The position numbers and the translations under genes were made by a program. Source: Phenylobacterium sp. (GTDB lineage Bacteria; Pseudomonadota; Alphaproteobacteria; Caulobacterales; Caulobacteraceae). From it: a DNA stretch of 64,000 bases. Shown piece by piece: positions 1 to 64,000 of this stretch. Within the stretch, counting starts at the first letter, position 1. Each line of letters begins with the position of its first letter. Location: contig SSMU01000016.1 of NCBI GenBank assembly GCA_004799545.1, positions 1 to 64,000 on the forward strand. The letters run 5' to 3'. The notes under the pieces were generated by a model. That model searched no databases and was not told where the DNA came from. It saw nothing but the letters and a program-made list of their open reading frames with translations.

Positions 1-483
1 CTGGCCGTTGACGATGTAGTACTCTTTGCCGTCGTCGGCGGTGATCCGCTCGGCCTTGGTCTTCAGCGACGCCAGGTCGGAGCCGGCGCCCGGCTCAGAG
101 TAGCCCTGGCACCACCAGACCTCGCCGTTGTAGATGCCCGGCAGGAAGCGCTGCTTCTGCTCGTCGCTGCCGAAGGTGTAGAGCACTGGCGCCAGCATGC
201 TGACCCCGAACGGCAGGACGCCCAGGGTGTCGGCGCGGGCCAGCTCCTCGGACCAGATGTACTTCTGGGTGGGCGTCCAGCCGGTGCCGCCGAACTCCTT
301 CGGCCAGGACGGCGCGACCCAGCCCTGCTTGGCCAGCACCTTGTGCCAGGCGAGATACTGCGCCTTGGTCAAGGGCTCGCCGGAGTCCTGCGCCGCGCGC
401 AGGTCCTTCGGATAGTTGTTCGCAATGAAGGCCCGGACCTCGTCGCGGAAGGCGTTCTCTTCGGGCGTGAAGTCGAGGTTCAT
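1..483 (-). CDS. Acyl-CoA dehydrogenase, C-terminal part cut by window edge
   Basis: The reverse strand from the ATG at 481-483 reads open to the left edge for 161 codons, beginning MNLDFTPEENAFRDEVRAF, the usual N-terminus of the acyl-CoA dehydrogenase N-domain. Further in are YTFGSDEQKQRFLPGI and CQGYSEPGAGSDLASL, the flavin/substrate-binding segment of the family. It should oxidise an acyl-CoA thioester to the 2-enoyl form using FAD. The C-terminal domain with the catalytic base lies outside the window, so the chain-length class cannot be judged. The start is chosen on the family N-terminus. A 20-bp perfect palindrome at 562-581 lies 78 bp upstream and may be its operator. It resembles the first of the two acyl-CoA dehydrogenases at 15-17 kb in its opening residues. 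Confidence 0.93.
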   Translation of the reverse strand, partial: MNLDFTPEENAFRDEVRAFIANNYPKDLRAAQDSGEPLTKAQYLAWHKVLAKQGWVAPSWPKEFGGTGWTPTQKYIWSEELARADTLGVLPFGVSMLAPVLYTFGSDEQKQRFLPGIYNGEVWWCQGYSEPGAGSDLASLKTKAERITADDGKEYYIVNGQ

Positions 484-561
484 GGCCGGCTCCGTGAGGC
501 TCGCCTGACACCGCATCGGCGCGGCGGCGGACCTTACGCTGCAGCCTGGAGGTTGGGAAGA

Positions 562-581
562 TGACGCTTACGTAAGCGTCA
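562..581. promoter_or_regulatory. 20-bp perfect palindrome, candidate operator
   Basis: TGACGCTTAC is followed directly by its reverse complement GTAAGCGTCA. It lies 78 bp upstream of the acyl-CoA dehydrogenase start at 483 and touches the stop codon of the TonB-C protein that ends at 579. Palindromes with a central TTACGTAA-like core are known operators of regulators of acyl-CoA metabolism (MerR-type LiuR and some TetR proteins). Assignment to one of these is inference. Confidence 0.6.
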
Positions 582-968
582 AGAAGATCCGCGATGCTGG
601 GGGCCGAAATGCACCGGGATCTTCACGTGGCCGCCGGCTACGGATTGGCCATCCGGATAGAGCGGCGTCATGTGGAATTTTCCGGCCAGCCGAACAGCCG
701 CCGCACCGAAGCCATAGCCGGGCGGCGTCTCCTCGACCGCGCGGCAAGCCGTCAGCCGGCCGTTGCTGTCCAGGGTGCAATCGATCACCGCCTCGCCGCG
801 CACCTTCTGGTGACGCGCGGTCTCGGGATAGACGGCCTGCAGGTCGTCCTGGCTGGGGGTGGCGAGCCAGCCGGGGCTGTTGCGCAGTTCATCATCGGAC
901 GGCGCGGCGTCGCCGGCCGGCGCGGCCTGGGCCAGCAGTCCCAGCACGAGCGCGATCGCAGGTCCCAT
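579..968 (-). CDS. Secreted TonB C-terminal-domain protein
   Basis: A 129-residue protein. It starts with a short hydrophobic signal-like stretch (MGPAIALVLGLLAQAAPAG), and the rest fits the TonB C-terminal fold: VYPETARHQKVRGEAVIDCTL, a conserved GRLTACRAV strand, and FHMTPLYPDG near the end. There is no proline-rich spacer, and the N-terminus looks cleavable rather than a long anchor, so this is not a classical TonB. Proteins of this type are common in Caulobacterales and their role is not established. The ATG at 968 was chosen over one at 995 because GGAGGGGG sits just upstream. It lies 72 bp downstream of a paralogue on the same strand, so the two are probably co-transcribed. Confidence 0.8.
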   Translation of the reverse strand: MGPAIALVLGLLAQAAPAGDAAPSDDELRNSPGWLATPSQDDLQAVYPETARHQKVRGEAVIDCTLDSNGRLTACRAVEETPPGYGFGAAAVRLAGKFHMTPLYPDGQSVAGGHVKIPVHFGPQHRGSS

Positions 969-1040
969 GGCGCCCCCTCCGCCGTACGCGCGCATCCTAG
1001 CGCGAGGCGCCGCGCCCGGGCGAGGTGGAAAGCTGCGGCC

Positions 1041-1424
1041 TCAGCCTGTCGGCGCGGGGGCCGGCGGCGGCCGCGGCAGGGCGAAGTGGATCGGGATCCG
1101 CACCGTCCCGCCGGAGACCGCATGGCCGTCACGGGTCATCGGCCGCATCCGGAACCGCGCGGCCATGGCCAGGGCCGCGTCGCCGAACCCCGCGCCGATC
1201 GGGTCTTCCGCCACCACCGCGCAGTCGACGAGCAGGCCCTCCGTCGAGACGTAGCACTGGAGGGTCGCTCGGCCCTCGATGCCCAGGCCGGCGGCCATCT
1301 TCGGATAGAGCTCGGCGATGTCGGCGCCGGTGGGCTTCTGCACCCAGTCGGGCTGGACGATGACGCTCGGCGGCGCGGCGGCCTGCATCATGAGCGCGGC
1401 GATGAGCACGAGAGGCTGGGTCAT
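1041..1424 (-). CDS. Secreted TonB C-terminal-domain protein, paralogue
   Basis: A 127-residue protein with a short hydrophobic leader (MTQPLVLIAALMMQAAAPP). A TonB-C-like domain follows: LYPKMAAGLGIEGRATLQCYV, GLLVDCAVVAEDP, RFRMRPMTRDG and a closing VRIPIHF. The last motif matches VKIPVHF in the protein encoded just downstream, so the pair arose by duplication. The C-terminus is proline-rich (ALPRPPPAPAPTG). Like its neighbour it lacks the usual TonB spacer. A periplasmic or envelope role is inferred from the leader; a partner for TonB-dependent receptors is possible but not shown. Confidence 0.8.
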   Translation of the reverse strand: MTQPLVLIAALMMQAAAPPSVIVQPDWVQKPTGADIAELYPKMAAGLGIEGRATLQCYVSTEGLLVDCAVVAEDPIGAGFGDAALAMAARFRMRPMTRDGHAVSGGTVRIPIHFALPRPPPAPAPTG

Positions 1425-1536
1425 GGGTCTGCTCCGAGCTGACCGATAGCCTGGTGTCGAACCCGGTCAAGGTCTCGCCCGTTCCCTAGGGCTCTTCCTT
1501 GCCTTCACAGCAGAAGCCCGGCACTCCTCGCGCCCC

Positions 1537-2268
1537 ATGCCCAGGATCGTCACCTACAACGTCCATCGCTGCGTCGGGAACGACCGCCGGCTGGACGTCG
1601 GCCGGGTCACCGAGGTGCTGGCGGCGCTGCGCCCCGACATCGTCGCCCTGCAGGAGCTGGACGTCGGCCGGGCGCGCACCGGCGGCGTCGACCAGGCGCA
1701 TGAGATCGCCCGCCGGCTCGACATGGCCTGCCACTTCAACGCCGCCCTCACCGTCGAGGAGGAACACTACGGCGACGCCATCCTGACCTGCTTCCCGGAG
1801 CGGCTGATCCAGGCCGCCCCCCTGCCCGGCTACGGCCGTATCCCCCAGCTCGAGCCGCGCGGCGCGATCTGGGTCGAGGTGGAGATCGACGGCGCGTGGG
1901 TGCAGGTGATCAACACGCACCTGGGGCTGGTGCCGCGCGAGCAGCAGATCCAGGCCCAGTGGCTGGCCGGCCCGACCTGGCTGGAGCATCCCCGCTGCAA
2001 GGGCCCGCAAGTCCTGCTGGGCGACTTCAACGCCACGGCCACCTCGGTGGTCTACCGCACGCTCACCGCCAAGCTGCGCGCCGCCCGCCGGCTGGTGAAG
2101 AGCCGCGAGCCCACCTCGACCTTCCCGTCGCAGATGCCGGTGCTGCGCATCGACCACCTGTTCGTCAGCCCGGAGATCCAGGTGGGCAAGGTCTTCGCCC
2201 CCTTTGAGCCGCTGACCCGGGTGGCCTCCGATCACCTGCCGCTGGTGATGGATTTCGAGCTGTCCTGA
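1537..2268 (+). CDS. Endonuclease/exonuclease/phosphatase (EEP) family hydrolase
   Basis: A 243-residue protein with the full EEP metal-dependent catalytic set in order: the Asn of TYNVHRC near residue 8, Glu of LQELDVG near 41, His of INTHLGL, Asp-Asn of LLGDFNAT, and the terminal SDHLPL Asp-His pair. The family cleaves phosphodiester or phosphomonoester bonds in nucleic acids, phospholipid headgroups or inositides, and the substrate here cannot be read from sequence. There is no signal peptide. It is convergent with the phospholipase-D-like gene 14 bp away. EEP and PLD-like genes often travel together in proteobacteria, which suggests a lipid-related role (inference). Confidence 0.9.
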   Translation: MPRIVTYNVHRCVGNDRRLDVGRVTEVLAALRPDIVALQELDVGRARTGGVDQAHEIARRLDMACHFNAALTVEEEHYGDAILTCFPERLIQAAPLPGYGRIPQLEPRGAIWVEVEIDGAWVQVINTHLGLVPREQQIQAQWLAGPTWLEHPRCKGPQVLLGDFNATATSVVYRTLTAKLRAARRLVKSREPTSTFPSQMPVLRIDHLFVSPEIQVGKVFAPFEPLTRVASDHLPLVMDFELS

Positions 2269-2282
2269 GCGTCGTGGAGCGC

Positions 2283-3743
2283 CTAGCCGCGCCTGCGCTC
2301 GTCGGCGTACTCCCGCGCCTGGCGCATCAGGCGCTCGCGGCGCCGGCCGAGGCGCCAGGAGTCGCCGACGCCGGAGGGGTCGCCCATATGGTAGGCGGCG
2401 ATGAACTCGCCGACCGGGCTCATCTTCGGCGGCTCGACGGGGGCCAGCCGGCCATGGCGGTTGAGGGCGTCGATCGCCCCGCCCAGGCCGCCGAAGTCGG
2501 CGCGGGCCTTGGCCACCGCGTCGCCGGTGACGCCCATGAAGTGGCCCACCAGCCGATCGCGGAAGGCGGTGACGGCCAGCCGCTGCGCCTCGTCACCGGC
2601 GTCCAGGCCCAGCTCACACTCGGTGTCGAAGCCGCCGGAGCGGTTGTTGAGATTGGCCGAACCGACGCGGGCGATCCGGTCGTCGATCACCGTGACCTTG
2701 GAGTGGACGATGATCGTCTCGCGGCCCGAGGTGACCGGCGAATAGGCCCGGAAACGGCCGAAGATATCGGCGGCGCGCAGCCGCCAGATCATCGCCCCGC
2801 GGGCCCGGTCCATGGTCAGCTGGTCGAACCAGGAAGGCGCCTTGGCGGTGGAGATCAGCACCACCTGCGGCCCGTCGGGCTCGGCCAGGCGCGAGGCCAG
2901 GGCCTCGGTGACCAGCGGCGAGGTGAAGTACTGGTTCTCCAGGTAGATGGTCTGTTTGGCCTCGGCGATGCAGGCGAGGTTGAGCCGGCGGATCTCCTCG
3001 ACCAGCGGCCGGCCCTTCCACGCCGGCTCGGTGCGCGCGATGGCGATGTCGACGTCGGTGATGTGGGCCGGGACGTGGTCGGGCCAGGGATCGCCGCCGG
3101 CGTCCTTGGGCTCCGCCAGCACCTCGTCGGTGGCCCGGCGCCAGCGCTCACGCGCGAGGTCGGCCAGCGCCTTGGCGGCCGGTCCGTCGACCATCATCAT
3201 CACCTCGTGGCGCGGCGCATGCTCCTCCTGGCGGGGCATGATCCGGCGGCGGTCGCCGTCCAGGTGGGCGGGGCTGTCCCAGCGGTCCACGGAGATGTCG
3301 CCCCCGCCGCAGAAGGCCAGGCGGTCGTCGATCACCAGCACCTTCTGGTGGTGGCAGGCGCCGAACGGCACGGCGTCGTCGAGCACGAACTTGACCGGCG
3401 TGTTCTTGAAATAGCGCCGCGCCTTGTGCGGGAAGAATTCCTGGCTGGCGCTGATCGGCAGGGCCGATTTCCAGACCAGCAGGCGCACGTCGAGCTCGGG
3501 CCGGGCGCAGGCCAGCTCCACCAGGATGCGGCCGACTTCGTCCGGATCGTCGGGGCCGTCATAGCCGTCGGGGAACATCCGGGTGCGGGGATCGAAACCC
3601 CAGCCCAGCAACAGGATCGAGCGCCGCGCCTTGGAGATCGCGTCGAACACGGCGGTGAAGAACGCCTCGTTGTCGATCAGGAAGGCTGCGCGCGACGCCC
3701 GCGCGATGCGCCAGCAGGTCTCGCCGGGTCTGAAGACCGCCAT
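2283..3743 (-). CDS. Phospholipase D-like protein (two HKD motifs)
   Basis: A 486-residue protein with two HxK(x)4D motifs: HHQKVLVIDDRLAFCGGGDI in the first half and HSKVTVIDDRIARVGSANLNNRS in the second. Together these form one active site of the PLD/cardiolipin-synthase superfamily, which transfers or hydrolyses phosphatidyl groups through a phospho-histidine. Other conserved blocks are LLGWGFDP near the N-terminus and YLENQYFTS in the middle. No membrane segments are evident, unlike bacterial cardiolipin synthases, so it is probably soluble or peripheral. A paralogue of similar length lies at 36373-37854. The ATG start gives MAVFRPGETCW, matching the N-terminus of the paralogue (MLLEPGTTCW). 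Confidence 0.92.
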   Translation of the reverse strand: MAVFRPGETCWRIARASRAAFLIDNEAFFTAVFDAISKARRSILLLGWGFDPRTRMFPDGYDGPDDPDEVGRILVELACARPELDVRLLVWKSALPISASQEFFPHKARRYFKNTPVKFVLDDAVPFGACHHQKVLVIDDRLAFCGGGDISVDRWDSPAHLDGDRRRIMPRQEEHAPRHEVMMMVDGPAAKALADLARERWRRATDEVLAEPKDAGGDPWPDHVPAHITDVDIAIARTEPAWKGRPLVEEIRRLNLACIAEAKQTIYLENQYFTSPLVTEALASRLAEPDGPQVVLISTAKAPSWFDQLTMDRARGAMIWRLRAADIFGRFRAYSPVTSGRETIIVHSKVTVIDDRIARVGSANLNNRSGGFDTECELGLDAGDEAQRLAVTAFRDRLVGHFMGVTGDAVAKARADFGGLGGAIDALNRHGRLAPVEPPKMSPVGEFIAAYHMGDPSGVGDSWRLGRRRERLMRQAREYADERRRG

Positions 3744-3820
3744 GACTCGCCGGACTCGCCTCCCACCGTGGTCGGGAGGGAAAGCCTACGGCCACGCCAG
3801 GTTCCGCGCATCACGCCGCA

Positions 3821-3856
3821 CAAAAGAAAAGCGCGCCGTCCGCAGGGACGACGCCC
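3821..3856 (-). terminator. Rho-independent terminator, distal copy
   Basis: On the reverse strand GCGTCGTCC, loop CTGC and GGACGGCGC form a stem followed by TTTTCTTTTG. It uses the same stem as the terminator immediately upstream in the direction of transcription and terminates transcripts from the gene ending at 3944 before the phospholipase-D-like gene begins. Confidence 0.75.
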
Positions 3857-3865
3857 AACCCTTTT

Positions 3866-3903
3866 TGAAAAAGAAGAGCGCGCCGTCCGGATGGACGACG
3901 CGC
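3866..3903 (-). terminator. Rho-independent terminator, proximal copy
   Basis: On the reverse strand an 11-bp stem (GCGCGTCGTCC with GGACGGCGCGC, one G-U pair) closes an ATCC loop and is followed by TCTTCTTTTTC. It lies 41 bp beyond the stop codon of the small secreted protein gene ending at 3944 and is the first of two near-identical hairpins. Confidence 0.8.
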
Positions 3904-3943
3904 GGCCAAGAGGCCTGAAGGCTGGAGAGAGCTGGTGGATATC

Positions 3944-4303
3944 CTAGTGGGCGGCGGTGGCCGCGGAGGCGCCCCCGGCCATGGCCTGGCCGGAGCCGGT
4001 CATGTAGGCGGCGCAGGGGCCGTTGAGCTCGGCGGCCAGCTTGTCCTTGAGGTTGGCGTTGGCGGCCTGGCGCTTGGCGCGGGTGAACTCCTCGTCGCCG
4101 CGCTGCAGGATGACGTCGAGCCGGCTGACGCCCTCCGTCTTGATGAAGCTGGTGAAGCCGGCGGCGTCGGCGCCCATGCCGACGGCCAGGCCCTTGCAGC
4201 GGTTGGCTCTCAGATAGTCCACGTCGGTGACGCGGCTGGAGGCGGCGGCCGATCCCGCGACGGCGAGGCCAAGGATGGCGAGCCCGATGGCGGCGACTTT
4301 CAT
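3944..4303 (-). CDS. Small secreted protein of unknown function, paralogue A
   Basis: A 119-residue protein with a clear signal peptide (MKVAAIGLAILGLAVAGSAAASS). The mature part begins RVTDVDYLRANRCKGLAVGMG, and a further Cys lies near the C-terminus (NGPCAAYMTG); the two cysteines could form a disulphide. I do not recognise a named family. The next gene upstream on the same strand encodes a paralogue sharing ANRCKGLAxGxGxDA and the C-terminal CAAxM. The ATG at 4303 is preceded by GGGAG at good spacing, and a longer in-frame start at 4405 would spoil the signal peptide. It ends in a double terminator. A 27-bp block at 4358-4384 is conserved upstream of both paralogues. Confidence 0.85.
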   Translation of the reverse strand: MKVAAIGLAILGLAVAGSAAASSRVTDVDYLRANRCKGLAVGMGADAAGFTSFIKTEGVSRLDVILQRGDEEFTRAKRQAANANLKDKLAAELNGPCAAYMTGSGQAMAGGASAATAAH

Positions 4304-4357
4304 GGTGGTTCTCCCTTGCGAAACAGCCCGAGCCGGAACTTGAAGATCAACAGAGAT

Positions 4358-4384
4358 GAACTCAAATGAATTCGAGGCAATGTT
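4358..4384 (-). promoter_or_regulatory. Upstream block shared by the two secreted paralogues (copy A)
   Basis: Reading toward the gene, this block begins AACATTGCCTCGAATTCA. It matches the block at 4950-4976 at 22 of 27 positions and lies 54 bp from the start codon, against 53 bp for the other copy. It sits in a locally AT-rich intergenic stretch, so it may be a promoter or an operator. Confidence 0.55.
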
Positions 4385-4533
4385 GAGCATGATTACATTA
4401 AACATTCGACATCAATTGTTCATATGACTGAACATAGATATCTGGTTGCGATATTAGAAGCTCATTGAACTTTGACGCGGGCGTCAACTTACCCGCAGGA
4501 CTTCAGGCCTGGACCTTGGCCTCTCGGACGCGG

Positions 4534-4896
4534 TCAGCGCCGGAGCGCAGTCTGGGCGCCGGTGGCCGCCGTGGAGTCGCCGCCGCCACCGCCCATGAAG
4601 GCGGCGCAGCTGGTCGAGAGCTCGGCCGTGAGCTGCGGCTTCTTCACCGGGTCGGACGCCTCGTGCATCGCCTGGCTGGTCAGCCCCTGGCCGCGATAGA
4701 TCAGGACGTCCGGCCGGCTGCGGCTCTGTTGCTTGATGAAGGTCCTGACGGTTGTGGCGTCGACCCCCAGCCCCATGGCGAGGCCCTTGCAGCGATTGGC
4801 CGTCATGAAGGCCTGGTCGGACACCTGGTCCTGGGCCGCGGCGGCGCCGGCGGATGCGAGGGTGAGCGCCGCGACGGTGATGGCGAAGACTTTCAT
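4534..4896 (-). CDS. Small secreted protein of unknown function, paralogue B
   Basis: A 120-residue protein with a signal peptide (MKVFAITVAALTLASAGAAAAQ). Its mature part carries MTANRCKGLAMGLG and CAAFMGGGGG, aligning with the paralogue at 3944-4303. Charge and hydroxyl residues dominate the middle (KQQSRSRPDVLIYRGQG), and there are no membrane segments after the leader. No function is assigned. The start at 4896 follows GGAGAACTCAG and gives a normal leader; an upstream in-frame ATG at 4917 only adds MRYRRTQ. Separate upstream regions with the same conserved block suggest each copy keeps its own promoter. Confidence 0.83.
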   Translation of the reverse strand: MKVFAITVAALTLASAGAAAAQDQVSDQAFMTANRCKGLAMGLGVDATTVRTFIKQQSRSRPDVLIYRGQGLTSQAMHEASDPVKKPQLTAELSTSCAAFMGGGGGDSTAATGAQTALRR

Positions 4897-4949
4897 CTGA
4901 GTTCTCCGGTAACGCACAGCCTGAGAAGATCATGAATTGATCTCCAGCA

Positions 4950-4976
4950 GAGCTCTAGTGAATTAGCGGCAATGTT
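4950..4976 (-). promoter_or_regulatory. Upstream block shared by the two secreted paralogues (copy B)
   Basis: Reading toward the gene, this block begins AACATTGCCGCTAATTCA and ends GAGCTC, where copy A has GAGTTC. It is 53 bp from the start at 4896. Conservation in sequence and spacing, in DNA that is otherwise not similar, argues for a functional promoter or binding site. Confidence 0.55.
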
Positions 4977-5072
4977 CGCGGCGAACTCTTTCATCTATTG
5001 GAATGATACGCGAAACGTTACTTGTTACGATAAACAACTTGTAATGTTCGACTCTTCTGGGCAATAGGCCCC

Positions 5073-5504
5073 ATGGCCGACCTAAAGCCTGTCCTGGACG
5101 CCGAGGGCGTCAACGCCCTCCTGCGGCGCGCCTTTCCGGGCGCCAGGCCCGACGCCTTTCCGACCGTGCTGGAGGTGGCGCCCGGGCGGGTGAAGGTGGT
5201 GGCGGCCTATCGCGACGGCCTGCTCAGGCCCGGCGGGGTGATCTCCGGCCCGACCCTGATGTCGCTCGCCGACACCGCGGCCTACGCCCTGGTCCTGGCC
5301 CACGTCGGCGACCAGCTGATGGCGGTGACCTCGCAGCTGTCGATCAACTTCCTGCGCGGGGCCAGGCCCGGCGACCTCCACGCCGAGGCGGAGATGCTGC
5401 GGCTGGGGCGGCGCAATGCGGTCTGCGACGTGCGGCTCTGGACCGAGACGTCCGACCGTCTGGCGGCGCAGGCCAACGTCACCTACGCTATTCCCTCGTC
5501 ATGA
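5073..5504 (+). CDS. PaaI-family hotdog thioesterase
   Basis: A 143-residue single-hotdog protein. The diagnostic helix/strand GGVISGPTLMSLADTAAYAL contains the Asp of PaaI-type acyl-CoA thioesterases, followed by TSQLSINFLRGARPGDLHAEAEML. It should hydrolyse an acyl- or phenylacetyl-type CoA thioester in the cytoplasm; substrate preference is not visible. The downstream DUF1289 gene starts inside its last codons (ATGA overlap at 5501), so the two are translationally coupled. It is divergent from the secreted paralogue gene across an AT-rich 176-bp spacer. Confidence 0.9.
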   Translation: MADLKPVLDAEGVNALLRRAFPGARPDAFPTVLEVAPGRVKVVAAYRDGLLRPGGVISGPTLMSLADTAAYALVLAHVGDQLMAVTSQLSINFLRGARPGDLHAEAEMLRLGRRNAVCDVRLWTETSDRLAAQANVTYAIPSS

Positions 5505-5713
5505 GCGAAAAGCCCCCCGCCCCGATCAAGACGCCGTGCATCAAGGTCTGCGTGGTGGACGGCGAGAGCGGGCTTTGCCTGGGCTGCTATCGCACCCTGC
5601 ACGAGGTGGCTGTTTGGGGCCGCCTCACCGACGCCGAGCGCGACGCGATCATGGGCGAGCTGGCGGGGCGGCGCGGCCGCATCCGGCCGGAGAAGCTTGG
5701 CCTGATCGGCTGA
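5501..5713 (+). CDS. DUF1289 small cysteine-rich protein
   Basis: A 70-residue protein. Four cysteines lie in the first half (CIKVCVVDGESGLCLGC), followed by WGRLTDAERDAIM, the standard DUF1289 pattern. The spacing suggests metal binding, but the biochemical role of the family is unknown. It overlaps the thioesterase gene by 4 bp and is coupled to it. Genes of this family are often found attached to unrelated metabolic genes, so the neighbour says little about its job. Confidence 0.9.
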   Translation: MSEKPPAPIKTPCIKVCVVDGESGLCLGCYRTLHEVAVWGRLTDAERDAIMGELAGRRGRIRPEKLGLIG

Positions 5714-5811
5714 AACGAATGCGCGCCGGCGTTCACAGCTTAACAACCCCCCGCGCCTAAGCTCTCCCTCCACGTGAGGCCGATACCGGCCGCGGAGGGA
5801 CGAAACCCCAG

Positions 5812-6342
5812 GTGTCCAGCATTCTGAAACTCGCCAGTGTGGCGGTGATCGCGGCGGCCTCCGCCGTGGGCAGCGCCGCGGCGGTGGTCGTCCTGTCCCC
5901 CAAGCCGGTCGAGCTGCGCGCGGCCCGCGCCGAGGCGCCCTTCGTGGCGGCCTTCGAGACGCCCCGCGACCACGCCGCCAGCCACGCCATCCTGAAGTCC
6001 AGCGACGGCCACTTCTGGGCCGATGGCGAGGTCGAGGGCCGGACGGTGCGCTTCCTGGTCGACACCGGGGCCACCGCGGTGGCCCTGACGCCCGACGACG
6101 CCCAGCGGCTGGGCATCGATCCGTCGCAGCTGCACTATGGCTACAAGGTGGTCACCGCCGGCGGCCAGATCCGCGCCGCCTCGGTGCGGCTGGCCAGCAT
6201 CACGGTGGCCGGCGCCCGGCTCGACAACGTCGACGCCCTGGTGATCGAGAAGGGTCTCGACACCTCGCTCCTGGGGATGACCTACCTAGGCCGCCTGTCC
6301 CGCTTCGAGGCGACGCGCGGCACGCTCGTCCTGCAGCCCTGA
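5812..6342 (+). CDS. Retropepsin-like aspartic protease, TIGR02281-type
   Basis: A 176-residue protein. It starts at a GTG preceded by GGAGGGAC and has an N-terminal hydrophobic segment (ASVAVIAAASAVGSAAAVVVL) that anchors or exports it. The single aspartic protease motif FLVDTGATAVALTP lies near residue 83, and a second conserved strand SLLGMTYLGRLSRFE lies close to the end. One motif per chain implies a retropepsin-like homodimer. The site of action is probably the periplasmic side of the inner membrane. Its last 57 bp overlap the convergent dusA gene. Confidence 0.88.
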   Translation: MSSILKLASVAVIAAASAVGSAAAVVVLSPKPVELRAARAEAPFVAAFETPRDHAASHAILKSSDGHFWADGEVEGRTVRFLVDTGATAVALTPDDAQRLGIDPSQLHYGYKVVTAGGQIRAASVRLASITVAGARLDNVDALVIEKGLDTSLLGMTYLGRLSRFEATRGTLVLQP

Positions 6343-7302
6343 CACCGCCGCCAGCGCCGCGTCGATCACCTCTAGTCCCGCGCCCGCCTTCACCCCCTCG
6401 ACGGTAAGGATGCGCCGCCACGTCCGCGCGCCCGGCGCCCCGTGGAACAGGCCCAGCATGTGCCGGGTCATGGCCGCCAGGTGCGTCCCCTTGGCGAGCT
6501 CGCGGGCGACATAGGCGCGATAGCGCGCCACCGCCTCGAACGGCGTCACCACTGCGCCCGCGCCGAACAGGCGGGCGTCGACCTCGCCGAGGATCGCCGG
6601 CGTGTGATAGGCGGCGCGGCCCAGCATGACGCCGTCCACGTGGGCGAGATGCTGTTCGGCCTCCTCCAGCGAGCCGACGCCGCCGTTGATCACCACGGTC
6701 AACTCGGGCCGCTCACGCTTCAGCCGCCAGACCAGCGGATAGTCGAGCGGCGGCACGTCGCGGTTCTCCTTCGGCGACAGGCCCTTCAGCCAGGCCTTGC
6801 GGGCGTGGACCACGAAGTAGCGGACGCCGGCGCCGGCGCAGAGGTCAACGAGCCGGAAGAGGCTCTCCTCCGGCGCCTGGTCGTCGACGCCCAGGCGGCA
6901 CTTCACGGTCGCCGGGATGTTCACCGCGGCTGCGATCGCCGCCATGCACTCGGCCACCAGTTCGGGCTCGCGCATCAGGCAGGCGCCGAAGCGGCCCGAC
7001 TGCACCCGGTCCGACGGGCAGCCGACGTTGAGGTTGATCTCGTCGTAGCCCTCCGCCTCCCCGATCCGCGCCGCCTCGACGAGGTCCGCCGGCTCCGAGC
7101 CGCCCAGCTGCAGCGCCACGGGGTGCTCGAGCGGATCGAAGCCCAGCAGCCGTCCCCGGTCGCCGTGCAGGATCGCGCCGGTGGTCAGCATCTCGGTATA
7201 GAGCCTCGCCCGGCCGCTGAGCATCCGGTGCAGGACCCGGCAATGCCGGTCCGTCCAGTCCATCATCGGGGCGACGGACAATCTATGAGCTTGGAATTCC
7301 AA
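6286..7302 (-). CDS. dusA: tRNA-dihydrouridine(20/20a) synthase DusA
   Basis: A 338-residue FMN enzyme reducing uridine 20/20a in the D-loop of tRNAs. Motifs in order are SVAPMMDWTDRHCRVLHRM at the N-terminus (DusA signature), VALQLGGSEP, the active-site block INLNVGCPSDRVQSGRFGACLM with the catalytic Cys, KCRLGVDDQ, and VMLGRAAYHTP. Length matches DusA. The start is a TTG at 7302 with AGGA about 7 bp upstream, and no ATG lies between it and the conserved core. The TTG sits inside a 12-bp palindrome (TTGGAATTCCAA). The 3' end runs into the convergent protease gene. Confidence 0.95.
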   Translation of the reverse strand: MEFQAHRLSVAPMMDWTDRHCRVLHRMLSGRARLYTEMLTTGAILHGDRGRLLGFDPLEHPVALQLGGSEPADLVEAARIGEAEGYDEINLNVGCPSDRVQSGRFGACLMREPELVAECMAAIAAAVNIPATVKCRLGVDDQAPEESLFRLVDLCAGAGVRYFVVHARKAWLKGLSPKENRDVPPLDYPLVWRLKRERPELTVVINGGVGSLEEAEQHLAHVDGVMLGRAAYHTPAILGEVDARLFGAGAVVTPFEAVARYRAYVARELAKGTHLAAMTRHMLGLFHGAPGARTWRRILTVEGVKAGAGLEVIDAALAAVSGLQDERAARRLEAGQAA

Positions 7303-7567
7303 TCAAAATTCCTAGAGGCCAGGGCACATTCGGCGTTTTCGCGTGCACTCTGATACGACCGTTTGCGACCAAATACGCCGCCTTTCACCACGCCACCGCG
7401 CCGGCTTTGCATACGAAAAAGGCGGCCATCGTCAAACTCTCCTTCGGTCGCCGGCGGACGCGGAAGCCGATAGGTCGATGCTCGAGGCGGGCGCTGGCCT
7501 GTCCGGGCGCCCTCGTCTAGCATCCGGACCCGGCGGCTCGACCGCCCAAGACAAGACGGACGAAACG

Positions 7568-8809
7568 ATGGCCAGGCGGAGATTGGAGCGGTTTTGGCGC
7601 GCCCTGATCGGCGCCGCGTCGGTCTGGGCCCTGGCGCTGCCGGCGACGGCCCAGGCGCCGACGGTCGCGGGGCTTCAAACCCTGTTCCTGCTGAGCGACG
7701 CCAGGTCACGCTCGATCGGGCCGGAGAACCTCACCGGCCAGCCCGGCATGGGCGCGCGGACGGAACTCAAGGACGGCAGCGCCAAATATGCGGCCAAGGA
7801 CCTCGGCCGCGGCTGGAAGGTCAATCCCTACATCGTCATCCCGGCCGGGACGACCTTCACCCTGGGCGACGCCCGGGGGTCCGGGGTGATCAACCACATC
7901 TGGATGACGCTCGGCGGCGCGGCGGACTACCGCTCGGCGATCCTGCGAATCTACTGGGACGACGAGGCGACGCCTTCGGTCGAGACGCCGGCCGGCGACT
8001 TCTTCGCCGCCGGCTGGGGACGTGGCGCCGAGCCGGTGATCAATTCCCAGGTGGTGGCGGTCAATCCGGGCAGCGGCTTCAACAGCTTCTGGCAGATGCC
8101 CTTCCGCAAGCGCGCGCGCCTGACGCTGGAGAACCGCAGCTCGAAGTCGCTGACCATCTACTACCAGATCGACTACTCACAGACGGCGGTGCCGGCCAAC
8201 GCCGGCTACTTCCACGCCCAGTTCAGGACCGGCAAGGCCGACGCCGCCACCGGCGCCTACACCCTCCTCGATGGGGTCAGGGGTCAGGGCCAGTACGTCG
8301 GCACCTATCTGCGCCACCGGGCGCTCAGCCCCGGCTGGTGGGGCGAGGGCGAGGTGAAGTTCTATCTCGACGGCGACAGGGACTTCCCGACCCTCGCCGG
8401 CACAGGCGAGGAGGACTACTTCCTGGGCTCCTACTCCTACATCAAGCACGATCCCAAGGGCCCCTACGTCGAGACCTCCTATTCCTCGGCCTACGCCGGG
8501 TTCCTCGCGACCCAGCCGCGCAACGTCGACGCCGACTATTTCAAACCCGACGGCGACCGCCGCTACGGCGAGTACCGCTGGCACATCCTCGATCCCGTAC
8601 GCTTCCAACACGAGTTGAAGGTGACCATCCAGAACCTCGGCTGGAAGGGCGTGACGGCCGGCAGGATCCTCGGCGACGGGACCTATCTGCCGCTGCACGA
8701 CGACCTGTCATCGGTCGCCTACTGGTACCAGGCCGAACCGCACGCGCCCTTTCCGAAGCTGCCCGATGACGCGGCGCTAACGGAACTGACGAAACCGGGG
8801 ACCCCCTAA
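7568..8809 (+). CDS. DUF2961 / GH172-family secreted glycoside hydrolase
   Basis: A 413-residue protein with a signal peptide (ALIGAASVWALALPATAQA) and the DUF2961 fold, now classed as GH172: GSGVINHIWMTLGG, RIYWDDEATPSVETPAGDFF, NSFWQMPFRKRARLTLEN and GTGEEDYFLGSYSY. The last carries acidic residues likely to be catalytic. Characterised GH172 enzymes act on alpha-D-arabinofuranosides or alpha-D-fructofuranosides. A pentose link is plausible because an arabinose/galactose dehydrogenase lies 1 kb downstream, but the two are not in one operon. The ATG at 7568 was chosen because it starts the signal peptide; an ORF extension to 7343 encodes unlikely sequence. The 265-bp spacer to dusA carries an AAAGGCGGC/GCCGCCTTT inverted repeat (7377-7385 with 7418-7426) and no other signal I can name. 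Confidence 0.85.
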   Translation: MARRRLERFWRALIGAASVWALALPATAQAPTVAGLQTLFLLSDARSRSIGPENLTGQPGMGARTELKDGSAKYAAKDLGRGWKVNPYIVIPAGTTFTLGDARGSGVINHIWMTLGGAADYRSAILRIYWDDEATPSVETPAGDFFAAGWGRGAEPVINSQVVAVNPGSGFNSFWQMPFRKRARLTLENRSSKSLTIYYQIDYSQTAVPANAGYFHAQFRTGKADAATGAYTLLDGVRGQGQYVGTYLRHRALSPGWWGEGEVKFYLDGDRDFPTLAGTGEEDYFLGSYSYIKHDPKGPYVETSYSSAYAGFLATQPRNVDADYFKPDGDRRYGEYRWHILDPVRFQHELKVTIQNLGWKGVTAGRILGDGTYLPLHDDLSSVAYWYQAEPHAPFPKLPDDAALTELTKPGTP

Positions 8810-8845
8810 GGGTCCGCGTTCGACCGGCCGACGCGGGCGCGTCGC

Positions 8846-9169
8846 TCAGCTGGAGGCCGCGGCTCGTTCGCGCGTCGGCGTGGTCTTGAAGCGGCCCGCG
8901 AGGTCGGTGTGCTCGGTGAGCCGGAGGGCGCGCGAGACGTTGAGGCGGGTGAAGACGTGGGTGACGGCCCGCTGCACCGGCTTGGGCAGCTCGGCGCGCA
9001 ATTGCGAGAGGTCGTTGCACTCGCCGACGCAGAGCACGGCGAAGCCCTCCCCCTCCTGCTTCACGCAGACATAGCTGCCGGCCATCGGAAGATGCGCCGC
9101 GCCGTCCGGCCAGAGCCGGAAGCGATAGGCCGCGCCCGAGACGCCCTGCAGATCGATGAAGTCATTCAT
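8846..9169 (-). CDS. Conserved small protein of unknown function
   Basis: A 107-residue protein starting MNDFIDLQGVSGAAYRFRLW, followed by AGSYVCVKQEGEGFAVLCVGE and CNDLSQLRAELPKPVQRAV. The beta-rich opening resembles small cytoplasmic sensor-like proteins of Caulobacteraceae, but I do not recognise a named family. It has three cysteines and no leader or membrane segment. The start is the first ATG giving balanced composition; the open frame continues to 10267 only because it runs antisense to other genes. The 3' end faces the GH172 gene. Confidence 0.65.
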   Translation of the reverse strand: MNDFIDLQGVSGAAYRFRLWPDGAAHLPMAGSYVCVKQEGEGFAVLCVGECNDLSQLRAELPKPVQRAVTHVFTRLNVSRALRLTEHTDLAGRFKTTPTRERAAASS

Positions 9170-9286
9170 GTCGGTTTCCAGCGCCCTCCGCTTCGGTGTA
9201 GTCGGGGCGGCTGTGGCGGTCGAGGGCGTTTGGCGTCGCGGCGCATCACATTGTGGATTTGGGTCGATTTGGAGACGTCCTGTCGC

Positions 9287-9667
9287 ATGCGAGGCCCGTT
9301 CGACCGCTTCCTTCGGCATAGCACCGTGATCTCGAAGACCGGCGGGCTTGGCCGGGATTTCAGCGTGACGTGCGAGTCCTGGGCGCTGAGCGACGACCCG
9401 GCGGTGAAGAAGCCCCGCCGGGAGGCCCTGGCCACCCGCAGGACCGCCTCCGACGCCGCCGACCTGGCGCGCAACGCCGCCAAGGCGCATCCGACGCACG
9501 GCTTCCACAAGCCTTCCGGCGCCTGGTGGGGGGCTGACGACGGCGCCTTCCACCGCTTCGTGGTGCATCCCGACCGCCACTACGGGCGCACGGTGCTGAT
9601 CGCGTCCGGGCTTGTCGGGCTGGGCATCGCGCTGCTTCACCAGCGCAATAAGGGCGGCGGGCGCTAG
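9287..9667 (+). CDS. Possible small protein with C-terminal membrane segment
   Basis: A 126-residue reading frame. The N-terminal half is rich in Arg, Ala and Asp (RTASDAADLARNAAKAHPTHG), followed by GAWWGADDGAFHRFVVHPDRHYGR, and one membrane helix, TVLIASGLVGLGIALLHQ, sits just before a basic tail. The helix and the aromatic block look like real protein rather than an antisense artefact, but no family is recognised. The start (ATG at 9287) lacks a strong ribosome site. An antisense frame at 9166-9510 is judged a shadow. Confidence 0.45.
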   Translation: MRGPFDRFLRHSTVISKTGGLGRDFSVTCESWALSDDPAVKKPRREALATRRTASDAADLARNAAKAHPTHGFHKPSGAWWGADDGAFHRFVVHPDRHYGRTVLIASGLVGLGIALLHQRNKGGGR

Positions 9668-9790
9668 CGGGGGGGGTGGCCCGCGGGCTGGCCTTTCCGT
9701 TCTTCGTTGCGGAACCGATGGCAGGTCGTCGATGCTGAGAGGGCCAGGGCGGTCTAGACGGCGGACGCCAACGCCAGCGGAAACGACAAG

Positions 9791-10738
9791 ATGAGCAGCG
9801 AGACGACGGACGCGACGCCGATCGGCGTCGGCATCGTTGGCCTGGGCAAGATCGCCCACGACCAGCATATCCCGGCCATCCAGGCCAACCCGGCGTTCAA
9901 GCTGGTGGCCTACGCCTCGCCAACCAGCGCCCACACCTCGCTCGAGGGGTTCAAGGACATGGGGGCGATGCTGGCCGCCCATCCGGACATCCAGGCCGTG
10001 TCGCTCTGCACCCCGCCCACCGTCCGCTTCGCCCTGGCCCGCCAGGCGCTGGAGGCCGGCCGCGCGGTGCTGCTGGAAAAGCCGCCGGGCGCGACGCTCG
10101 GCGAGGTGGACGCCCTGCGCGATCTCGCGGCGGCCCGCAAGCAGACCATTTTCGCCGCCTGGCATGCCCGCGAAGCGCCGGCCGTGGACCCGGCCAAGGC
10201 CTGGCTCGCCGGCCGCCAGCTGAAGTCGGCGCGCATCATCTGGAAGGAGGACGTCCGCCACTGGCATCCGGGCCAGGAGTGGGTTTGGTCGCCGGGCGCG
10301 CTGGGGGTGTTCGACCCGGGGATCAATGCGCTGTCGATCCTGACCAAGCTGCTCGACGAGCGGGTGATCGTACGGGGCGCAGAGCTGTTCGTCCCCGCCA
10401 ACCGCCAGACGCCGATCGCGGCGAACCTCGACCTGGCGACGGAGACGGGCGTGCCGATCCGCGCCGAGTTCGATTGGCGCCAGACCGGCGCCCAGACCTG
10501 GAACGTCGAGCTAGAGACCGACCGCGGCCGCGCGGTGCTGTCGCTGGGCGGCGCCAAGCTGGAGGTGGACGGCAAGGTGCTGGCCGAGGCGCCGGACGCG
10601 GAATATCCCGGCCTCTACCGGGTGTTCGCAGGCCTGGTCCGCGCCGGCCGGTCGGAGCTCGACGCCGAGCCCCTGCGGGTGGTCGCCGACGCCTTCCTGC
10701 TGGGCGCGCGCACCGCGGTCGAGGCGTTCAGCTTCTAG
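9791..10738 (+). CDS. L-arabinose / D-galactose 1-dehydrogenase (Gfo/Idh/MocA family)
   Basis: A 315-residue NAD(P)-dependent dehydrogenase. The Rossmann motif is GVGIVGLGKIA (residues 12-22), the catalytic Lys lies in EKPPGATLGEV (Lys97), and WHPGQEWVWSPGALGVFDPGIN (Asp175, Asn179) closes the active site. The last block is characteristic of the Azospirillum-type L-arabinose 1-dehydrogenase and the related D-galactose dehydrogenases. It oxidises the sugar to the 1,4- or 1,5-lactone, the first step of the non-phosphorylating route. The later steps of that route are encoded 30 kb away at 40-46 kb. No operator of that locus is found upstream, so regulation may be separate or constitutive. Confidence 0.85.
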   Translation: MSSETTDATPIGVGIVGLGKIAHDQHIPAIQANPAFKLVAYASPTSAHTSLEGFKDMGAMLAAHPDIQAVSLCTPPTVRFALARQALEAGRAVLLEKPPGATLGEVDALRDLAAARKQTIFAAWHAREAPAVDPAKAWLAGRQLKSARIIWKEDVRHWHPGQEWVWSPGALGVFDPGINALSILTKLLDERVIVRGAELFVPANRQTPIAANLDLATETGVPIRAEFDWRQTGAQTWNVELETDRGRAVLSLGGAKLEVDGKVLAEAPDAEYPGLYRVFAGLVRAGRSELDAEPLRVVADAFLLGARTAVEAFSF

Positions 10739-10747
10739 GCGGAGGCC

Positions 10748-10993
10748 TCAGGCGGGCTGGTAGGGCGCCGCCTCGATCGGGCTCTCGGATGCGGCGGCGC
10801 GGTTCGCCATCCGCCGATTCAGCCGCTTCACGCAGCGGCTGGCGGTGGTCTCGAAGGCGAACGGGAAGATCCCGTGGATCAGGCAGGCGGCGCCGGCGGC
10901 CAGCAGGAGCAGGCCGAACCCCCAGGCGGTGGCCATGTGGCTCCCGTAGGTCTCGCCGACTTCGCTCGGGTGGTGGGTGAACGACCGCAGCAT
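10748..10993 (-). CDS. DUF6356 family membrane protein
   Basis: An 81-residue protein beginning MLRSFTHHPSEVGETYGSHM, followed by one hydrophobic stretch (GFGLLLLAAGAACLIHGIFPFAF) and TTASRCVKRLNRRM. This is the DUF6356 pattern, of unknown function and probably inner-membrane. The ATG at 10993 is preceded by TTGGAGG. It is divergent from an Lrp-type regulator with 112 bp between the starts, so the regulator could control it. Confidence 0.85.
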   Translation of the reverse strand: MLRSFTHHPSEVGETYGSHMATAWGFGLLLLAAGAACLIHGIFPFAFETTASRCVKRLNRRMANRAAASESPIEAAPYQPA

Positions 10994-11029
10994 GACGCCT
11001 CCAAGGACAGAAGCATCGCGCGGACTCGT

Positions 11030-11095
11030 GAGAATATCATTGTCATAATTCCCCAAATCCGGCGAACGTGGAGAATATTGATCTCCCAAATACGG
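11030..11095. promoter_or_regulatory. Lrp divergent intergenic region with paired direct repeats
   Basis: GAGAATAT occurs at 11030-11037 and again at 11071-11078, 41 bp apart (about four helical turns). CCCAAATCCGG at 11052-11062 and CCCAAATACGG at 11085-11095 form a second pair 33 bp apart. The stretch is AT-rich compared with its surroundings and lies just upstream of the Lrp start. Autoregulatory binding by the Lrp protein is inferred. Confidence 0.45.
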
Positions 11096-11105
11096 ATTTC
11101 CGAGA

Positions 11106-11570
11106 ATGACGCTCGATGCGATCGACCGCCGGCTGCTGGCCCTACTGCAGGATGATTCGACGGCGCCGATCGCCGAGCTGGCAGAACGGGTGGGCCTCAG
11201 CCAGACGCCCTGCTGGAAGCGGCTGAAGCGGCTGCAGGACGACGGCGTCATCCTGCGCCGCGTCGCCCTTGTGGATCCGGCCCAGCTCGGCGCGGGCCTG
11301 GTGGTGTTCGTGGCCATCCGCACCAACCGCCACGACGCGGCCTGGCTGGAGGCCTTCGCGGATGGCGCGCGCGCCCTGCCGGAGGTCGTCGAGTTCTACC
11401 GGCTGAGCGGCGAGGTGGACTATCTGCTCAAGGTGCGGGTCGCCGACATCTCCGCCTACGACCAGTTCTATCGGCGGCTGATCGCCACCGCCCCGCTCTC
11501 CGACGTCACCTCGTCCTTCGCCATGGAGGAGATCAAATCGACCACCGCCGTGCCGGTCGGCCTCGGCTGA
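11106..11570 (+). CDS. Lrp/AsnC family transcriptional regulator
   Basis: A 154-residue regulator. The N-terminal winged helix-turn-helix is LDAIDRRLLALLQDDSTAPI followed by LAERVGLSQTPCWKRLKRL, and a C-terminal RAM domain contains the usual VVEFYRLSGEVDYLLKVRVAD strand block. RAM domains bind amino acids and set the oligomeric state. The target is unknown; the divergent DUF6356 gene and its own promoter are the simplest candidates, with paired repeats in the shared spacer. The ATG start fits the family N-terminus, although its ribosome site is weak. Confidence 0.93.
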   Translation: MTLDAIDRRLLALLQDDSTAPIAELAERVGLSQTPCWKRLKRLQDDGVILRRVALVDPAQLGAGLVVFVAIRTNRHDAAWLEAFADGARALPEVVEFYRLSGEVDYLLKVRVADISAYDQFYRRLIATAPLSDVTSSFAMEEIKSTTAVPVGLG

Positions 11571-13217
11571 TCAGCCGAGGGTCGCGCGCGCCTTGCGGTC
11601 GGGGTCCTCGACCACCCGGCAGGCGACGTCGAACAACATGTTGGGCGTGGCGGCGGCGGTGACCTTGGGCCAGTGCGGCAGGCCGGGATGGTTGGGATTC
11701 CCGGTGTGGGCGAAGGCGATCCAGGCGCCGGAGACCTTGGCGGCGAGCGCCCGGGCCTCCGCCGTGCCGCCGGTGGAATTCAGGCAGCGGTCGATGTTGT
11801 CGAAGGCGTAGGCCAGCTCCGCGCAGTGGAAGGCGCGCACCCGGCCATCGAGCACGGTCCTCGGATTGTAGTCGAAGCGGTAGAGCCACGCGCCCGCCCC
11901 GGCCTGCCGGCCCTTGATCTGCGCCTGCCGCACGCAGGGCACGCGGAACTGGGCGGAGACCAGCATCGACAGGATTTCCACCGGCTTCGCCGTCGGGTGG
12001 GCGGCGCGGAAGGCGGCCCAGGCGGCGGGGCTGGCGCCGGCGATGGCCTTGGCCATGCCCATGGCCTGGTCCTCGCCCGCGGTCTCCAGGCCGGCGTTGC
12101 CGAGGCTCGGGGAATATTCGTTGAGATTGGAGCCGACCAGCAGAGGCACCTGGGCCGACATCGCCGGCGCGCCCGCGCCCCAGGGCTCGACCGGGATCGC
12201 CACGCCATCGACCACCGGCTCCCAGAGCAGGCTGATCTCGCCGGGGGCGGCCTTGGGCATGTCCTGCTTGGCCGCCTCGCCGGCCCGCACCAGGGCTTCG
12301 GCGGGCACCGCCTGCAGCTTGCCGAGGTCGCCTGGCGTCAGGTCGAGGTGTTTCAGCACCGCCGCGGCCAGCCGGCGCGATTGCGCCTGGTCGGCGATCT
12401 TCAGCAGCGACCCGCTCTCGACGATGGCCTTGTGGAACAGGCCCCGGGCGCTGGGCATACCCATCAGGTTGGAGACCTTCGCTCCGCCGCCCGACTGGCC
12501 GAAGATGGTGACATTGCCGGGATCGCCGCCGAACGCCGCGACATTGGCCTTCACCCACTCCAGCGCCGCCACCAGGTCGAGCATGCCGGCGTTGCCGGAG
12601 GCGGCGTAGTCGCGGCCGCCGATCTCCGAGAGGTCGAGGAAGCCGAACGGGCCCAGCCGGTGGTTCACCGAGACCACCACCACGCCGCCCTTCCGGGCCA
12701 GCCGCTCGCCGTCATAGGCAGGCAGCTCCTGCGAGGAGCCGGCCTCATAGCCGCCGCCGTGGATCCAGAACATCACCGGGCGCGCCGGCCCCGAGACGCC
12801 GGGCGACCAGATGTTGAGCCTGAGGCAATCCTCCCCCGGATAGCCGTCGTCCCAGTCGTAGATGAAGGCCGTCTCGTCGCTCTTCCAGCCGCCGCGCACC
12901 ACCTGCGGGCAGCAGGGACCATAGCTGAGCGCCGTGCGCACGCCGGTCCAGCTCGGCGCGGGCGCCGGGGCCAGGAAGCGCGCCGCCTTGCCGGTGTCGG
13001 CGGCGTAGGGGACGCCCTTGTAGGTGTAGACCCCGTCGCGGACCGCGCCGCGGACCTTGCCGGAGCGGGTCTCGACAATGGCCTCGGGCGGGGTCGAAAG
13101 CCGCAGGGCGCCGGCCGAGCCGCCCGGCTTGGCGACCGCCTGGGGCGCCGCGGCCAGCAGCCCGCCGACCCCGGCCGCGGTCAGCAGCCCGCGCCGCGCA
13201 ACACCCTTGGTTTCCAT
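11571..13217 (-). CDS. Type-B carboxylesterase/lipase family protein, Tat-exported
   Basis: A 548-residue alpha/beta hydrolase. A twin-arginine-like leader (ARRGLLTAAGVGGLLAAAPQAVA) leads into the carboxylesterase-B fold: EDCLRLNIWSP, the oxyanion loop MFWIHGGGYEAGSS, and the nucleophile elbow VTIFGQSGGGAKVS with the catalytic Ser. The acid is probably the Glu in SNLNEYSPSLG and the His lies in FHCAELAYAFDN. It should hydrolyse carboxylic esters in the periplasm. The ATG at 13217 has GGGAGGGCGTC upstream; an in-frame ATG at 13247 would move the Arg-Arg away from the N-terminus. The stop lies directly against the convergent Lrp gene. Confidence 0.9.
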   Translation of the reverse strand: METKGVARRGLLTAAGVGGLLAAAPQAVAKPGGSAGALRLSTPPEAIVETRSGKVRGAVRDGVYTYKGVPYAADTGKAARFLAPAPAPSWTGVRTALSYGPCCPQVVRGGWKSDETAFIYDWDDGYPGEDCLRLNIWSPGVSGPARPVMFWIHGGGYEAGSSQELPAYDGERLARKGGVVVVSVNHRLGPFGFLDLSEIGGRDYAASGNAGMLDLVAALEWVKANVAAFGGDPGNVTIFGQSGGGAKVSNLMGMPSARGLFHKAIVESGSLLKIADQAQSRRLAAAVLKHLDLTPGDLGKLQAVPAEALVRAGEAAKQDMPKAAPGEISLLWEPVVDGVAIPVEPWGAGAPAMSAQVPLLVGSNLNEYSPSLGNAGLETAGEDQAMGMAKAIAGASPAAWAAFRAAHPTAKPVEILSMLVSAQFRVPCVRQAQIKGRQAGAGAWLYRFDYNPRTVLDGRVRAFHCAELAYAFDNIDRCLNSTGGTAEARALAAKVSGAWIAFAHTGNPNHPGLPHWPKVTAAATPNMLFDVACRVVEDPDRKARATLG

Positions 13218-13331
13218 GACGCCCTCCCGTTTGCGCCATCCCATCACCGACCGGCGATCGTGACAACGCGGCGTGAACCGCGCAGCGGGGATCGGAGTTG
13301 GTCAGACGTCGAAACTTGAAGGAGATCGCCC

Positions 13332-13520
13332 ATGCCCGCCAAGTCCGCCGCCCAGCAGAAGGCCGCCGGCGCCGCCCTGTCGGCCAAGCGCGGCGACACG
13401 CCGAAGTCCAAGCTCCGCGGCGCGTCCAAGAGCATGGCCAGCTCGATGAGCGAGACGGAGCTCGAGAAGATGGCCCACACCAAGCGCAAGGGGAAACCCG
13501 AGCACGTCGCGAAGCGCTGA
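13332..13520 (+). CDS. DUF3008 family small basic protein
   Basis: A 62-residue lysine-rich protein: MPAKSAAQQKAAGAALSAKRG, SKLRGASKSMASSMSETELEKMA and TKRKGKPEHVAKR. This matches the short DUF3008 family exactly in order and length. The function is unknown. The ribosome site GAAGGAG lies 8 bp before the ATG, one of the best in the window, suggesting abundant translation. Oppositely oriented frames across it are shadows. Confidence 0.92.
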   Translation: MPAKSAAQQKAAGAALSAKRGDTPKSKLRGASKSMASSMSETELEKMAHTKRKGKPEHVAKR

Positions 13521-13557
13521 GACGAGGAAATTGCTCGCCCTGACCGCGCTGCGCGCT

Positions 13558-13572
13558 GGGGGGGGGGGGGGG
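13558..13572. repeat. Homopolymer tract of 15 G
   Basis: An uninterrupted run of 15 G between the DUF3008 gene and the amidase start at 13641. Such tracts slip during replication and are error-prone in sequencing, so the true length may vary. Confidence 0.95.
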
Positions 13573-13640
13573 AACTGGCGTTGCGCACCCTGCCAAATGA
13601 AGGCCAAGCTGACGGCCTGAGTCCGCTCGGGGGGACATCC

Positions 13641-15131
13641 ATGACCAAGCTCACGCGCCGCGGCCTGGCCGCCGCACCGGTGGCGCTCGCCGCGGCCCGC
13701 GCGGCCGCCGCCGTCCCGTCGCCGCCGCCCGGCTCGCCCTGGCCGGACGCCACGGAGACCGCCGCCCGGATCCGGCGCGGTGAAATGAGCGCCGCCGAAG
13801 CGGTCGGGGCCGCCATCGGCCGCGCCGAGGCGCTGCAGCCGAGCCTGAACTTCCTGGTCAATTCCGACTTCGACCGGGCGCTCGCCAAGGCCAAGGCCGG
13901 GACGCCCGCGGGGCCGCTCGGCGGTGTGCCCTTCCTGGTCAAGGACCTCGTCGACTATCGCGGCCTGCCGACGCGCGCCGGCTCGCGCTCCGGCTTCATG
14001 CGGCCGCCGGCGACCAGCCAGGACCCGCACATCGACGCGTTCGACCGCGCCGGCTTCGTCACCCTCGGCAAGTCCGCGACGCCCGAGTTCGGCTTCCTGC
14101 CCACCACCGAGCCGCTGGCCTTCGGGCCGACGCACAATCCCTGGGACCTGACGCGCTCCTCCGGCGGCTCCTCGGGCGGCGCGGCCGTGGCCGTGGCCTC
14201 CGGCGTGGTGCCGGTCGCCCATGCCTCGGACGGCGGCGGCTCGATCCGCATCCCGGCCGCCTGTTGCGGCCTGTTCGGCATGAAGCCCTCCCGAGCCCGG
14301 ATGATCGGCACGCGCGGCCAGCACAGCATCGCCGACTTCGCGGTCGAGCACGTGCTCGCGCGCAGCGTCCGCGATTCCGCGGCGGTGTTCGCGCTCACCG
14401 AGGATTCGGGGCCCGATGCGCGCTATCCGGCGGTGGGCCTGGTGACCGGGCCCGCCAAGCGCCGCCTGCGCGTGGGCCTCTTGATCGAGAACACCAACGG
14501 GCACGCGCCTCGAGCCGACGTGCTCGCCGCGGTGCGCAGCGCCGGCAAGCTGCTGCAGGGCCTGGGCCACCACGTGGACGAGGCGCACTGGCCGATGGAC
14601 GGGCCGCAGTTCATCGACGACTTCCTGCTGTTCTGGGCGGCCGGGGCGGTGCAGGTCGCCGATCAGATCAAGCAGGCGACGGGGCGCGATCCCTCGCCCG
14701 AGCTCTTCGAACCGTTCAGCCTGGGCATGATCGAGATGGCCAAGCGCGCGCCGCCGGACGCCCTGCCCGCGGCCATGGGGCGGCTGCAGGCCAATGCGCT
14801 CGCCTACGACACCTGGTTCCCCGCCCACCAGGTCGACGTGGTGGTCTCGCCGGTGCTCTCCTCGCCGCCGCCGCCGCTCGGCGAGGTCGGTCCGAACGTC
14901 GCCTTCGACACCCTGGTGGAGAGGCTGAAGGAATACGTGGGCTATACGCCGCTGCACAACATCGCCGGCGCCCCGTCCATGAGCCTGCCGCTGGGCGTGA
15001 GCGAGGCGGGCCTGCCGGTCGGCGTCATGGTCTCGGCCCGCGCCGGCCAGGAGCGGACCCTGTTCGAGCTCGCCTACGAGCTGGAGGCGGCCCAGCCTTG
15101 GACGCAGCGGGTCCCCTCGACGCACGCCTGA
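13641..15131 (+). CDS. Amidase (amidase signature family), exported
   Basis: A 496-residue amidase with the Ser-cisSer-Lys triad: Lys in GVPFLVKDLVDYRG, cis-Ser in RSSGGSSGGAAVAVASG, and nucleophilic Ser in ASDGGGSIRIPAACCGLFGMKPS. The leader TKLTRRGLAAAPVALAAARAAAA looks Tat-like, so it probably acts in the periplasm. The family hydrolyses small amides or cyclic or linear oligoamides; the substrate cannot be read. The ATG at 13641 follows GGGGGGACATCC. An in-frame ATG at 13581 lies just beyond a 15-G tract and would give an implausible N-terminus. Confidence 0.9.
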   Translation: MTKLTRRGLAAAPVALAAARAAAAVPSPPPGSPWPDATETAARIRRGEMSAAEAVGAAIGRAEALQPSLNFLVNSDFDRALAKAKAGTPAGPLGGVPFLVKDLVDYRGLPTRAGSRSGFMRPPATSQDPHIDAFDRAGFVTLGKSATPEFGFLPTTEPLAFGPTHNPWDLTRSSGGSSGGAAVAVASGVVPVAHASDGGGSIRIPAACCGLFGMKPSRARMIGTRGQHSIADFAVEHVLARSVRDSAAVFALTEDSGPDARYPAVGLVTGPAKRRLRVGLLIENTNGHAPRADVLAAVRSAGKLLQGLGHHVDEAHWPMDGPQFIDDFLLFWAAGAVQVADQIKQATGRDPSPELFEPFSLGMIEMAKRAPPDALPAAMGRLQANALAYDTWFPAHQVDVVVSPVLSSPPPPLGEVGPNVAFDTLVERLKEYVGYTPLHNIAGAPSMSLPLGVSEAGLPVGVMVSARAGQERTLFELAYELEAAQPWTQRVPSTHA

Positions 15132-15160
15132 TTTCTGACGCGCGGCCGGACTCTGTCGCT

Positions 15161-16243
15161 CTAGGCCGGGATCAGCCCCTGCACCCGGGCGGCGATCTCG
15201 CGGACGCGCTCGGGGCCGCCGAGCAGCTGACGGTTCAGGCCGATCCGCTTGAACCAGAAGTGCAGGCCCAGGAGGTCGGTGATGCCGATGCCGCCGTGCA
15301 CCTCGGTGGAGGTGCGGGCGATGAAGCGGCCGATCTCGCTGGTGTGGGCCTTGGCGTGGGCGGCCATCAGCGAGGCCTCCTCCGGCGCGTGGTCGAAGGC
15401 GTAGGCGGCGTACCAGACCAGGGCGCGGGCCGGCTCCAGCTCGGCCACCATCTCGGCGCAGAGATGCTTCACCGCCTGGAAGGAGCCGATCACCCGGCCG
15501 AACTGGCGGCGCTCCTTGGCGTAGGCCACGGCCTTGTCGAGCATCACCTGGCAGGCGCCCAGGGTGTCGGCCGCCACGATCACCCAGGCGGCGTCGCGCA
15601 GCCGGCCCAGGGCGTCATTGGCCTGCAGCGGCTCGGCCGGGGTGCCGGCGAAGGTCAGCTCGGCGAGGCGCCGCGTGTCGTCCAGCCCCGGCATCAGGGC
15701 GCGGGTGATCCCGGGCGCATCGCCGCGCACCAGGTGCAGGCCGCCGGCCTGGTCGGCGACCACCAGCAGGCCGGCGGCGCCGCCGCCGGGGACGAACAGC
15801 GCCTTGCCGGTGAGCCTGCCGTCGGCGGCGGTGACGCCGGCCCCATCGCGGGCCCCGGCGATTTGCTCGGAGATGCAGGCGGCGGCCACCACCTCGCCCG
15901 AGGCTAGTTTCGGCAGCCACTCCGCCTTCTGCGCCTCGGAGCCGCCTAGGCTGAGCGCCAGCGGCCCCAGCACCACGCCCATGAAGGCCACCGGCGCCAC
16001 CGCCGCGCCCAGCGCCTCCGACGCCAACGCCGCCTCCAGCAAGGAGAGGCCCAGGCCGCCGAACTCCTCGGGGACGACGATCCCCGGCAGGCCGAACTCC
16101 ACCAGCGCCTGCCAGATGTCGGCGGCCTTGTCCTTCGGATCGGCGGCGAACTTCCGGACGCGGTCAAGCGGACTGGCCTCGGCCAGCGCCTTGGCCAGGC
16201 TGTCCTGCAGCATCTTCTGGTCTTCGGAGAGGGCGAACCGCAT
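15161..16243 (-). CDS. Acyl-CoA dehydrogenase (second of an operon pair)
   Basis: A 360-residue protein. It has MRFALSEDQKMLQDSLAKAL at the N-terminus, PEEFGGLGLSLLEAALASEALG, a shortened middle domain, and the C-terminal helical bundle with RRQFGRVIGSFQAVKHLCAEM and VHGGIGITDLLGLHFW. It lacks several motifs of full-length dehydrogenases and resembles the second subunit of heteromeric acyl-CoA dehydrogenases that act on steroid or branched side chains. The gene starts 7 bp after the upstream dehydrogenase stop, so a heteromer is plausible. FAD-dependent oxidation of acyl-CoA is expected. Confidence 0.9.
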   Translation of the reverse strand: MRFALSEDQKMLQDSLAKALAEASPLDRVRKFAADPKDKAADIWQALVEFGLPGIVVPEEFGGLGLSLLEAALASEALGAAVAPVAFMGVVLGPLALSLGGSEAQKAEWLPKLASGEVVAAACISEQIAGARDGAGVTAADGRLTGKALFVPGGGAAGLLVVADQAGGLHLVRGDAPGITRALMPGLDDTRRLAELTFAGTPAEPLQANDALGRLRDAAWVIVAADTLGACQVMLDKAVAYAKERRQFGRVIGSFQAVKHLCAEMVAELEPARALVWYAAYAFDHAPEEASLMAAHAKAHTSEIGRFIARTSTEVHGGIGITDLLGLHFWFKRIGLNRQLLGGPERVREIAARVQGLIPA

Positions 16244-16250
16244 GGGTTGG

Positions 16251-17429
16251 TTAGGCCTTCGCCGAGCTGGGTTCGCGCGGCATGCCAAGGCCGCGCTCGG
16301 AGATGATGTTCTTCTGGATCTGCGCCGTGCCGCCCCCGATGATCAGGCCGAGGTCGAACATGTAGTTCCGCTGCCACGACCCCTTGGCCCGCAGGTGCGG
16401 GCCGTCGTGGTAGAGGATGCCGAGCTCGCCCAGGGCGTCGATCGCCAGCGCCGCGATCTGGTGGTTGAGTTCGCAGCCCTGCAGCTTGACGACCAGGCCC
16501 GCGAGCCCCGCCGGCTCGCCGGTCTGGGCAGAGGTCAGCAGCCGCAGCCCGTTGAACTTCATGGCCAGGACGCGGGCCTGCAGCTGCATCAGCCGGTCGC
16601 GGAACACCGGGTTGTCGACGATCTTCTGGCCATCCACCGTTTCGGTCTTCATCAGCTGGACCAGGGTCTCGAAGCGGGCCTCCGTGGCGTTCGGATCGCC
16701 CAGCATGCCGCGCTCGTGCTTCAGGGTGGTGTTGGCCACGAACCAGCCCCGCCCGCGCCCGCCCACCACATTGGCCTTCGGCACGCGGACGTCGGTGAAG
16801 AACACCTCGTTGAACTCCGCCTGGCCGGTCATGGTCTTCAGCGGCCGGACCTCGATGCCCGGCGTGTCCATCGGGAACAGGATGTAGCTGATGCCCTCGT
16901 GCTTCGGCGCGTCCGGCTCGGTGCGCACCAGGCAGAACATCATCTGGGCGAGGTGGGCCGTGCTGGTCCACACCTTCGACCCGCGGATCAGGAAGTCGTC
17001 GCCGTCCTCCACCGCATGGGTCTTCAGGCTGGCGAGGTCGGAGCCCGCGTCCGGCTCGGAATAACCCTGGCACCAGAGGATCTCGCCGCGCAGGGTCGGC
17101 GCGATCCAGCGCGTCTTCTGCTCTTCCGAGCCCACTTCCAGCAGGGTCGGGACCAGCATGGAGATGCCCTGCCCGGCCATGCCACGCGGCGCGCCGGCGG
17201 CGATGAAGGCCTCGGCGATGATCCGGCCCTTGAGGATGTCCGGCTCGGCGCCATAGCCGCCGTATGCGCGGGGGATCGTGCGGGCGGCGTAGCCATGCTC
17301 GATCAGCAGGCGCTGCCAGGCGCGCGGGTCCTTCGGGGCGCCCGCGACGTAGTCGTCGGCATGGGCGGCCAGGAAGGCCCGCACCTCGTCGCGGAAGGCG
17401 GCCATCTCCGGCGTCAGCGTCAGGTCCAT
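16251..17429 (-). CDS. Acyl-CoA dehydrogenase (first of an operon pair)
   Basis: A 392-residue protein starting MDLTLTPEMAAFRDEVRAFL. It has the family blocks CQGYSEPDAGSDLASLKTHA, STAHLAQMMFCLVRTEP, HERGMLGDPNATEARFE and a C-terminal segment LGLIIGGGTAQIQKNIISERGLG, the usual acyl-CoA dehydrogenase ending. The ATG at 17429 has GGGGAGG 8 bp upstream, and a start at 17447 is less well placed. It is co-transcribed with the shorter dehydrogenase downstream, and its closest look-alike in the window is the gene cut by the left edge. The substrate is unknown. Confidence 0.93.
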   Translation of the reverse strand: MDLTLTPEMAAFRDEVRAFLAAHADDYVAGAPKDPRAWQRLLIEHGYAARTIPRAYGGYGAEPDILKGRIIAEAFIAAGAPRGMAGQGISMLVPTLLEVGSEEQKTRWIAPTLRGEILWCQGYSEPDAGSDLASLKTHAVEDGDDFLIRGSKVWTSTAHLAQMMFCLVRTEPDAPKHEGISYILFPMDTPGIEVRPLKTMTGQAEFNEVFFTDVRVPKANVVGGRGRGWFVANTTLKHERGMLGDPNATEARFETLVQLMKTETVDGQKIVDNPVFRDRLMQLQARVLAMKFNGLRLLTSAQTGEPAGLAGLVVKLQGCELNHQIAALAIDALGELGILYHDGPHLRAKGSWQRNYMFDLGLIIGGGTAQIQKNIISERGLGMPREPSSAKA

Positions 17430-17546
17430 GGCGTTCGACCTCCCCACCCAGCTTGGGCGGGTTCAAACGCGCGCGCAACGGGCGCCCCAGCGTCAGCCAG
17501 CGAGGACCGCGCCGGCGTCGTCAGCCGGGGCCAAGGCGTCGGGCGG

Positions 17547-17915
17547 CTAGCGGCTCATCTTGAAGATGCAGAGCTTGTTGCCGTCGAGGTCGCGGAAATA
17601 GGCGCCGTAGAAGCCGTCGCCGCGGTCTCCCGGCGGCCCCTCGCAGGCCGCGCCTTGGGCAAGGGCGGCGGCGTGGGTGCGGTCGATCTGCTCGTGGGAG
17701 GCGGCGGCCAGCGCCACCATCACCCCGTTGCCGACCGTCGCCGGCTGCTGGTCGAACGGCAGGACGACGCCCAGCATCGCCCCGCCCGTCGAGCCATAGT
17801 ACTGCGACCGCGGATAGCTGAGCGTGCGCCGCCCGCCGAGCGGTTTCAGCACCGCGTCGTAGAAGCTCCGCGCCCGATCGAGGTCGTTGGCGCCGATGGT
17901 GACGTAACCGATCAC
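17547..17915 (-). CDS. VOC-family (glyoxalase-like) protein
   Basis: A 122-residue protein starting at a GTG: MIGYVTIGANDLDRARSFYD, then GVVLPFDQQPATVGNGVMVAL and YGAYFRDLDGNKLCIFKMSR. It is a single VOC unit, so the metal site would form in a dimer. The product is probably a dioxygenase- or glyoxalase-like enzyme of unknown substrate. It lies 4 bp downstream of a close paralogue, so the two arose by tandem duplication and are co-transcribed. Confidence 0.88.
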   Translation of the reverse strand: MIGYVTIGANDLDRARSFYDAVLKPLGGRRTLSYPRSQYYGSTGGAMLGVVLPFDQQPATVGNGVMVALAAASHEQIDRTHAAALAQGAACEGPPGDRGDGFYGAYFRDLDGNKLCIFKMSR

Positions 17916-17919
17916 CGCG

Positions 17920-18285
17920 TCAGCCCAGCTTGAAGACGCAGAGCTTGTTGCCGTCCGGATCGCGGAAATAGGCGCCGTAGAAGGTGTCGGTGCGCGGACC
18001 CGGCTCGCCCTCGTCCTTGGCGCCGGCCTTCAGCGCCGCCGCATGGACCTCGTCGACCAGCTCGTGCGACGGGGCCGGCAGGCCGAACATCGCGCCGTTG
18101 CCGACGGTGGCGGCCTCGCCGTCCCAGGGCGCGCCCACCGCGAACAGGCCGCCCCCCGGGCCGGAGTAGAACTGCAGCCGGTCGTTGGCGAACACCCGCT
18201 TGCCGCCCAGGGGCGCCAGCACCTGGTCGTAGAATTCCTTGGCGCGGTCCGGATTGTTCGAGCCCAGCGTCACGTAGCCGATCAT
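17920..18285 (-). CDS. VOC-family (glyoxalase-like) protein, paralogue
   Basis: A 121-residue protein starting MIGYVTLGSNNPDRAKEFYDQVLAPLGG and ending YGAYFRDPDGNKLCVFKLG, nearly the same frame as the downstream copy. It has a single VOC domain with the usual beta-alpha-beta-beta-beta order. The ribosome site GGGGAAA precedes the ATG at 18285. It is the first gene of the pair and divergent from the penicillin-acylase gene. The substrate is not evident from sequence. Confidence 0.88.
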   Translation of the reverse strand: MIGYVTLGSNNPDRAKEFYDQVLAPLGGKRVFANDRLQFYSGPGGGLFAVGAPWDGEAATVGNGAMFGLPAPSHELVDEVHAAALKAGAKDEGEPGPRTDTFYGAYFRDPDGNKLCVFKLG

Positions 18286-18420
18286 GGCGTTTCCCCTTTT
18301 TCCGACCTTGGCCGATCATAGGCCGGCGACCGTGCGGAAGGGCAAGCCCCCTCTGAGCCCACGGACCGGCGCATGGACGCGCGGGGCCATCCGCTGTCAC
18401 ACTCACGGGCGGGCAAGAGC

Positions 18421-20829
18421 ATGGGACGGAAGATGGCGCGAACGATCCTGGCCGCGATGGCGGCGGCGCTGATGACGGCGGGCGTGGCCGCGGCCCAACC
18501 GGTGGGCTCGACGGCGGCGAACCACGAGGCGTGGGCGGTTTCCGGCCTCGCTGCGCCGGCCGAGATCGTCATCGACCGCTGGGGCATCCCGCACATCTTC
18601 GCCGCAAGCGTCCGCGACGCCTTCTTCCTGCAGGGCTACAACGCCGCCCTCGACCGGCTCTGGCAGATCGACCTGTGGCGCAAGCGCGGGCTCGGCCGCC
18701 TTTCGGCCAGCTTCGGCCCGGCCTATGTCGCCCAGGACCGGGCGGCGCGCCTACTGCTCTATCGCGGCGACATGACCCGCGAGTGGGCGGCCTATGCGCC
18801 GGAGGCCCGCGAGGAGGTCGAGGCCTTCACCGCCGGGATCAACGCCTATGTCGCCGAGGTGCAGGCGGGCGCCAAGCCGCTGCCGGTGGAGTTCAAGCTG
18901 ACCGCCAGCCAGCCGGAGGCCTGGGCCCCGGAGGACGTGATCCGCATCCGCAGCCACGCCCTGGTCTCCAACGTGACCTCGGAGGTGGCCCGCGCCCAGG
19001 TGGCCTGTGCGGCCGGGGTCGAGGCCGACCGCTTGCGCCGCAAGATCGAGCCGCCGCACAGGCTGGCCGTCCCGGCCGGCCTCAATCCCTGCGACGTGCC
19101 GGCGGACGTGCTGAAGGACTACCTCCTTGGCACCGAACCGGTGAGCTTCGAGGCCCTGACCGGCAAGGGCAAGACGGCGGCCGAGGCCGAGCCCCGCGCC
19201 CGGCTCGCCGAACGGATCGACGCCACCTCGGCGGAGGGCTCCAACAACTGGGTGATCGCGCCCTCCCGCACCGCGAGCGGCCGGCCGATACTGGCCAACG
19301 ATCCGCACCGCCAGGTGGGCGTGCCCTCGCTGCGCTACCTGGTGCAGATGGCGGCGCCGGGCCTGGACATCATCGGCGCGGGCGAGCCCGCCCTGCCCGG
19401 CATCTCGCTCGGCCACAACGCCGACATGGGCTTCGGCATCACCATCTTCCCGATCGATCAGGAGGACCTCTACGTCTACGAAACCCGCGGGGACGCCTAT
19501 CGCTACAAGGACGGCTGGGAGCCGATGACGGTGGTCCACGAGACCATCGAGGTGAAGGGCTTCTCGCCGATCGAGGTCGCGCTGCGCTATACGCGGCATG
19601 GGCCGGTGCTGGCCGAGGACGCCACGACCCATCGCGCCTTCGCCCTGCGCACCGTGTGGAACGAGCCGGGCGCGGCCGGCTATTTCCAGAGCTCGCGGTT
19701 CTGGCGGGCCCGGACCTGGGACGACTTCGAGACCGGCCGCGCGGCCTGGGGCGCCCCGCCGCTCAACCTGGTCTACGCCGACCGCTCCGGCGATATCGGC
19801 TGGGCGGCCGCCGGGATGACGCCGGTCCGGCCCAACTGGGACGGGCTGATGCCGGTCCCCGGCGACGGCCGCTACGAATGGGCGGGTTTCATGCCGGAAG
19901 CCCTGCTGCCCTCGGTCAAGAACCCCGCCAAGGGTTTCTTCGCCACCGCCAATGCGCTGAACCTGCCGCCCGGCTATCCGGACGAACAGCGCAAGGTCTC
20001 CTTCGAGTGGACCGACCCCTCGCGGATCACCCGCATCGAGGAAGTGCTGGCCGCCGAGCCGAATGCGACGCTGGCGGAGTCCATGGCGTTGCAAGGCGAC
20101 AGCGTCAGCGCCCAGTCGCGGCGGGCCGTGGCGCTGCTGAAGCCGCTCAGCGCCTCTGACCCGGAGATCGGGCGGGCGCTGGCCCTGCTCAAGGGGTGGG
20201 ATTCAAATGAGCGGACCGACAGCGCGGCCGCCGCCCTCTACGAGGTCTGGGCGACCAAGCACCTGGGCGCGGCCACTGTGGCGGCCGTGGCGCCGGAGAA
20301 AGCCCGCGCCCTGATCGGCCAGGGCCAGCTGGAGGCGGTGATCAGCTATCTTGAGAGCCCCGCCGCGGCGCCGGTCCGCGACCGGGTCCTGCTGACCAGC
20401 CTGGCGGACGCCGCCTCCGAGCTGAAGGCGCACTTCGGCGGCGACATGGACGGCTGGACCTGGGGCCGGCTGCACCACGCCGACTTCTTCCCGGCGGCGG
20501 GCGTGCTGGCCGACCACCAACTCGCCCAGCAGATGCGGGTCGGGCCGTTGCAGGTCCCCGGCTCGGCCTCGACGCCCCGGGCCACCACCTACAGTCCGAA
20601 GGACTTCACCCAGACGGCCGGCGCCTCGGTGCGGATGGTGCTCGACGTGGGCGCCTGGGACAATTCCATGGTGATCAACACGCCCGGCGAATCCGGCGAT
20701 CCCGCGAGCCCGCACTACCGCGACCTGTTCCCCCTGTGGGCGGCTGGCAGCTACGTGCCGCTGAGGTTCAGCCGGGCCGCGGTGGACGCCGACGCCGAGA
20801 CGGTGATCGCCTTGACGCCGAAGCCCTAG
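18421..20829 (+). CDS. Penicillin acylase family Ntn-hydrolase (possible AHL acylase)
   Basis: An 802-residue precursor with a leader (RTILAAMAAALMTAGVAAAQ). An alpha-chain region carries IDRWGIPHIFAAS and GYNAALDRLWQIDLWRKRGLG. The autocatalytic cleavage site EGSNNWVIAPSRTASG makes the Ser the beta-chain N-terminal nucleophile, and ANDPH and GLDIIGAGEPALPGISLGHN follow. The family deacylates penicillins, N-acyl-homoserine lactones or acylated peptides in the periplasm; which substrate applies here cannot be told. ATG at 18421 and 18433 are both possible starts and the upstream one gives a normal leader. Its stop overlaps the end of the convergent SDR gene by 4 bp. Confidence 0.9.
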   Translation: MGRKMARTILAAMAAALMTAGVAAAQPVGSTAANHEAWAVSGLAAPAEIVIDRWGIPHIFAASVRDAFFLQGYNAALDRLWQIDLWRKRGLGRLSASFGPAYVAQDRAARLLLYRGDMTREWAAYAPEAREEVEAFTAGINAYVAEVQAGAKPLPVEFKLTASQPEAWAPEDVIRIRSHALVSNVTSEVARAQVACAAGVEADRLRRKIEPPHRLAVPAGLNPCDVPADVLKDYLLGTEPVSFEALTGKGKTAAEAEPRARLAERIDATSAEGSNNWVIAPSRTASGRPILANDPHRQVGVPSLRYLVQMAAPGLDIIGAGEPALPGISLGHNADMGFGITIFPIDQEDLYVYETRGDAYRYKDGWEPMTVVHETIEVKGFSPIEVALRYTRHGPVLAEDATTHRAFALRTVWNEPGAAGYFQSSRFWRARTWDDFETGRAAWGAPPLNLVYADRSGDIGWAAAGMTPVRPNWDGLMPVPGDGRYEWAGFMPEALLPSVKNPAKGFFATANALNLPPGYPDEQRKVSFEWTDPSRITRIEEVLAAEPNATLAESMALQGDSVSAQSRRAVALLKPLSASDPEIGRALALLKGWDSNERTDSAAAALYEVWATKHLGAATVAAVAPEKARALIGQGQLEAVISYLESPAAAPVRDRVLLTSLADAASELKAHFGGDMDGWTWGRLHHADFFPAAGVLADHQLAQQMRVGPLQVPGSASTPRATTYSPKDFTQTAGASVRMVLDVGAWDNSMVINTPGESGDPASPHYRDLFPLWAAGSYVPLRFSRAAVDADAETVIALTPKP

Positions 20830-21518
20830 ACCCGGCCGGTCACCGGGATCAGGGCGCCAGTCACGGCCGTCGCCTGCTCGGAGGCCAGGAACAGCATCAC
20901 GGCGGCGAGCTCTTCGGGCTTCACCCAGGCGGTGAAGTCGGCCTTGGGCATGTCGGCGCGGTTGGTCGGGGTGTCGAGGATCGAGGGCAGGACGGCGTTG
21001 ACCGTCACGCCGTCGGCCTTGAACTCCTCGGCCAGGGCCTCGGTGAGGCGGTGGACGCCGGACTTGGCGGCGGCGTAGGCGGCCATGCCGGCGGCGGCCT
21101 TGACCGCGCCGGCCGCCCCGACGTTGACGATCCGTCCAGCCTTGGCGCGCTTCAGATGCGGGATGGCGGCGCGGCTGGCGTTGGCGGCGGTCTCGACATT
21201 GATCCGGGCCAGGTGGCGGAAGGTGTCGGCGGCGCCGCCCTCGACCTTCTCCCAGATGAAGCCGCCGGCGATGTTGAGCAGGACGTCCAGCCGGCCGTAC
21301 TGCTGGGCCACGGCGTCGATGGCCGCCTTGGCCGCCTCCGGCTCGGTGAGGTCGACGCCGGCCAGGACGAAGACGTCCGGACCTGAGGTCAGGCCCGGAC
21401 GCGTGGTCTTCACATAGTCGATGAGCCCGAGGCTCGCGCCCTGCTCGGCCGCCAGCCTGGCCACGGCCGAGCCGAGCACGCCGAACGCGCCGGTGATGGC
21501 ATAGACGCGTCCGGCCAC
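20826..21518 (-). CDS. Short-chain dehydrogenase/reductase lacking the catalytic Ser
   Basis: A 230-residue SDR with the nucleotide motif TGAFGVLGSAVARLA at the N-terminus, VLLNIAGG, and the active-site YAAAKSGVHRL (Tyr and Lys present). The position 13 residues before the Tyr, normally Ser, falls in NVGAAGAVKAAAGMAAY and is Ala. The protein may therefore bind NAD(P) without normal oxidoreductase activity, or use another residue. The downstream blocks GVTVNAVLPSILDTPTNRADMP and LASEQATAVTGALIPVTG are normal. It lies 9 bp downstream of the thiolase gene and is likely co-transcribed with it. Confidence 0.88.
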   Translation of the reverse strand: MAGRVYAITGAFGVLGSAVARLAAEQGASLGLIDYVKTTRPGLTSGPDVFVLAGVDLTEPEAAKAAIDAVAQQYGRLDVLLNIAGGFIWEKVEGGAADTFRHLARINVETAANASRAAIPHLKRAKAGRIVNVGAAGAVKAAAGMAAYAAAKSGVHRLTEALAEEFKADGVTVNAVLPSILDTPTNRADMPKADFTAWVKPEELAAVMLFLASEQATAVTGALIPVTGRV

Positions 21519-21527
21519 TTCGGGGCC

Positions 21528-22700
21528 CTACAGCGCTTCGACGATGGTCACGTTGGCCAGGCCGCCGCCTTCGCACATGGTCTGCAGGCCGTAGCGCTTG
21601 CCACCCTTCTTGAGGGCGTAGAGCAGGGTGGTCATCAGCTTGGTGCCCGAGGCGCCCAACGGGTGACCCAGCGCAATGGCGCCGCCGTTGACGTTGAGGC
21701 GGTCCGGATCCGCGCCGATGGTCTGCAGCCAAGCCACGGGCACCGAGGCGAAGGCCTCGTTGACCTCGAACAGGTCGATCTCATCGGCGCTCATGCCGGC
21801 CTTCTTCAGGGCGCGCTCGGTGGCCGGCAGTGGGGCTTCCAGCATGATCACCGGGTCGTGGCCGATCACCGACAGGTGGTGGATGCGGGCCATGGGCGTC
21901 AGGTTGTGCTCCTTCAGCGCCTTCTCCGAGACGATCATCACGCCCGAGGCGCCGTCGCAGATCTGGCTGGAGGTGGCCGCGGTGATCCGGCCGCCCTCGC
22001 GCAGCAGCTTCACGCCGCGCATGCCGTCGAGGCTGACGTCGAAGCGGATGCCCTCGTCCACGTCATGGCGGACCACATTGCCCTCGGCGTCCTTGCCGTC
22101 GATGGCTGTGATCTCGTCCTTGAAGGCCCCGCCCTGGGTGGCGGCGATGGCGCGCTGGTGGGAGCGGTAGCCGAACTCGTCCAGCTGGTCCTTGGTGAGC
22201 TTGTACTTCTCGGCGACCATCTCGGCGCCCATGAACTGGCTAAACTGGATGTTGGGGTAGCGCTCCTCCATGCGGGGACTCTTCGGCACGCCGAAGCCTT
22301 CCTTGGCCGGCAGGGCGACCGAGAGACCCATGGGCACGCGGGTCATGCTCTCGACGCCCGAGGCGATCACCACGTCCATGGTGCCGCTCATCACCGCCTG
22401 GGCGGCGAACTGCAGGGCCTGCTGGGAGGAGCCGCACTGGCGGTCGACGGAGGTGCCGGGCACGCTCTCCGGCAGCTTGGAGGCCAGGATGGCGTTGCGG
22501 GCGATGTTGGTGGACTGCTCGCCCACCTGCATGACGCAGCCCATGACCACGTCCTCGACGCTGGCCGGATCGACGCCGGTGCGGTCCACCAACTCGTTGA
22601 GCACGACGCCGGCGAGGTCGGCCGGATGCCATTCGCGGAGACGTCCGCCCTTGCGGCCGCCGGCGGTGCGGGTGGCGGCGACGATATAGGCCTCGGCCAT
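21528..22700 (-). CDS. Acetyl-CoA C-acyltransferase (thiolase)
   Basis: A 390-residue thiolase: VAATRTAGGRKGG at the N-terminus, the acyl-accepting Cys in SVDRQCGSSQQALQ, His in ALGHPLGASGTKLM, and a second Cys in TMCEGGGLANVTIVEAL at the C-terminus. It catalyses the last cleavage step of beta-oxidation in the cytoplasm. GGGGAG lies upstream of the ATG. Together with the SDR that follows it forms a small lipid-degradation operon. The broad-substrate FadA type is likely, but specificity is inferred only from family. Confidence 0.94.
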   Translation of the reverse strand: MAEAYIVAATRTAGGRKGGRLREWHPADLAGVVLNELVDRTGVDPASVEDVVMGCVMQVGEQSTNIARNAILASKLPESVPGTSVDRQCGSSQQALQFAAQAVMSGTMDVVIASGVESMTRVPMGLSVALPAKEGFGVPKSPRMEERYPNIQFSQFMGAEMVAEKYKLTKDQLDEFGYRSHQRAIAATQGGAFKDEITAIDGKDAEGNVVRHDVDEGIRFDVSLDGMRGVKLLREGGRITAATSSQICDGASGVMIVSEKALKEHNLTPMARIHHLSVIGHDPVIMLEAPLPATERALKKAGMSADEIDLFEVNEAFASVPVAWLQTIGADPDRLNVNGGAIALGHPLGASGTKLMTTLLYALKKGGKRYGLQTMCEGGGLANVTIVEAL

Positions 22701-22783
22701 ATCTCAAACTCCCCTGAAATCGGTGTGCGCGGTCAGCGCGTCGGGACAAAACCTAGTGGGGCGCCGCAGCGGAAGCCAACGGC

Positions 22784-23278
22784 TCAGCCGAACACTTGTT
22801 TGAGTATGCGCTCCAGCCATTCGGCGTCGAGGTCATCGAACGCCGCGGGGGCCTCGGAGTCCACATCGAAGACGCCGATCAGGGCGCCTGCGCGGTCGAT
22901 CACCGGCACGACGATCTCGCTCGCCGAGCGGCTGTCGCAGGCGATGTGGCCAGGGAAGGCGCCCACGTCATCGACCACCTGGGTGGTGCGCGTCGCCGCC
23001 GCCGTCCCGCAGACGCCGCGGCCGAAGGCGATGCGCAGGCAGCCCAGGGCGCCCTGGTAGGGCCCGACCACCAGCTCGTCCGGCTTCCCAGGATCGACCA
23101 GGTAGAAGCCGGTCCAGAAATAGTGCTCGAAGCTCGCCGCGAGCATGGAGCCGACGGTGGCCATCCGCGCGGTGAGGTTGGGCTCGCCCTCCAGCACCGC
23201 GGCGATCTCCTCGGCCACGGCCGCGTAGCGGGCGGCCTTGGCGTCGGGCAGGACCAGTTCGTTGAAGGCTTCGGCCAT
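22784..23278 (-). CDS. msrC: Free methionine-R-sulfoxide reductase (GAF domain)
   Basis: A 164-residue GAF-domain protein. The three conserved cysteines of the fRMsr/YebR family lie in GALGCLRIAFGRGVCG (Cys80, Cys90) and HIACDSRSASEIVVP (Cys114), with FYLVDPGKPDELVVGPYQG before them. It reduces free methionine-R-sulfoxide and is cytoplasmic. The reading frame stays open far upstream because it is antisense to the autotransporter gene. The real start is the ATG at 23278, which fits the family N-terminus and length. Confidence 0.92.
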   Translation of the reverse strand: MAEAFNELVLPDAKAARYAAVAEEIAAVLEGEPNLTARMATVGSMLAASFEHYFWTGFYLVDPGKPDELVVGPYQGALGCLRIAFGRGVCGTAAATRTTQVVDDVGAFPGHIACDSRSASEIVVPVIDRAGALIGVFDVDSEAPAAFDDLDAEWLERILKQVFG

Positions 23279-23486
23279 GCGGGGTGATGTAGCGACGCCG
23301 GGCCGCCGCGTCACCTGGCCGACGCCTCTAGTCGCGCCCGCCCTTGCGCGCGGGCGTCGCGCTGAAATCGGCAAACTGCAATCAACGTTCGTCGGCCGCC
23401 CCGGGTTCACAACTATTTTTCGCCAACCGGAACCGCTCCCAAGCTGCAGCGTTGCGGCCGGAGGGAATAGTTCAGGTTGTAGAAAA

Positions 23487-26400
23487 ATGAAAATTCGTCT
23501 TTCACGCGTCTCCGGGCGCCCGCTTCCGTGCGCCCAATTGGGCCGGTTCCTCGGTGCGACGGGGCTGCCGATCCTCACGGCCCTGGCCTCCCCTGTGGCC
23601 CTGATGACCGCCTGGTCGGCGCCCACGAGCGCGGCGGCCCAGGCCTGCGTTCTCCAGTCGGTGGGCGGTGTGATGGTGTGCGAGGCGCCCGGCACCACGG
23701 TCACCGCGCCAGCGGCCGGCCCGGCGACCGTCACCGTCCCGGCCAACGCCCAGCTGACCTCGGGTGTCGTCGCCACGGCGCCCGGCGCCGTGTCGGTGGT
23801 CGCCCCGGCGACCTCAACCATCACCAGCACCGGCGGCGTCGGCGCGGCGGCCGTCTCCACCGGATCGACCGCTAGCCTGACCGTGAACAGCGTCGCCACC
23901 ACCGGCGACAACGCCCCGGCGGCGGTCGTCAGCTCACCGGTCAACGCCGCCCTGACGGCCACCGGCCCGCTCTCCACCACCGGGGCGAACAGCAACGGCG
24001 CGACGGTGCTGAGCGGCGGTCCGGCGACCGCGCTCACCAATTCCGTCACCACGCTCGGCGCCAACAGCGACGGGATCGACGTGGTCAGCACCGGGCCGGC
24101 GACGATCACCGCGCTCGGGCCGATCACCACGTCCGGCGTCGGTTCGCAGGGCCTCACTGCGACCTCCGGCGGCAACGGCGGCGGTACGGCGCCCGCGCTC
24201 ACCGCCACCACGGGCGCGATCTCCACCAGCGGCGCGAACGCCGCGGCGGCGACGCTCAACTCCACAGGCACGATCAACGGCAACCTCGGTCCGCTCACCA
24301 CCACCGGTCCCAACTCGACGGCGCTCAACGTCAACAACGACAACGCCGCCTGCGTGACCCTCGGCGCGGCCGGCGGCTGCGGCGTCAACCTCACCGCGAC
24401 TTCCCCGATCACCGCGACGGGGTCGAACTCCAACGGCGTGCTGATCCGCTCCGGCGGCCCGGTCAACGCCCAGCTCGGCAATGTGCAGTCCACCGGCGGC
24501 GTGCTGCCGGGCGGCGGCACGGGCAATGCGGTCGACTCCTCCGTCGATCCGACCACCTGCATCTCGCTGGGCGCGGGGGCCTGCGGGACCACCGTCACCG
24601 GCGGCAACATCTCCACCACCGGAGCCGGCGCCTCAGGGGTCGTCCTGGCGTCGCCCGGGCCGATCAACGCCACCTTCGGCACGATCAGCACCGGGGCCGG
24701 CGGCGGCGATGGCCTCAACGCCTCCAGCGACAACGCGGCCTGCGTGACCATCGGCCAGCAGGACTGCAACCTCACGGCCAAGACCACCGGGATCACCACG
24801 GCGGCTCCAGGCGCCACCGGCGCGTTGCTGCGCTCGGCGGGCGCCCTGAACGCCAATCTCGGAACGGTCGCCACCCAGGGGGCCGGCGCGCCCGGCGTGG
24901 ATGCGGCCACCGACCCGACGCTCTGCGCCCAGCTTGCGGCCGGCGCCTGCAACGAGACCGTGACGACCTCGGCCATCACCACAGGCGGCGCGCTCTCGCC
25001 TGGCGCGGTGCTGCAGACCACCGGAGTGATGAATGCGAACCTCGGCCAGGTGCAGACCGCCGGCGTGTCGTCGCCCGCGGTCGACGCCTCCACCGACAAC
25101 GCCGCCTGCGTCGCCCTCGGACGGGGGTCCTGCGATCAGACGGTGACCGCCACCAGCCTCAGAACCAGCGGCGCCAACTCTCCGGCCGCGCGGCTGCGCG
25201 CCGCGGGGAACATCACCGGCAACCTCGGGACTGTCGCCACCACCGGCCCCCAATCGAACGGGGTCGATGCGGCGACCGACGCCGCGCTCTGCGCCCAGCT
25301 GGGCGCCGGGGCCTGCAACGTCGCGGTGACCACCGGCCCGGTCACCACCACCGGCGCCGGCTCGACCGGCATCCTGGCGGCGACCAACGACGCCATCGCC
25401 ATCACCGCGCCTTCTGTGGCCACCACCGGCGCCGCGGCCCCGGCCGTTAACGCAATCGGCGGCGCGGGTCCGGTGAACCTGGCCCTTGGGACCGTCGGGA
25501 CCACCGGCGCGAACTCGCCCGCGGTGCTGACCAGCACCACCACGGGCGCGCAGGCCCTCCAGATCGGCCAGGCGACCGCCACCGGCGCGGCGTCCAACGC
25601 CATCACCGCCACCAGTGGGACCGGCACGCTCAACCTGGTGCTCGGCCAGAACGGCGGCGGCGGCGCGACCTCCACCCTGGGGGACGCGGTCAACCTGACC
25701 ACCGGCGGCGCGACCGGCGTGACGGTCGCCTCCGGCGCAACCGTCAACGGCGGCCTGGCCGCGATCCGCGCCAACAGCGGAGCGGGGACCACGATCACCA
25801 ACGCCGGCACCATCGGCGTGCCCGGCGGACTGGCGATCGCCACCACCGGCTCGCCGGCGACGATCAACAACACCGGGACCATCTCCGGCGCGCTCAACCT
25901 GGCTGGCGGCCCGGCGACGGTGAACTCCAGCGGGCAGCTGGCGCTCACCGGCGACTCGGCCTTCGGCGGCGGGGCCAGCGCCCTCAACAACAGCGGCGTG
26001 GTCTCGGTCAACGCCGGCGCCACGACGCCGGTGGGCACTGTGACGCTCGGCGGCCTCGGCGCCCTGAACAACACCGGCATGGTGACGCTGGCCAACGGCC
26101 GGGCCGGCGACGTGCTGGTGGTTCCCGGCGCGTTCAACGGCCTGGCGGGCAGCCAGCTCGCCCTGGATGTGAACCTCGGCACGGCCACGCCGCTCGCCGA
26201 CCGTCTGGTTGTGGGCACGTTGACCGGGGTGACAACGCTCACCCTGAACAACGTCGGCGCACCCAACGCCGGCCTGCTGAGCGCCACGGGCGTGATGGTG
26301 GTGAGCACCGGCGGCGGAACCGGCACGGTGGTGCTGGCCGGGGCCAACACCCCGGGGGGCGCGGTCACCGACGGCTTCGTCGAGGCGGCCATCGTGCCGA

Positions 26401-27389
26401 CCGGCGGCGGCTTCGCGATCGTCACCGCGCCGGACCAGGCGGCCTTCGAGAACGTCAAGGCCGCCGAGATGGGACAGAACTTCTGGTACGCCAGCGCTGA
26501 CGCCTGGTCGGGCCGCGCCGCGGACGCCCGCGACGTGAACCTCGGCGGGAGCGGCCGCTCCGACGGCGGCCAGGCCTGGGCGACCATTTACGGCTCCGGC
26601 GACCTCGACTACCGGTCCGACCAGCAATTCACGGCGCTGGGCGTGACCAGCAGCCGTGACCTCTCGTTCAAGCAGAACTATGTGGGCTTCCAGGCCGGCG
26701 CGGACCGGCTGACCACCTACGGCGACCATGCCGTGCTGTGGGGTGTGACCGGCGGATACCTGCGCTCCGACGCCACCTTCAACCAGACGGGCAACAGCGC
26801 CCGGCTGGAGGGCTTCAACCTCGGCGCCTATGCCGGCTGGACCCGCGGCCCCCTCTACGTGAACGGTCTCGTCAAGGCCGACTGGTACCAGACCGACTGG
26901 AACGTCAACACCGCGGCGGTGTCCGCCAACTTCGACGGCCACAGCTACGGCGCGATGGTCGAGGCCGGATACCGGCTCGGATCGCCGAGCTTCTACGTCG
27001 CGCCGGAGACCAGCCTGGCCTACGTCAGGACCAGCCTGGACGGCTACACCGGCGCCGCTTCGACGATCAGCTTCGACGACGCCAGCAGCCTGCGCGGCAA
27101 GATCGGCCTGCGGGTCGGCGGCGAGGTGGCCATGGGCGGGAACCGCATCCTGCCGTTCGTCAGCCTCAACGCCGTCCATGAGTTCGAGGGCGACAACGCG
27201 GCCACCTTCTCCAACAACGGCTTCGACGTGCCGTTGAAGGACCGGCCCTACGACACCTACGGCGTCGTCAGCGTCGGCGCGAACAGCCTCTCCCTGTCCT
27301 CGCACATCCGGGGCTTCGTGAGAGCCGACTGGGCCTTCGGCGACGTCAAAGGCGTCGGCGGACAGGCCGGGGTGACGGTGAGCTTCTAA
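23487..27389 (+). CDS. Autotransporter with tandem Cys-pair repeats in the passenger
   Basis: A 1300-residue protein. A long signal peptide (to about APTSAAAQA) is followed by roughly 950 residues of Thr/Ala/Gly/Asn-rich repeats of the type TTGANSNGATVLSGG, typical of a beta-helical passenger. Six repeat units carry a pair of cysteines, C-x7-C or C-x8-C. First cysteines at 24558, 24741, 24924, 25107 and 25290 are exactly 183 bp apart, that is 61 residues; the unit beginning at 24351 is 69 residues. The last 280 residues (WATIYGSGDLDYRSDQQF to VTVSF) form an autotransporter beta-barrel ending in Phe. The passenger is probably displayed on the cell surface or released; its role is unknown. The ATG at 23487 was chosen over an in-frame ATG at 23238 because it starts the leader. 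Confidence 0.9.
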   Translation: MKIRLSRVSGRPLPCAQLGRFLGATGLPILTALASPVALMTAWSAPTSAAAQACVLQSVGGVMVCEAPGTTVTAPAAGPATVTVPANAQLTSGVVATAPGAVSVVAPATSTITSTGGVGAAAVSTGSTASLTVNSVATTGDNAPAAVVSSPVNAALTATGPLSTTGANSNGATVLSGGPATALTNSVTTLGANSDGIDVVSTGPATITALGPITTSGVGSQGLTATSGGNGGGTAPALTATTGAISTSGANAAAATLNSTGTINGNLGPLTTTGPNSTALNVNNDNAACVTLGAAGGCGVNLTATSPITATGSNSNGVLIRSGGPVNAQLGNVQSTGGVLPGGGTGNAVDSSVDPTTCISLGAGACGTTVTGGNISTTGAGASGVVLASPGPINATFGTISTGAGGGDGLNASSDNAACVTIGQQDCNLTAKTTGITTAAPGATGALLRSAGALNANLGTVATQGAGAPGVDAATDPTLCAQLAAGACNETVTTSAITTGGALSPGAVLQTTGVMNANLGQVQTAGVSSPAVDASTDNAACVALGRGSCDQTVTATSLRTSGANSPAARLRAAGNITGNLGTVATTGPQSNGVDAATDAALCAQLGAGACNVAVTTGPVTTTGAGSTGILAATNDAIAITAPSVATTGAAAPAVNAIGGAGPVNLALGTVGTTGANSPAVLTSTTTGAQALQIGQATATGAASNAITATSGTGTLNLVLGQNGGGGATSTLGDAVNLTTGGATGVTVASGATVNGGLAAIRANSGAGTTITNAGTIGVPGGLAIATTGSPATINNTGTISGALNLAGGPATVNSSGQLALTGDSAFGGGASALNNSGVVSVNAGATTPVGTVTLGGLGALNNTGMVTLANGRAGDVLVVPGAFNGLAGSQLALDVNLGTATPLADRLVVGTLTGVTTLTLNNVGAPNAGLLSATGVMVVSTGGGTGTVVLAGANTPGGAVTDGFVEAAIVPTGGGFAIVTAPDQAAFENVKAAEMGQNFWYASADAWSGRAADARDVNLGGSGRSDGGQAWATIYGSGDLDYRSDQQFTALGVTSSRDLSFKQNYVGFQAGADRLTTYGDHAVLWGVTGGYLRSDATFNQTGNSARLEGFNLGAYAGWTRGPLYVNGLVKADWYQTDWNVNTAAVSANFDGHSYGAMVEAGYRLGSPSFYVAPETSLAYVRTSLDGYTGAASTISFDDASSLRGKIGLRVGGEVAMGGNRILPFVSLNAVHEFEGDNAATFSNNGFDVPLKDRPYDTYGVVSVGANSLSLSSHIRGFVRADWAFGDVKGVGGQAGVTVSF

Positions 27390-27442
27390 CGACAGCCGGC
27401 CTGGGCAACCTCGCCCAAGGCTGATCAACGACCCTGCCCAGC

Positions 27443-27472
27443 GAGCCCGCGGCCCTCACCGGACGCGGGCTC
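27443..27472 (+). terminator. Hairpin downstream of the autotransporter
   Basis: GAGCCCGCG (27443-27451) pairs perfectly with CGCGGGCTC (27464-27472) across a 12-base loop, 53 bp after the stop. There is no T-run after it, so it could stabilise the messenger or terminate weakly. Confidence 0.4.
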
Positions 27473-27561
27473 GTCCTATGCGCGGGATGTAGTAGAGCGA
27501 TGGCCCGCAGTCACCATTCTCCCATTACGGGAGAGTCGCCAGACGTCCCGACCCCGTGAGC

Positions 27562-28518
27562 CTAGAAGCTGTAGGCCAGGGTGGCGCGGGTCTCCGAGTC
27601 GCCCTTGCGCCCCTCGGGCGTTCCGTCGTCCTCGAATTGATAGTCATAGGCGAGCCGGGCCTCCAAGGGCCCGAACAGCCGGGTGGCCAGGGAGAGCGTC
27701 GAGCGCGCGGTGGTGTGATGGTGGTCCGCGTAGACGGTGGCGTCCTCCGAGATCGTCAGGTTGGGCCGAACGGTCCAGCGCGCCGCGACTGTGGCCTGCG
27801 CGCCCAGTCGGTCCTCGGACGGTCGCGTGTAGTAGCGCGCGTAGCGGACCGCGGACCCGACCTCGACGACGACGTTCAGTCCCGACTGGTCCAGCGCCGT
27901 GACGCCGAGACCGACGCTCGCCGTGATGCGGTGCCGATAGCCCAGGAACCGGTCGTGCGCGTACGCGGCGGCGCCATAGGCGAAGAGACCCTGGTCGAGC
28001 TTGAGCTCCGGCTCGTAGGACGCGTCGACCTGCTCCTTGGTCTTGGTGTTGTCGGTTTCCCCATAGTCGACGCGGCCGCTGAACTTCTGGGTCCAGTGAA
28101 GGCTGTCGCGCGTCGCCTTGGCCCCAGCGTAGAGGTCGAACCCCTCCAGGCCGCCCGTGAATTGACTGCCGCCCAGTTCGAGGTCACCGCTCCAAAGCGA
28201 CCGCGCCCCGGTCTGGGCCAAGCGATCGCGAACGGCCTGCAACCGCTCGGCCCTGACCAGCGCCGCCTGGTGCTCGTATCGCGACTCCAGGGCCTGGATC
28301 TCGGCGAGGCTGTCCGGCGCGGTCTTCCTGGCGACGTCGAGGACGGCCGCGACGGTCGCGGCGTCACCGCCCCGGTAGGCGGTCTCGATCATCGCCTGGA
28401 TGCCGGGCTCAAGCGGCGCGGCTGAGCTCGATCCGGCCAGGATGAAGCTCAGCAGAATCCCGACGACGACGCCGGACCAGATCGCGCGGCCGGTCCACGG
28501 CCGCCGGGGCCCTGACAT
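27562..28518 (-). CDS. DUF481 (YdiY-like) outer-membrane beta-barrel protein
   Basis: A protein with a hydrophobic leader (IWSGVVVGILLSFILAGSSSAAP) and a short coiled stretch (ALESRYEHQAALVRAERLQAVRDRL). A DUF481 barrel follows: SGRVDYGETDNTKTKEQVDASY, AYAHDRFLGYRHRITASVGLG, RYARYYTRPSEDRLGAQ and a closing ATLAYSF with terminal Phe. Family members are outer-membrane proteins, sometimes induced by salt; no transport substrate is known. The start is uncertain: ATGs at 28596, 28587 and 28518 are in frame, and the last gives the most normal signal peptide. Confidence 0.8.
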   Translation of the reverse strand: MSGPRRPWTGRAIWSGVVVGILLSFILAGSSSAAPLEPGIQAMIETAYRGGDAATVAAVLDVARKTAPDSLAEIQALESRYEHQAALVRAERLQAVRDRLAQTGARSLWSGDLELGGSQFTGGLEGFDLYAGAKATRDSLHWTQKFSGRVDYGETDNTKTKEQVDASYEPELKLDQGLFAYGAAAYAHDRFLGYRHRITASVGLGVTALDQSGLNVVVEVGSAVRYARYYTRPSEDRLGAQATVAARWTVRPNLTISEDATVYADHHHTTARSTLSLATRLFGPLEARLAYDYQFEDDGTPEGRKGDSETRATLAYSF

Positions 28519-28781
28519 CGCCCGGCGGGCCCACGTCGCAAGGCCGCCCAGGCGCCCGCGCGCGCTTGGCCAATGGATTCCCGACATCGCCTGCATAAGC
28601 CCCCTGACCGCCCAACGGAGGCGGCGACCACGGTCCAGACTAGGCCTTCGCGGGCGCATAGCAACGCATCCGAAGTTCCGGAAATCCGGCCCGCGTGAAC
28701 TGTTGGATGGCGCAGATCAGGTCGCCGCCTCGGCTTGGGTCCCCGCCTTCGCGGGGAGGAGCGGGCCGTGGGGGCGGAAGG

Positions 28782-29717
28782 CTAGGCCGCCTTGTGGGCC
28801 GCCTTGTAGCCGAGCGCGAGCTTCATCTGCACGGCGGCGTCCAGCTCTTCCATGACGTGCTTGGCCAGGAAGGTGTCGCTCTCCGGAGCGGCCAGCAGGG
28901 TGGCGATGGCGTCGAAGTGGATTTCCAGCACGGCCGGGTCGCAGCGCTCGGGCGCGCCCATGGCTTCGGCGTAGTCGATCAACAGCTGGGAAACCTGGGC
29001 CACCGTCTCGTCGCGCACCTGGCGGGCGCGGAAGCGGGTGTGCTGCATGACCCGGCAGGTCATCTGCAGGGTTTCGCGGTCCACGGCGCCGCGCGCCTTG
29101 ATCACTTGGCGCAGGGCCTCCAGCTCGACAGCCATGGTCTCGCGGGTCGCGCCACGCTCGACGACGTCGAGCACCTCGTCCGGATCCACCGCGCGGCGCA
29201 TGGGGCCGGAGTAGCTGATCTCCGCCCGGCGGCGGCGGTCGGGGCCGATATAGACGTTGGAGACGATGAACGGCCGCGGCTTGGTCATCACCATCTGCAC
29301 CCGCGACAGCACCGAGGCGGGGGTGAACGGCTTGATCACGAACTCATTGACCCCGGCCAGGCGGGCGGCCTCCACATCGCGGTGGCTGCGCATGGCGGTG
29401 AGCATGATCACCGGGATCTGCGGATTGGGGATCATCCCGTCCCTGACCACGGCGGCGCGGCGGATCGAGCGGGTGAGCTCGAGCCCGTCCATCAGCGGCA
29501 TGTTCCAGTCCGCGAACAGGACATGCGGGTCCCAGAACTTCAGCATCTCGCGGGCGCGCAGCCCGTCGACCGCGATCTCCACCTGGCCGACGCCGGCGGC
29601 GCGCAGCAGGTCGCCGATCAGGCGCGCGGTGATGCTGTGGTCGTCGGCGACCAGCACCTTCAGCCCGGAGAGGTCTCCGGCGCGCGTGACGTTGGCGAGT
29701 GTGCGGGTCTGGGACAT
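28782..29717 (-). CDS. Single-receiver response regulator with C-terminal helical domain
   Basis: A 311-residue protein. The CheY-like receiver spans about residues 15-140: acidic pair VADDHS (25-26), phospho-acceptor Asp70 in FADWNMPLMDG, Thr107 in MLTAMRS and Lys129 in FVIKPF. After it comes the VYIGPDRRRRAEI motif seen in a group of alphaproteobacterial regulators, then a helical region of unknown fold. There is no DNA-binding domain, so it probably acts through protein contact, for example in motility or stress signalling. It is divergent from the S9 peptidase gene. No cognate kinase is adjacent. Confidence 0.88.
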   Translation of the reverse strand: MSQTRTLANVTRAGDLSGLKVLVADDHSITARLIGDLLRAAGVGQVEIAVDGLRAREMLKFWDPHVLFADWNMPLMDGLELTRSIRRAAVVRDGMIPNPQIPVIMLTAMRSHRDVEAARLAGVNEFVIKPFTPASVLSRVQMVMTKPRPFIVSNVYIGPDRRRRAEISYSGPMRRAVDPDEVLDVVERGATRETMAVELEALRQVIKARGAVDRETLQMTCRVMQHTRFRARQVRDETVAQVSQLLIDYAEAMGAPERCDPAVLEIHFDAIATLLAAPESDTFLAKHVMEELDAAVQMKLALGYKAAHKAA

Positions 29718-29837
29718 CGGCTAAGGGCTGTGCAGAAACCGCGCCACCCTTGACGCAACGCAATTGAAAAGGGGTTTATGCGCGCGATTTTTCGTTCGAT
29801 TCCGAGCGCGTTTCTGCGTTCGTCTCTGGGGGTTTCC

Positions 29838-31889
29838 ATGCGTCTTGCCTTCCTGACTGCCGCCGCCGTGCTGGCGCTGGCGGCGCCGGCTTCGGCTCAG
29901 ATGGCGGAGGGACCGGCCCGGACCCTGACCGCCCGCGACTTGTTCGGCCTGCGCACCGCCACCGATCCGCAGGTGCGCCCCGACGGCGGCGCGATCGCCT
30001 ATGTGCGGGTGACCAACGACATCATGATCGACCGCGGCCGGCCGTCGATCTGGCTGGTCGATCCGGTGAGCGGGGCCCAGTCGCCGCTGGTCGCGGACGA
30101 CAACGCCAACCTCACGCCGCGCTGGTCGCCGGACGGGCAGCGGCTGGCCTATGTGGCCGCCGGCGCCGGCGGCTCGCCGCAGCTCTACGTCCGCTGGATC
30201 GCTTCGGGACGGGCGGCCCGCGTCGCCACCCTGGAGGAAGCGCCCAACGACATCGCCTGGTCGCCGGACGGCAAGACCCTGGCCTTCACCATGCTGACGC
30301 CGGACGAAGGCCAGCCGCTCGGCGCGCCCATCGCCAAGCCCGAGGGCGCCCGGTGGGCCGAACCGCTGAAGGTGATCGACAGGTTGAACTACCGCGCCGA
30401 CGGCGAGGGCTACCTGAAGCCCGGCTACCGGCACATCTTCGTGGTCTCGGCCGACGGCGGCCAGCCGCGGCAGATCACCTTCGGCAAGTTCGACGACGCC
30501 GGCCCGATCCGCTTCGACGCCGACGGCCATTCGGTGGTGTTCTCCACCAACCGCGCGGCGGACTGGGAGCGCGACCCGCAGGAGAGCGATATCTACCGGG
30601 TCTCGACGATCGACGGCACGCTGAGCCGGCTGACCAACCGGGTGGGCCCCGACGAGTCGCCCGCCCTGTCTCCAGACGGGACGAAGATCGCCTACACCGG
30701 CTTCGACGACGACCGCCGGCGCGGCTACGAGAACGAACGGCTCTACGTCATGGACCGCGACGGCTCCAACCGCCGGGTGCTGACCGGGACGCTCGACCGC
30801 AGCGTCGCGGGCCCGCAGTGGTCGCCCGACGGCCGCGCGATCTATATGAAGTACGACGACCGCGGGGTCACCCGCCTCGCCCGCGTCGGCCTCGACGGCC
30901 ATATGGACACGGTGGCGCAGGGCTTCTCCGGCGCCGAGCTCGACCGGCCCTACACCGGCGGCGAGTTCTCGGTGGGCAAGGGGCTTGTGGCCTTCACCCA
31001 GGGCGCACCGGACGAGCCGGGCGACATCGCCGTGGTGCGGGGCGGTAAGGTCGAGCGGCTGACCAACCTCAACGCCGACCTGTTCGCCGGCAAGACCCTG
31101 GCCCGCGTGGAGCCCCTGCCGGTCGCCTCCAGCTTCGACAAGAAGCCGATCGACGCCTGGATCGTCACCCCGCCGAATTTCGACTCGCAGAAGAAGTACC
31201 CGCTGATCCTGGAGATCCACGGCGGCCCGTTCTCCGCCTACGGACCGCAGTTCTCGACCGACGACCAACTCTACGCGGCCGCGGGCTACGTGGTGGTCTA
31301 TTCGAACCCGCGGGGCTCCACCTCCTACGGCGACGCCTTCGCCAACGAGATCGACCGCAACTACCCGAGCCACGACTACGACGATCTGATGAGCGTGGTG
31401 GATACCGCGGTCGCCAAGGGCTTCGTCGACCCGAACCGGCTCTACGTGACCGGCGGCTCCGGCGGCGGCGCGCTGACCGCCTGGATCGTCGGCAAGACCC
31501 ACCGGTTCGCCGCGGCGGCGGCCCAGAAGCCGGTGATCAACTGGTCGAGCGAGGTGCTGACCGTCGACGGCTACAACTTCATGGCCAAGTACTGGTTCGG
31601 CAAGATGCCGTGGGAGGACCCGCAGGCCTATTGGGCGCGAAGCCCGCTCTCGCTGGTCGGCAATGTGGCGACGCCAACCCTGGTGGTGGTGGGCGAGCAG
31701 GACTTCCGCACCCCGCCGGAGGAGAGCGAGCAGTTCTACCAGGCCCTGCAGCTGCGCGGCGTGCCGACGGCGCTGGTGCGGGTGCCCGGCGCCTCGCATG
31801 GCGGCCTGGCGGCGCGACCCTCGCAGTCGGCGGCCAAGGCCGCGGCGATCCTCGCCTGGTTCGCCCGGTACCAATCGCCGCCGAGGTGA
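29838..31889 (+). CDS. S9 family prolyl-oligopeptidase-like serine peptidase, exported
   Basis: A 683-residue protein with a signal peptide (MRLAFLTAAAVLALAAPASAQ). WD40-like beta-propeller repeats follow (DPQVRPDGGAIAYVRVTND, PRWSPDGQRLAYVAAG, GPQWSPDGRAIYMKYDD), then a C-terminal alpha/beta hydrolase domain with EIHGGPFSAYG, the nucleophile Ser in YVTGGSGGGALTAW, Asp in VGEQDFRTPPEES and His in GASHGGL. It cleaves short peptides in the periplasm, probably dipeptidyl- or acylaminoacyl-type. The ATG at 29838 follows GGGGG and starts the leader; an upstream in-frame ATG at 29778 does not. Confidence 0.93.
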   Translation: MRLAFLTAAAVLALAAPASAQMAEGPARTLTARDLFGLRTATDPQVRPDGGAIAYVRVTNDIMIDRGRPSIWLVDPVSGAQSPLVADDNANLTPRWSPDGQRLAYVAAGAGGSPQLYVRWIASGRAARVATLEEAPNDIAWSPDGKTLAFTMLTPDEGQPLGAPIAKPEGARWAEPLKVIDRLNYRADGEGYLKPGYRHIFVVSADGGQPRQITFGKFDDAGPIRFDADGHSVVFSTNRAADWERDPQESDIYRVSTIDGTLSRLTNRVGPDESPALSPDGTKIAYTGFDDDRRRGYENERLYVMDRDGSNRRVLTGTLDRSVAGPQWSPDGRAIYMKYDDRGVTRLARVGLDGHMDTVAQGFSGAELDRPYTGGEFSVGKGLVAFTQGAPDEPGDIAVVRGGKVERLTNLNADLFAGKTLARVEPLPVASSFDKKPIDAWIVTPPNFDSQKKYPLILEIHGGPFSAYGPQFSTDDQLYAAAGYVVVYSNPRGSTSYGDAFANEIDRNYPSHDYDDLMSVVDTAVAKGFVDPNRLYVTGGSGGGALTAWIVGKTHRFAAAAAQKPVINWSSEVLTVDGYNFMAKYWFGKMPWEDPQAYWARSPLSLVGNVATPTLVVVGEQDFRTPPEESEQFYQALQLRGVPTALVRVPGASHGGLAARPSQSAAKAAAILAWFARYQSPPR

Positions 31890-31962
31890 CGGGCCGGGCC
31901 TCCGTTGTCCACGCCACCCGCTGTCCGGTAGGATGCCGCATCTGCGTCGGGGGGGAATTGCG

Positions 31963-33039
31963 ATGGCGCGGCGACTGGCTGGTCTGACAGGCGCCCTGGC
32001 CCTTCTGCTGGGCGCGACCACCGCGGGCGCTCAAGGCGAACCGCCGCCGCCCGCGGCGGGCGTACCGGTTTCCCAGCTCACCGGGCTTGATCCGGCGGCC
32101 GTCCGGGGGCGGCTTGCGGACGTCCCGGCCGCATGGCCGATCCCACCCGCGTTCCAACTGGCCACGGGCGACGGCTTGCTGAGCTTCGTCACCGTTCAGG
32201 ACCTCATGACCGACCCTGTCCTGGCGGAGCAGGCGGCGGTGTTCCGAACCCACGGCGACCTCGTGCCGCCTGCGCCCTATCTGCAGTGTCGGGAGGTGCT
32301 GACCCGCGGCGGATCCCTGGAACAGGGCGCCGGCGTGGTGCTGATGTTCCGGAATGGGCGCCTGGAGGCGGCCTTCCTGCCGGTCGAGGTCGCCCATCCT
32401 CCGCCGCCGAACCTTTCGGACCGGAAGGCCATGCATGCCTGGCTGCGGCGGCCGGGGAGCTCCGTCTTCATCGCGGCCCTCGGTGAGCTTCCGCTGGAGG
32501 ACGGCGCCGGTTTCATGTCGCGCTGGGCCATGACTGCGCTCGCTCCGGACGATCGGCTGAGCGCCGCCTGCGCGCCGCCGACGCCACCGCCGACGCGGCC
32601 CCCGACCCCCCGCCATGGGCTGGACGCCAGCGACTGGCAGGGGCTGTCGCTGCTGCCGTTCGCCGTCACGCTTCCGGGGAAGAACCGGCAGCGCGTCGCC
32701 GCCCATCGGCAGGGCGCAACCCTGCTCGCGACGCTGCATGTGGGTGAGAGGCTCGGCTCCGCGCCCGAGGCCTTCGCGGCCGATCACCCGGGCGTCCGCG
32801 CCTACCGCGCGAAGCAAGGCGACTATGCCGTGCTGAGCCTCGACCTCGGCGGCTATCCGGGGCGGAACCTGACGAACTTCAACGATACCGCGCTGCTTGG
32901 CGTCAGGAACGGCCGCATCGAGTGGCTGTCGCAACCGCCGGGACTAGGCCCTCAGGCCGACCTGCTCTGTCTTGACGAGCGAGGGGTCGCGGGCACGCCG
33001 CGCCCCGGATGCAGCGGGTGGGGGCACTTCTCGCCCTGA
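31963..33039 (+). CDS. Secreted protein of unknown function with proline-rich linker
   Basis: A 358-residue protein with a signal peptide (RRLAGLTGALALLLGATTAGAQ). Two globular parts are joined by a proline/threonine linker (APPTPPPTRPPTPRHG). Each half has a similar strand (VLMFRNGRLEAAF; LLGVRNGRIEWLS), so the protein may be an internal duplication. No catalytic motif is recognised. The ATG follows a strong GGGGGGGA. It starts 73 bp after the S9 peptidase stop and may be co-transcribed with it; it is convergent with the hybrid kinase gene. Function not assigned. Confidence 0.75.
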   Translation: MARRLAGLTGALALLLGATTAGAQGEPPPPAAGVPVSQLTGLDPAAVRGRLADVPAAWPIPPAFQLATGDGLLSFVTVQDLMTDPVLAEQAAVFRTHGDLVPPAPYLQCREVLTRGGSLEQGAGVVLMFRNGRLEAAFLPVEVAHPPPPNLSDRKAMHAWLRRPGSSVFIAALGELPLEDGAGFMSRWAMTALAPDDRLSAACAPPTPPPTRPPTPRHGLDASDWQGLSLLPFAVTLPGKNRQRVAAHRQGATLLATLHVGERLGSAPEAFAADHPGVRAYRAKQGDYAVLSLDLGGYPGRNLTNFNDTALLGVRNGRIEWLSQPPGLGPQADLLCLDERGVAGTPRPGCSGWGHFSP

Positions 33040-33057
33040 CCGCGGGGGCAGGGACCT

Positions 33058-34839
33058 CTACGCGACCTCCGAAGCCTCGTCGTCCGCGCCGGGGCTTTCC
33101 ATCGCCTCATGCAGCGCCTGGAAGAGGTCGGCGGCGGCGATCGGCTTGGCGACGTGGCCGTCCATGCCGGCGGCCAGGTACTGCTCGACCTGGTGCGACA
33201 TGGCGTTGGCGGTGAGCGCGATGATCGGGGTTCGCGCCCGGTGCGTCTCGTGCTCCAGCTTGCGGATCAGGGCGGTGGCGGCGAGGCCGTCCATCACCGG
33301 CATCTGGACGTCCATCAGGATCACGTCCCAGGGGCCGTCGCGCCAGGCCTCGACGGCGGCGGCGCCGTCCTCGACCACAACGGGCTCGAGGCCCAGCTGA
33401 TGCAGCAGGGTCTTCAGGACCAGCTGGTTGACCGCATTGTCCTCGGCCGCCAGCACGCGCAGGCGCATGGGCTTCAGGTCGCTGACCGGGGCCGGCGCGA
33501 GCGGCGGCGGCGGCTTCTCCGCGCCGACCAGCGGCAGCGGCAGGCGCACGATGAAGCGCGAGCCCTTGCCGAGCTCGCTCTCGACCATGATCTCGCCGCC
33601 CATCAGCTGAGCCAGCTCATGGCAGATGGCCAGGCCTAGGCCGGTGCCGCCGAACCGGCGGGTGGTCGAGGAATCCAGCTGGTCGAACTTCTGGAACAGG
33701 CGGACCAGGTTCTCCGGCGAGATGCCGACGCCGGTATCGGCCACCGCGATCTCCAGGAGCTCGCCGTCGCGGCGCGCGGCGACGCGGATCTCGCCCTGGT
33801 CGGTGAACTTCAGGGCGTTGGAGATCAGGTTGTAGAGGATCTGCCGGATGCGGGTCGGGTCGCCCAGGTAACGGCCGCGGGCCACACCGATGTCGAGGGC
33901 GAAGGACAGGCCCTTCTTGTTGGCGAGCGCGGTGAAGGCGGAATAGGCCCCTTGCGCCAGCTCGCTCAGGTCGAACTCGATAGCCTCCAGCTCCAGCTTG
34001 CCGGCCTCGATCTTGGAGAGGTCCAGCACGTCGTTGAGGATCGCCAGCAGCGCCTCGCCGGAGCGATGCACCACCACCAGCCGTTCGCGCTGGACCTCGG
34101 AGAGGTCGTCGGCGGCCATGGCCTGGGCCATGCCGAGCACCCCGTTCAGGGGCGTGCGGATCTCGTGGCTCATGGTGGCCAGGAAGGCGCTCTTGGCGGC
34201 GTTGGCGGCCTCGGCGGCAAGCTCACCCTCCTGCGCCCGCCCGCGGGCCTGGCGCAGCACCGTGCGCGAGCGGTCGAGCTGGCGGCGGGCCAGCAGGAAG
34301 AAGTTGGTCAGGCTGATCAGGCCAGCCGCCACGGCGGCCACCCGGGGCGCGCTGACCCCGGTCCGCCAGACCAGGTCGCAGCCCATGTAGAACAGCAGTC
34401 CGACGTAGGGCGTCAGCAGCAGGCGGAACAGGCCGAGGTCGGAATAGTACTGCAGCAGCACATAGACCGCGCCGATCAGGGTGCTCATCAGAGCGAAGGC
34501 GCGGGCCACCTCGTCGCCGGTGCGCCACAGCGCCAGCAGCATGGCGAACTGCACGAAGGTGCCGAAGATGCTGTTGATGGTGATCGCCCGCATCGGCCGC
34601 CGGCCGCCGGCGCGCGACTGTTGGCTCTCGGCGGTGAGCTTGAGGCCCACCAGCAGACCCGCCCAGACGCCGATCAGCCAGAGCAAGGTCCAGCCCGGCC
34701 CGACATAGCAGGCCCCGACCGCGGCCAGGGCGGTGCTGCTGATCAGGCGTGGGACGAGGTTGCGCGCCGAGGCGGCGAACAGGTGGAGGCCCGACGCCGG
34801 TTCGGACGCCGGCGAACTCCCGCCGACCGAATCGTTCAC
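33058..34839 (-). CDS. Hybrid sensor histidine kinase/response regulator with membrane sensor
   Basis: A 593-residue protein. About five or six membrane segments occupy residues 30-185 with no large periplasmic domain. They are followed by a HisKA domain ([21 protein letters not shown], His225), an ATPase domain with N ([10 protein letters not shown]), G1 (VADTGVGIS) and G2 ([16 protein letters not shown]) boxes, and a receiver with [12 protein letters not shown] (Asp about 510). The GTG start at 34839 has AAGGGGGA upstream. It follows a 2-hydroxycarboxylate transporter gene by 71 bp on the same strand, so the pair may sense and import the same acid (inference). No partner regulator with a DNA-binding domain is adjacent. 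Confidence 0.92.
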
Positions 34840-34910
34840 AGACGCATCCCCCTTGTCTTTGCAGGAGAATGCGCCGTCCGTGGTTAACCGGCCGTCAAGC
34901 GGGGAGACGG

Positions 34911-36263
34911 TCAGCCGCCGAGCGTCCGGAAGGCGATCAGGGCGAGCGTGACAGTGATCGCCCCGCCGATGCGGGTGGCGATCTGGGCGAAGGGCATCAG
35001 CTGCATGCGGTTGGCGGCCGACAGGATGGCTACGTCGCCGGTGCCGCCCTGGCCGGAGTGGCAGGCGTTGACGATCGCCACGTCGATCGGATGCATCTTC
35101 AGGAACCGGGCGAGCAGGAAGCCGACGCCGATCAGAGTGGTGACCGTGGCCACGATGGTGATCAGGGTCGGCGCGTTGAACGCCGCCACCAGCTTGTCCC
35201 AGGGGGTCATGGCCACGCCGATGGCGAACAGCAGCGGATAGGTCACCGCCGTGCGGAAGAACTGGTAGACGCCATAAGCCCCCTGCTCGAGGTCCGGCGT
35301 GACCAGGCGGCCGAGCTTCAGCAGCACGGTCAGGAGCAGCATGACCACCGGAGCCGGGAACGCCCAGAGCCTCTGGGCGACCGTGCCGGTGAGGTAGAGG
35401 CTGACCGCCAGGACGGCGGCGCCGGCGACGGTCTCGATGGCCGGACGCGGCCGCACGGCCTGGCCGCCGGAAAGCTCCACGTCCTCTTCGCCCACCTGCA
35501 GCCGTCCCTCGCCGGTCAGGTCCGGGCGGCGCTTGCCCAGGTAGTTGAGGCCGCCCGCCAGGATGATGGCGGTCAGGCTGCCCAGCATGATGGCGGGCAG
35601 CACCTCGGCGAACAGGTCGCCCTGCGGCTGGTGGCTGATCGCGGCGTAGCCGACGGAGAGCGGCAGGGCCCCCTCGCCCACCCCGCCGGCCATGATCGGG
35701 ACCACCACCTTGAACAGGGTGTGCTGGAAGCCGAGCCCCAGCGCCGTGCCGACCGCGCAACCGACGACGCCGGCGGTGACCGAGCCGGCGGCCAGCGGCA
35801 CGAAGATCTTCAGGAAGCCGCCCACCAGCACGCGGCGGTCCATGCCCAGGATCGAGCCCACGATGATCGAGCAGATGAACAGGTAGAGGAAGTTGCTGGA
35901 CTTGGTGAAGGTGGTGATCGAGCCCACCAGCGGGGCCGGCAGGATGTGGGCGTAGACCAGGTAGGAGGGGATGAAGGTGGCGAAGATCGCCGCGGCCCCG
36001 ATGTTGCGGATCACCGGCAGGCGCTTGCCGAGCTCGGCGCAGGCGAAGCCGCCGGCCGCCAGCACCGCGATGTTCATCAGGATGTCGGACGGGACCTTCC
36101 CCTGGCTCACGAAGAAGGCGGCGATGGCCAGGACCAGGACGAACACCGGCGCCGGGACGACGCCGATCTTGAAGTCCATCACCCGCCACCACCAGGCGAG
36201 CGCGCCGCCGGCGGGCGGCTCCGGCTTCGTGGCCACGGGATGCGGCGGCGCCGTGTCGGACAT
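34911..36263 (-). CDS. 2-hydroxycarboxylate (citrate/malate) Na+ symporter family
   Basis: A 450-residue protein with 10-13 membrane segments and the two family reentrant motifs, PIMAGGVGEGALPLSVGYA in the first half and ACHSGQGGTGDVAILSAANRM in the second. Together these form the citrate/malate site of the 2HCT (CitS) family. It should import citrate or malate with sodium across the inner membrane. The ATG at 36263 has GAGGAGAG upstream. The hybrid kinase gene lies directly downstream. Confidence 0.92.
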   Translation of the reverse strand: MSDTAPPHPVATKPEPPAGGALAWWWRVMDFKIGVVPAPVFVLVLAIAAFFVSQGKVPSDILMNIAVLAAGGFACAELGKRLPVIRNIGAAAIFATFIPSYLVYAHILPAPLVGSITTFTKSSNFLYLFICSIIVGSILGMDRRVLVGGFLKIFVPLAAGSVTAGVVGCAVGTALGLGFQHTLFKVVVPIMAGGVGEGALPLSVGYAAISHQPQGDLFAEVLPAIMLGSLTAIILAGGLNYLGKRRPDLTGEGRLQVGEEDVELSGGQAVRPRPAIETVAGAAVLAVSLYLTGTVAQRLWAFPAPVVMLLLTVLLKLGRLVTPDLEQGAYGVYQFFRTAVTYPLLFAIGVAMTPWDKLVAAFNAPTLITIVATVTTLIGVGFLLARFLKMHPIDVAIVNACHSGQGGTGDVAILSAANRMQLMPFAQIATRIGGAITVTLALIAFRTLGG

Positions 36264-36372
36264 GGTCTCTCCTCGTTCCTGGCCAGCGCGTTGAAGGATA
36301 GACGCCACCCGCCCGCGGGGAACAACCTTCGCCCTGAGGGCTTGGGTCGGTGGGACTTGGGGAGGTCACGCC

Positions 36373-37854
36373 ATGTTGCTGGAACCAGGGACCACCTGCT
36401 GGACGCGGGAAACCTCCGCGCGCGCGGCCCTGATCGTCGACATGGCCGACTATTTCGATGCGGCCATGGCGGCCATGCGCAAGGCGCGCCACACCGTCCA
36501 CCTGCTGAACTGGGCCTTCGAACCGGACACCCTGTTCCACCCGCAGCCCGGCTGCTCGGGGCCGGAAGACGACCGGATCGCCAACTTCCTGAAGCGGCTG
36601 GCGAAGGACAATCCAGAGCTCGACGTGCGCATCCTGTGCTGGAAGTCGGCCCTGCCGGTCGCGGCCACCCAGAAGTGGTTCACGCTCGCCGACCGCAAGA
36701 CCTTCGCCGGCAGCAAGGTGAAGTTCCTGCTCGACGGCAAGCTGCCCCTGGGCGCCTCGCACCATCAGAAGGCGATCATCATCGACGACGCGATCGCGTT
36801 CTGCGGCGGCGGCGATATCGGTCCCGACCGGTGGGACACCCACGAGCATCTCGACGACGATCCCCGCCGCGAGAAGACCAAGCACGCGCACGGCAACAGC
36901 GAGGACGACTTCGACAGCCGCCACGAGGTGATGGGCCTTGTCGAGGGCGCCCCGGCCAAGGCGCTGGGCGTGTTGTTCCGGGAGCGCTGGGCGCGCTGCT
37001 CGGGCGAGATCCTGCCCGAACCGCCGAAGGTGCGACCCGCCTGGCCCGCCTGCGTCAAACCGCAGTTCCGGGAGATTGAGGTCGGCCTGTCACGCACCCA
37101 AGGGGCCTTCGCGCATCACCCGGAGGTGCGCGAGGTCGAGGCGCTGCACCTGGCGTCGATCGCCGCGGCCCAGCGCTGCATCTACATGGAGAACCAGTAC
37201 TACACCTCGCCGCTGATCGCCTCGGCCCTGGCCCGGCGGCTGGGCGAGCCGGACGGGCCGGAGGTGGTGCTGATCGGCACCGAGCATTCGCCCAGCTTCT
37301 TCGACCAGGCGACCATGGACCACACGCGGGTGAAGTTCATCGAGCGGCTCAGGCGCGCCGACAAGCACGGCCGTTTCCAGGCCTACAGCCCGGTCACCAC
37401 GCTCGGCCGGATCATCATCGTCCACGCCAAGCTGACGATCATCGACGACCGGCTGCTCAGGATCGGATCGGCCAACATCAACAACCGCTCCATGGGCTTC
37501 GACACCGAGTGCGACATGAGTTTCGAGGCCGCCGGCCGCGCCGGGACCGGCGCGCGGGCCGAGATCGCGTGGCTGCGCACCCGCCTGCTCGCCCACTGGC
37601 TCGGTTGTGACATCACGATCATGGCGGACGCCATCCGCAAGGCCGGCGGCGTCGGCGCGGGCCTCGAGCGGCTGCGCAACTCCGGCTACGCGCGCCTGCG
37701 TCCCATCGAGCTGAAGCCGGTGGAGGGCCTGACCGCCGCGGTCGCCACCTACCACCTGGGCGATCCCTTCAGCCCGGTCGACAGCTGGCGGCCCTGGCGG
37801 CGCAAGGGGTTGTCGGATAGCGCCGTGCGCCGGGGCCGCGACGCCGTCAAGTAA
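36373..37854 (+). CDS. Phospholipase D-like protein, second copy
   Basis: A 493-residue paralogue of the protein at 2283-3743, with HKD motifs HHQKAIIIDDAIAFCGGGDIG and HAKLTIIDDRLLRIGSANINNRS and the shared YMENQYYTSPL middle block. It is longer by a charged insertion (RREKTKHAHGNSEDDFDSRHE). There is no leader or membrane segment. It should be a phosphodiester transferase or hydrolase; lipid or other substrate not known. The ATG at 36373 sits 9 bp after GGGGAGG. It stands alone between the transporter gene and the arabinoside locus, without the arabinose operator. Confidence 0.92.
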   Translation: MLLEPGTTCWTRETSARAALIVDMADYFDAAMAAMRKARHTVHLLNWAFEPDTLFHPQPGCSGPEDDRIANFLKRLAKDNPELDVRILCWKSALPVAATQKWFTLADRKTFAGSKVKFLLDGKLPLGASHHQKAIIIDDAIAFCGGGDIGPDRWDTHEHLDDDPRREKTKHAHGNSEDDFDSRHEVMGLVEGAPAKALGVLFRERWARCSGEILPEPPKVRPAWPACVKPQFREIEVGLSRTQGAFAHHPEVREVEALHLASIAAAQRCIYMENQYYTSPLIASALARRLGEPDGPEVVLIGTEHSPSFFDQATMDHTRVKFIERLRRADKHGRFQAYSPVTTLGRIIIVHAKLTIIDDRLLRIGSANINNRSMGFDTECDMSFEAAGRAGTGARAEIAWLRTRLLAHWLGCDITIMADAIRKAGGVGAGLERLRNSGYARLRPIELKPVEGLTAAVATYHLGDPFSPVDSWRPWRRKGLSDSAVRRGRDAVK

Positions 37855-37907
37855 GGTGCGCTGGCGGGCCCCCGGCAGGAGTCGCGCTTCGGCCCTGTTC
37901 ACGGCAC

Positions 37908-37918
37908 TTGTCTGACAA
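37908..37918. promoter_or_regulatory. Arabinose operator site 1
   Basis: TTGTCTGACAA, a perfect palindrome around its central T, ends 28 bp before the start of the GH127 gene. It fits the FadR-subfamily GntR consensus TNGTNNNACNA exactly and is the best copy of the family. Because of its position it would block transcription or initiation if occupied. Confidence 0.75.
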
Positions 37919-37946
37919 TATGATCCTCCAGAGCCTTGGAGCAGGC

Positions 37947-40307
37947 ATGAAGGACTATGAGCCGGGCCTAAGCCGTCGCACCGCCCTGCTTGCCGGCGCC
38001 GCGCTGGCCGCGGCCGCTGGGGCCCGCGCCGCGGAAGGGCCGGCGAGCGGCCGGCGCGCCGAACCCTTTCCGCTGGGCGCGGTGCGGCTCACGCCATCGA
38101 TCTGGGCGGACGCCGTCGCCGCCAACCGCCGCTACCTGCTGTCGCTCGACCCGGATCGGCTACTGCACAATTTCCGCGCCGGCGCGGGGCTTGCGCCGAA
38201 AGGCGAGCTCTATGGCGGCTGGGAAGCCCGCGGCATCGCCGGCCACACCCTCGGCCACCATTTGAGCGCCCTGTCGCTGCTGCATGCGCAGACCGGCGAT
38301 GCGGCTTGCAAGGCGCGGGCGGCCTACATCGTCTCGGAGCTGGCGGCCTGCCAGTCCGCGCATGGCGACGGCTATGTCGGCGGGACCACCGTCGAGCGGG
38401 ACGGGCGGATCCTCGACGGCAAGGTGGTCTACGAGGAGCTCCGCCGCCACGATGTGCACGCCGGCCCCTTCGACCTGAACGGCGGATGGGTGCCGCTCTA
38501 CACCTGGCACAAGGTGCACCAGGGCCTGCTGGACGCCGACGCCCTGTGCGGCGACCGCCGCGCGCTGAAGGTCCTCGTCGGCATGAGCGACTATCTGGTT
38601 GGCGTCCTCTCCGACCTCAGCGACGCCGAGGTCCAGACGGTGCTCAGCTGCGAGCACGGCGGGCTCAACGAGGCGTTCGCCGAGACCTACCAGCGCACCG
38701 GCGACGCTCGCTACCTGGCGCTCGCCCGGCGGCTGCACGACAACTCGGTGCTGGATGCGCTGGAGGCGGGCCGCAACGAGCTGGAAGGCAAGCACGCCAA
38801 CACCCAGATCCCCAAAGTCATCGGCCTGGCGCGGCTCTACGAGGTCACCGGCGAGCCGCGCTACGCCCGCGCCGCGCGGTTCTTCTGGAGCCAGGTCACC
38901 GGCCAGCACTCCTACGTCATCGGCGGCAACTCCGAACGCGAGCACTTCCAGGCGCCCGGGGTGATCTCGCAGAGCTTGACCGACCGCACCTGCGAAGGCT
39001 GCAACAGCTACAACATGCTGAAGCTTACCCGCAGGCTCTACGCCTGGGAGCCCAAGGCCGCCTGGTTCGACTGGTACGAGCGCACCCACCTGAACCACAC
39101 CATGGCCCAGCAACGGCCTTCGGACGGGATGTTCACCTATATGACGCCGATGCTGGCCGGCTCCGCGCGGCAGTTCTCCACGCCGACGGAGAGCTTCTGG
39201 TGCTGCATGGGCAGCGGGATGGAGAGCCACGCCAAGCACGGCGATTCCATCTACTGGCGGGCCGGCGACCGGCTGTTCGTGAACCTGTTCATCCCCTCCA
39301 TCCTCGACTGGTCGGAGACCGGGGCGCGGATCGCGCTGGAGACCGGCTATCCGGCGTCCGAGACGGTGCGGCTGAACATCGCGCGGGCGCCGCGCGGGCC
39401 GATGGAGCTGGCGCTGAGATTGCCGGCGTGGAGCGCCGGCCCCCGGCTGTCGGTCAATGGCGCGCCCGTGCCGATCACGGCCGAGGACGGCTACGCCATC
39501 GTCCGGCGGCGCTGGCGCGACGGCGACCTGGTGGAGCTGACGTTGCCGATGCCGTTGCGAATGGAGCCGACGCCGGACAATCCCGACGTCGTGGCCTTCC
39601 TGAGCGGGCCACTGGTGCTGGCGGCGGACCTCGGCCCGGCCACGCGGCCGCTGGCCGCGCCGGCGCCGGCCTTCGTCACCGAGGACCTCAAGGGCGCCCT
39701 GCGGCCGGCCGGCGGCGCCCACCTCTACAAGTCCGTGGGAATGCAGCCGGGCGAGCTGACCCTGCGGCCGTTCTTCGGCCAATACGATCGGCGCACCGCC
39801 ATCTATTTCCCCCGCCTGAGCGAGGCGGCGTGGCGGACGCGCGCCGACGTGTTCGCCGCCGAGCAGGTGCGGCTGAAGGCGTTGGACGTCCGCACGGTCG
39901 ATGTCATCCATCCTGGCGAGGCCGCCTCCGAGCAGGCGCATGGGTTTGGCGCCAACCAGTCGGACGTGACCTCCTACGCGGGACGCGCCGCGCGTGAGGC
40001 CTGGTGGGGCGCGGGCCACTGGATCGAGTGGGATATGGCGGTGCGGCCCGATCGGCCAATGACCTTGCAGGCGCTCTATTGGGGCGAGGAGGTCGACAAA
40101 GACTTCGAGATCCTGATCGACGGCCAATCGCTGGCGATCGAGGCGCGTAAGGGAAACCCCGTCCGTGAGTTCGTGACGCGCGACTATCCCGTGCCGCCGG
40201 CGTGGACCCGCGGCCGCCGGCGGGTGCGGGTCCGCGTGCTGACCCATGGCTCCGATGCGACCGTCTACGAGTGCCGGATGCTGCAGCCGCAGGGCCTGGA
40301 CGCCTGA
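37947..40307 (+). CDS. GH127 beta-L-arabinofuranosidase
   Basis: A 786-residue protein. A Tat-like leader (SRRTALLAGAALAAAAGARA) is followed by the GH127 (former DUF1680) domain. The zinc/cysteine active site is visible as RTCEGCNSYNM (Glu350, Cys352) and SFWCCMGSGMESH (Cys419, Cys420); a Cys is the nucleophile in characterised members, and GGNSEREHF may hold the acid/base Glu. It should release beta-L-arabinofuranose from plant oligosaccharides or glycoproteins, in the periplasm. The start at 37947 (GGAG upstream) is preferred to a TTG at 37908 because that codon lies inside operator site 1. Confidence 0.92.
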   Translation: MKDYEPGLSRRTALLAGAALAAAAGARAAEGPASGRRAEPFPLGAVRLTPSIWADAVAANRRYLLSLDPDRLLHNFRAGAGLAPKGELYGGWEARGIAGHTLGHHLSALSLLHAQTGDAACKARAAYIVSELAACQSAHGDGYVGGTTVERDGRILDGKVVYEELRRHDVHAGPFDLNGGWVPLYTWHKVHQGLLDADALCGDRRALKVLVGMSDYLVGVLSDLSDAEVQTVLSCEHGGLNEAFAETYQRTGDARYLALARRLHDNSVLDALEAGRNELEGKHANTQIPKVIGLARLYEVTGEPRYARAARFFWSQVTGQHSYVIGGNSEREHFQAPGVISQSLTDRTCEGCNSYNMLKLTRRLYAWEPKAAWFDWYERTHLNHTMAQQRPSDGMFTYMTPMLAGSARQFSTPTESFWCCMGSGMESHAKHGDSIYWRAGDRLFVNLFIPSILDWSETGARIALETGYPASETVRLNIARAPRGPMELALRLPAWSAGPRLSVNGAPVPITAEDGYAIVRRRWRDGDLVELTLPMPLRMEPTPDNPDVVAFLSGPLVLAADLGPATRPLAAPAPAFVTEDLKGALRPAGGAHLYKSVGMQPGELTLRPFFGQYDRRTAIYFPRLSEAAWRTRADVFAAEQVRLKALDVRTVDVIHPGEAASEQAHGFGANQSDVTSYAGRAAREAWWGAGHWIEWDMAVRPDRPMTLQALYWGEEVDKDFEILIDGQSLAIEARKGNPVREFVTRDYPVPPAWTRGRRRVRVRVLTHGSDATVYECRMLQPQGLDA

Positions 40308-40336
40308 CACCTGCGGCGCGACGCGCTATAGCGCAA

Positions 40337-40347
40337 TTGTCTGACTA
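40337..40347. promoter_or_regulatory. Arabinose operator site 2
   Basis: TTGTCTGACTA, flanked by AA and ATA, ends 16 bp before the start of the aldehyde dehydrogenase gene. It fits TNGTNNNACNA. Its presence in a 56-bp spacer between collinear genes indicates a separate promoter for this gene. Confidence 0.7.
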
Positions 40348-40363
40348 ATATTCGGAGCCTGCC

Positions 40364-41941
40364 ATGCCTGTGAGCGGCGAAATCTTCGTCGGCGGCGCGC
40401 GCCTGACCAGCGCCGAGCGCTTCCACGCCGTCAACCCGGCCACCGGGAAGCGCCTGGAGCCAGCGTTCTCAGCCGCCGGCCCGGACGAGGTGCAGCGGGC
40501 CTGCTCGGCCGCCTGGGCGGCGTTCGACGCCTATCGCGAGACCTCTCTCGAGGCGCGCGCCAGGTTCCTCGAGACCATCGCCGAGCAGATCATGGCGCTC
40601 GGCGATGAGTTGATCGAACGGGTGATCGCCGAGAGCGGCCTGCCCCGCGCCAGGGTCGAGGGCGAACGGGCCCGCACCACAGGCCAGCTCAGGCTGTTCG
40701 CCCAGATCGTCCGCAGCGGCGACTGGATCGAGGCGCGTATTGATCCGGCCCTGCCCGACCGCGCGCCCCAGCCGCGGCCGGACCTGCGGCTGCGGCACAT
40801 CCCGCTTGGGCCGGTGGCGGTGTTCGGCGCGAGCAACTTCCCGCTGGCCTTCTCCACGGCCGGGGGCGACACGGCCTCGGCGCTGGCGGCCGGTTGTCCG
40901 GTGGTCGTGAAAGGCCACCCGGCGCACCCCGGGGCCGGCGAACTGGTCGCCCAGGCGATCCTCGCCGCGGCCGCGGCGCAGGGGATGCCGGACGGGGTCT
41001 TCAGCTTCCTACCCGGGCCGTCGAACGAACTCGGCGCAGCCCTGGTCGGCGACCCGCGCATCAAGGCCGTGGGCTTCACCGGCTCGCGCCGCGGCGGGCT
41101 GGCGCTGTGCGACCTGGCGGCCCGCCGGCCGGAACCGATCCCGGTGTTCGCCGAGATGAGCAGCATCAATCCGGTGTATTTGCTGCCGGGCGCCCTGGCC
41201 GATCGGGCCGAGGCGCTGGGCGTCGCCTTCGTGGCGTCGCTCGTCCAGGGGGCGGGCCAGTTCTGCACCAATCCCGGGCTGGTGATCGCCCTGGAGGGCC
41301 CCGACCTCGACCGCTTCGTGGCGGCGGCCGGCGCGGCGCTGGCAGACAGTTCTCCGGCGGTCATGCTGACGCCCGGCATCCACGGGGCCTACGCGGCCGG
41401 GCTTGCGGCACTCGGCGCGCACGCCGCGGTCGAAACGGTGGCCGCCGCTGCGGCGCGGGCAGGCTGCAATCTCGGGCACGCGGCCCTGTTCTCCACCACC
41501 GCCGAGGCCTTCCTGGCGGACGGCGCGCTGGCGGCGGAGAACTTCGGCGCTTCCTCACTGCTGGTCCGCTGTCCCGACGTCGCCGCGCTGCGCCGCGTCA
41601 GCGAGGCGCTCGAAGGCCAGCTCACCGCCACCCTGCATCTCGCCGCGGCCGACCACGAGGCAGCGCGCGCCCTACTGCCGATCCTGGAGCGCAAGGCCGG
41701 CCGCATCCTGGTCAACGGCTGGCCGACGGGCGTCGAGGTCTCCCATGCGATGGTCCACGGCGGCCCCTTCCCCGCCACCTCGGATTCGCGCAGCACCTCG
41801 GTGGGCGGCCTGGCGATCCGCCGGTTCCTTCGCCCGGTCTGCTACCAGGACCTGCCCGACGACCTGCTGCCGGAGGCGCTGAAGACCGCCAACCCGCTGG
41901 GCCTGCGCCGCCTGGTGAACGGCCGGCCGGTCCAGGTCTGA
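40364..41941 (+). CDS. 2-oxoglutarate semialdehyde dehydrogenase (aldehyde dehydrogenase family)
   Basis: A 525-residue NAD(P)-dependent aldehyde dehydrogenase. [17 protein letters not shown] (Asn158) belongs to the nucleotide site, Glu264 in [11 protein letters not shown] is the base, and Cys301 in [10 protein letters not shown] is the nucleophile. The ASNFP/SSINP/QFCTNPG set is that of the dehydrogenases in the oxidative pentose and aldarate pathways, which convert 2-oxoglutarate semialdehyde to 2-oxoglutarate. It is collinear with the FAH-type dehydratase and each has its own operator, which supports this substrate. Cytoplasmic. Confidence 0.9.
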
Positions 41942-41966
41942 TTGACTCGCGCAGGCGGGTGGATAT

Positions 41967-41977
41967 TTGTCTGAGTA
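41967..41977. promoter_or_regulatory. Arabinose operator site 3
   Basis: TTGTCTGAGTA, in the 64-bp spacer before the FAH-type dehydratase, ends 28 bp before its start codon. It shares ten of eleven bases with site 2. Same spacing to the start as site 1. Confidence 0.7.
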
Positions 41978-42005
41978 TTGAGCCTCGTCTCCGCAAAGGT
42001 GCGTC

Positions 42006-43004
42006 ATGGCCCTCCGTCTCGTCCAGTTCCGCGATGCCGCCGGAAGCCGCCATCTGGCCGTCGCCGGCGACGACGGCGCGGCGCGGGAAGTCAGGGGCTG
42101 CGCCTCGACCTATTCGCTCGCCCTGCAGGCCATCGAGCAGGGCCGGACGCTAGCCCAGGCGATCGATGCGCTGGAGCTGGGCGACGCCGTCGATATCGAG
42201 GCGGCGCTGGCCGAAGGTCGCCTGTTGCCGCCGATCGACCATCCCGATCCCGCGCACCTCTATCTGACCGGCACCGGCCTGACCCATCTCGGCTCGGCCG
42301 AGGGCCGCGACAAGATGCACCGCAAGACCCAGGGCGCCGAGGAGACGCTCACCGATTCCATGCGGATGTTCCGCATGGGCCTGGAAGGCGGCAAGCCCGC
42401 GGGCGGCGGCCCGGGCGTGCAGCCGGAGTGGTTCTACAAGGGCGATGGCTCGGGCCTGACGGCGTCCGGCCAGCCCCTCGCCTCGCCGGACTTCGCCCTC
42501 GACGCCGGCGAGGAGCCGGAGATCGCCGGCCTCTACGTGATCGGCCCCGACGGCAGCCCCTTCCGCCTCGGCTATGCGCTGGCCAACGAGTTCTCCGACC
42601 ACGTGACCGAGCGCGGCAACTATCTATGGCTCGCCCATTCCAAGCTGCGCCCGGCCGCCGTCGGCCCCGAGCTGCTGGTGGGCGACTTGCCCAAGGATGT
42701 CCGCGGCAAGGTGCGCGTCCTGCGCGGCGGCGCGCCCGTCTGGGAGGCGGACTTCCTGTCGGGCGAGGCGAACATGAGCCACGCCCTCGCCAACCTGGAA
42801 CACCACCATTTCAAGTACGGCCTGTTCCGGCGGCCGGGGGACGTGCACGTGCATTTCTTCGGCACCGCCACCCTGTCCTTCTCCGACGGCGTGAAGGTGG
42901 AACCCGGCGACGTCTTCGAGATCGAGGCCGCGCCGTTCCGCTATCCGCTGCGGAATCCATTGCAGGTTGCGCCGGCTGAAGAGGTCACCGTTCGGCCGCT
43001 CTAG
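42006..43004 (+). CDS. FAH-family 2-keto-3-deoxy-L-arabonate dehydratase (AraD1 type)
   Basis: A 332-residue protein. The N-terminal part has MALRLVQFRDAAGSRHLAV, the middle TGTGLTHLGSAEGRDKMHRK, and the C-terminal core LGYALANEFSDHVTERGNYLW, followed by HHFKYGLFRRPGDVHVHFFGT. This is the AraD1 branch of the fumarylacetoacetate-hydrolase fold. These enzymes dehydrate 2-keto-3-deoxy-L-arabonate to 2-oxoglutarate semialdehyde using a divalent metal. The gene lies between the semialdehyde dehydrogenase and the aldonate-dehydratase operon, consistent with that step. Convergent with the exported GH51 gene 30 bp away. Confidence 0.88.
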   Translation: MALRLVQFRDAAGSRHLAVAGDDGAAREVRGCASTYSLALQAIEQGRTLAQAIDALELGDAVDIEAALAEGRLLPPIDHPDPAHLYLTGTGLTHLGSAEGRDKMHRKTQGAEETLTDSMRMFRMGLEGGKPAGGGPGVQPEWFYKGDGSGLTASGQPLASPDFALDAGEEPEIAGLYVIGPDGSPFRLGYALANEFSDHVTERGNYLWLAHSKLRPAAVGPELLVGDLPKDVRGKVRVLRGGAPVWEADFLSGEANMSHALANLEHHHFKYGLFRRPGDVHVHFFGTATLSFSDGVKVEPGDVFEIEAAPFRYPLRNPLQVAPAEEVTVRPL

Positions 43005-43034
43005 GGCCGGCCGGCGCAACCGTGGGGATCGATC

Positions 43035-44609
43035 TCACCTCAGGTCCAGAACCACCACGGATTTGGCCGGCAGGGTGAGGTTCACCGTGTCGCGCGCCAG
43101 CGTGGCGCCCGCAAAGGGACCGGGCTTCACCACGTCCGGCGCATCGAAGCGGTTGCGGGCGTCCATGTCCGGCGCGGTGAGCAGCTGCCCGCCCACCTTG
43201 CTTGCGCTGAGGCCCTCCAGCTTCACCGTGATGGCCGCTGGATGGCGCGGGTCGAGGTTCACGAGGGCGATATGGGTGACGCCCTGCGGATCGCGGCCGG
43301 CGGAGGCGGAGACCGAAGGCACGCTCACACCGCCGTAGGCGTAGGCGGGCGCATCCACGTCCAGCGGGATCTCGGTCGCGCCCTGGAAGACCTTGTACAT
43401 GTCGTAGACGTGGTAGGTCGGCGTCAGCAGCATCCTCTCCTTGTCGGTGAGGATCATGGCCTGCAGCACGTTCACCATCTGGGCGATGTTGGCCATCTTC
43501 ACGCGGTCGGCGTGACGGTGAAAGATGTTGAGGTTGAGCGCCGCCACCAGGGCGTCTCGCAGGGTGTTCTCCTGGTAGAGGAAGCCGGGGTTGGTGCCCT
43601 TCTCCACATCGTACCAGGTCCCCCATTCGTCGACGAACAAGGCCACCCGTTTCTGCGGGTCGTACTTGTCCATGATCGCGGCATGCTTGGTGATCAGTTC
43701 GTCCATGCGCAGGGTCTGCGACATGGTCTTGATCCAGAGGTCCTCGTCGAAGCCGGTGGCGGGCCCCTTGTGCGGCCACACCCCGGTCGGGACCGTGTAG
43801 TAGTGCAGCGAGATCGCGTCGATCCAGCGGGCGGCGCCTGACATCACGCCCTCGGTCCAGGCGTAGTCAGCGACGTTGGGACCCACCGCGACCTTGGTGA
43901 ACTTGCCCTGGCCCGGCACCGGCCGCAGGAAGGCGGCGTACTGGCGGAAGACGTCGGCGTAGTGTTCCGGACGCATCTCGCCGCCGCAACCCCAGCTCTC
44001 GTTGCCGACGCCGACATAGTTGAGCTGGTAGGGCTTCTCGCGCCCGTTCTTGCGCCGGAGATCGCCGAGCGTCGAATGGGTCTCAGTGGTGATGTACTCG
44101 ATCCAGTGGACCGCCTCCTCCGGGCTGCCGGTCCCGACGTTGACGGTCACGTAGGTCTGCGCGCCCAGCAGTTCAGCGAGGTCGAAGTACTCGTGGGTGC
44201 CGAAGGCGTCGGTCTCCTCGACACCGCCCCACAGGGTGTTGATCCGCACCGGGCGCTGGTCGCGCGGGCCGATCCCGTCGCGCCAATGATACTCGTCGGC
44301 GAAGCAGCCGCCCGGCCAGCGGATCACCGGCACGCGGATCTCCTTCAGCGCCGCCAGCACGTCGTTGCGATAACCGCGGGTGTTGGGGATCTTGGAGTCC
44401 GGGCCCACCCAGACACCCTCGTAGATGCCGCGGCCAAGGTGCTCGGCGAACTGGCCGTAGATGTTGCGTTCGATCACCGGGCCGGGATGGTCGGCGTGCA
44501 GCACGAGCGCGGCGCGGGTCGGCGGGTCGGCGGCCAGCGCCGGGCTCGCCAGGCAAAGCGCCCCCAGGCCGGCGGCCAGGGCGGTCCTGATGCTCCAATG
44601 GAATCCCAT
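43035..44609 (-). CDS. GH51 alpha-L-arabinofuranosidase, exported
   Basis: A 524-residue protein with a signal peptide (IRTALAAGLGALCLASPALAA) and a GH51 domain. The substrate loop is VIRWPGGCFADEYHWRDGIGP, the acid/base is Glu204 in GVGNESWGCGG, and the nucleophile is Glu328 in FVDEWGTWYD. It releases terminal alpha-L-arabinofuranose from arabino-oligosaccharides, in the periplasm or at the outer membrane. AGGAGG lies 5 bp before the ATG at 44609. It is the last gene of the reverse-strand operon that begins at 50979, after the dehydratase. A second, leaderless GH51 lies at 56425. Confidence 0.93.
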   Translation of the reverse strand: MGFHWSIRTALAAGLGALCLASPALAADPPTRAALVLHADHPGPVIERNIYGQFAEHLGRGIYEGVWVGPDSKIPNTRGYRNDVLAALKEIRVPVIRWPGGCFADEYHWRDGIGPRDQRPVRINTLWGGVEETDAFGTHEYFDLAELLGAQTYVTVNVGTGSPEEAVHWIEYITTETHSTLGDLRRKNGREKPYQLNYVGVGNESWGCGGEMRPEHYADVFRQYAAFLRPVPGQGKFTKVAVGPNVADYAWTEGVMSGAARWIDAISLHYYTVPTGVWPHKGPATGFDEDLWIKTMSQTLRMDELITKHAAIMDKYDPQKRVALFVDEWGTWYDVEKGTNPGFLYQENTLRDALVAALNLNIFHRHADRVKMANIAQMVNVLQAMILTDKERMLLTPTYHVYDMYKVFQGATEIPLDVDAPAYAYGGVSVPSVSASAGRDPQGVTHIALVNLDPRHPAAITVKLEGLSASKVGGQLLTAPDMDARNRFDAPDVVKPGPFAGATLARDTVNLTLPAKSVVVLDLR

Positions 44610-44631
44610 CTGATCCTCCTTGCGCCGGCGG

Positions 44632-46434
44632 CTAATGATTGTCGCGGGGCAGGCCCATGGTCTGGGCGATGCGCTGGTATTTGACGGCGGGTTCCAGGAC
44701 CGCGCCGGTGTCGAGCTGGCCGACCACGCCCCGCTGCATCTCCTGCCAGGGCGTTTGGCTGGCGGGATAGGGATAACCGCCCCCCGCCTCCAGCTCCTGG
44801 CGCCGTTCGGCGATCTCCGCCTCGGACAGCAGCACGTCGACGCGCCCTCGGCCGAGGTCCACACGGACCCGGTCGCCGGTGCGCAGGATGGCGAGCCCGC
44901 CGCCGGCCGCCGCCTCCGGGCTGGCGTTCAGGATCGACGGCGAACCGGATGTCCCCGACTGGCGGCCGTCCCCGAGGCATGGCAGGGCGTGGACCCCCTC
45001 GCGGATCAGGTAGGCGGGCGCCCGCATGTTCACGACCTCGGCCGCGCCGGGGTAGCCGATGGGCCCCGCGCCGCGCATGAACAGCAGCGTCCGCTCGTCG
45101 ATCCCCAGCGCCGGATCGTCGATCCGCCGGTGGTAGTCCTCGGGCCCGTCGAACACGACCGCCTTGCCCTCGAAGGCTTCGGGATCGGCCGGATCGGACA
45201 GGTAGCGTTTGCGGAATTCCTCGCTGATGACGCTGGTCTTCATGATCGCGCTGTCGAACAGGTTGCCGCGCAGCACGCGGAAGCCGCCCTGCGACTTGAG
45301 CGGCCGGGCGAAGGGACGGATCACCTCCTCGTCGAGGATCTCCGCGCCGCGATAGAGCTCGCCCACCGTGCGGCCGGAGACCGTCAGCACGTCCTCGCGC
45401 AGCATCTGCTGGGCGAGCAGTTGGCCCATCACCGCCGGCACGCCGCCGGCGCGGTAATAGTCCTCGCCGAGGTATTCGCCGGCGGGCTGCAGGTTGACCA
45501 GCAGAGGCACGTCCTCGCCGTAGGACTGCCAGTCGTCGAGCGAGAGCTCGACCCCGATGTGGCGGGCCAGCGCGTTCAGGTGGATCGGCGCGTTGGTCGA
45601 TCCGCCGATCGCGGAGTTCACAACCACGGCGTTCAGGAAGGCGTCGCGGGTGAGGACATCGCTGGGCTTCAGGTCCTCGCGGACCATCTCGACGATGCGC
45701 CGGCCGGTCTCGTAGGCGCTCTGCTGGCGGTCGCGGTAGGGCGCGGGGATCGCCGCCGAGCCCCGCAGGGACATGCCGAGCGCCTCGGTCAGCGAGTTCA
45801 TCGTGCTCGCCGTGCCCATGGTGTTGCAAAACCCCGTGGAGGGCGCCGAGGAGGCGACCAGCTTGATAAAGCCCGCGTGGTCGAGCTTGCCCGCGGCCAT
45901 CATCTCGCGGGCCTTCCAGACGATGGTGCCGGAGCCGGTGCGCTGGCCCTCGTGCCAGCCATTCAGCATCGGCCCCACCGACAGGGCGATCGCCGGGATG
46001 TTCACCGTGGCCGCCGCCATCAGGCAGGCCGGCGTGGTCTTGTCGCAACCGATGGTGAGCACCACGCCATCGATCGGATAGCCGTAGAGCGTCTCCACCA
46101 GGCTGAGGTAGGCGAGGTTGCGGTCGAGGCCGGCGGTCGGGCGCTTGCCAGTCTCCTGGATCGGGTGGACCGGGAACTCCAAGGGGATGGCGCCGGACAT
46201 CCGGATACCCTCCTTCACCCGCTCGGCCAGCACCAGGTGGTGGCGGTTGCAGGGCGAGAGGTCCGACCCCGTCTGGGCGATGCCGATGATCGGGGCGCCC
46301 GACTGCAGCTCCTCCAGCGACAGCCCGAAGTTCAGATAGCGCTCGAGGTAGAGCGCGGTCATGTCGATGTTGTCCGGATTGTCGAACCAGGCGCGGGAGC
46401 GGAGTCGAGGGGGATCGGGCGGCGTTGCGGTCAT
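44632..46434 (-). CDS. IlvD/Edd-family aldonate dehydratase (L-arabonate or D-xylonate)
   Basis: A 600-residue protein of the IlvD/Edd family that needs an Fe-S cluster. Cluster-binding cysteines are Cys62 in [10 protein letters not shown], Cys130 in [11 protein letters not shown] and Cys203 in [12 protein letters not shown]. The N-terminus ([18 protein letters not shown]) is very close to the Caulobacter D-xylonate dehydratase XylD. In this setting L-arabonate is the more likely substrate, since the FAH-type dehydratase and semialdehyde dehydrogenase follow in the same pathway, but specificity cannot be proved from sequence. Fourth enzyme-coding position of the operon starting at 50979. Confidence 0.9.
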
Positions 46435-46507
46435 GATCGGACGTCCTGGTCTATGCGAAGGCGGGCGCTCGCCCGCGAACCGGGTTCGGGGAGGCGGACC
46501 GGCACCC

Positions 46508-47482
46508 TCAGGCTCCCGCCATGCGCGGGCTCAGCCGGGGGAGCTGCACGATGAGCTTCTGCAGGCCGATGAAGGCGAACAGCAGCGCGCCGGTGGCGAT
46601 CTTGCTCCACCAGCTCGACAGCGAGCCGTCGAAGTCGATGTAGGTGAGGATCAGCCCCTGGATCAGCACGCCGACCAGCGCGCCCAGCATGGTGCCGACG
46701 CCGCCGGAGAGCAGCGCTCCGCCGATCACCACCGCGGCGATGGCGTCGAGCTCCACACCGACCCCGGTCAGCGGGTTTCCGGCCCGGGTGTAGATCGAGA
46801 TGACCACCCCGGCGAGCGCCGCGCAGCCGCCCGAGATGGCATAGACCAGCACGGTGGTGCGCCCGACCGGGACCCCCATCAGCTCGGCTGAGCGCCGGTC
46901 GCCACCGATCGCGAAGACGCTGTTCCCGAAGCGAGTGGCGTGCAGCAGGACGCCGCCCGCCAGGAACGCCGCGGCCATGACCAGGCTCACCGCCCCCAGG
47001 CGTCCGCCGCCCGGCAGCCTGATCGCCAGGTCCTGCACCGTCCGGAAGAACGGGTGGTCGATCGGCACCGCCTCGGTGGTGAGCAGGAAGCCGGCGCCAC
47101 GCGCCAAGAACATGGCGGTGAGCGTCACGATGAAGGCCGGCGCCCGCAGTCCGTGGATCGCCGCGCCGATCGCTGCGCCGAACCCGGTTCCCAGCCCCAC
47201 GGCGAGCAGGAAGGCGGCCATGGGCGGCACGCCCCAGCGGCTGACGGCGAGCGAGATGAGTACGCTGCTGAAGCCCATGACCGCGCCCACCGACAGGTCG
47301 ATGCCGCCAGAGATGACTACGAAGGCCATGCCCACGGCGATCACCCCGAGGAAGGCGTTGTCGGTGACCAGGTCGGCCGGAACCCGGGTCCCGATGAAGG
47401 CCGGGAACCGTGCAGCGCAGACCGCATAGGCCGCGACGAATACCGCCAGGGTCGCCGCGAGGGGCAGGTTGCGGCCGTTCAC
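46508..47482 (-). CDS. Sugar ABC transporter permease (YjfF-like)
   Basis: A 324-residue inner-membrane protein of the ribose/furanose permease family: [24 protein letters not shown] near residue 50, then [25 protein letters not shown] and [29 protein letters not shown]. It forms a heterodimeric channel with the permease encoded just upstream. It starts at a GTG overlapping the upstream stop (GTGA at 47479-47482), so translation is coupled. Together with the ATPase and lipoprotein binding protein it is a furanose-type importer, similar in gene order to Ytf/YjfF. Confidence 0.92.
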
Positions 47483-48492
47483 AGGCGGACCTCCCGCAGA
47501 CGCGGGACCAGCCGTCCGCCCAGCGCGCCGACGGCCGGCGACTGGATGACCAGCACCACGGCGACCACGCCGGCCATGGCGATCAGGTTGAACTCCGGCG
47601 GGAAGCCGGCGCGCAGGATGCAGGTCTTCAGGGTCTGCAGGGTGAGGGCGCCGACGACGGTGAGCCCGAGCGAGAAGCGTCCCCCGTAGAGCGAGCCCCC
47701 GCCGAGCACCACGGCGAGGATGGCGTCGAGCTCCAGCCACAGGCCGGCGTTGTTGGCGTCGGCGGCGCGGATGTCGGCCGCGGCCAGCACGCCGGCGGTC
47801 GCCGCGAGCAGGCCCGAGACCAGGTAGACGTAGACCAGCACGGCGCGGCTCGGCACGCCGGCCAGGCGGCTGGCCTGCGGATTGACGCCGACCGCTTCGA
47901 TGAACAGGGCGAGCGCGGTCCGGCGCACCATGAGCAGCACCAGCGCCGCGGCGGCCAGGGCGACCACCACGGCGACCGGCAGGCCGGCGATCGCGCCGCC
48001 GCCGATCCACAGCAGGTGCGGCTCGTCGAAGGTGAGGATCCGCCCGGAGGTGATGAGTTGCGCCACCCCGCGGCCGGCGACCATCAGCACCAGGGTGGCG
48101 ACGATCGGCTGGATGCCCATGATCGCCACCAGCAGCCCGTTCCAAAGTCCGCAGGCGACGCCGGCGCCCAGCGCAAGCGCGATCGACACGCCCCACGGCA
48201 AGCCATGCGCCACACCGGCGGCGGCGACCGCGCCGGCGATGGCCATCACCGACCCCACCGAGAGGTCGATGCCGCGGGTGGCGATCACCAGGGCCATGCC
48301 GACGCCGAGCAGGACGGTCGGCGCCCCGCGGTTGAGGATGTCGACGGGGCTGCCGAACAACCGGCCGTCGCGCAGCAGAAGGTGGAAGAAATCGGGCGAG
48401 ACCACCGCGTTGGCGGCCAGCGCCAACGCCAGCGCCGCCAGCTGCGGCCCGCCCCGCGGTAGGCGGCTTCGCCAGCCGAGCAGGTCCGTCAT
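47479..48492 (-). CDS. Sugar ABC transporter permease (YtfT-like)
   Basis: A 337-residue inner-membrane protein: VGMALVIATRGIDLSVGSVMAIAGAVA, VGVNPQASRLAGVPSRAVLVYVYLVSG and LDAILAVVLGGGSLYGGRFSLGLTVVGAL, the three blocks of the ribose-type permease family. Its start overlaps the ATPase stop by 4 bp (ATGA), and its end overlaps the second permease. It pairs with that permease to form the channel. Confidence 0.92.
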   Translation of the reverse strand: MTDLLGWRSRLPRGGPQLAALALALAANAVVSPDFFHLLLRDGRLFGSPVDILNRGAPTVLLGVGMALVIATRGIDLSVGSVMAIAGAVAAAGVAHGLPWGVSIALALGAGVACGLWNGLLVAIMGIQPIVATLVLMVAGRGVAQLITSGRILTFDEPHLLWIGGGAIAGLPVAVVVALAAAALVLLMVRRTALALFIEAVGVNPQASRLAGVPSRAVLVYVYLVSGLLAATAGVLAAADIRAADANNAGLWLELDAILAVVLGGGSLYGGRFSLGLTVVGALTLQTLKTCILRAGFPPEFNLIAMAGVVAVVLVIQSPAVGALGGRLVPRLREVRL

Positions 48493-50003
48493 CCCGCCGC
48501 CTCGCCGGGCGGCGCGGCGATGGCCGCCATGATGGCCTCGGGCGACACCGCGGCGCCTTCGATCAGGCCGGCGGGCCGCCGGTCGCGCATCACCAGCACG
48601 CGGTCGGCCGTGGCGGCGATCTCCGCCAGCTCGGAGGAGATCATGTAGATCGAAAGCCCCTGCGTGCAGAGCTCGTCCACCAGCTTGAGGATCTCGGCAT
48701 GGCCGCCGACGTCGATGCCGCGGGTCGGCTCGTCGAGGATCAGCAGGCGCGGATCGGTGGCTAGCCAGCGCGCCAGCAGCGTCTTCTGCTGATTGCCGCC
48801 GGACAGCTGCTCGATCGGCTTCTCAGCATCCGGCGTGCGGATATCGAGCGCCTTGATGTAGCGTTCGGCGAGGTCGGCCTGGCGGCGGCGCGACAGCGGC
48901 CTTGCCCATCCGCCGCGCGCCTGCAAGGCCAGCGCTATGTTCTCGCGGACCGACAGGGCGCCGACCACGCCGTCCCGCTTGCGGTCCTCCGGACAGAAGC
49001 CGAAGCCGGCGCGGATCGCGTCGCGCGGGCCGCGCAGCTTCACAGGCCTCCCCGCCACCTCGACCTCGCCGCTGTCGGCCGTCTCCGCGCCGAACATCAG
49101 GAGCGCCGTCTCGGTGCGCCCCGAGCCGAGCAGGCCAGCGGCGGCGACCACCTCGCCGGCCCGGAACTGCAGGTCGAAGGGCGCGACCCGGCGGCGACGG
49201 CCGAAGCCGCGGAACGTGGCGACGGCGGGTCCCACGGCCGCGCCGCGGCGGCGGGCGGGATAGCCGGCGCCGGCCGACGCCTCGCCCAGCATCAGGCCCA
49301 CCAGCTCGGCGCGGGAAACCTCGCCCACGGCCCGCTCGGCGACGGTGCGGCCGTTGCGCAGCACCGTGAGCCGGTCGCAGACGGCGTAGACCTGGTCCAG
49401 GAAGTGGGTGACGAAGACGATTCCGAGGCCCCGCGCCTTCAGCTGGCGCATCACCTCGAACAGCATGGCGGTCTCGTCGGCGTCGAGGCTGGAGGTGGGC
49501 TCGTCGAGGATCAGCAGCTTGGCCGACAGGTCCGCGGCCCGGGCGATGGCCACCAGTTGCCGCACCGCCGTGGAATAGCGGCCCAGCGGGCTGGTCACGT
49601 CGATCTGCAGCCCATAGGCCGCGAGCAATAGACGCGCGTCGCCCTCCATGCGGCGGCGGCGCACCAGCCCGAACCGGGTCGGCTCGCGGCCCAGATAGAG
49701 GTTCTCCGCGACGCTCAGGTTGGGGACCAGCGCGCCCTCCTGATAGAGGGCGGAGATACCGAGCTCGCGCGCCTGCGCCGGGCCGCGCGGCCTGGCTGGA
49801 CGCCCCTCGATGCGGACCTCGCCGCCGTCCGCCGCCGTGACGCCCGTAAGGATCGCGATCAGCGTGGACTTGCCGGCCCCGTTCTCGCCCAGCAGGGCGT
49901 GGATCTCCCCGGCGCGCACCTGGAAATCGGCGCCGTCGAGCGCGCGCACCCCCGGATAGAGCTTTGTGCAGCCGCGCACGGACAGCAGCTCCGCCGGAGG
50001 CAT
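48489..50003 (-). CDS. Sugar ABC transporter ATP-binding protein, double-domain (YtfR-like)
   Basis: A 504-residue ATPase with two nucleotide domains. The first has GENGAGKSTLIAILTG and LLILDEPTSSLDADE. The second has a degenerate Walker A (GLLGSGRTETALLMFG), the signature QLSGGNQQKTLLARWL and LLILDEPTRGIDVGG. This is the AraG/RbsA/YtfR type, and one site is probably weak. It drives the importer made with the lipoprotein and the two permeases. It ends by overlapping the first permease and starts 1 bp from the binding-protein stop. Confidence 0.93.
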   Translation of the reverse strand: MPPAELLSVRGCTKLYPGVRALDGADFQVRAGEIHALLGENGAGKSTLIAILTGVTAADGGEVRIEGRPARPRGPAQARELGISALYQEGALVPNLSVAENLYLGREPTRFGLVRRRRMEGDARLLLAAYGLQIDVTSPLGRYSTAVRQLVAIARAADLSAKLLILDEPTSSLDADETAMLFEVMRQLKARGLGIVFVTHFLDQVYAVCDRLTVLRNGRTVAERAVGEVSRAELVGLMLGEASAGAGYPARRRGAAVGPAVATFRGFGRRRRVAPFDLQFRAGEVVAAAGLLGSGRTETALLMFGAETADSGEVEVAGRPVKLRGPRDAIRAGFGFCPEDRKRDGVVGALSVRENIALALQARGGWARPLSRRRQADLAERYIKALDIRTPDAEKPIEQLSGGNQQKTLLARWLATDPRLLILDEPTRGIDVGGHAEILKLVDELCTQGLSIYMISSELAEIAATADRVLVMRDRRPAGLIEGAAVSPEAIMAAIAAPPGEAAG

Positions 50004-50004
50004 C

Positions 50005-50979
50005 TCAGTAGAGGCCCTTGCGCCGCGCGTACTCGGCCGCCGCGGTGTCGGGCAGGAACAGCCGCGAGGGGGTCTGCACGAACTTCGGCGCCTGGCCGGT
50101 CTTGCGGTAGGCGGCGAGCACGTCCAGCGCCCGCGCGCCCATGTCGGGCGCGAGCTCGACGGTGGCGTTGGCCTCGCCGGCGGCCATCGCCTGGAAGATG
50201 TCCGGCACCCCGTCGATCGAGACGGTGAGGATGTCCTTGCCGGGCTTCAGGCCGGCTTCCTTCATGGCCTGGATGGCGCCCAGCATCATGTCGTCGTTGT
50301 GGGCGTAGACGGCGCAGATGTTCGCCCCGCCGATAGCCTTGATGAAGCCTTCCATCACCTCCTTGCCCTTGGCGCGGGTGAACTCGCCGGACTGGGTGCG
50401 GACGATGCGGATGTTGGCCGCCTTGGCGATCGCCTCCTGGAAGCCCTTCTTGCGGTTGGCGACCAGGGTCGAGCCGACCGTGCCCTGCAGCTCCACCACC
50501 GGGCAGGCCTTGCCGCCCAGCCGGCCGACCAGCCACTCGCCCGCAACCCGGCCCTCCAGCGTATTGTCCGCCGCCACGGCCGAGAGGTAGAGGCCCGCGT
50601 CCTTGGTCTCGATCGGCCGGTCGAGCAGGATCACCGGGATCTTGGCTTCGCGCGCTTCGCCGAGCACCTCGTCCCATCCGGTGGAGACCACCGGCGCCAG
50701 GAAGATCGCATCGACCCGCTGGGCGATGAACGAGCGGATCGCCTTGATCTCGTTCTCCTGGCGCTGCTGGCCGTCGGCGACCTTCAGGATCACGCCACGC
50801 TGCTTGGCGGCGTCCTGCGCCATCCGGGTCTCGGCGGACCGCCAGCCGGATTCCGAGCCGACCTGCGCGAAGCCGACGGTGAGCTGGCCCGCGTGTTGCG
50901 CCGGCCCCGCACTGCGGCCGCAGCCGGTCAGGATCAGCGCCAACGCGGCCGATGTCGCCAAGCGAACAACCCAGCTCAT
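50005..50979 (-). CDS. Sugar ABC transporter substrate-binding lipoprotein (YtfQ-like)
   Basis: A 324-residue periplasmic-binding protein of the ribose/galactofuranose type. A lipobox (LALILTGC) marks it as a lipoprotein with Cys20. The mature part carries VGFAQVGSESGWRSAETRM, AIFLAPVVSTGWDEVLGEA, ILLDRPIE and VYAHNDDMMLGAIQAM. Binding of furanose sugars such as L-arabinofuranose is inferred from the neighbours. First gene of the reverse-strand operon that includes the ATPase, both permeases, the dehydratase and the GH51; operator site 4 is 58 bp upstream. Confidence 0.9.
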   Translation of the reverse strand: MSWVVRLATSAALALILTGCGRSAGPAQHAGQLTVGFAQVGSESGWRSAETRMAQDAAKQRGVILKVADGQQRQENEIKAIRSFIAQRVDAIFLAPVVSTGWDEVLGEAREAKIPVILLDRPIETKDAGLYLSAVAADNTLEGRVAGEWLVGRLGGKACPVVELQGTVGSTLVANRKKGFQEAIAKAANIRIVRTQSGEFTRAKGKEVMEGFIKAIGGANICAVYAHNDDMMLGAIQAMKEAGLKPGKDILTVSIDGVPDIFQAMAAGEANATVELAPDMGARALDVLAAYRKTGQAPKFVQTPSRLFLPDTAAAEYARRKGLY

Positions 50980-51037
50980 CCCGCCCTGTCCTTTTGTTGA
51001 GGCGCACTGGCCGGACCTCCGGCCTTGCCCCCCTTAT

Positions 51038-51048
51038 TTGTCCGACAT
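51038..51048. promoter_or_regulatory. Arabinose operator site 4
   Basis: TTGTCCGACAT, one base off the palindrome at the centre and the end, lies 58 bp upstream of the binding-protein start on the reverse strand. It belongs to the same 11-bp family as sites 1-3. Confidence 0.65.
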
Positions 51049-51057
51049 TTGAAGCTC

Positions 51058-51068
51058 TGATAAGACAA
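51058..51068. promoter_or_regulatory. Weaker operator-like half, reversed
   Basis: TGATAAGACAA reads TTGTCTTATCA on the other strand. Its centre is 20 bp, two helical turns, from that of site 4, so a cooperative second site is possible; the match is poor. Confidence 0.3.
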
Positions 51069-51279
51069 GAATGCAAGGGGCGCAATCGGCCTACCCGCTG
51101 GGGTTTTCCGGTGCGGCCTCGGCGGGATCGCGCGTCCGACGCGGGCCGCCGAAGCCGAGCGCCGCGCCTAGGCGGTCACTCGCCGATGGCGTAGAAACAC
51201 CGGCGGATCGGCCGGTTGCGCCCCCCAGGGTCGGGCAACAGGCTCGGCGGACGTGAGTGTTTGAGCAATTGGGGCGCGG

Positions 51280-52020
51280 TTGAACGTTCAGAGAAAACGA
51301 GACGTTCTCGGCGGCAAGCCCGAACGCGGTAAGTCGCGGCTCCACGGCGCCATAGCCCAGCGCCTCGGAATGGCGATCGTCTCGGGGCGCATCCAGCCCG
51401 GCGAGGTGCTGGCCAACGAGATCGATTCCAGCGAGCAGCTCAGCGTCTCGCGCAGCGCCTATCGCGAGGCGGTCAAGATGCTGGCCGCCAAGGGGATGGT
51501 GGAGAGCCGGCCGAAAACCGGCACCACCGTGAGCGCCCGCAGCCGGTGGAACCTGCTCGATCCGGACGTCCTGGCCTGGATCATCGAATCCGGACCGACC
51601 GAAGAATTCCTGCGCGGGCTGTTCGAGCTTCGGATGATCGTGGAGCCAGCCGCCGCGGCCCTGGCCGCCGAGCGGCGGACATCGGCGCAACTGGCCCATA
51701 TGCGCCAGGCGCTGCAGGCGATGGAGCGCCATACCCTCAAGACGGAGGAGGGCCGCGCGGCCGATCGGGAATTCCACGACGTGATCCTGGAGGCGACCGG
51801 CAACGATCTGCTGATCAGCCTATCCAGCAGCATCGGCGCCGCGATCCGCTGGACCACGATCTTCAAGCAGCGAAAGCGGGAGTTGCCGCGCGATCCGCTA
51901 CCCGACCACTGGCGGGTGTTCGACGCCATTGCTGCGGGCGGACCGGCGGAAGCGCGGCGCACCATGGAGGAGTTGGTGGGGTTGGCGCTCGAGGATACGC
52001 GCGGCTCCCTGGACAACTGA
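51280..52020 (+). CDS. FadR-type GntR family regulator of the arabinoside locus
   Basis: A 246-residue regulator. A winged helix-turn-helix at about residues 20-90 reads RLHGAIAQRLGMAIVSGRIQPGEVL and SRSAYREAVKMLAAKGMVESRPKTGTTVS. A C-terminal FCD domain follows with LFELRMIVEPAAAALAAERR, DREFHDVILEATGND and DHWRVFDAIAAGG; the acidic and His residues fit the metal/ligand site of that domain. The start is a TTG at 51280; no better ATG exists before the HTH. It is divergent from the ABC operon. The 11-bp sites upstream of all units in this locus fit the FadR-subfamily consensus, so control of the locus, probably as a repressor released by a pathway intermediate, is inferred. Confidence 0.9.
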   Translation: MNVQRKRDVLGGKPERGKSRLHGAIAQRLGMAIVSGRIQPGEVLANEIDSSEQLSVSRSAYREAVKMLAAKGMVESRPKTGTTVSARSRWNLLDPDVLAWIIESGPTEEFLRGLFELRMIVEPAAAALAAERRTSAQLAHMRQALQAMERHTLKTEEGRAADREFHDVILEATGNDLLISLSSSIGAAIRWTTIFKQRKRELPRDPLPDHWRVFDAIAAGGPAEARRTMEELVGLALEDTRGSLDN

Positions 52021-52087
52021 TGGGTCTCGCGGCGCGGCGCGATTTCCACGGCTGGACGCGGATTGACAACCGGACGCTTACGATAAA

Positions 52088-52098
52088 TTGTCTGAGTA
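52088..52098. promoter_or_regulatory. Arabinose operator site 5
   Basis: TTGTCTGAGTA, identical to site 3, lies in the 236-bp gap between the regulator gene and the UgpC-type ATPase gene, 158 bp before the latter. It marks a separate promoter for the second ABC operon. Confidence 0.68.
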
Positions 52099-52256
52099 AT
52101 AGGCGTGAGCCCGCTTCCGCCGACCGATTTGGGGGACTGCCCGTGAGCGCAGGAAACGATGCCGCGCGATGTCTCCTGGCCCCTTCCGTCCGCGCTCGGC
52201 TCTAGCCGGCGACGTCTCGTGGGCCCGGCCCGGACGACAGAATTGAGGCGCGCGGC

Positions 52257-53354
52257 GTGTCCAGCCTGGAACTGACCAACATCAGCAAGCGATTCGGCGC
52301 CGTTTCGGTGTTCCAGGGTCTGTCGCTGACCATCGCCGCGGGCGAGTTCGTGGCCTTCCTCGGCCCCTCCGGCTGCGGCAAGTCCACCCTGTTGCGGATC
52401 ATCGCCGGCCTCGAGCGCGCCGACAGCGGCGAGATCCGCCTGGGCGATCAGCGCATCGACACGCTTGCGCCCGGCGCGCGCGGCGTCGCCATGGTCTTCC
52501 AGCACTATGCGCTCTACCCGCACATGACGGTGCGGGAGAACATCGCCTTCGGCCTGCGCAACGGCGGCGCGCCGAAGGCGGAGATCGCCGAACGGGTGGC
52601 TGAGGCGGCCCGCGTCCTCGAGATCGGCCCCCTGCTCGACAAGAAGCCCGGCACCCTATCCGGCGGCGAACGTCAGCGGGTGGCGATCGGCCGGGCGATC
52701 GTCAAGCAACCGCGGCTGTTCCTGTTTGACGAGCCGCTGGCCAATCTCGACGCGGCCCTGCGCACCCGGACCCGGCTGGAGCTGGCGCAGCTTCGCCGGC
52801 GCGTGCGGGCGACCATGATCATGGTCACCCACGACCAGGTCGAGGCGATGACCCTGGCCGACCGCGTGGTGGTGATGAACCAGGGCGAGATCCAGCAGGT
52901 CGGCACGCCCATGCAGATCTACGACCGGCCGGCCAACACCTTCGTGGCGGGCTTCGTCGGCTCGCCGCGCATGACCCTGGCGCCGGTCGGCCTCGTCCCC
53001 GGCGACGCGCGCTTCGCCACCGTACGGTTGGGCGACGGCTCGCAGGTCTCCACGCGCGTCCCGCGGGCGGATTTGCCGAGCGAGGGCCTGCTGCTGGGCC
53101 TGCGGCCCGAGTGCGTGCGGCTCGGCCCGCCGCGGCCCGGCGAGCCCACGGCGCAGGTCGAGTTCATCGAGCGGCTGGGCGACCGGACGCTGGTCTATGT
53201 GAAGCTCGGTGACGGGACTGCGGTGACGGCCGAGGACAAGGGCGCCAGCCAGGCCCAGGTGGGCCAAACCGTCGGCCTGCGCCTGGCGGCGGCGGCGGCG
53301 CACCTGTTCGGACCGGACGGCCGGGGACACCATGCAGCGGGGCGCGCGGGATGA
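52257..53354 (+). CDS. Carbohydrate ABC transporter ATP-binding protein (UgpC/MsmK type)
   Basis: A 365-residue ATPase: Walker A in FLGPSGCGKSTLLRIIAG, Q-loop in MVFQHYALYPHMTV, signature TLSGGERQRVAIGRAI, Walker B LFLFDEPLANLDAAL, H-loop MIMVTHDQVEAM, and a C-terminal regulatory OB-like part (GLRPECVRLGPPRPGEPTAQ). The start is a GTG at 52257. It overlaps the first permease by 4 bp (ATGA). Together with the MalF- and MalG-like permeases and the lipoprotein binding protein it makes a di-/oligosaccharide importer. The GH51 that ends the operon has no leader, so imported arabino-oligosaccharides are cleaved in the cytoplasm (inference). Confidence 0.93.
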   Translation: MSSLELTNISKRFGAVSVFQGLSLTIAAGEFVAFLGPSGCGKSTLLRIIAGLERADSGEIRLGDQRIDTLAPGARGVAMVFQHYALYPHMTVRENIAFGLRNGGAPKAEIAERVAEAARVLEIGPLLDKKPGTLSGGERQRVAIGRAIVKQPRLFLFDEPLANLDAALRTRTRLELAQLRRRVRATMIMVTHDQVEAMTLADRVVVMNQGEIQQVGTPMQIYDRPANTFVAGFVGSPRMTLAPVGLVPGDARFATVRLGDGSQVSTRVPRADLPSEGLLLGLRPECVRLGPPRPGEPTAQVEFIERLGDRTLVYVKLGDGTAVTAEDKGASQAQVGQTVGLRLAAAAAHLFGPDGRGHHAAGRAG

Positions 53355-54232
53355 GCGCTGGCGACGGCTATCGCGGCCGCGGCGGCCTGGTCGGCTACCT
53401 CTTCGCCGGGCCCTATCTCGTCGCCTACGGCGCCCTGCTGGTCTATCCGCTGCTGGCCGGCATGGCGCTCAGCCTGCACAAGGCCGATCTGTTCGGCGGC
53501 CGCGAGTTCGTGGCGTTCGAGAACTATCGGCGCCTGGTCTCCGACACCGTCTTCCGCCAGGCGGTCGGCAACACCTTGTACTTCACCCTGCTGACCGTCC
53601 CGGCGCTGACCGTCATCTCGCTCGCGTTGGCGCTGGCGCTGAACAAGGCCGGGCGGCTGGCGGCCTTCTTCCGCGGGGTGTTCTTTTCATCCTCGGTGCT
53701 TTCGGTGACCATCGTCACCCTGATCTGGCGCTTCGTGCTGACTCCGGACGGCGGGCTGATCGCCAACGGGCTGAAGGCCGCGGGCCGCGCGCCGATACCG
53801 TTCCTGAGCGACCCGCACCTCGCCCTGCCCGGCATCGCGCTGACCACCGTCTGGTGGTGCCTCGGCTTGCCGATGATGCTGTTCCTGGCCGGACTGCAGC
53901 AGATTCCGGGTGAGCTCTACGAAGCCGCCGCCCTCGACGGCACGAGCGCCTGGCGCACCTTCTGGCGGATCACCCTGCCGTTGATCGGTCGCACCCTGCT
54001 GGTCGTCGTACTGATCGAGTCGGTGATGCAGTTCCAGCTGTTCGGCCAGTCGCAGATCATGACCCAGGGCGGCCCGAACGGCGCGTCGCGGCCGATCGTG
54101 CTGTTCATTTACGAAGTTGCGTTCCGACGTTGGGACGTCGGCTATGCGGCGTCCGCCTCGGAGGTGCTCTTCGCGCTGATCCTGCTGGCCAGCGCCCTGC
54201 AGTACGCGGCCACGCGGGAGCGGCGGCGGTGA
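53351..54232 (+). CDS. Carbohydrate ABC transporter permease (MalF/UgpA type)
   Basis: A 293-residue inner-membrane protein with about six helices and the MalF EAA loop, ELYEAAALDGTSAWRTFWRITLP, which docks on the ATPase. It starts in the ATGA overlap with the ATPase gene and ends in a GTGA overlap with the next permease, so the whole operon is translationally coupled. Confidence 0.92.
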   Translation: MSAGDGYRGRGGLVGYLFAGPYLVAYGALLVYPLLAGMALSLHKADLFGGREFVAFENYRRLVSDTVFRQAVGNTLYFTLLTVPALTVISLALALALNKAGRLAAFFRGVFFSSSVLSVTIVTLIWRFVLTPDGGLIANGLKAAGRAPIPFLSDPHLALPGIALTTVWWCLGLPMMLFLAGLQQIPGELYEAAALDGTSAWRTFWRITLPLIGRTLLVVVLIESVMQFQLFGQSQIMTQGGPNGASRPIVLFIYEVAFRRWDVGYAASASEVLFALILLASALQYAATRERRR

Positions 54233-55077
54233 CGGCGGCCGGCGTGAAAGGCCCGTCGCTCGCTGGCTTCACCCCGGCCGGCCTGGCCGGGGTCGCCCTC
54301 GCGGCGGCGGTGATGATCACGCCGCTGCTGTGGACCGTCGGCCTGTCGCTGAAGCCCAATTTCGAACTGATGCGCGACACTAGTTCAGTGTTCGGTCCGC
54401 CCTACACACTCGAGAACTATCGCGCGATCCTCGCCAACTCGAATGTGTTCCGCTGGGTGTTCAACAGCACGGTGGTCTCGCTGAGCACGACCTTCGGCGT
54501 GCTCGCCCTCTCGTCGCTGGCCGGCTACGCCTTCGCACGGCTCGAATTCCGTGGGCGCCGTGCGCTGTTCGTGGCCGTCCTCCTCGGCCTCGCCATCCCG
54601 GAGCAGGCGGTGATCATCGCCCGCCATCAGATGTTCAGCGCGCTGCATCTGCACAACACCTACCCCGGCCTGATCCTGCCCGGGCTGTCGGCGCCCTTCG
54701 GCGTCTTCCTGATGACCCAATATTTCCGCGGCATCCCGGTCGAGCTCGACGAGGCGGCCCTGCTGGACGGGGCGTCGCACTTCACCATCTTCTGGAAGGT
54801 GCTGCTGCCGCTCACCCTGCCGGCCCAGGCGACGCTCGGCATCTTCACCTTCCTGGCCTCGTGGAATGACTACTGGTGGCCGCTGATCTCGGCGACGCGC
54901 AGCAGCATGTTCACCCTCACCGTCGGCGTCGCCTCGTCCCAGATGAACTTCGCCCAGACCAGCGGGCTCGGCTACCTGATGGCCCAGGCGGTCTTCGCCT
55001 CCGTCCCGATCCTGATCGTCTACGCCCTCTTCCAGCAGCACATCGTCCGCGCCGTGGCCGGGGCCGCAACGCGATGA
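54229..55077 (+). CDS. Carbohydrate ABC transporter permease (MalG/UgpE type)
   Basis: A 282-residue inner-membrane protein with the MalG EAA loop ELDEAALLDGASHFTIFWKVLLP and membrane segments such as GVALAAAVMITPLLWTVGLSL. The start is the GTG at 54229 that overlaps the upstream stop; a longer frame to 54130 is an artefact. It pairs with the MalF-type permease. Its stop overlaps the start of the binding-protein gene. Confidence 0.92.
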   Translation: MTAAGVKGPSLAGFTPAGLAGVALAAAVMITPLLWTVGLSLKPNFELMRDTSSVFGPPYTLENYRAILANSNVFRWVFNSTVVSLSTTFGVLALSSLAGYAFARLEFRGRRALFVAVLLGLAIPEQAVIIARHQMFSALHLHNTYPGLILPGLSAPFGVFLMTQYFRGIPVELDEAALLDGASHFTIFWKVLLPLTLPAQATLGIFTFLASWNDYWWPLISATRSSMFTLTVGVASSQMNFAQTSGLGYLMAQAVFASVPILIVYALFQQHIVRAVAGAATR

Positions 55078-56402
55078 TCGGGAACCTGAGACTCGGGATG
55101 CGGTGCGCCGCGGCGGCGGCCTGGCTGCTGCTTGCGCCGGCCTGCGCGCCCAAGGACGCGCGCACCGAGATCGTGCTGCAGCGGTTCTTCGGCGAATGCG
55201 GCGCGACCTACGGCGGCAAGACCGACGTCGCCGCGGCCGAAGGCGAGTGCGGGATCATGACCACCCTGGTCAACCGATTCAACGCGGAGAACCCGGACAT
55301 CCGCGTGAAGGTGAACACCGTCGCCTGGCCGGGCTATGACCAGCTCTCGGCCCAGCTCGCGGCCGGCGATCCGCCGGACATCGTCACCATGCACCAGTCG
55401 GCGATCTCGGACTACGCCGCGCGGCGCCTGATCGAGCCGATGGACGCCACGCTTCGCCAGGCTGGCGTCGACGTGGCCGGCTTCACGCCGGCCGCGCGGC
55501 AAGGCGTCACCAAGCAGGGGCGGATCTGGGGCCTGCCGATGGACAACTGGGCCATGCTGTTCCACGTCAACACCGCCCTGTTCGCGCAGGCCGGCCTGAT
55601 GCGCGGCGGCGAGGCGATCCTGCCGACCAGCCCCGACGAGCTGCTCGCCCAGGCCCGCCAGTTCAAGGCCCGCACCGGCAAGCCCTACCTGATCCAGTCG
55701 GAGGCCAACGAGACCGCCGCCTATGCGCGGAACCTCTACACCTACCTGATGGGCCAGGGGGCGGTGATCTTCCCCGACGCCAAGCACATCCGCCTCGACA
55801 CGCCGGAGGCGCGCCGCGTCGTGGCCCTGTTCCGAACGCTGAACCAAGAGGGCCTCAGCACGCGCAACCAGGACTATTCGGCCGCGACGGCGAGCTTCAT
55901 CCGTGGCGACGGCGGGGTCTATCTGGTGGGCACTTGGATGATCGGCGACTTCGAGAAGGAAGCGCGCACGCCCGGCCAACCGCTCTACAGGAGCTACGCC
56001 GTCTATCCCTATCCGCAGCTCTATGCCCGTGACGCCGAGTTCGTCGACGGCCACGCCTGGGTCTTGCCGGTCCGCGCACACACACCGGCCCAGCGTCGGG
56101 CGCTGGTGCGGCTTTTGAAGTATATGGCCGACAACGATTTCGAATGGTCGCGCACCGGCCATCTGCCGGCCTATGCCTCGATCATCGCGAGCCGCAGGTT
56201 CCAGGACCTGCCGCACCGGCGCGACCTCGCGCGCCTGACGGTGATCGGCTCGCCGCTGCCCAGCTACGTGCAGCGCCAGTTCGCCATCCAGGACATCGTC
56301 GGTGACGAGTTGGCCTCTGCGATCAGCGGCGCCAAGCCGACGGACCAGGCTCTGGCCGACGCCGAGCGGCGCGTCGACGATCTCCTCTTCAACCTCCTTT
56401 GA
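55074..56402 (+). CDS. Extracellular solute-binding lipoprotein, family 1
   Basis: A 442-residue MalE/UgpB-type binding protein with a lipobox (LLLAPAC). The mature part has VNRFNAENPDIRVKVNTVAWPGYDQLSAQLAAGDPPDIVTMHQS, MDNWAMLFHVNTALFAQAG and GVYLVGTWMIGDFE. It should bind a di- or oligosaccharide, probably an arabino-oligosaccharide, in the periplasm. Unusually the early mature segment holds two cysteines (FFGECGATYGGKTDVAAAEGECG), possibly a disulphide. The ATG overlaps the permease stop. Confidence 0.9.
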   Translation: MIGNLRLGMRCAAAAAWLLLAPACAPKDARTEIVLQRFFGECGATYGGKTDVAAAEGECGIMTTLVNRFNAENPDIRVKVNTVAWPGYDQLSAQLAAGDPPDIVTMHQSAISDYAARRLIEPMDATLRQAGVDVAGFTPAARQGVTKQGRIWGLPMDNWAMLFHVNTALFAQAGLMRGGEAILPTSPDELLAQARQFKARTGKPYLIQSEANETAAYARNLYTYLMGQGAVIFPDAKHIRLDTPEARRVVALFRTLNQEGLSTRNQDYSAATASFIRGDGGVYLVGTWMIGDFEKEARTPGQPLYRSYAVYPYPQLYARDAEFVDGHAWVLPVRAHTPAQRRALVRLLKYMADNDFEWSRTGHLPAYASIIASRRFQDLPHRRDLARLTVIGSPLPSYVQRQFAIQDIVGDELASAISGAKPTDQALADAERRVDDLLFNLL

Positions 56403-56424
56403 CGGCCAAGCCTAAGAGACCCAG

Positions 56425-57936
56425 ATGCTGAGCGCCTCGATCTACGCCGACACCAACTTCGTCATCTCGCCGCTGGACCGGCGCCTGTTCGGCACCTTCG
56501 TCGAGCACCTGGGCCGCTGCGTCTACGGCGGCATCTACGAGCCCGGCCATCCCACCGCCGACGCGCAAGGCTTCCGCGGCGACGTGATGGCGCTGACCCG
56601 CGAGCTCGGCCCGACCATCGTCCGCTATCCCGGGGGCAACTTCCTCTCGGGCTACAACTGGGAGGACGGCGTCGGGCCGAAGGACCAGCGTCCCACCAAG
56701 CTCGACCTCGCCTGGGGCACCACCGAGACCAATGAATTCGGGACCAACGAATTCATCGACTGGTGCCGCGCCGCCGATATCGAGCCGATGTTCGCGGTCA
56801 ACCTGGGCACCCGCGGCGCCGATGAGGCCCGCTGCTTCCTCGAGTACTGCAACCACCCCGGCGGCAGCCACTATTCGGACCTCCGGCGGGCGCACGGCTA
56901 CGAGGCCCCGCACGACATCAAGTTCTGGTGCCTGGGCAACGAGATGGATGGGCCCTGGCAGATCTGCCAGAAGACGGCCAACGAGTACGGCCGGATCGCC
57001 CAGGAGACCGCCAAGGCGATGCGCATGCTCGACAGGTCGCTGACATTGGCCGCCTGCGGCTCCTCCCAGCGCGAGATGCCCACCTACGCCGCCTGGGAGC
57101 ACGAGGTGCTGAACCAGTGCTTCAACCAGGTCGATTTCATCTCGCTGCACGCCTACTTCAAGAATGAGGCGGACGACATCGAGACCTATTTCACCTCGCT
57201 CGAGGACCTGAATTTCTTCATCAAGGAGGTGGCGGCGATCGCCGACACCGTCGCCTCGCAGAAGCGCTCCACCAAGCGGATCATGCTGTCGCTGGACGAG
57301 TGGAACGTCTGGTACAAGGCCCGGACCCCCGCCGACCTGAAGGGGGTGGACTGGGCCAAGGCCCCGCCGCTGCTCGAGGAGATCTACACCTTCGAGGACG
57401 CGCTGATCGTCGGCGGCGCCCTGATCGTGATGATGAACAACGCCGACCGCGTGAAGACCGCCTGCCTGGCGCAGCTGGTCAATGTGATCGGCGCGATCTT
57501 CACCGAGACCGGCGGCCCCGCCTGGCGCCAGACCATCTTCCATCCCTTCGCCCTGGCCTCGCGCGTCGGCCATGGCGTGGTGTTGCAGCCGCGGGTGCAG
57601 ACCGAGGGCTACGCGACGGCGGCGCATCCGTTCGTGCCCTATCTGCTCTCCACCGTGCTGCACAATCCGGAGACCGGCGAGGCGGTGGTGTTCGCCCTGA
57701 ACCGCAGCACCAAGGAGGAGATGGACCTGCAGATCGACCTGCGCGGCGTCGGCGAGCGGCTGGAGCTGCGGGCGGCGACCGAGCTGCACCACGCGGATCT
57801 CAAGGCGATCAACAGCAAGGCCGCGCCGGACGAGGTGTCGCCGAAGGCCAACGCGCAGGTCTCCGTCGAGGGCTCGCGCGTCCAGGCGCGGCTCAAGCCG
57901 CAGTCCTGGAACGTCATCCACCTGGCCGGCGGCTGA
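56425..57936 (+). CDS. GH51 alpha-L-arabinofuranosidase, cytoplasmic
   Basis: A 503-residue GH51 without a leader: GTFVEHLGRCVYGGIYEP at the N-terminus, PTIVRYPGGNFLSGYNWEDGVGP, acid/base Glu173 in LGNEMDGPWQ, and nucleophile Glu292 in SLDEWNVWYK. It is typical of intracellular arabinofuranosidases and differs from the exported GH51 at 43035. It is the last gene of the UgpC-type ABC operon, 22 bp after the binding-protein stop, so imported oligosaccharides are its likely substrate. Convergent with the GH43 gene. Confidence 0.94.
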   Translation: MLSASIYADTNFVISPLDRRLFGTFVEHLGRCVYGGIYEPGHPTADAQGFRGDVMALTRELGPTIVRYPGGNFLSGYNWEDGVGPKDQRPTKLDLAWGTTETNEFGTNEFIDWCRAADIEPMFAVNLGTRGADEARCFLEYCNHPGGSHYSDLRRAHGYEAPHDIKFWCLGNEMDGPWQICQKTANEYGRIAQETAKAMRMLDRSLTLAACGSSQREMPTYAAWEHEVLNQCFNQVDFISLHAYFKNEADDIETYFTSLEDLNFFIKEVAAIADTVASQKRSTKRIMLSLDEWNVWYKARTPADLKGVDWAKAPPLLEEIYTFEDALIVGGALIVMMNNADRVKTACLAQLVNVIGAIFTETGGPAWRQTIFHPFALASRVGHGVVLQPRVQTEGYATAAHPFVPYLLSTVLHNPETGEAVVFALNRSTKEEMDLQIDLRGVGERLELRAATELHHADLKAINSKAAPDEVSPKANAQVSVEGSRVQARLKPQSWNVIHLAGG

Positions 57937-57963
57937 GAGGCCGCGGCGCGGCCGGGCGGCGGT

Positions 57964-58980
57964 TCAGACCGCCACCGGCCAGCCGTCGTCGCTCCAGCCC
58001 AGCCGGGCGATCCGCAAGGTCGGCGCGCCCTTATTGGCGCTGTCGTAGGCGTGATAGACGATGAACTCACGCCCCCCGTCCCGCAGGATCGAGGCGCCGC
58101 CTGGCCCCTTGAAGCGGCCGCTCGGATCGAGCTTGGCGTGCAGCACCAGGAAGCCGCCGCCCTCCATCAGGGCGTGGCCCTCGCGATCGACGTACGGCCC
58201 CTCCACCGCCTTCGAGCGCCCCACGGCCGTGTAGTAGCTGCTGTCCACGCCGCGGCAGCAGAAGTCGAAGGCCGCGAACAGGTACCACCAGTCGCCCCGG
58301 CGGATGATGAAGGCCGCCTCGATGGCGTCCGGCGTCCGGCGTCGGGCCAGGCTGTGCAGCGGGGCGTCGGGGCGCGGCCTGCCGGTCGCGGGGTCGAGCT
58401 CGACCAGCTTCAGGCCAGACCAGAAGCTGCCGAACGCCAGCCAGGCGCGCCCGTCGTCGCCCACCACCAGGTTGGGATCGATGCAATTGTAGTCGTCGCG
58501 GACGCTGGAGCGGATCACCGCCCCCTCGTCACGCCAACCGAAGTCCGCCGCCTGCGGGTCCAGCGTCGGCGTGGTCATCAGCCCGATCACCGAGTGGTTC
58601 TTCCCGAAGCTCGAGACCGCGTAATAGAGATGATAGCGCCCGTTCAGCAGGCCGATGTCCGGCGCCCAGGCGCCGCGCGCTTCGGGGATCTCCCGCTGCG
58701 CCCAATCCGGTAGCTTCTCCAGCGCCGGGGCCCGCTCGGTCCAGGTCGTCAGGTCCGTGGATGTGCGCCACGGGATCGCGCCCCGCGCCGCCGGCGAGGA
58801 GCCGGTGCAGAACAGGTGGAAGGTCGCGCCCTGCCGGATCATGCAGGGGTCGTGCACCGGGGAGATGTCGCCCTTCAGCCGGTCGTTGAGCACGCCCTGT
58901 CCCTGCGCTGCGCCGGGCGCGGCGATGGCTGCGGCGCCGATCAGCAGGCTTCTGCGGTTCATCGGCGCGAAGGTGCTCAT
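57964..58980 (-). CDS. GH43 endo-1,5-alpha-L-arabinanase
   Basis: A 338-residue protein. A leader is visible (MNRRSLLIGAAAIAAPGAAQG after MSTFAP). The five-bladed propeller GH43 domain has base Asp44 in SPVHDPCMIRQG, a WAPDIG loop, Asp168 in YNCIDPNLVVG and acid Glu221 in DAIEAAFIIRRGDWWYLF. These are the residues of arabinan endo-1,5-alpha-L-arabinanases. It cuts the arabinan backbone outside the cytoplasm. ATG at 58980 or 58962 are possible, and a GTG at 59046 is less likely. It lies downstream of the TonB receptor gene on the same strand, in the same transcription unit. Confidence 0.88.
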   Translation of the reverse strand: MSTFAPMNRRSLLIGAAAIAAPGAAQGQGVLNDRLKGDISPVHDPCMIRQGATFHLFCTGSSPAARGAIPWRTSTDLTTWTERAPALEKLPDWAQREIPEARGAWAPDIGLLNGRYHLYYAVSSFGKNHSVIGLMTTPTLDPQAADFGWRDEGAVIRSSVRDDYNCIDPNLVVGDDGRAWLAFGSFWSGLKLVELDPATGRPRPDAPLHSLARRRTPDAIEAAFIIRRGDWWYLFAAFDFCCRGVDSSYYTAVGRSKAVEGPYVDREGHALMEGGGFLVLHAKLDPSGRFKGPGGASILRDGGREFIVYHAYDSANKGAPTLRIARLGWSDDGWPVAV

Positions 58981-59070
58981 GACGTTCACCAAGAAGGCGG
59001 GCGGCGGAGCCTGTCCGCCGCCCCAGTCCGAGGAGGAGGCCCGCACTGCCTCCGGGGGAACTCAGGCGTG

Positions 59071-61746
59071 TCAGAACCTGAAGCGCAGGCCCGCGCCGAA
59101 GGTCCGGTCATACTCGCGGGTGTCGCGCGGCGTGAAACCATTGGAGCCGAAGTTGTCGCGATAGCGGGTGTCCGTCAGGTTGGTGGCGTCAACCGTCACC
59201 GTCAGGTCGTCGGTCAGGTTGTAACTCGCCGAGAAGTCCAGGAAGCCGATCGGCTCGACGATGATCGATCCGCCGGGATTGCTTGGCGAATAGCTGTCGG
59301 TCCACCGGCTGCGCCAGTTGTAGGCGAGGCGCGCGGAGAGCCCATGCTTCTCGTACATGGCCACCAGGTTGTACGAGTAGTGCGAGACGCCGGTGATCGG
59401 CTGCAGGCCCGGCGAAACGCCGGTGGCGTCGGGCGGGCCCTGCACTTCGCCCTCGGATAGGGTCACGTTGGCCTGCACGCCGAGGCCGTTGAGCGGCTCC
59501 GGCAGGAAATCGAAGAACTGGGTATAGGCCGCCTCCAGGCCCTTCAGCGAGCCGTCGCCGGTATTGCGCGGGCGGCTGATCAGGAAGGTCTGCGGCGTGC
59601 CGTTGAACGGCTGGGTCTCCACCGCCGAGTAGGTCTGGATGTAGCCGTTCAGCTTCTTGTAGAAGGCCGACAGGGTGACCAGGCCGGTGTTGGAGAAATA
59701 CCACTCCGCCGTGCCGTCGAAGTTGGTGGACTTCACATCGCCCAGTTGCGGGTTGCCGCCCGATCCGGTGCCGAACGTGGAGCTGTTGCCGGTGGCGCCG
59801 GTGACCGTCAGGCTGAGCGCCGGGTCGAGCTGGGCGAACTGCGGCCGCAGGAAGGTCTTGCCGACCACCAGGCGCAGCACGACGTTGTCCATCGGGTGCG
59901 CCCGCAGGGTCACGCTGGGCAGGACGGTGTCTTCGTCGCGGTTGCTGTTGATCGGCGTCGGCGTGGTGACGCCACCCGATGAGGTCAGCTGGATGGCGTG
60001 CAGGTCGGTCTGCGTCTTCACGAAGCGCGCGCCGGCGATGCCGTCGATCGGCACACCGAAGGCGTCGAAATTGAAGCCGGCCTGGGCATAGGCTGCGCTT
60101 ACCTTCTCCTCCAGGCTGAAGCTCTGGTTCGGATCGAACGGCTGGCCCCCCACCGGGAAGCCGACCTGGGCGCGAAGCGCGGCGATGTTGTCGCGGATGA
60201 AGGCCGTGCTCGGCACGGCGAAGCCGTTGACGCCCAGCAGCCCGCTGACGATGTCGTCGGGCGCGTTGGAGCCCACCGCGGCCGGCGTCACCGTGCCGCC
60301 CGGGAACAGCAGGCTGCCGGTGTTGGTGCCGGCGGAACTGCCGTTGCGGTCGGCCCAGCGGACGCCCGCCTGGATGTCGGTGATCGGCGAGCTCGAGTCG
60401 AACTTGTAGGTCGCGTCGCCGCGCCAGGCGGTCTGGTCGCTGTCGGCGATGTTGTGGTTATCGAACAGTTGGAAGAGGTTCAGGATGCCGGTGTTGCGGT
60501 AGTCGAACCCGTTGAAATTGATGTGAGGCGTGCCGCCGGAATTGAAATTGTAGTTTATCTGCGGAACGACGTAGTCCGTATCGAGCACATATTGGATGCT
60601 GGACACCTTGCTCTTGTCGTAGGTCAGGTCCGAAGTCAGCGTCAGCGGGCCGTGATCCCACCGGCCGCCGAAGTTGTACTGATAGCCGTCGGTTTCGTTG
60701 TGGAAGGTCTGCTTGCTGGAAATCGTGAAGTTGTTGAGCGTGGTGATCGTGCCGGCCACCAGGGTGTTGTTGGTCTGCGGCCCGGCCGAGCCAGCCTGCG
60801 GCGTCACCGAGACCACGTTGCCGGCCTTCGGCAGGCCGACGAAGAAGCTGACGTCCTGATCCTCGCGGTATCCGGTGTAGAGCGCGTCGGCATGCAGCTC
60901 CAGGTCGGGCGTCGGCTTCCACTGGACGGAGGCGTTGACGCCCGTGCGCTTGCGGTCGCCATCGGTGACCAAGCCGCCGACGGTGTCGGGGATCAGCACG
61001 GTGGCGCCATTGGTCGCCGGGCCGCTGAACGGATTGAAGCCGAAGTTGAAGGCGGTCTGGTCCTCGTATTGCCGCTTGTTGTAGGAGGCCCCAACCAGGA
61101 CCCCGAAGTCCTGGCCGTTGGGCAGGGTCCAGTGGTTGCTGTAGAGGCCGCTGCCGATGTAGCTCCACTTGTCGGCCTGGTCGCTGTAGATGCCGCGCAC
61201 GCCGCCGGCGATCTCGCGACCCGGGAAGTCCAGCGGCCGGTGCAGGCGGATGTCGACGATGCCGGAAACGCTGCCCTCGATCTGGTCGGGCGTGTTGGTC
61301 TTGTAGACGTCGACGCCGGCCACCAGTTCGGCGGGGATGTCCGCCAGCGCCACGCCGCGGCCTGTGCCGGTGAAGATCTCGCGGCCGTTGACCACCGTCT
61401 CGATGTTGGGAAGGCCGCGGATCAGCACGGTCCCGACCTCCTGGCCGGCCCGGGTGACCTGGACGCCGGTGACCCGCTGCAGGGCGTCGGACACGGTGTT
61501 GTCCGGCAGCTTGCCGATGTCTTCGGCGACGATCGAGTCGACCACCTGCGGGGCGTTCTTCTTGATCGCCTCGGCGTTGGTGAGGCTCTGGCGCAGCCCG
61601 GTGACCACGACCTCGGAGACCTCCCCCGAGCCGGTCTTCTTGGCGGCGGCCGGGTTGTCCGAGCTCGCTTGCGCAAAGCAGGGCGAGGCCGCCAGCAGCA
61701 TCGTGGCGGCCGACGCGGAACATAGCGCGACTATCTTCAGGTCCAC
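59071..61746 (-). CDS. TonB-dependent receptor of the arabinoside locus
   Basis: An 891-residue outer-membrane receptor. Signal peptide (MDLKIVALCSASAATMLLAASPCFAQ), TonB box EVSEVVVTGLRQSL, plug domain with GKLPDNTVSDALQRVTGVQV and VLIRGLPNIETVVNGREIFTG, and a barrel ending FGAGLRFRF with terminal Phe. The TonB-box motif and length are those of Caulobacterales receptors for oligosaccharides; arabino-oligosaccharides are inferred from the neighbours. The start is a GTG at 61746 with GGGGAGG upstream. Operator sites 6 and 7 lie upstream, and GH43 follows 90 bp downstream. Confidence 0.92.
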   Translation of the reverse strand: MDLKIVALCSASAATMLLAASPCFAQASSDNPAAAKKTGSGEVSEVVVTGLRQSLTNAEAIKKNAPQVVDSIVAEDIGKLPDNTVSDALQRVTGVQVTRAGQEVGTVLIRGLPNIETVVNGREIFTGTGRGVALADIPAELVAGVDVYKTNTPDQIEGSVSGIVDIRLHRPLDFPGREIAGGVRGIYSDQADKWSYIGSGLYSNHWTLPNGQDFGVLVGASYNKRQYEDQTAFNFGFNPFSGPATNGATVLIPDTVGGLVTDGDRKRTGVNASVQWKPTPDLELHADALYTGYREDQDVSFFVGLPKAGNVVSVTPQAGSAGPQTNNTLVAGTITTLNNFTISSKQTFHNETDGYQYNFGGRWDHGPLTLTSDLTYDKSKVSSIQYVLDTDYVVPQINYNFNSGGTPHINFNGFDYRNTGILNLFQLFDNHNIADSDQTAWRGDATYKFDSSSPITDIQAGVRWADRNGSSAGTNTGSLLFPGGTVTPAAVGSNAPDDIVSGLLGVNGFAVPSTAFIRDNIAALRAQVGFPVGGQPFDPNQSFSLEEKVSAAYAQAGFNFDAFGVPIDGIAGARFVKTQTDLHAIQLTSSGGVTTPTPINSNRDEDTVLPSVTLRAHPMDNVVLRLVVGKTFLRPQFAQLDPALSLTVTGATGNSSTFGTGSGGNPQLGDVKSTNFDGTAEWYFSNTGLVTLSAFYKKLNGYIQTYSAVETQPFNGTPQTFLISRPRNTGDGSLKGLEAAYTQFFDFLPEPLNGLGVQANVTLSEGEVQGPPDATGVSPGLQPITGVSHYSYNLVAMYEKHGLSARLAYNWRSRWTDSYSPSNPGGSIIVEPIGFLDFSASYNLTDDLTVTVDATNLTDTRYRDNFGSNGFTPRDTREYDRTFGAGLRFRF

Positions 61747-61805
61747 TGGTTTCCTCCCCTTGGCGCCTGTCGGCCGCGATTGTTCCGCGGTCCTCGTTCG
61801 CCCTT

Positions 61806-61816
61806 AACTCAGACAA
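61806..61816. promoter_or_regulatory. Arabinose operator site 6
   Basis: AACTCAGACAA, that is TTGTCTGAGTT on the reverse strand, lies 59 bp upstream of the TonB receptor start in its direction. Same family as sites 3 and 5. Confidence 0.68.
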
Positions 61817-61926
61817 TAGCTAGTTCTGGAGCTTGGCGCTAGCAAGCGGTTTTTGGGGCGGCGCGCGCCATACGGAGAGGCTTCGCCTTGTTTTCCGGCG
61901 GAGAGCGCTCCAGACCGAAAGTTTAA

Positions 61927-61937
61927 ATGTCTGAGTA
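61927..61937. promoter_or_regulatory. Arabinose operator site 7
   Basis: ATGTCTGAGTA, ten of eleven bases as site 3, lies 180 bp upstream of the TonB receptor start. It may act with site 6 or mark another start; no forward gene follows. Confidence 0.5.
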
Positions 61938-62321
61938 AATTACGTTTAGGTGCGACGCTTCGGCCACTGTGGCCTCACGGCCGCAGAGAGCAGCGCCGTG
62001 ATGGAAGGCCCGGGGGAGGCCTATCGTGAACCCGCGCGCCCGACGCATCGTGGGAAGACCCGGGGCGTGGCGCCCCGGAAAGGCGCGCCGCCCGCGCCAG
62101 GCGCGGAATCACCTACTTGACGAGTAGGAATTGCAATCCAGATCCTCTTAGGGCCCTGTTGGAGCGCGTCCGCGGCGGCCGGGCCCTGGCCGAGGTCGCG
62201 AAGGTCTTTCCACAACTCACCGAACAGGCCCTGGGGTCTTAGCGGAGTCCAGACCACCGCACTGCAAGCGTCTTAGCCTTGCGATTGGAAGAGAAGCTCC
62301 CCCAGTTCTCGGACGCCGCGC

Positions 62322-62348
62322 TGGTGGGCCCGGCAGGACTTGAACTGC
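62322..62348 (-). other. tRNA 3'-end-like fragment
   Basis: On the reverse strand GCAGTTCAAGTCCTGCC is followed by GGGCCCACCA, which looks like a T-arm, acceptor strand and CCA end. The T-stem does not pair fully and no matching 5' acceptor (GGGCCCG) lies 60-80 bases upstream, so no working tRNA is present. It may be a remnant of a tRNA or of an integration site. Confidence 0.4.
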
Positions 62349-62433
62349 AGAGGAGAAACCCGAGTTAACTGGGGCGGATACCAACATCCGTACCAACAGG
62401 GATGCGCGTGATCTCTCCCCCACGCGCTAGCCG

Positions 62434-62958
62434 CTATTTTTCTTCGACGCCGTTGACCTCTTTCGAGCGCGAATAGGCCAGTCCCGGCTCAAGCTGCGAC
62501 ATCAGGACGATGTTGCCGTTGGGGTCGTAGACGCATCCGACGGAGAGGATCCCGGCCGCGGCGAACGAGGTGTTGGGCTCGGGCGCTGTCGTCTTATACC
62601 CCTTGGCCTGGAGCGCCTTCATGGCGCCCGCCACATTGGTGGTGCGGAAGGCAAGGACCCGCGGGACGGTGTTCAGCGAGGGCTCGGGGAACGAGGCCTC
62701 GGGCACCGTCCATTCGAAGATGTCCAGCATCGGGCCCTCCGGCGGCATGTGGCCCGGCAGCCCCATGAGGGTCCCGCCCTTGCCCTTGGCGTCAGGCGTC
62801 ATGCCGAAGATCGCCATGCCTCCGGGCGGCCACTTCATGTTGCGACGGTCGCTGAGGATCACGAAGCCGAGATCCTGGTAGAACTTGACCGTCTCGTCGA
62901 TGTCCTTGGCGTTGATGATCGTGTGGTAGAAGCGATCCAGGGACCAGTCTTCGGACAT
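62434..62958 (-). CDS. VOC-family (glyoxalase-like) protein, long form
   Basis: A 174-residue protein: LDRFYHTIINAKDIDETVKFYQDLGF at the N-terminus, KWPPGGMAIFGM and LMGLPGHMPPEGPMLDIFEWTVPE in the middle, and VYDPNGNIVLMSQLEPG at the end, the VOC pattern. The His, Glu and Glu-like positions suggest a metal-dependent enzyme; substrate unknown. The ATG at 62958 has GGAGGAGG at good spacing. It follows the luciferase-like monooxygenase gene on the same strand, 215 bp away, so the two may form a degradative unit. Confidence 0.88.
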   Translation of the reverse strand: MSEDWSLDRFYHTIINAKDIDETVKFYQDLGFVILSDRRNMKWPPGGMAIFGMTPDAKGKGGTLMGLPGHMPPEGPMLDIFEWTVPEASFPEPSLNTVPRVLAFRTTNVAGAMKALQAKGYKTTAPEPNTSFAAAGILSVGCVYDPNGNIVLMSQLEPGLAYSRSKEVNGVEEK

Positions 62959-62989
62959 TCGTTCCTCCTCCAATATTTTCAGCTCTTCT

Positions 62990-63008
62990 CGTGGCGCACC
63001 GCGCCACG
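62990..63008. other. 8-bp inverted repeat hairpin
   Basis: CGTGGCGC and GCGCCACG flank a 3-base loop (ACC) between the luciferase-like gene and the VOC gene. There is no T-run on either strand, so it may be an attenuator, a binding site or chance. Confidence 0.3.
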
Positions 63009-63173
63009 GCCGGCGTCGATCAAGCTCAGTGTCCCGCCTCGCGGCCGGCGCGAAGCGGTCGCCTGGCGGGTCGGCCTTCGCTCGCGTCAGGCGAGGACAG
63101 TTCCATGGCGACCAGCCGGATGTCAAATACTGCGTTCATGTCTGCACCATAACGTCAAATCGATCGGCTGATC

Positions 63174-64000
63174 TCACGCGGCGGCCGCGGAAGCTCCCTC
63201 GAAAGCGGGCATGACATGCGCGCTGAACAGCTCCACCGACCGGATGGACTGGCGCACATCCATGTTGCCGAACGCGAACCAGGAGACGAGGTAGTTGAAG
63301 CCGTCGCGGCGGGCCTCCTCGAGCGCATAGCGGCGCACCGTCTCGGGCGAGCCGGCGCAGCCGTTGCCGATGACCTCCAGCTCTTCCCAGGTCTCCGGAT
63401 AGAGGTTGGACAGCGGCACCTTCCCGCCCTTCGCGACCCAGAGCTTGGCGAAGCTGGCGCGCCAATGGGCATAGGCCTCGGTCGCAATCGCCTTCGCCTC
63501 GGCGTCCGTGTCGGCCACCACGACGTGGCGGCTTACGCCCATCAAGGGCAGCTGCTCCGGCGCGCCTCCGACGGCGGCCCACTCCTTGCGGTAGAGGTCG
63601 GTCATCTCCTTGACCTTCTGGTCAAGGGCGAGGGTCACGACGTTGATGCCCCGCCGCGCAGCCCAGATCGTGCTCTCCGGGCTGAGGACCCCGTACCAGA
63701 GCTCGGGATGCGGCTTCTGGTGGGGCCGCACGGTCATGGGGACGTTTTCGAATTGGTGGTACTTGCCCTGGAAGGTGAGGGTCTCCGACTGCAACCCCTG
63801 CAGGAGGATATCCAAGGTCTCCAGGTAGCGTTCCTGCTGTTCCTCGGACGCCACGCCGTAGAAGCCCATCTCGATCGCCGAGGCGCCTCGGCCGACGCCC
63901 AGCATGAAGCGGCCCTCGGACATGCAGTCGAGCATGGCCACCTCTTCGATCAGGCGGAGCGGGTGGTAGAGGGGCAGCAGATAGATCAGCGGTCCGATCC
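63174..64000 (-). CDS. LLM-class flavin-dependent monooxygenase, N-terminus beyond window
   Basis: The reverse-strand frame is open to the right edge, beginning IGPLIYLLPLYHPLRLIEEVAML. DCMSEGRFMLGVGRGASAIEM follows, then GVLSPESTIWAARRGINVVTLAL and VVVADTDAEAKAIATEAYAHW, the bacterial-luciferase fold typical of alkanal and related flavin monooxygenases. At least 275 residues are visible and the N-terminal strand and start codon lie outside. It should use reduced FMN and oxygen; the substrate is unknown. An internal GTG at 63941 is not the true start, since the family sequence continues upstream. Confidence 0.92.
   Translation of the reverse strand, partial: IGPLIYLLPLYHPLRLIEEVAMLDCMSEGRFMLGVGRGASAIEMGFYGVASEEQQERYLETLDILLQGLQSETLTFQGKYHQFENVPMTVRPHQKPHPELWYGVLSPESTIWAARRGINVVTLALDQKVKEMTDLYRKEWAAVGGAPEQLPLMGVSRHVVVADTDAEAKAIATEAYAHWRASFAKLWVAKGGKVPLSNLYPETWEELEVIGNGCAGSPETVRRYALEEARRDGFNYLVSWFAFGNMDVRQSIRSVELFSAHVMPAFEGASAAAA

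Follow-up and report, generated by a model that had tools for sequence, protein, structure and literature searches.

The best solved relative, by sequence, of the regulator considered here is DgoR of E. coli (7c7e), a FadR-subfamily repressor of D-galactonate use. According to PMC12288454, DgoR represses via inverted repeats overlapping its promoter, and PMC7674646 reports that its residues D146, H150, and H195 hold a metal beside the D-galactonate pocket. The regulator encoded at 51280 of a 64,000-nucleotide stretch of Phenylobacterium sp. DNA (hereafter the window) resembles DgoR in its conserved metal/pocket residues, in predicted sites that overlap the promoter, and in its association with a sugar-acid pathway. 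The two differ in scope, DgoR serving one dgo operon and the 51280 regulator six predicted units of an arabinose locus. They differ also in operator symmetry: the DgoR site is described as symmetric, with its IR1 containing TTGTAGTACAA (PMC12288454), whereas the Phenylobacterium-type operator is asymmetric.

Three further regulators invite comparison. LhgR of Pseudomonas putida W619, a GntR regulator of L-2-hydroxyglutarate use, has footprinted sites given as TAGTCTGACAA and TTGTCTGACAA (PMC8206213). These use the same arms as the window sites, and LhgR is likened by its operator alone; its effector and target genes, as the same source presents them, are different. AraR2 of Halomonas is a predicted GntR regulator of araD, araA, araE, a lactonase, and L-arabinose/L-arabinonate genes (PMC5507952). 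It was compared by the description of its gene set and shares the family and the arabinose/arabinonate targets, but that description has a TRAP transporter under control and names no glycosidases; no Halomonas occurred among the best 80 of 586 relatives' loci. AraR of Firmicutes combines a GntR-type helix-turn-helix (HTH) with control of arabinose and arabinose-polysaccharide genes, as outlined in PMC4494728. Its C-terminal domain is there of the GalR/LacI type, whereas the sensor of the 51280 regulator is an FCD domain, so the AraR fusion is not what is encountered here.

The arabinose locus and its probable regulator

The 24 kb between 37.9 and 61.9 kb encode arabinoside uptake and, judged from the gene set, would also encode oxidative L-arabinose breakdown. 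The features, headed by one gene outside the 24 kb, are as follows.

9791-10738, plus strand: Gfo/Idh/MocA oxidoreductase, candidate L-arabinose 1-dehydrogenase that lies 27 kb away from the regulon and lacks an operator
37947..40307, plus strand: GH127 family protein, beta-L-arabinofuranosidase-like (PF07944, 425 bits)
40364..41941, plus strand: aldehyde dehydrogenase (PF00171)
42006..43004, plus strand: AraD1-family protein, candidate L-2-keto-3-deoxyarabonate dehydratase (NF040903, 530.6 bits, cut-off 340)
43035..44864, minus strand: alpha-L-arabinofuranosidase, GH51-type (PF06964, PF22848)
44632..46434, minus strand: IlvD/EDD dehydratase, candidate L-arabinonate dehydratase (PF00920)
46508..50979, minus strand: ABC operon 1, nearest YtfQRT, with two permeases, ATPase (48489-50003), and binding protein (50005-50979)
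51280..52020, plus strand: FadR-subfamily GntR regulator with FCD domain (PF00392, PF07729; start codon uncertain)
52257..57936, plus strand: ABC operon 2, with ATPase, two permeases, binding protein, and ArfA-type arabinofuranosidase
56425-57936, plus strand: the ArfA-type arabinofuranosidase (NF051901, 801 bits, cut-off 625)
57964..59046, minus strand: GH43 protein, arabinanase-like (PF04616; below the AbnA cut-off)
59071..61746, minus strand: TonB-dependent receptor (PF00593, PF07715; TIGR01782, 656 bits, cut-off 310)

Curated NCBIfam cut-offs were passed by the AraD1-family protein (NF040903), ArfA (NF051901), the dehydratase, and the receptor (TIGR01782); the other names follow the best match or Pfam. 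The dehydratase exceeds the cut-offs of NF009560 and NF004784 (dihydroxy-acid dehydratase) and falls below that of NF009559 (L-arabinonate dehydratase), and each protein of ABC operon 1 stays below its NCBIfam cut-off. The aldehyde dehydrogenase reached no NCBIfam cut-off among the matches listed; its place in the locus suggests the role of alpha-ketoglutarate semialdehyde dehydrogenase. The AraD1 family is presumably FAH-fold, and the GH-family numbers given to the arabinofuranosidases of the locus are our assumption. The real start of the arabinofuranosidase at 43035..44864 is probably further in than the listed one, which overlaps the next gene. By gene order, six units are formed: GH127; aldehyde dehydrogenase; araD1; ABC 1-dehydratase-arabinofuranosidase; ABC 2-arabinofuranosidase; and receptor-GH43.

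The candidate dehydrogenase at 9791-10738 is 55% identical to the product of a Gfo/Idh gene that is flanked by araD1 and the aldehyde dehydrogenase gene in a Caulobacter locus (L046). As to the lactonase, the genome holds six matches to the SMP-30 family, none of which was assigned to the arabinose pathway. Near the dehydrogenase candidate, a DUF2961 protein (PF11175) is encoded at 7343-8809 on the plus strand; we take DUF2961 to be GH172, a family with furanosidase members. Just before the regulon, a 2-hydroxycarboxylate transporter family protein (PF03390) is encoded at 34911-36308 on the minus strand; a long ORF (33058-36924), with a hybrid histidine kinase encoded at its end, overlaps it.

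The initial annotation had placed a FadR-type regulator at the centre of the locus, and both expected domains are recognized above their Pfam cut-offs: an N-terminal GntR winged HTH (PF00392, 44.7 bits, cut-off 27) and a C-terminal FCD domain (PF07729, 91.4 bits, cut-off 24.3). In a genome of 4.03 Mb that is 92% complete, the regulator is the sole FCD match and one of four proteins with a GntR HTH above the Pfam cut-off. Its residues D162, H166, and H210 do not vary among 19 orthologue sequences and align with D146, H150, and H195 of DgoR. By analogy with the DgoR pocket, the inducer is likely a sugar acid of the pathway.

Seven predicted operators

A scan of the window located seven putative operators, all at the coordinates that had been claimed.

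37908..37918, plus strand: predicted operator 1, TTGTCTGACAA, 28 bp before the GH127 start, 20.5 bits
40337..40347, plus strand: predicted operator 2, TTGTCTGACTA, 16 bp before the aldehyde dehydrogenase start, 28.6 bits
41967..41977, plus strand: predicted operator 3, TTGTCTGAGTA, 28 bp before the AraD1-family start, 29.9 bits
51038..51048, plus strand: predicted operator 4, TTGTCCGACAT, 22.7 bits
52088..52098, plus strand: predicted operator 5, TTGTCTGAGTA, 158 bp before ABC operon 2, 29.2 bits
61806..61816, minus strand: predicted operator 6, TTGTCTGAGTT, 59 bp before the TonB receptor start, 20.5 bits
61927..61937, plus strand: predicted operator 7, ATGTCTGAGTA, 180 bp upstream of the TonB receptor, 26.0 bits

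The sites were said to share TTGTCTGASTA or a near match, which applies well to six of them: 40337, 41967, and 52088 are exact, and 37908 (TTGTCTGACAA, a perfect palindrome as described), 61806 (TTGTCTGAGTT on the minus strand), and 61927 (ATGTCTGAGTA) carry one mismatch. The seventh, 51038 (TTGTCCGACAT), differs at three positions from TTGTCTGACTA, which by eye makes "near match" a generous term, and yet ranks fifth among the seven by weight matrix; it is located 58 bp from ABC operon 1 and, on its other side, 231 bp from the divergent regulator gene. The sites precede all six units, as proposed, except that 61927 has no unit of its own and is a second site for the TonB receptor; for the pathway as a whole, "every unit" goes too far, the best L-arabinose 1-dehydrogenase candidate being without a site. 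Likewise, the window is not entirely free of the motif elsewhere: a one-mismatch match occurs at 22796 (TTGTTTGAGTA) within the ORF 22784-25099, but it scores just 11.5 bits, the next value after the seven.

Counted within the window alone, the motif is not striking, with nine matches at up to two mismatches against 5.1 expected and seven of 100 shuffles reaching nine; the genome and relatives were therefore used. The genome-wide total is not raised either (13 matches at up to one mismatch, 24 for a reversed-pattern control), and a scan of the 4.03 Mb genome confines the exact matches to the 24 kb of the locus (three of three) but the matches at up to one mismatch less so (six of 13). The binomial p for this clustering, 7.5e-11, is post hoc, since the pattern was derived from the same sites. 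To lessen this circularity, a 19-column weight matrix was built from 67 distinct of 107 sites in 40 loci around regulator orthologues, the window excluded. The top seven positions that it finds in the window are exactly the seven sites (20.5-29.9 bits), and the best score elsewhere, in 20 other stretches of the same genome (400,000 bases), is 14.6 bits; some circularity persists in these scores because the seeds of the training sites were three 11-mers from the window. Six one-mismatch matches fall outside the window, five of them in the 400 kb sample and all five below 9 bits, the sixth at C12:336.

Two looser or additional candidates were discarded. Across the genome, the relaxed pattern TTGTCNGASWA gave 17 strand matches, each palindrome contributing two, whereas its control gave 24. 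An eighth site, the perfect palindrome TTGTCCGACAA at C8:89520 (L137 1501-1511), 25.5 kb beyond the window, was rejected at less than 9 bits; it lies inside ORFs on both strands, with G+C-rich flanks.

Motif, regulator, and predicted target genes in the family

Among 299 family genomes, with a close orthologue defined by a best E <= 1e-70 (a threshold of our choice) and up to nine candidates scored per genome, 74 have a close regulator orthologue and 79 the strict motif WTTGTCTGASTAW. Where the orthologue is present, 71 of 74 genomes carry the motif; where it is missing, eight of 225 do (Fisher p 1.9e-55, relatedness ignored); such p-values overstate independence because genomes and sites share ancestry. 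In total, 266 strict matches were counted, 248 in genomes with and 18 in genomes without the orthologue; the reversed control, counted by eye, gave 26. The discordant genomes are few. G010, G152, and G232 have the orthologue without the strict motif; the first two carry one-mismatch sites near the regulator gene. G099 and G104 have the motif without the orthologue and show partial matches that score highly but are short or sit at low contig coordinates, and which look like regulator genes cut by contig ends. G133 has four strict matches, yet its 320 contigs yielded no close orthologue, and five of the eight motif-bearing genomes without an orthologue have one site each. In the genus of the window, the regulator occurs in four of 73 genomes; two of those four have the strict motif, and none of the 69 others does.

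The araD1 gene (E <= 1e-60), found in 76 of the 299 genomes, accompanies the regulator in 71 of 74. Where the two part, the motif tracks the regulator and not araD1: it is present in all three genomes with the regulator and without araD1, and in one of five with araD1 and without the regulator, the exception being G099 with its regulator piece at a contig end.

In the 40 loci around orthologues, sites precede ilvD-type, araD1, aldehyde dehydrogenase, arabinofuranosidase, and ABC genes. Strict sites lie at most 450 bp upstream of a homologue's start in 108 of 144 distinct cases, while such windows make up 10.8% of bases; the other 36 are unassigned. In the assignment of sites to genes, the labels ABCatp and GH51b denote the nearest homologue; they tell apart neither the two ABC systems nor the two genes for arabinofuranosidases. 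A scan of named genomes, for which the best 80 of 586 relatives were kept, covered Caulobacter, Brevundimonas, Asticcacaulis, Maricaulis, Glycocaulis, Sphingomonas, Novosphingobium, Sphingobium, Methylobacterium, Microvirga, Niveispirillum, Luteibacter, and others. Of these 80 loci, 73 have one or more sites at 18 bits, and seven (L178, L180, L194, L203, L209, L212, and L228) have none at that score. The first 40 named loci yielded 137 strand matches, against 0-5 for 20 column-shuffled matrices. In Caulobacter, Maricaulis, Sphingomonas, Methylobacterium, and Luteibacter, the motif again stands in front of these pathway genes, with frequent variants such as TTGTATGAGTA and ATGTCGGAGTA in the Sphingomonas and Methylobacterium loci. 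The record of L178 is titled Bacillus sp. 2B10 and encodes a 60% identical regulator; the assembly is possibly mislabelled or mixed. Altogether, co-occurrence, the tracking of the regulator by the motif, and the shared pathway genes give comparative support to the compact local arabinose regulon, read by the 51280 regulator, that the initial annotation had proposed.

Operator shape, promoter geometry, and proposed control

The sites had been likened to the canonical TNGTNNNACNA palindrome, which just two of the seven fit (37908 and 40337). Used as an operator definition, it gave five window matches against 3.2 expected, covering those two sites, and was abandoned. The predicted family-wide operator is instead the asymmetric TTGTC-N-GASTA. 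When T[TA][GC]TC was allowed on both sides with A/T flanks, 144 distinct sites showed two TTGTC arms in five cases, one in 136, and none in three, where free combination predicts 37, 72, and 35; once near-identical upstream regions are set aside, asymmetry holds for 78 of the 83 sites assigned to a gene. These counts reflect shared ancestry and are not independent events. With the right arm left open after WWTTGTCN (n=229), GACTA (76) and GAGTA (58) lead, followed by GAGTT (13) and GACAA (10). TKGT/ACMA boxes three bases apart occur in two of the seven window sites. Among relatives, GACTA or GAGTA prevails as the right arm, and the GAGTA sites thereby lose the AC of the ACMA box. Exceptions to the TKGT/ACMA operator within the FadR subfamily are named in PMC4494728. 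The strong arm can face either way: it points in the direction of the gene in 29 of 29 araD1 sites, and for ilvD-type genes in 14 sites, with 21 opposite.

The asymmetry extends over several alphaproteobacterial orders and Luteibacter. It may not be unique to this group, as one footprinted LhgR site, TAGTCTGACAA, has the same mixed arms (PMC8206213). Tentatively, and with the balance rather against it, the operator could be obligately asymmetric, offering one TTGTC and one TASTC-type arm to a presumably homodimeric repressor; either asymmetric docking would set the promoter geometry, or selection would favor one intermediate affinity. Under the latter, the whole regulon would be released at one inducer level.

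A TTGACA-like box (at least four of six positions; offset taken from box start relative to the operator) depends in its position on operator orientation. Where the strong arm is upstream, 20 of 49 sites have it at -25; where the weak arm is upstream, 19 of 29 have it at -23. At other offsets the frequency is 68 of 2573 (2.6%). The -35 box thus differs in position by exactly 2 bp between the two orientations. The window holds two such boxes at -25:

41942..41947, plus strand: -35-like box TTGACT, starting 25 bp before operator 3
52063..52068, plus strand: -35-like box TTGACA, starting 25 bp before operator 5

The other window sites have no -35-like box at -25, so that the proposal of separate promoters is borne out by a well-placed box at two of six units and finds none at the modal distance for the rest. 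The fixed distance implies that, in promoters with such a box, the operator covers the -10/start region, which makes repression likely. From the computed sites, regulator family, co-occurrence, gene conservation, and -35 distance, we infer binding, repression, and inducer: the seven sites are very probably operators of the 51280 FCD GntR regulator, which would repress by promoter overlap and be released by a sugar acid.

Other readings of the same data have less to commend them. The second TonB site at 180 bp and operator 5, 158 bp from its gene, would suit an activator, or a regulator that activates some units and represses others; this is unlikely, however, as the sites with a recognizable -35 box lie across the -10/start region, where a bound protein would be expected to block transcription, and DgoR, the nearest solved relative, is a repressor. 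That another transcription factor of arabinose genes uses the sites, the FadR-type gene being a passenger of the locus, is very unlikely. Such a view could draw on the joint travel of regulator and pathway genes and on the three further GntR-HTH proteins of the genome, but it conflicts with the behavior of the motif where regulator and araD1 part (three of three against one of five), with the lack of a second FCD match in the genome, and with the fit of the palindromic core to the footprinted sites of LhgR, a GntR-family protein (PMC8206213). Hardly credible is the view that the motif belongs to the core promoter or is an A/T-rich word present by chance, even though the sites adjoin -35-like boxes and relaxed patterns are genome-wide no commoner than their reversed controls: strict matches far exceed the reversed control (266 against 26) and lie mostly in regulator genomes (248 of 266), and the occurrence of the motif in both directions relative to the gene, as at ilvD, led us to reject the promoter-element reading.

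In the favored model of repression, the regulator would occupy TTGTC-N-GASTA over the -10/start region and block RNA polymerase. On arrival of arabinosides or L-arabinose, basal oxidation would yield a sugar acid (L-arabinonate or L-2-keto-3-deoxyarabonate); such production before induction would be possible since the dehydrogenase candidate at 9791-10738 has no site. The acid would then enter the FCD pocket and free the operators, and receptor, transporters, glycosidases, and the oxidative pathway would be switched on together.

The outcome is a candidate regulator, operator, and gene list for oxidative L-arabinose/arabinoside use in Caulobacterales, with the same motif also in Sphingomonadales, Methylobacterium, and Luteibacter; the titles and abstracts among the matches listed from an open-access library describe no such regulon for these groups. 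The asymmetric operator is the part most deserving of a bench test. If the model is true, it would provide arabinose- or arabinonate-responsive promoters and aid the assignment of substrates to unnamed transporters and receptors that bear the site.
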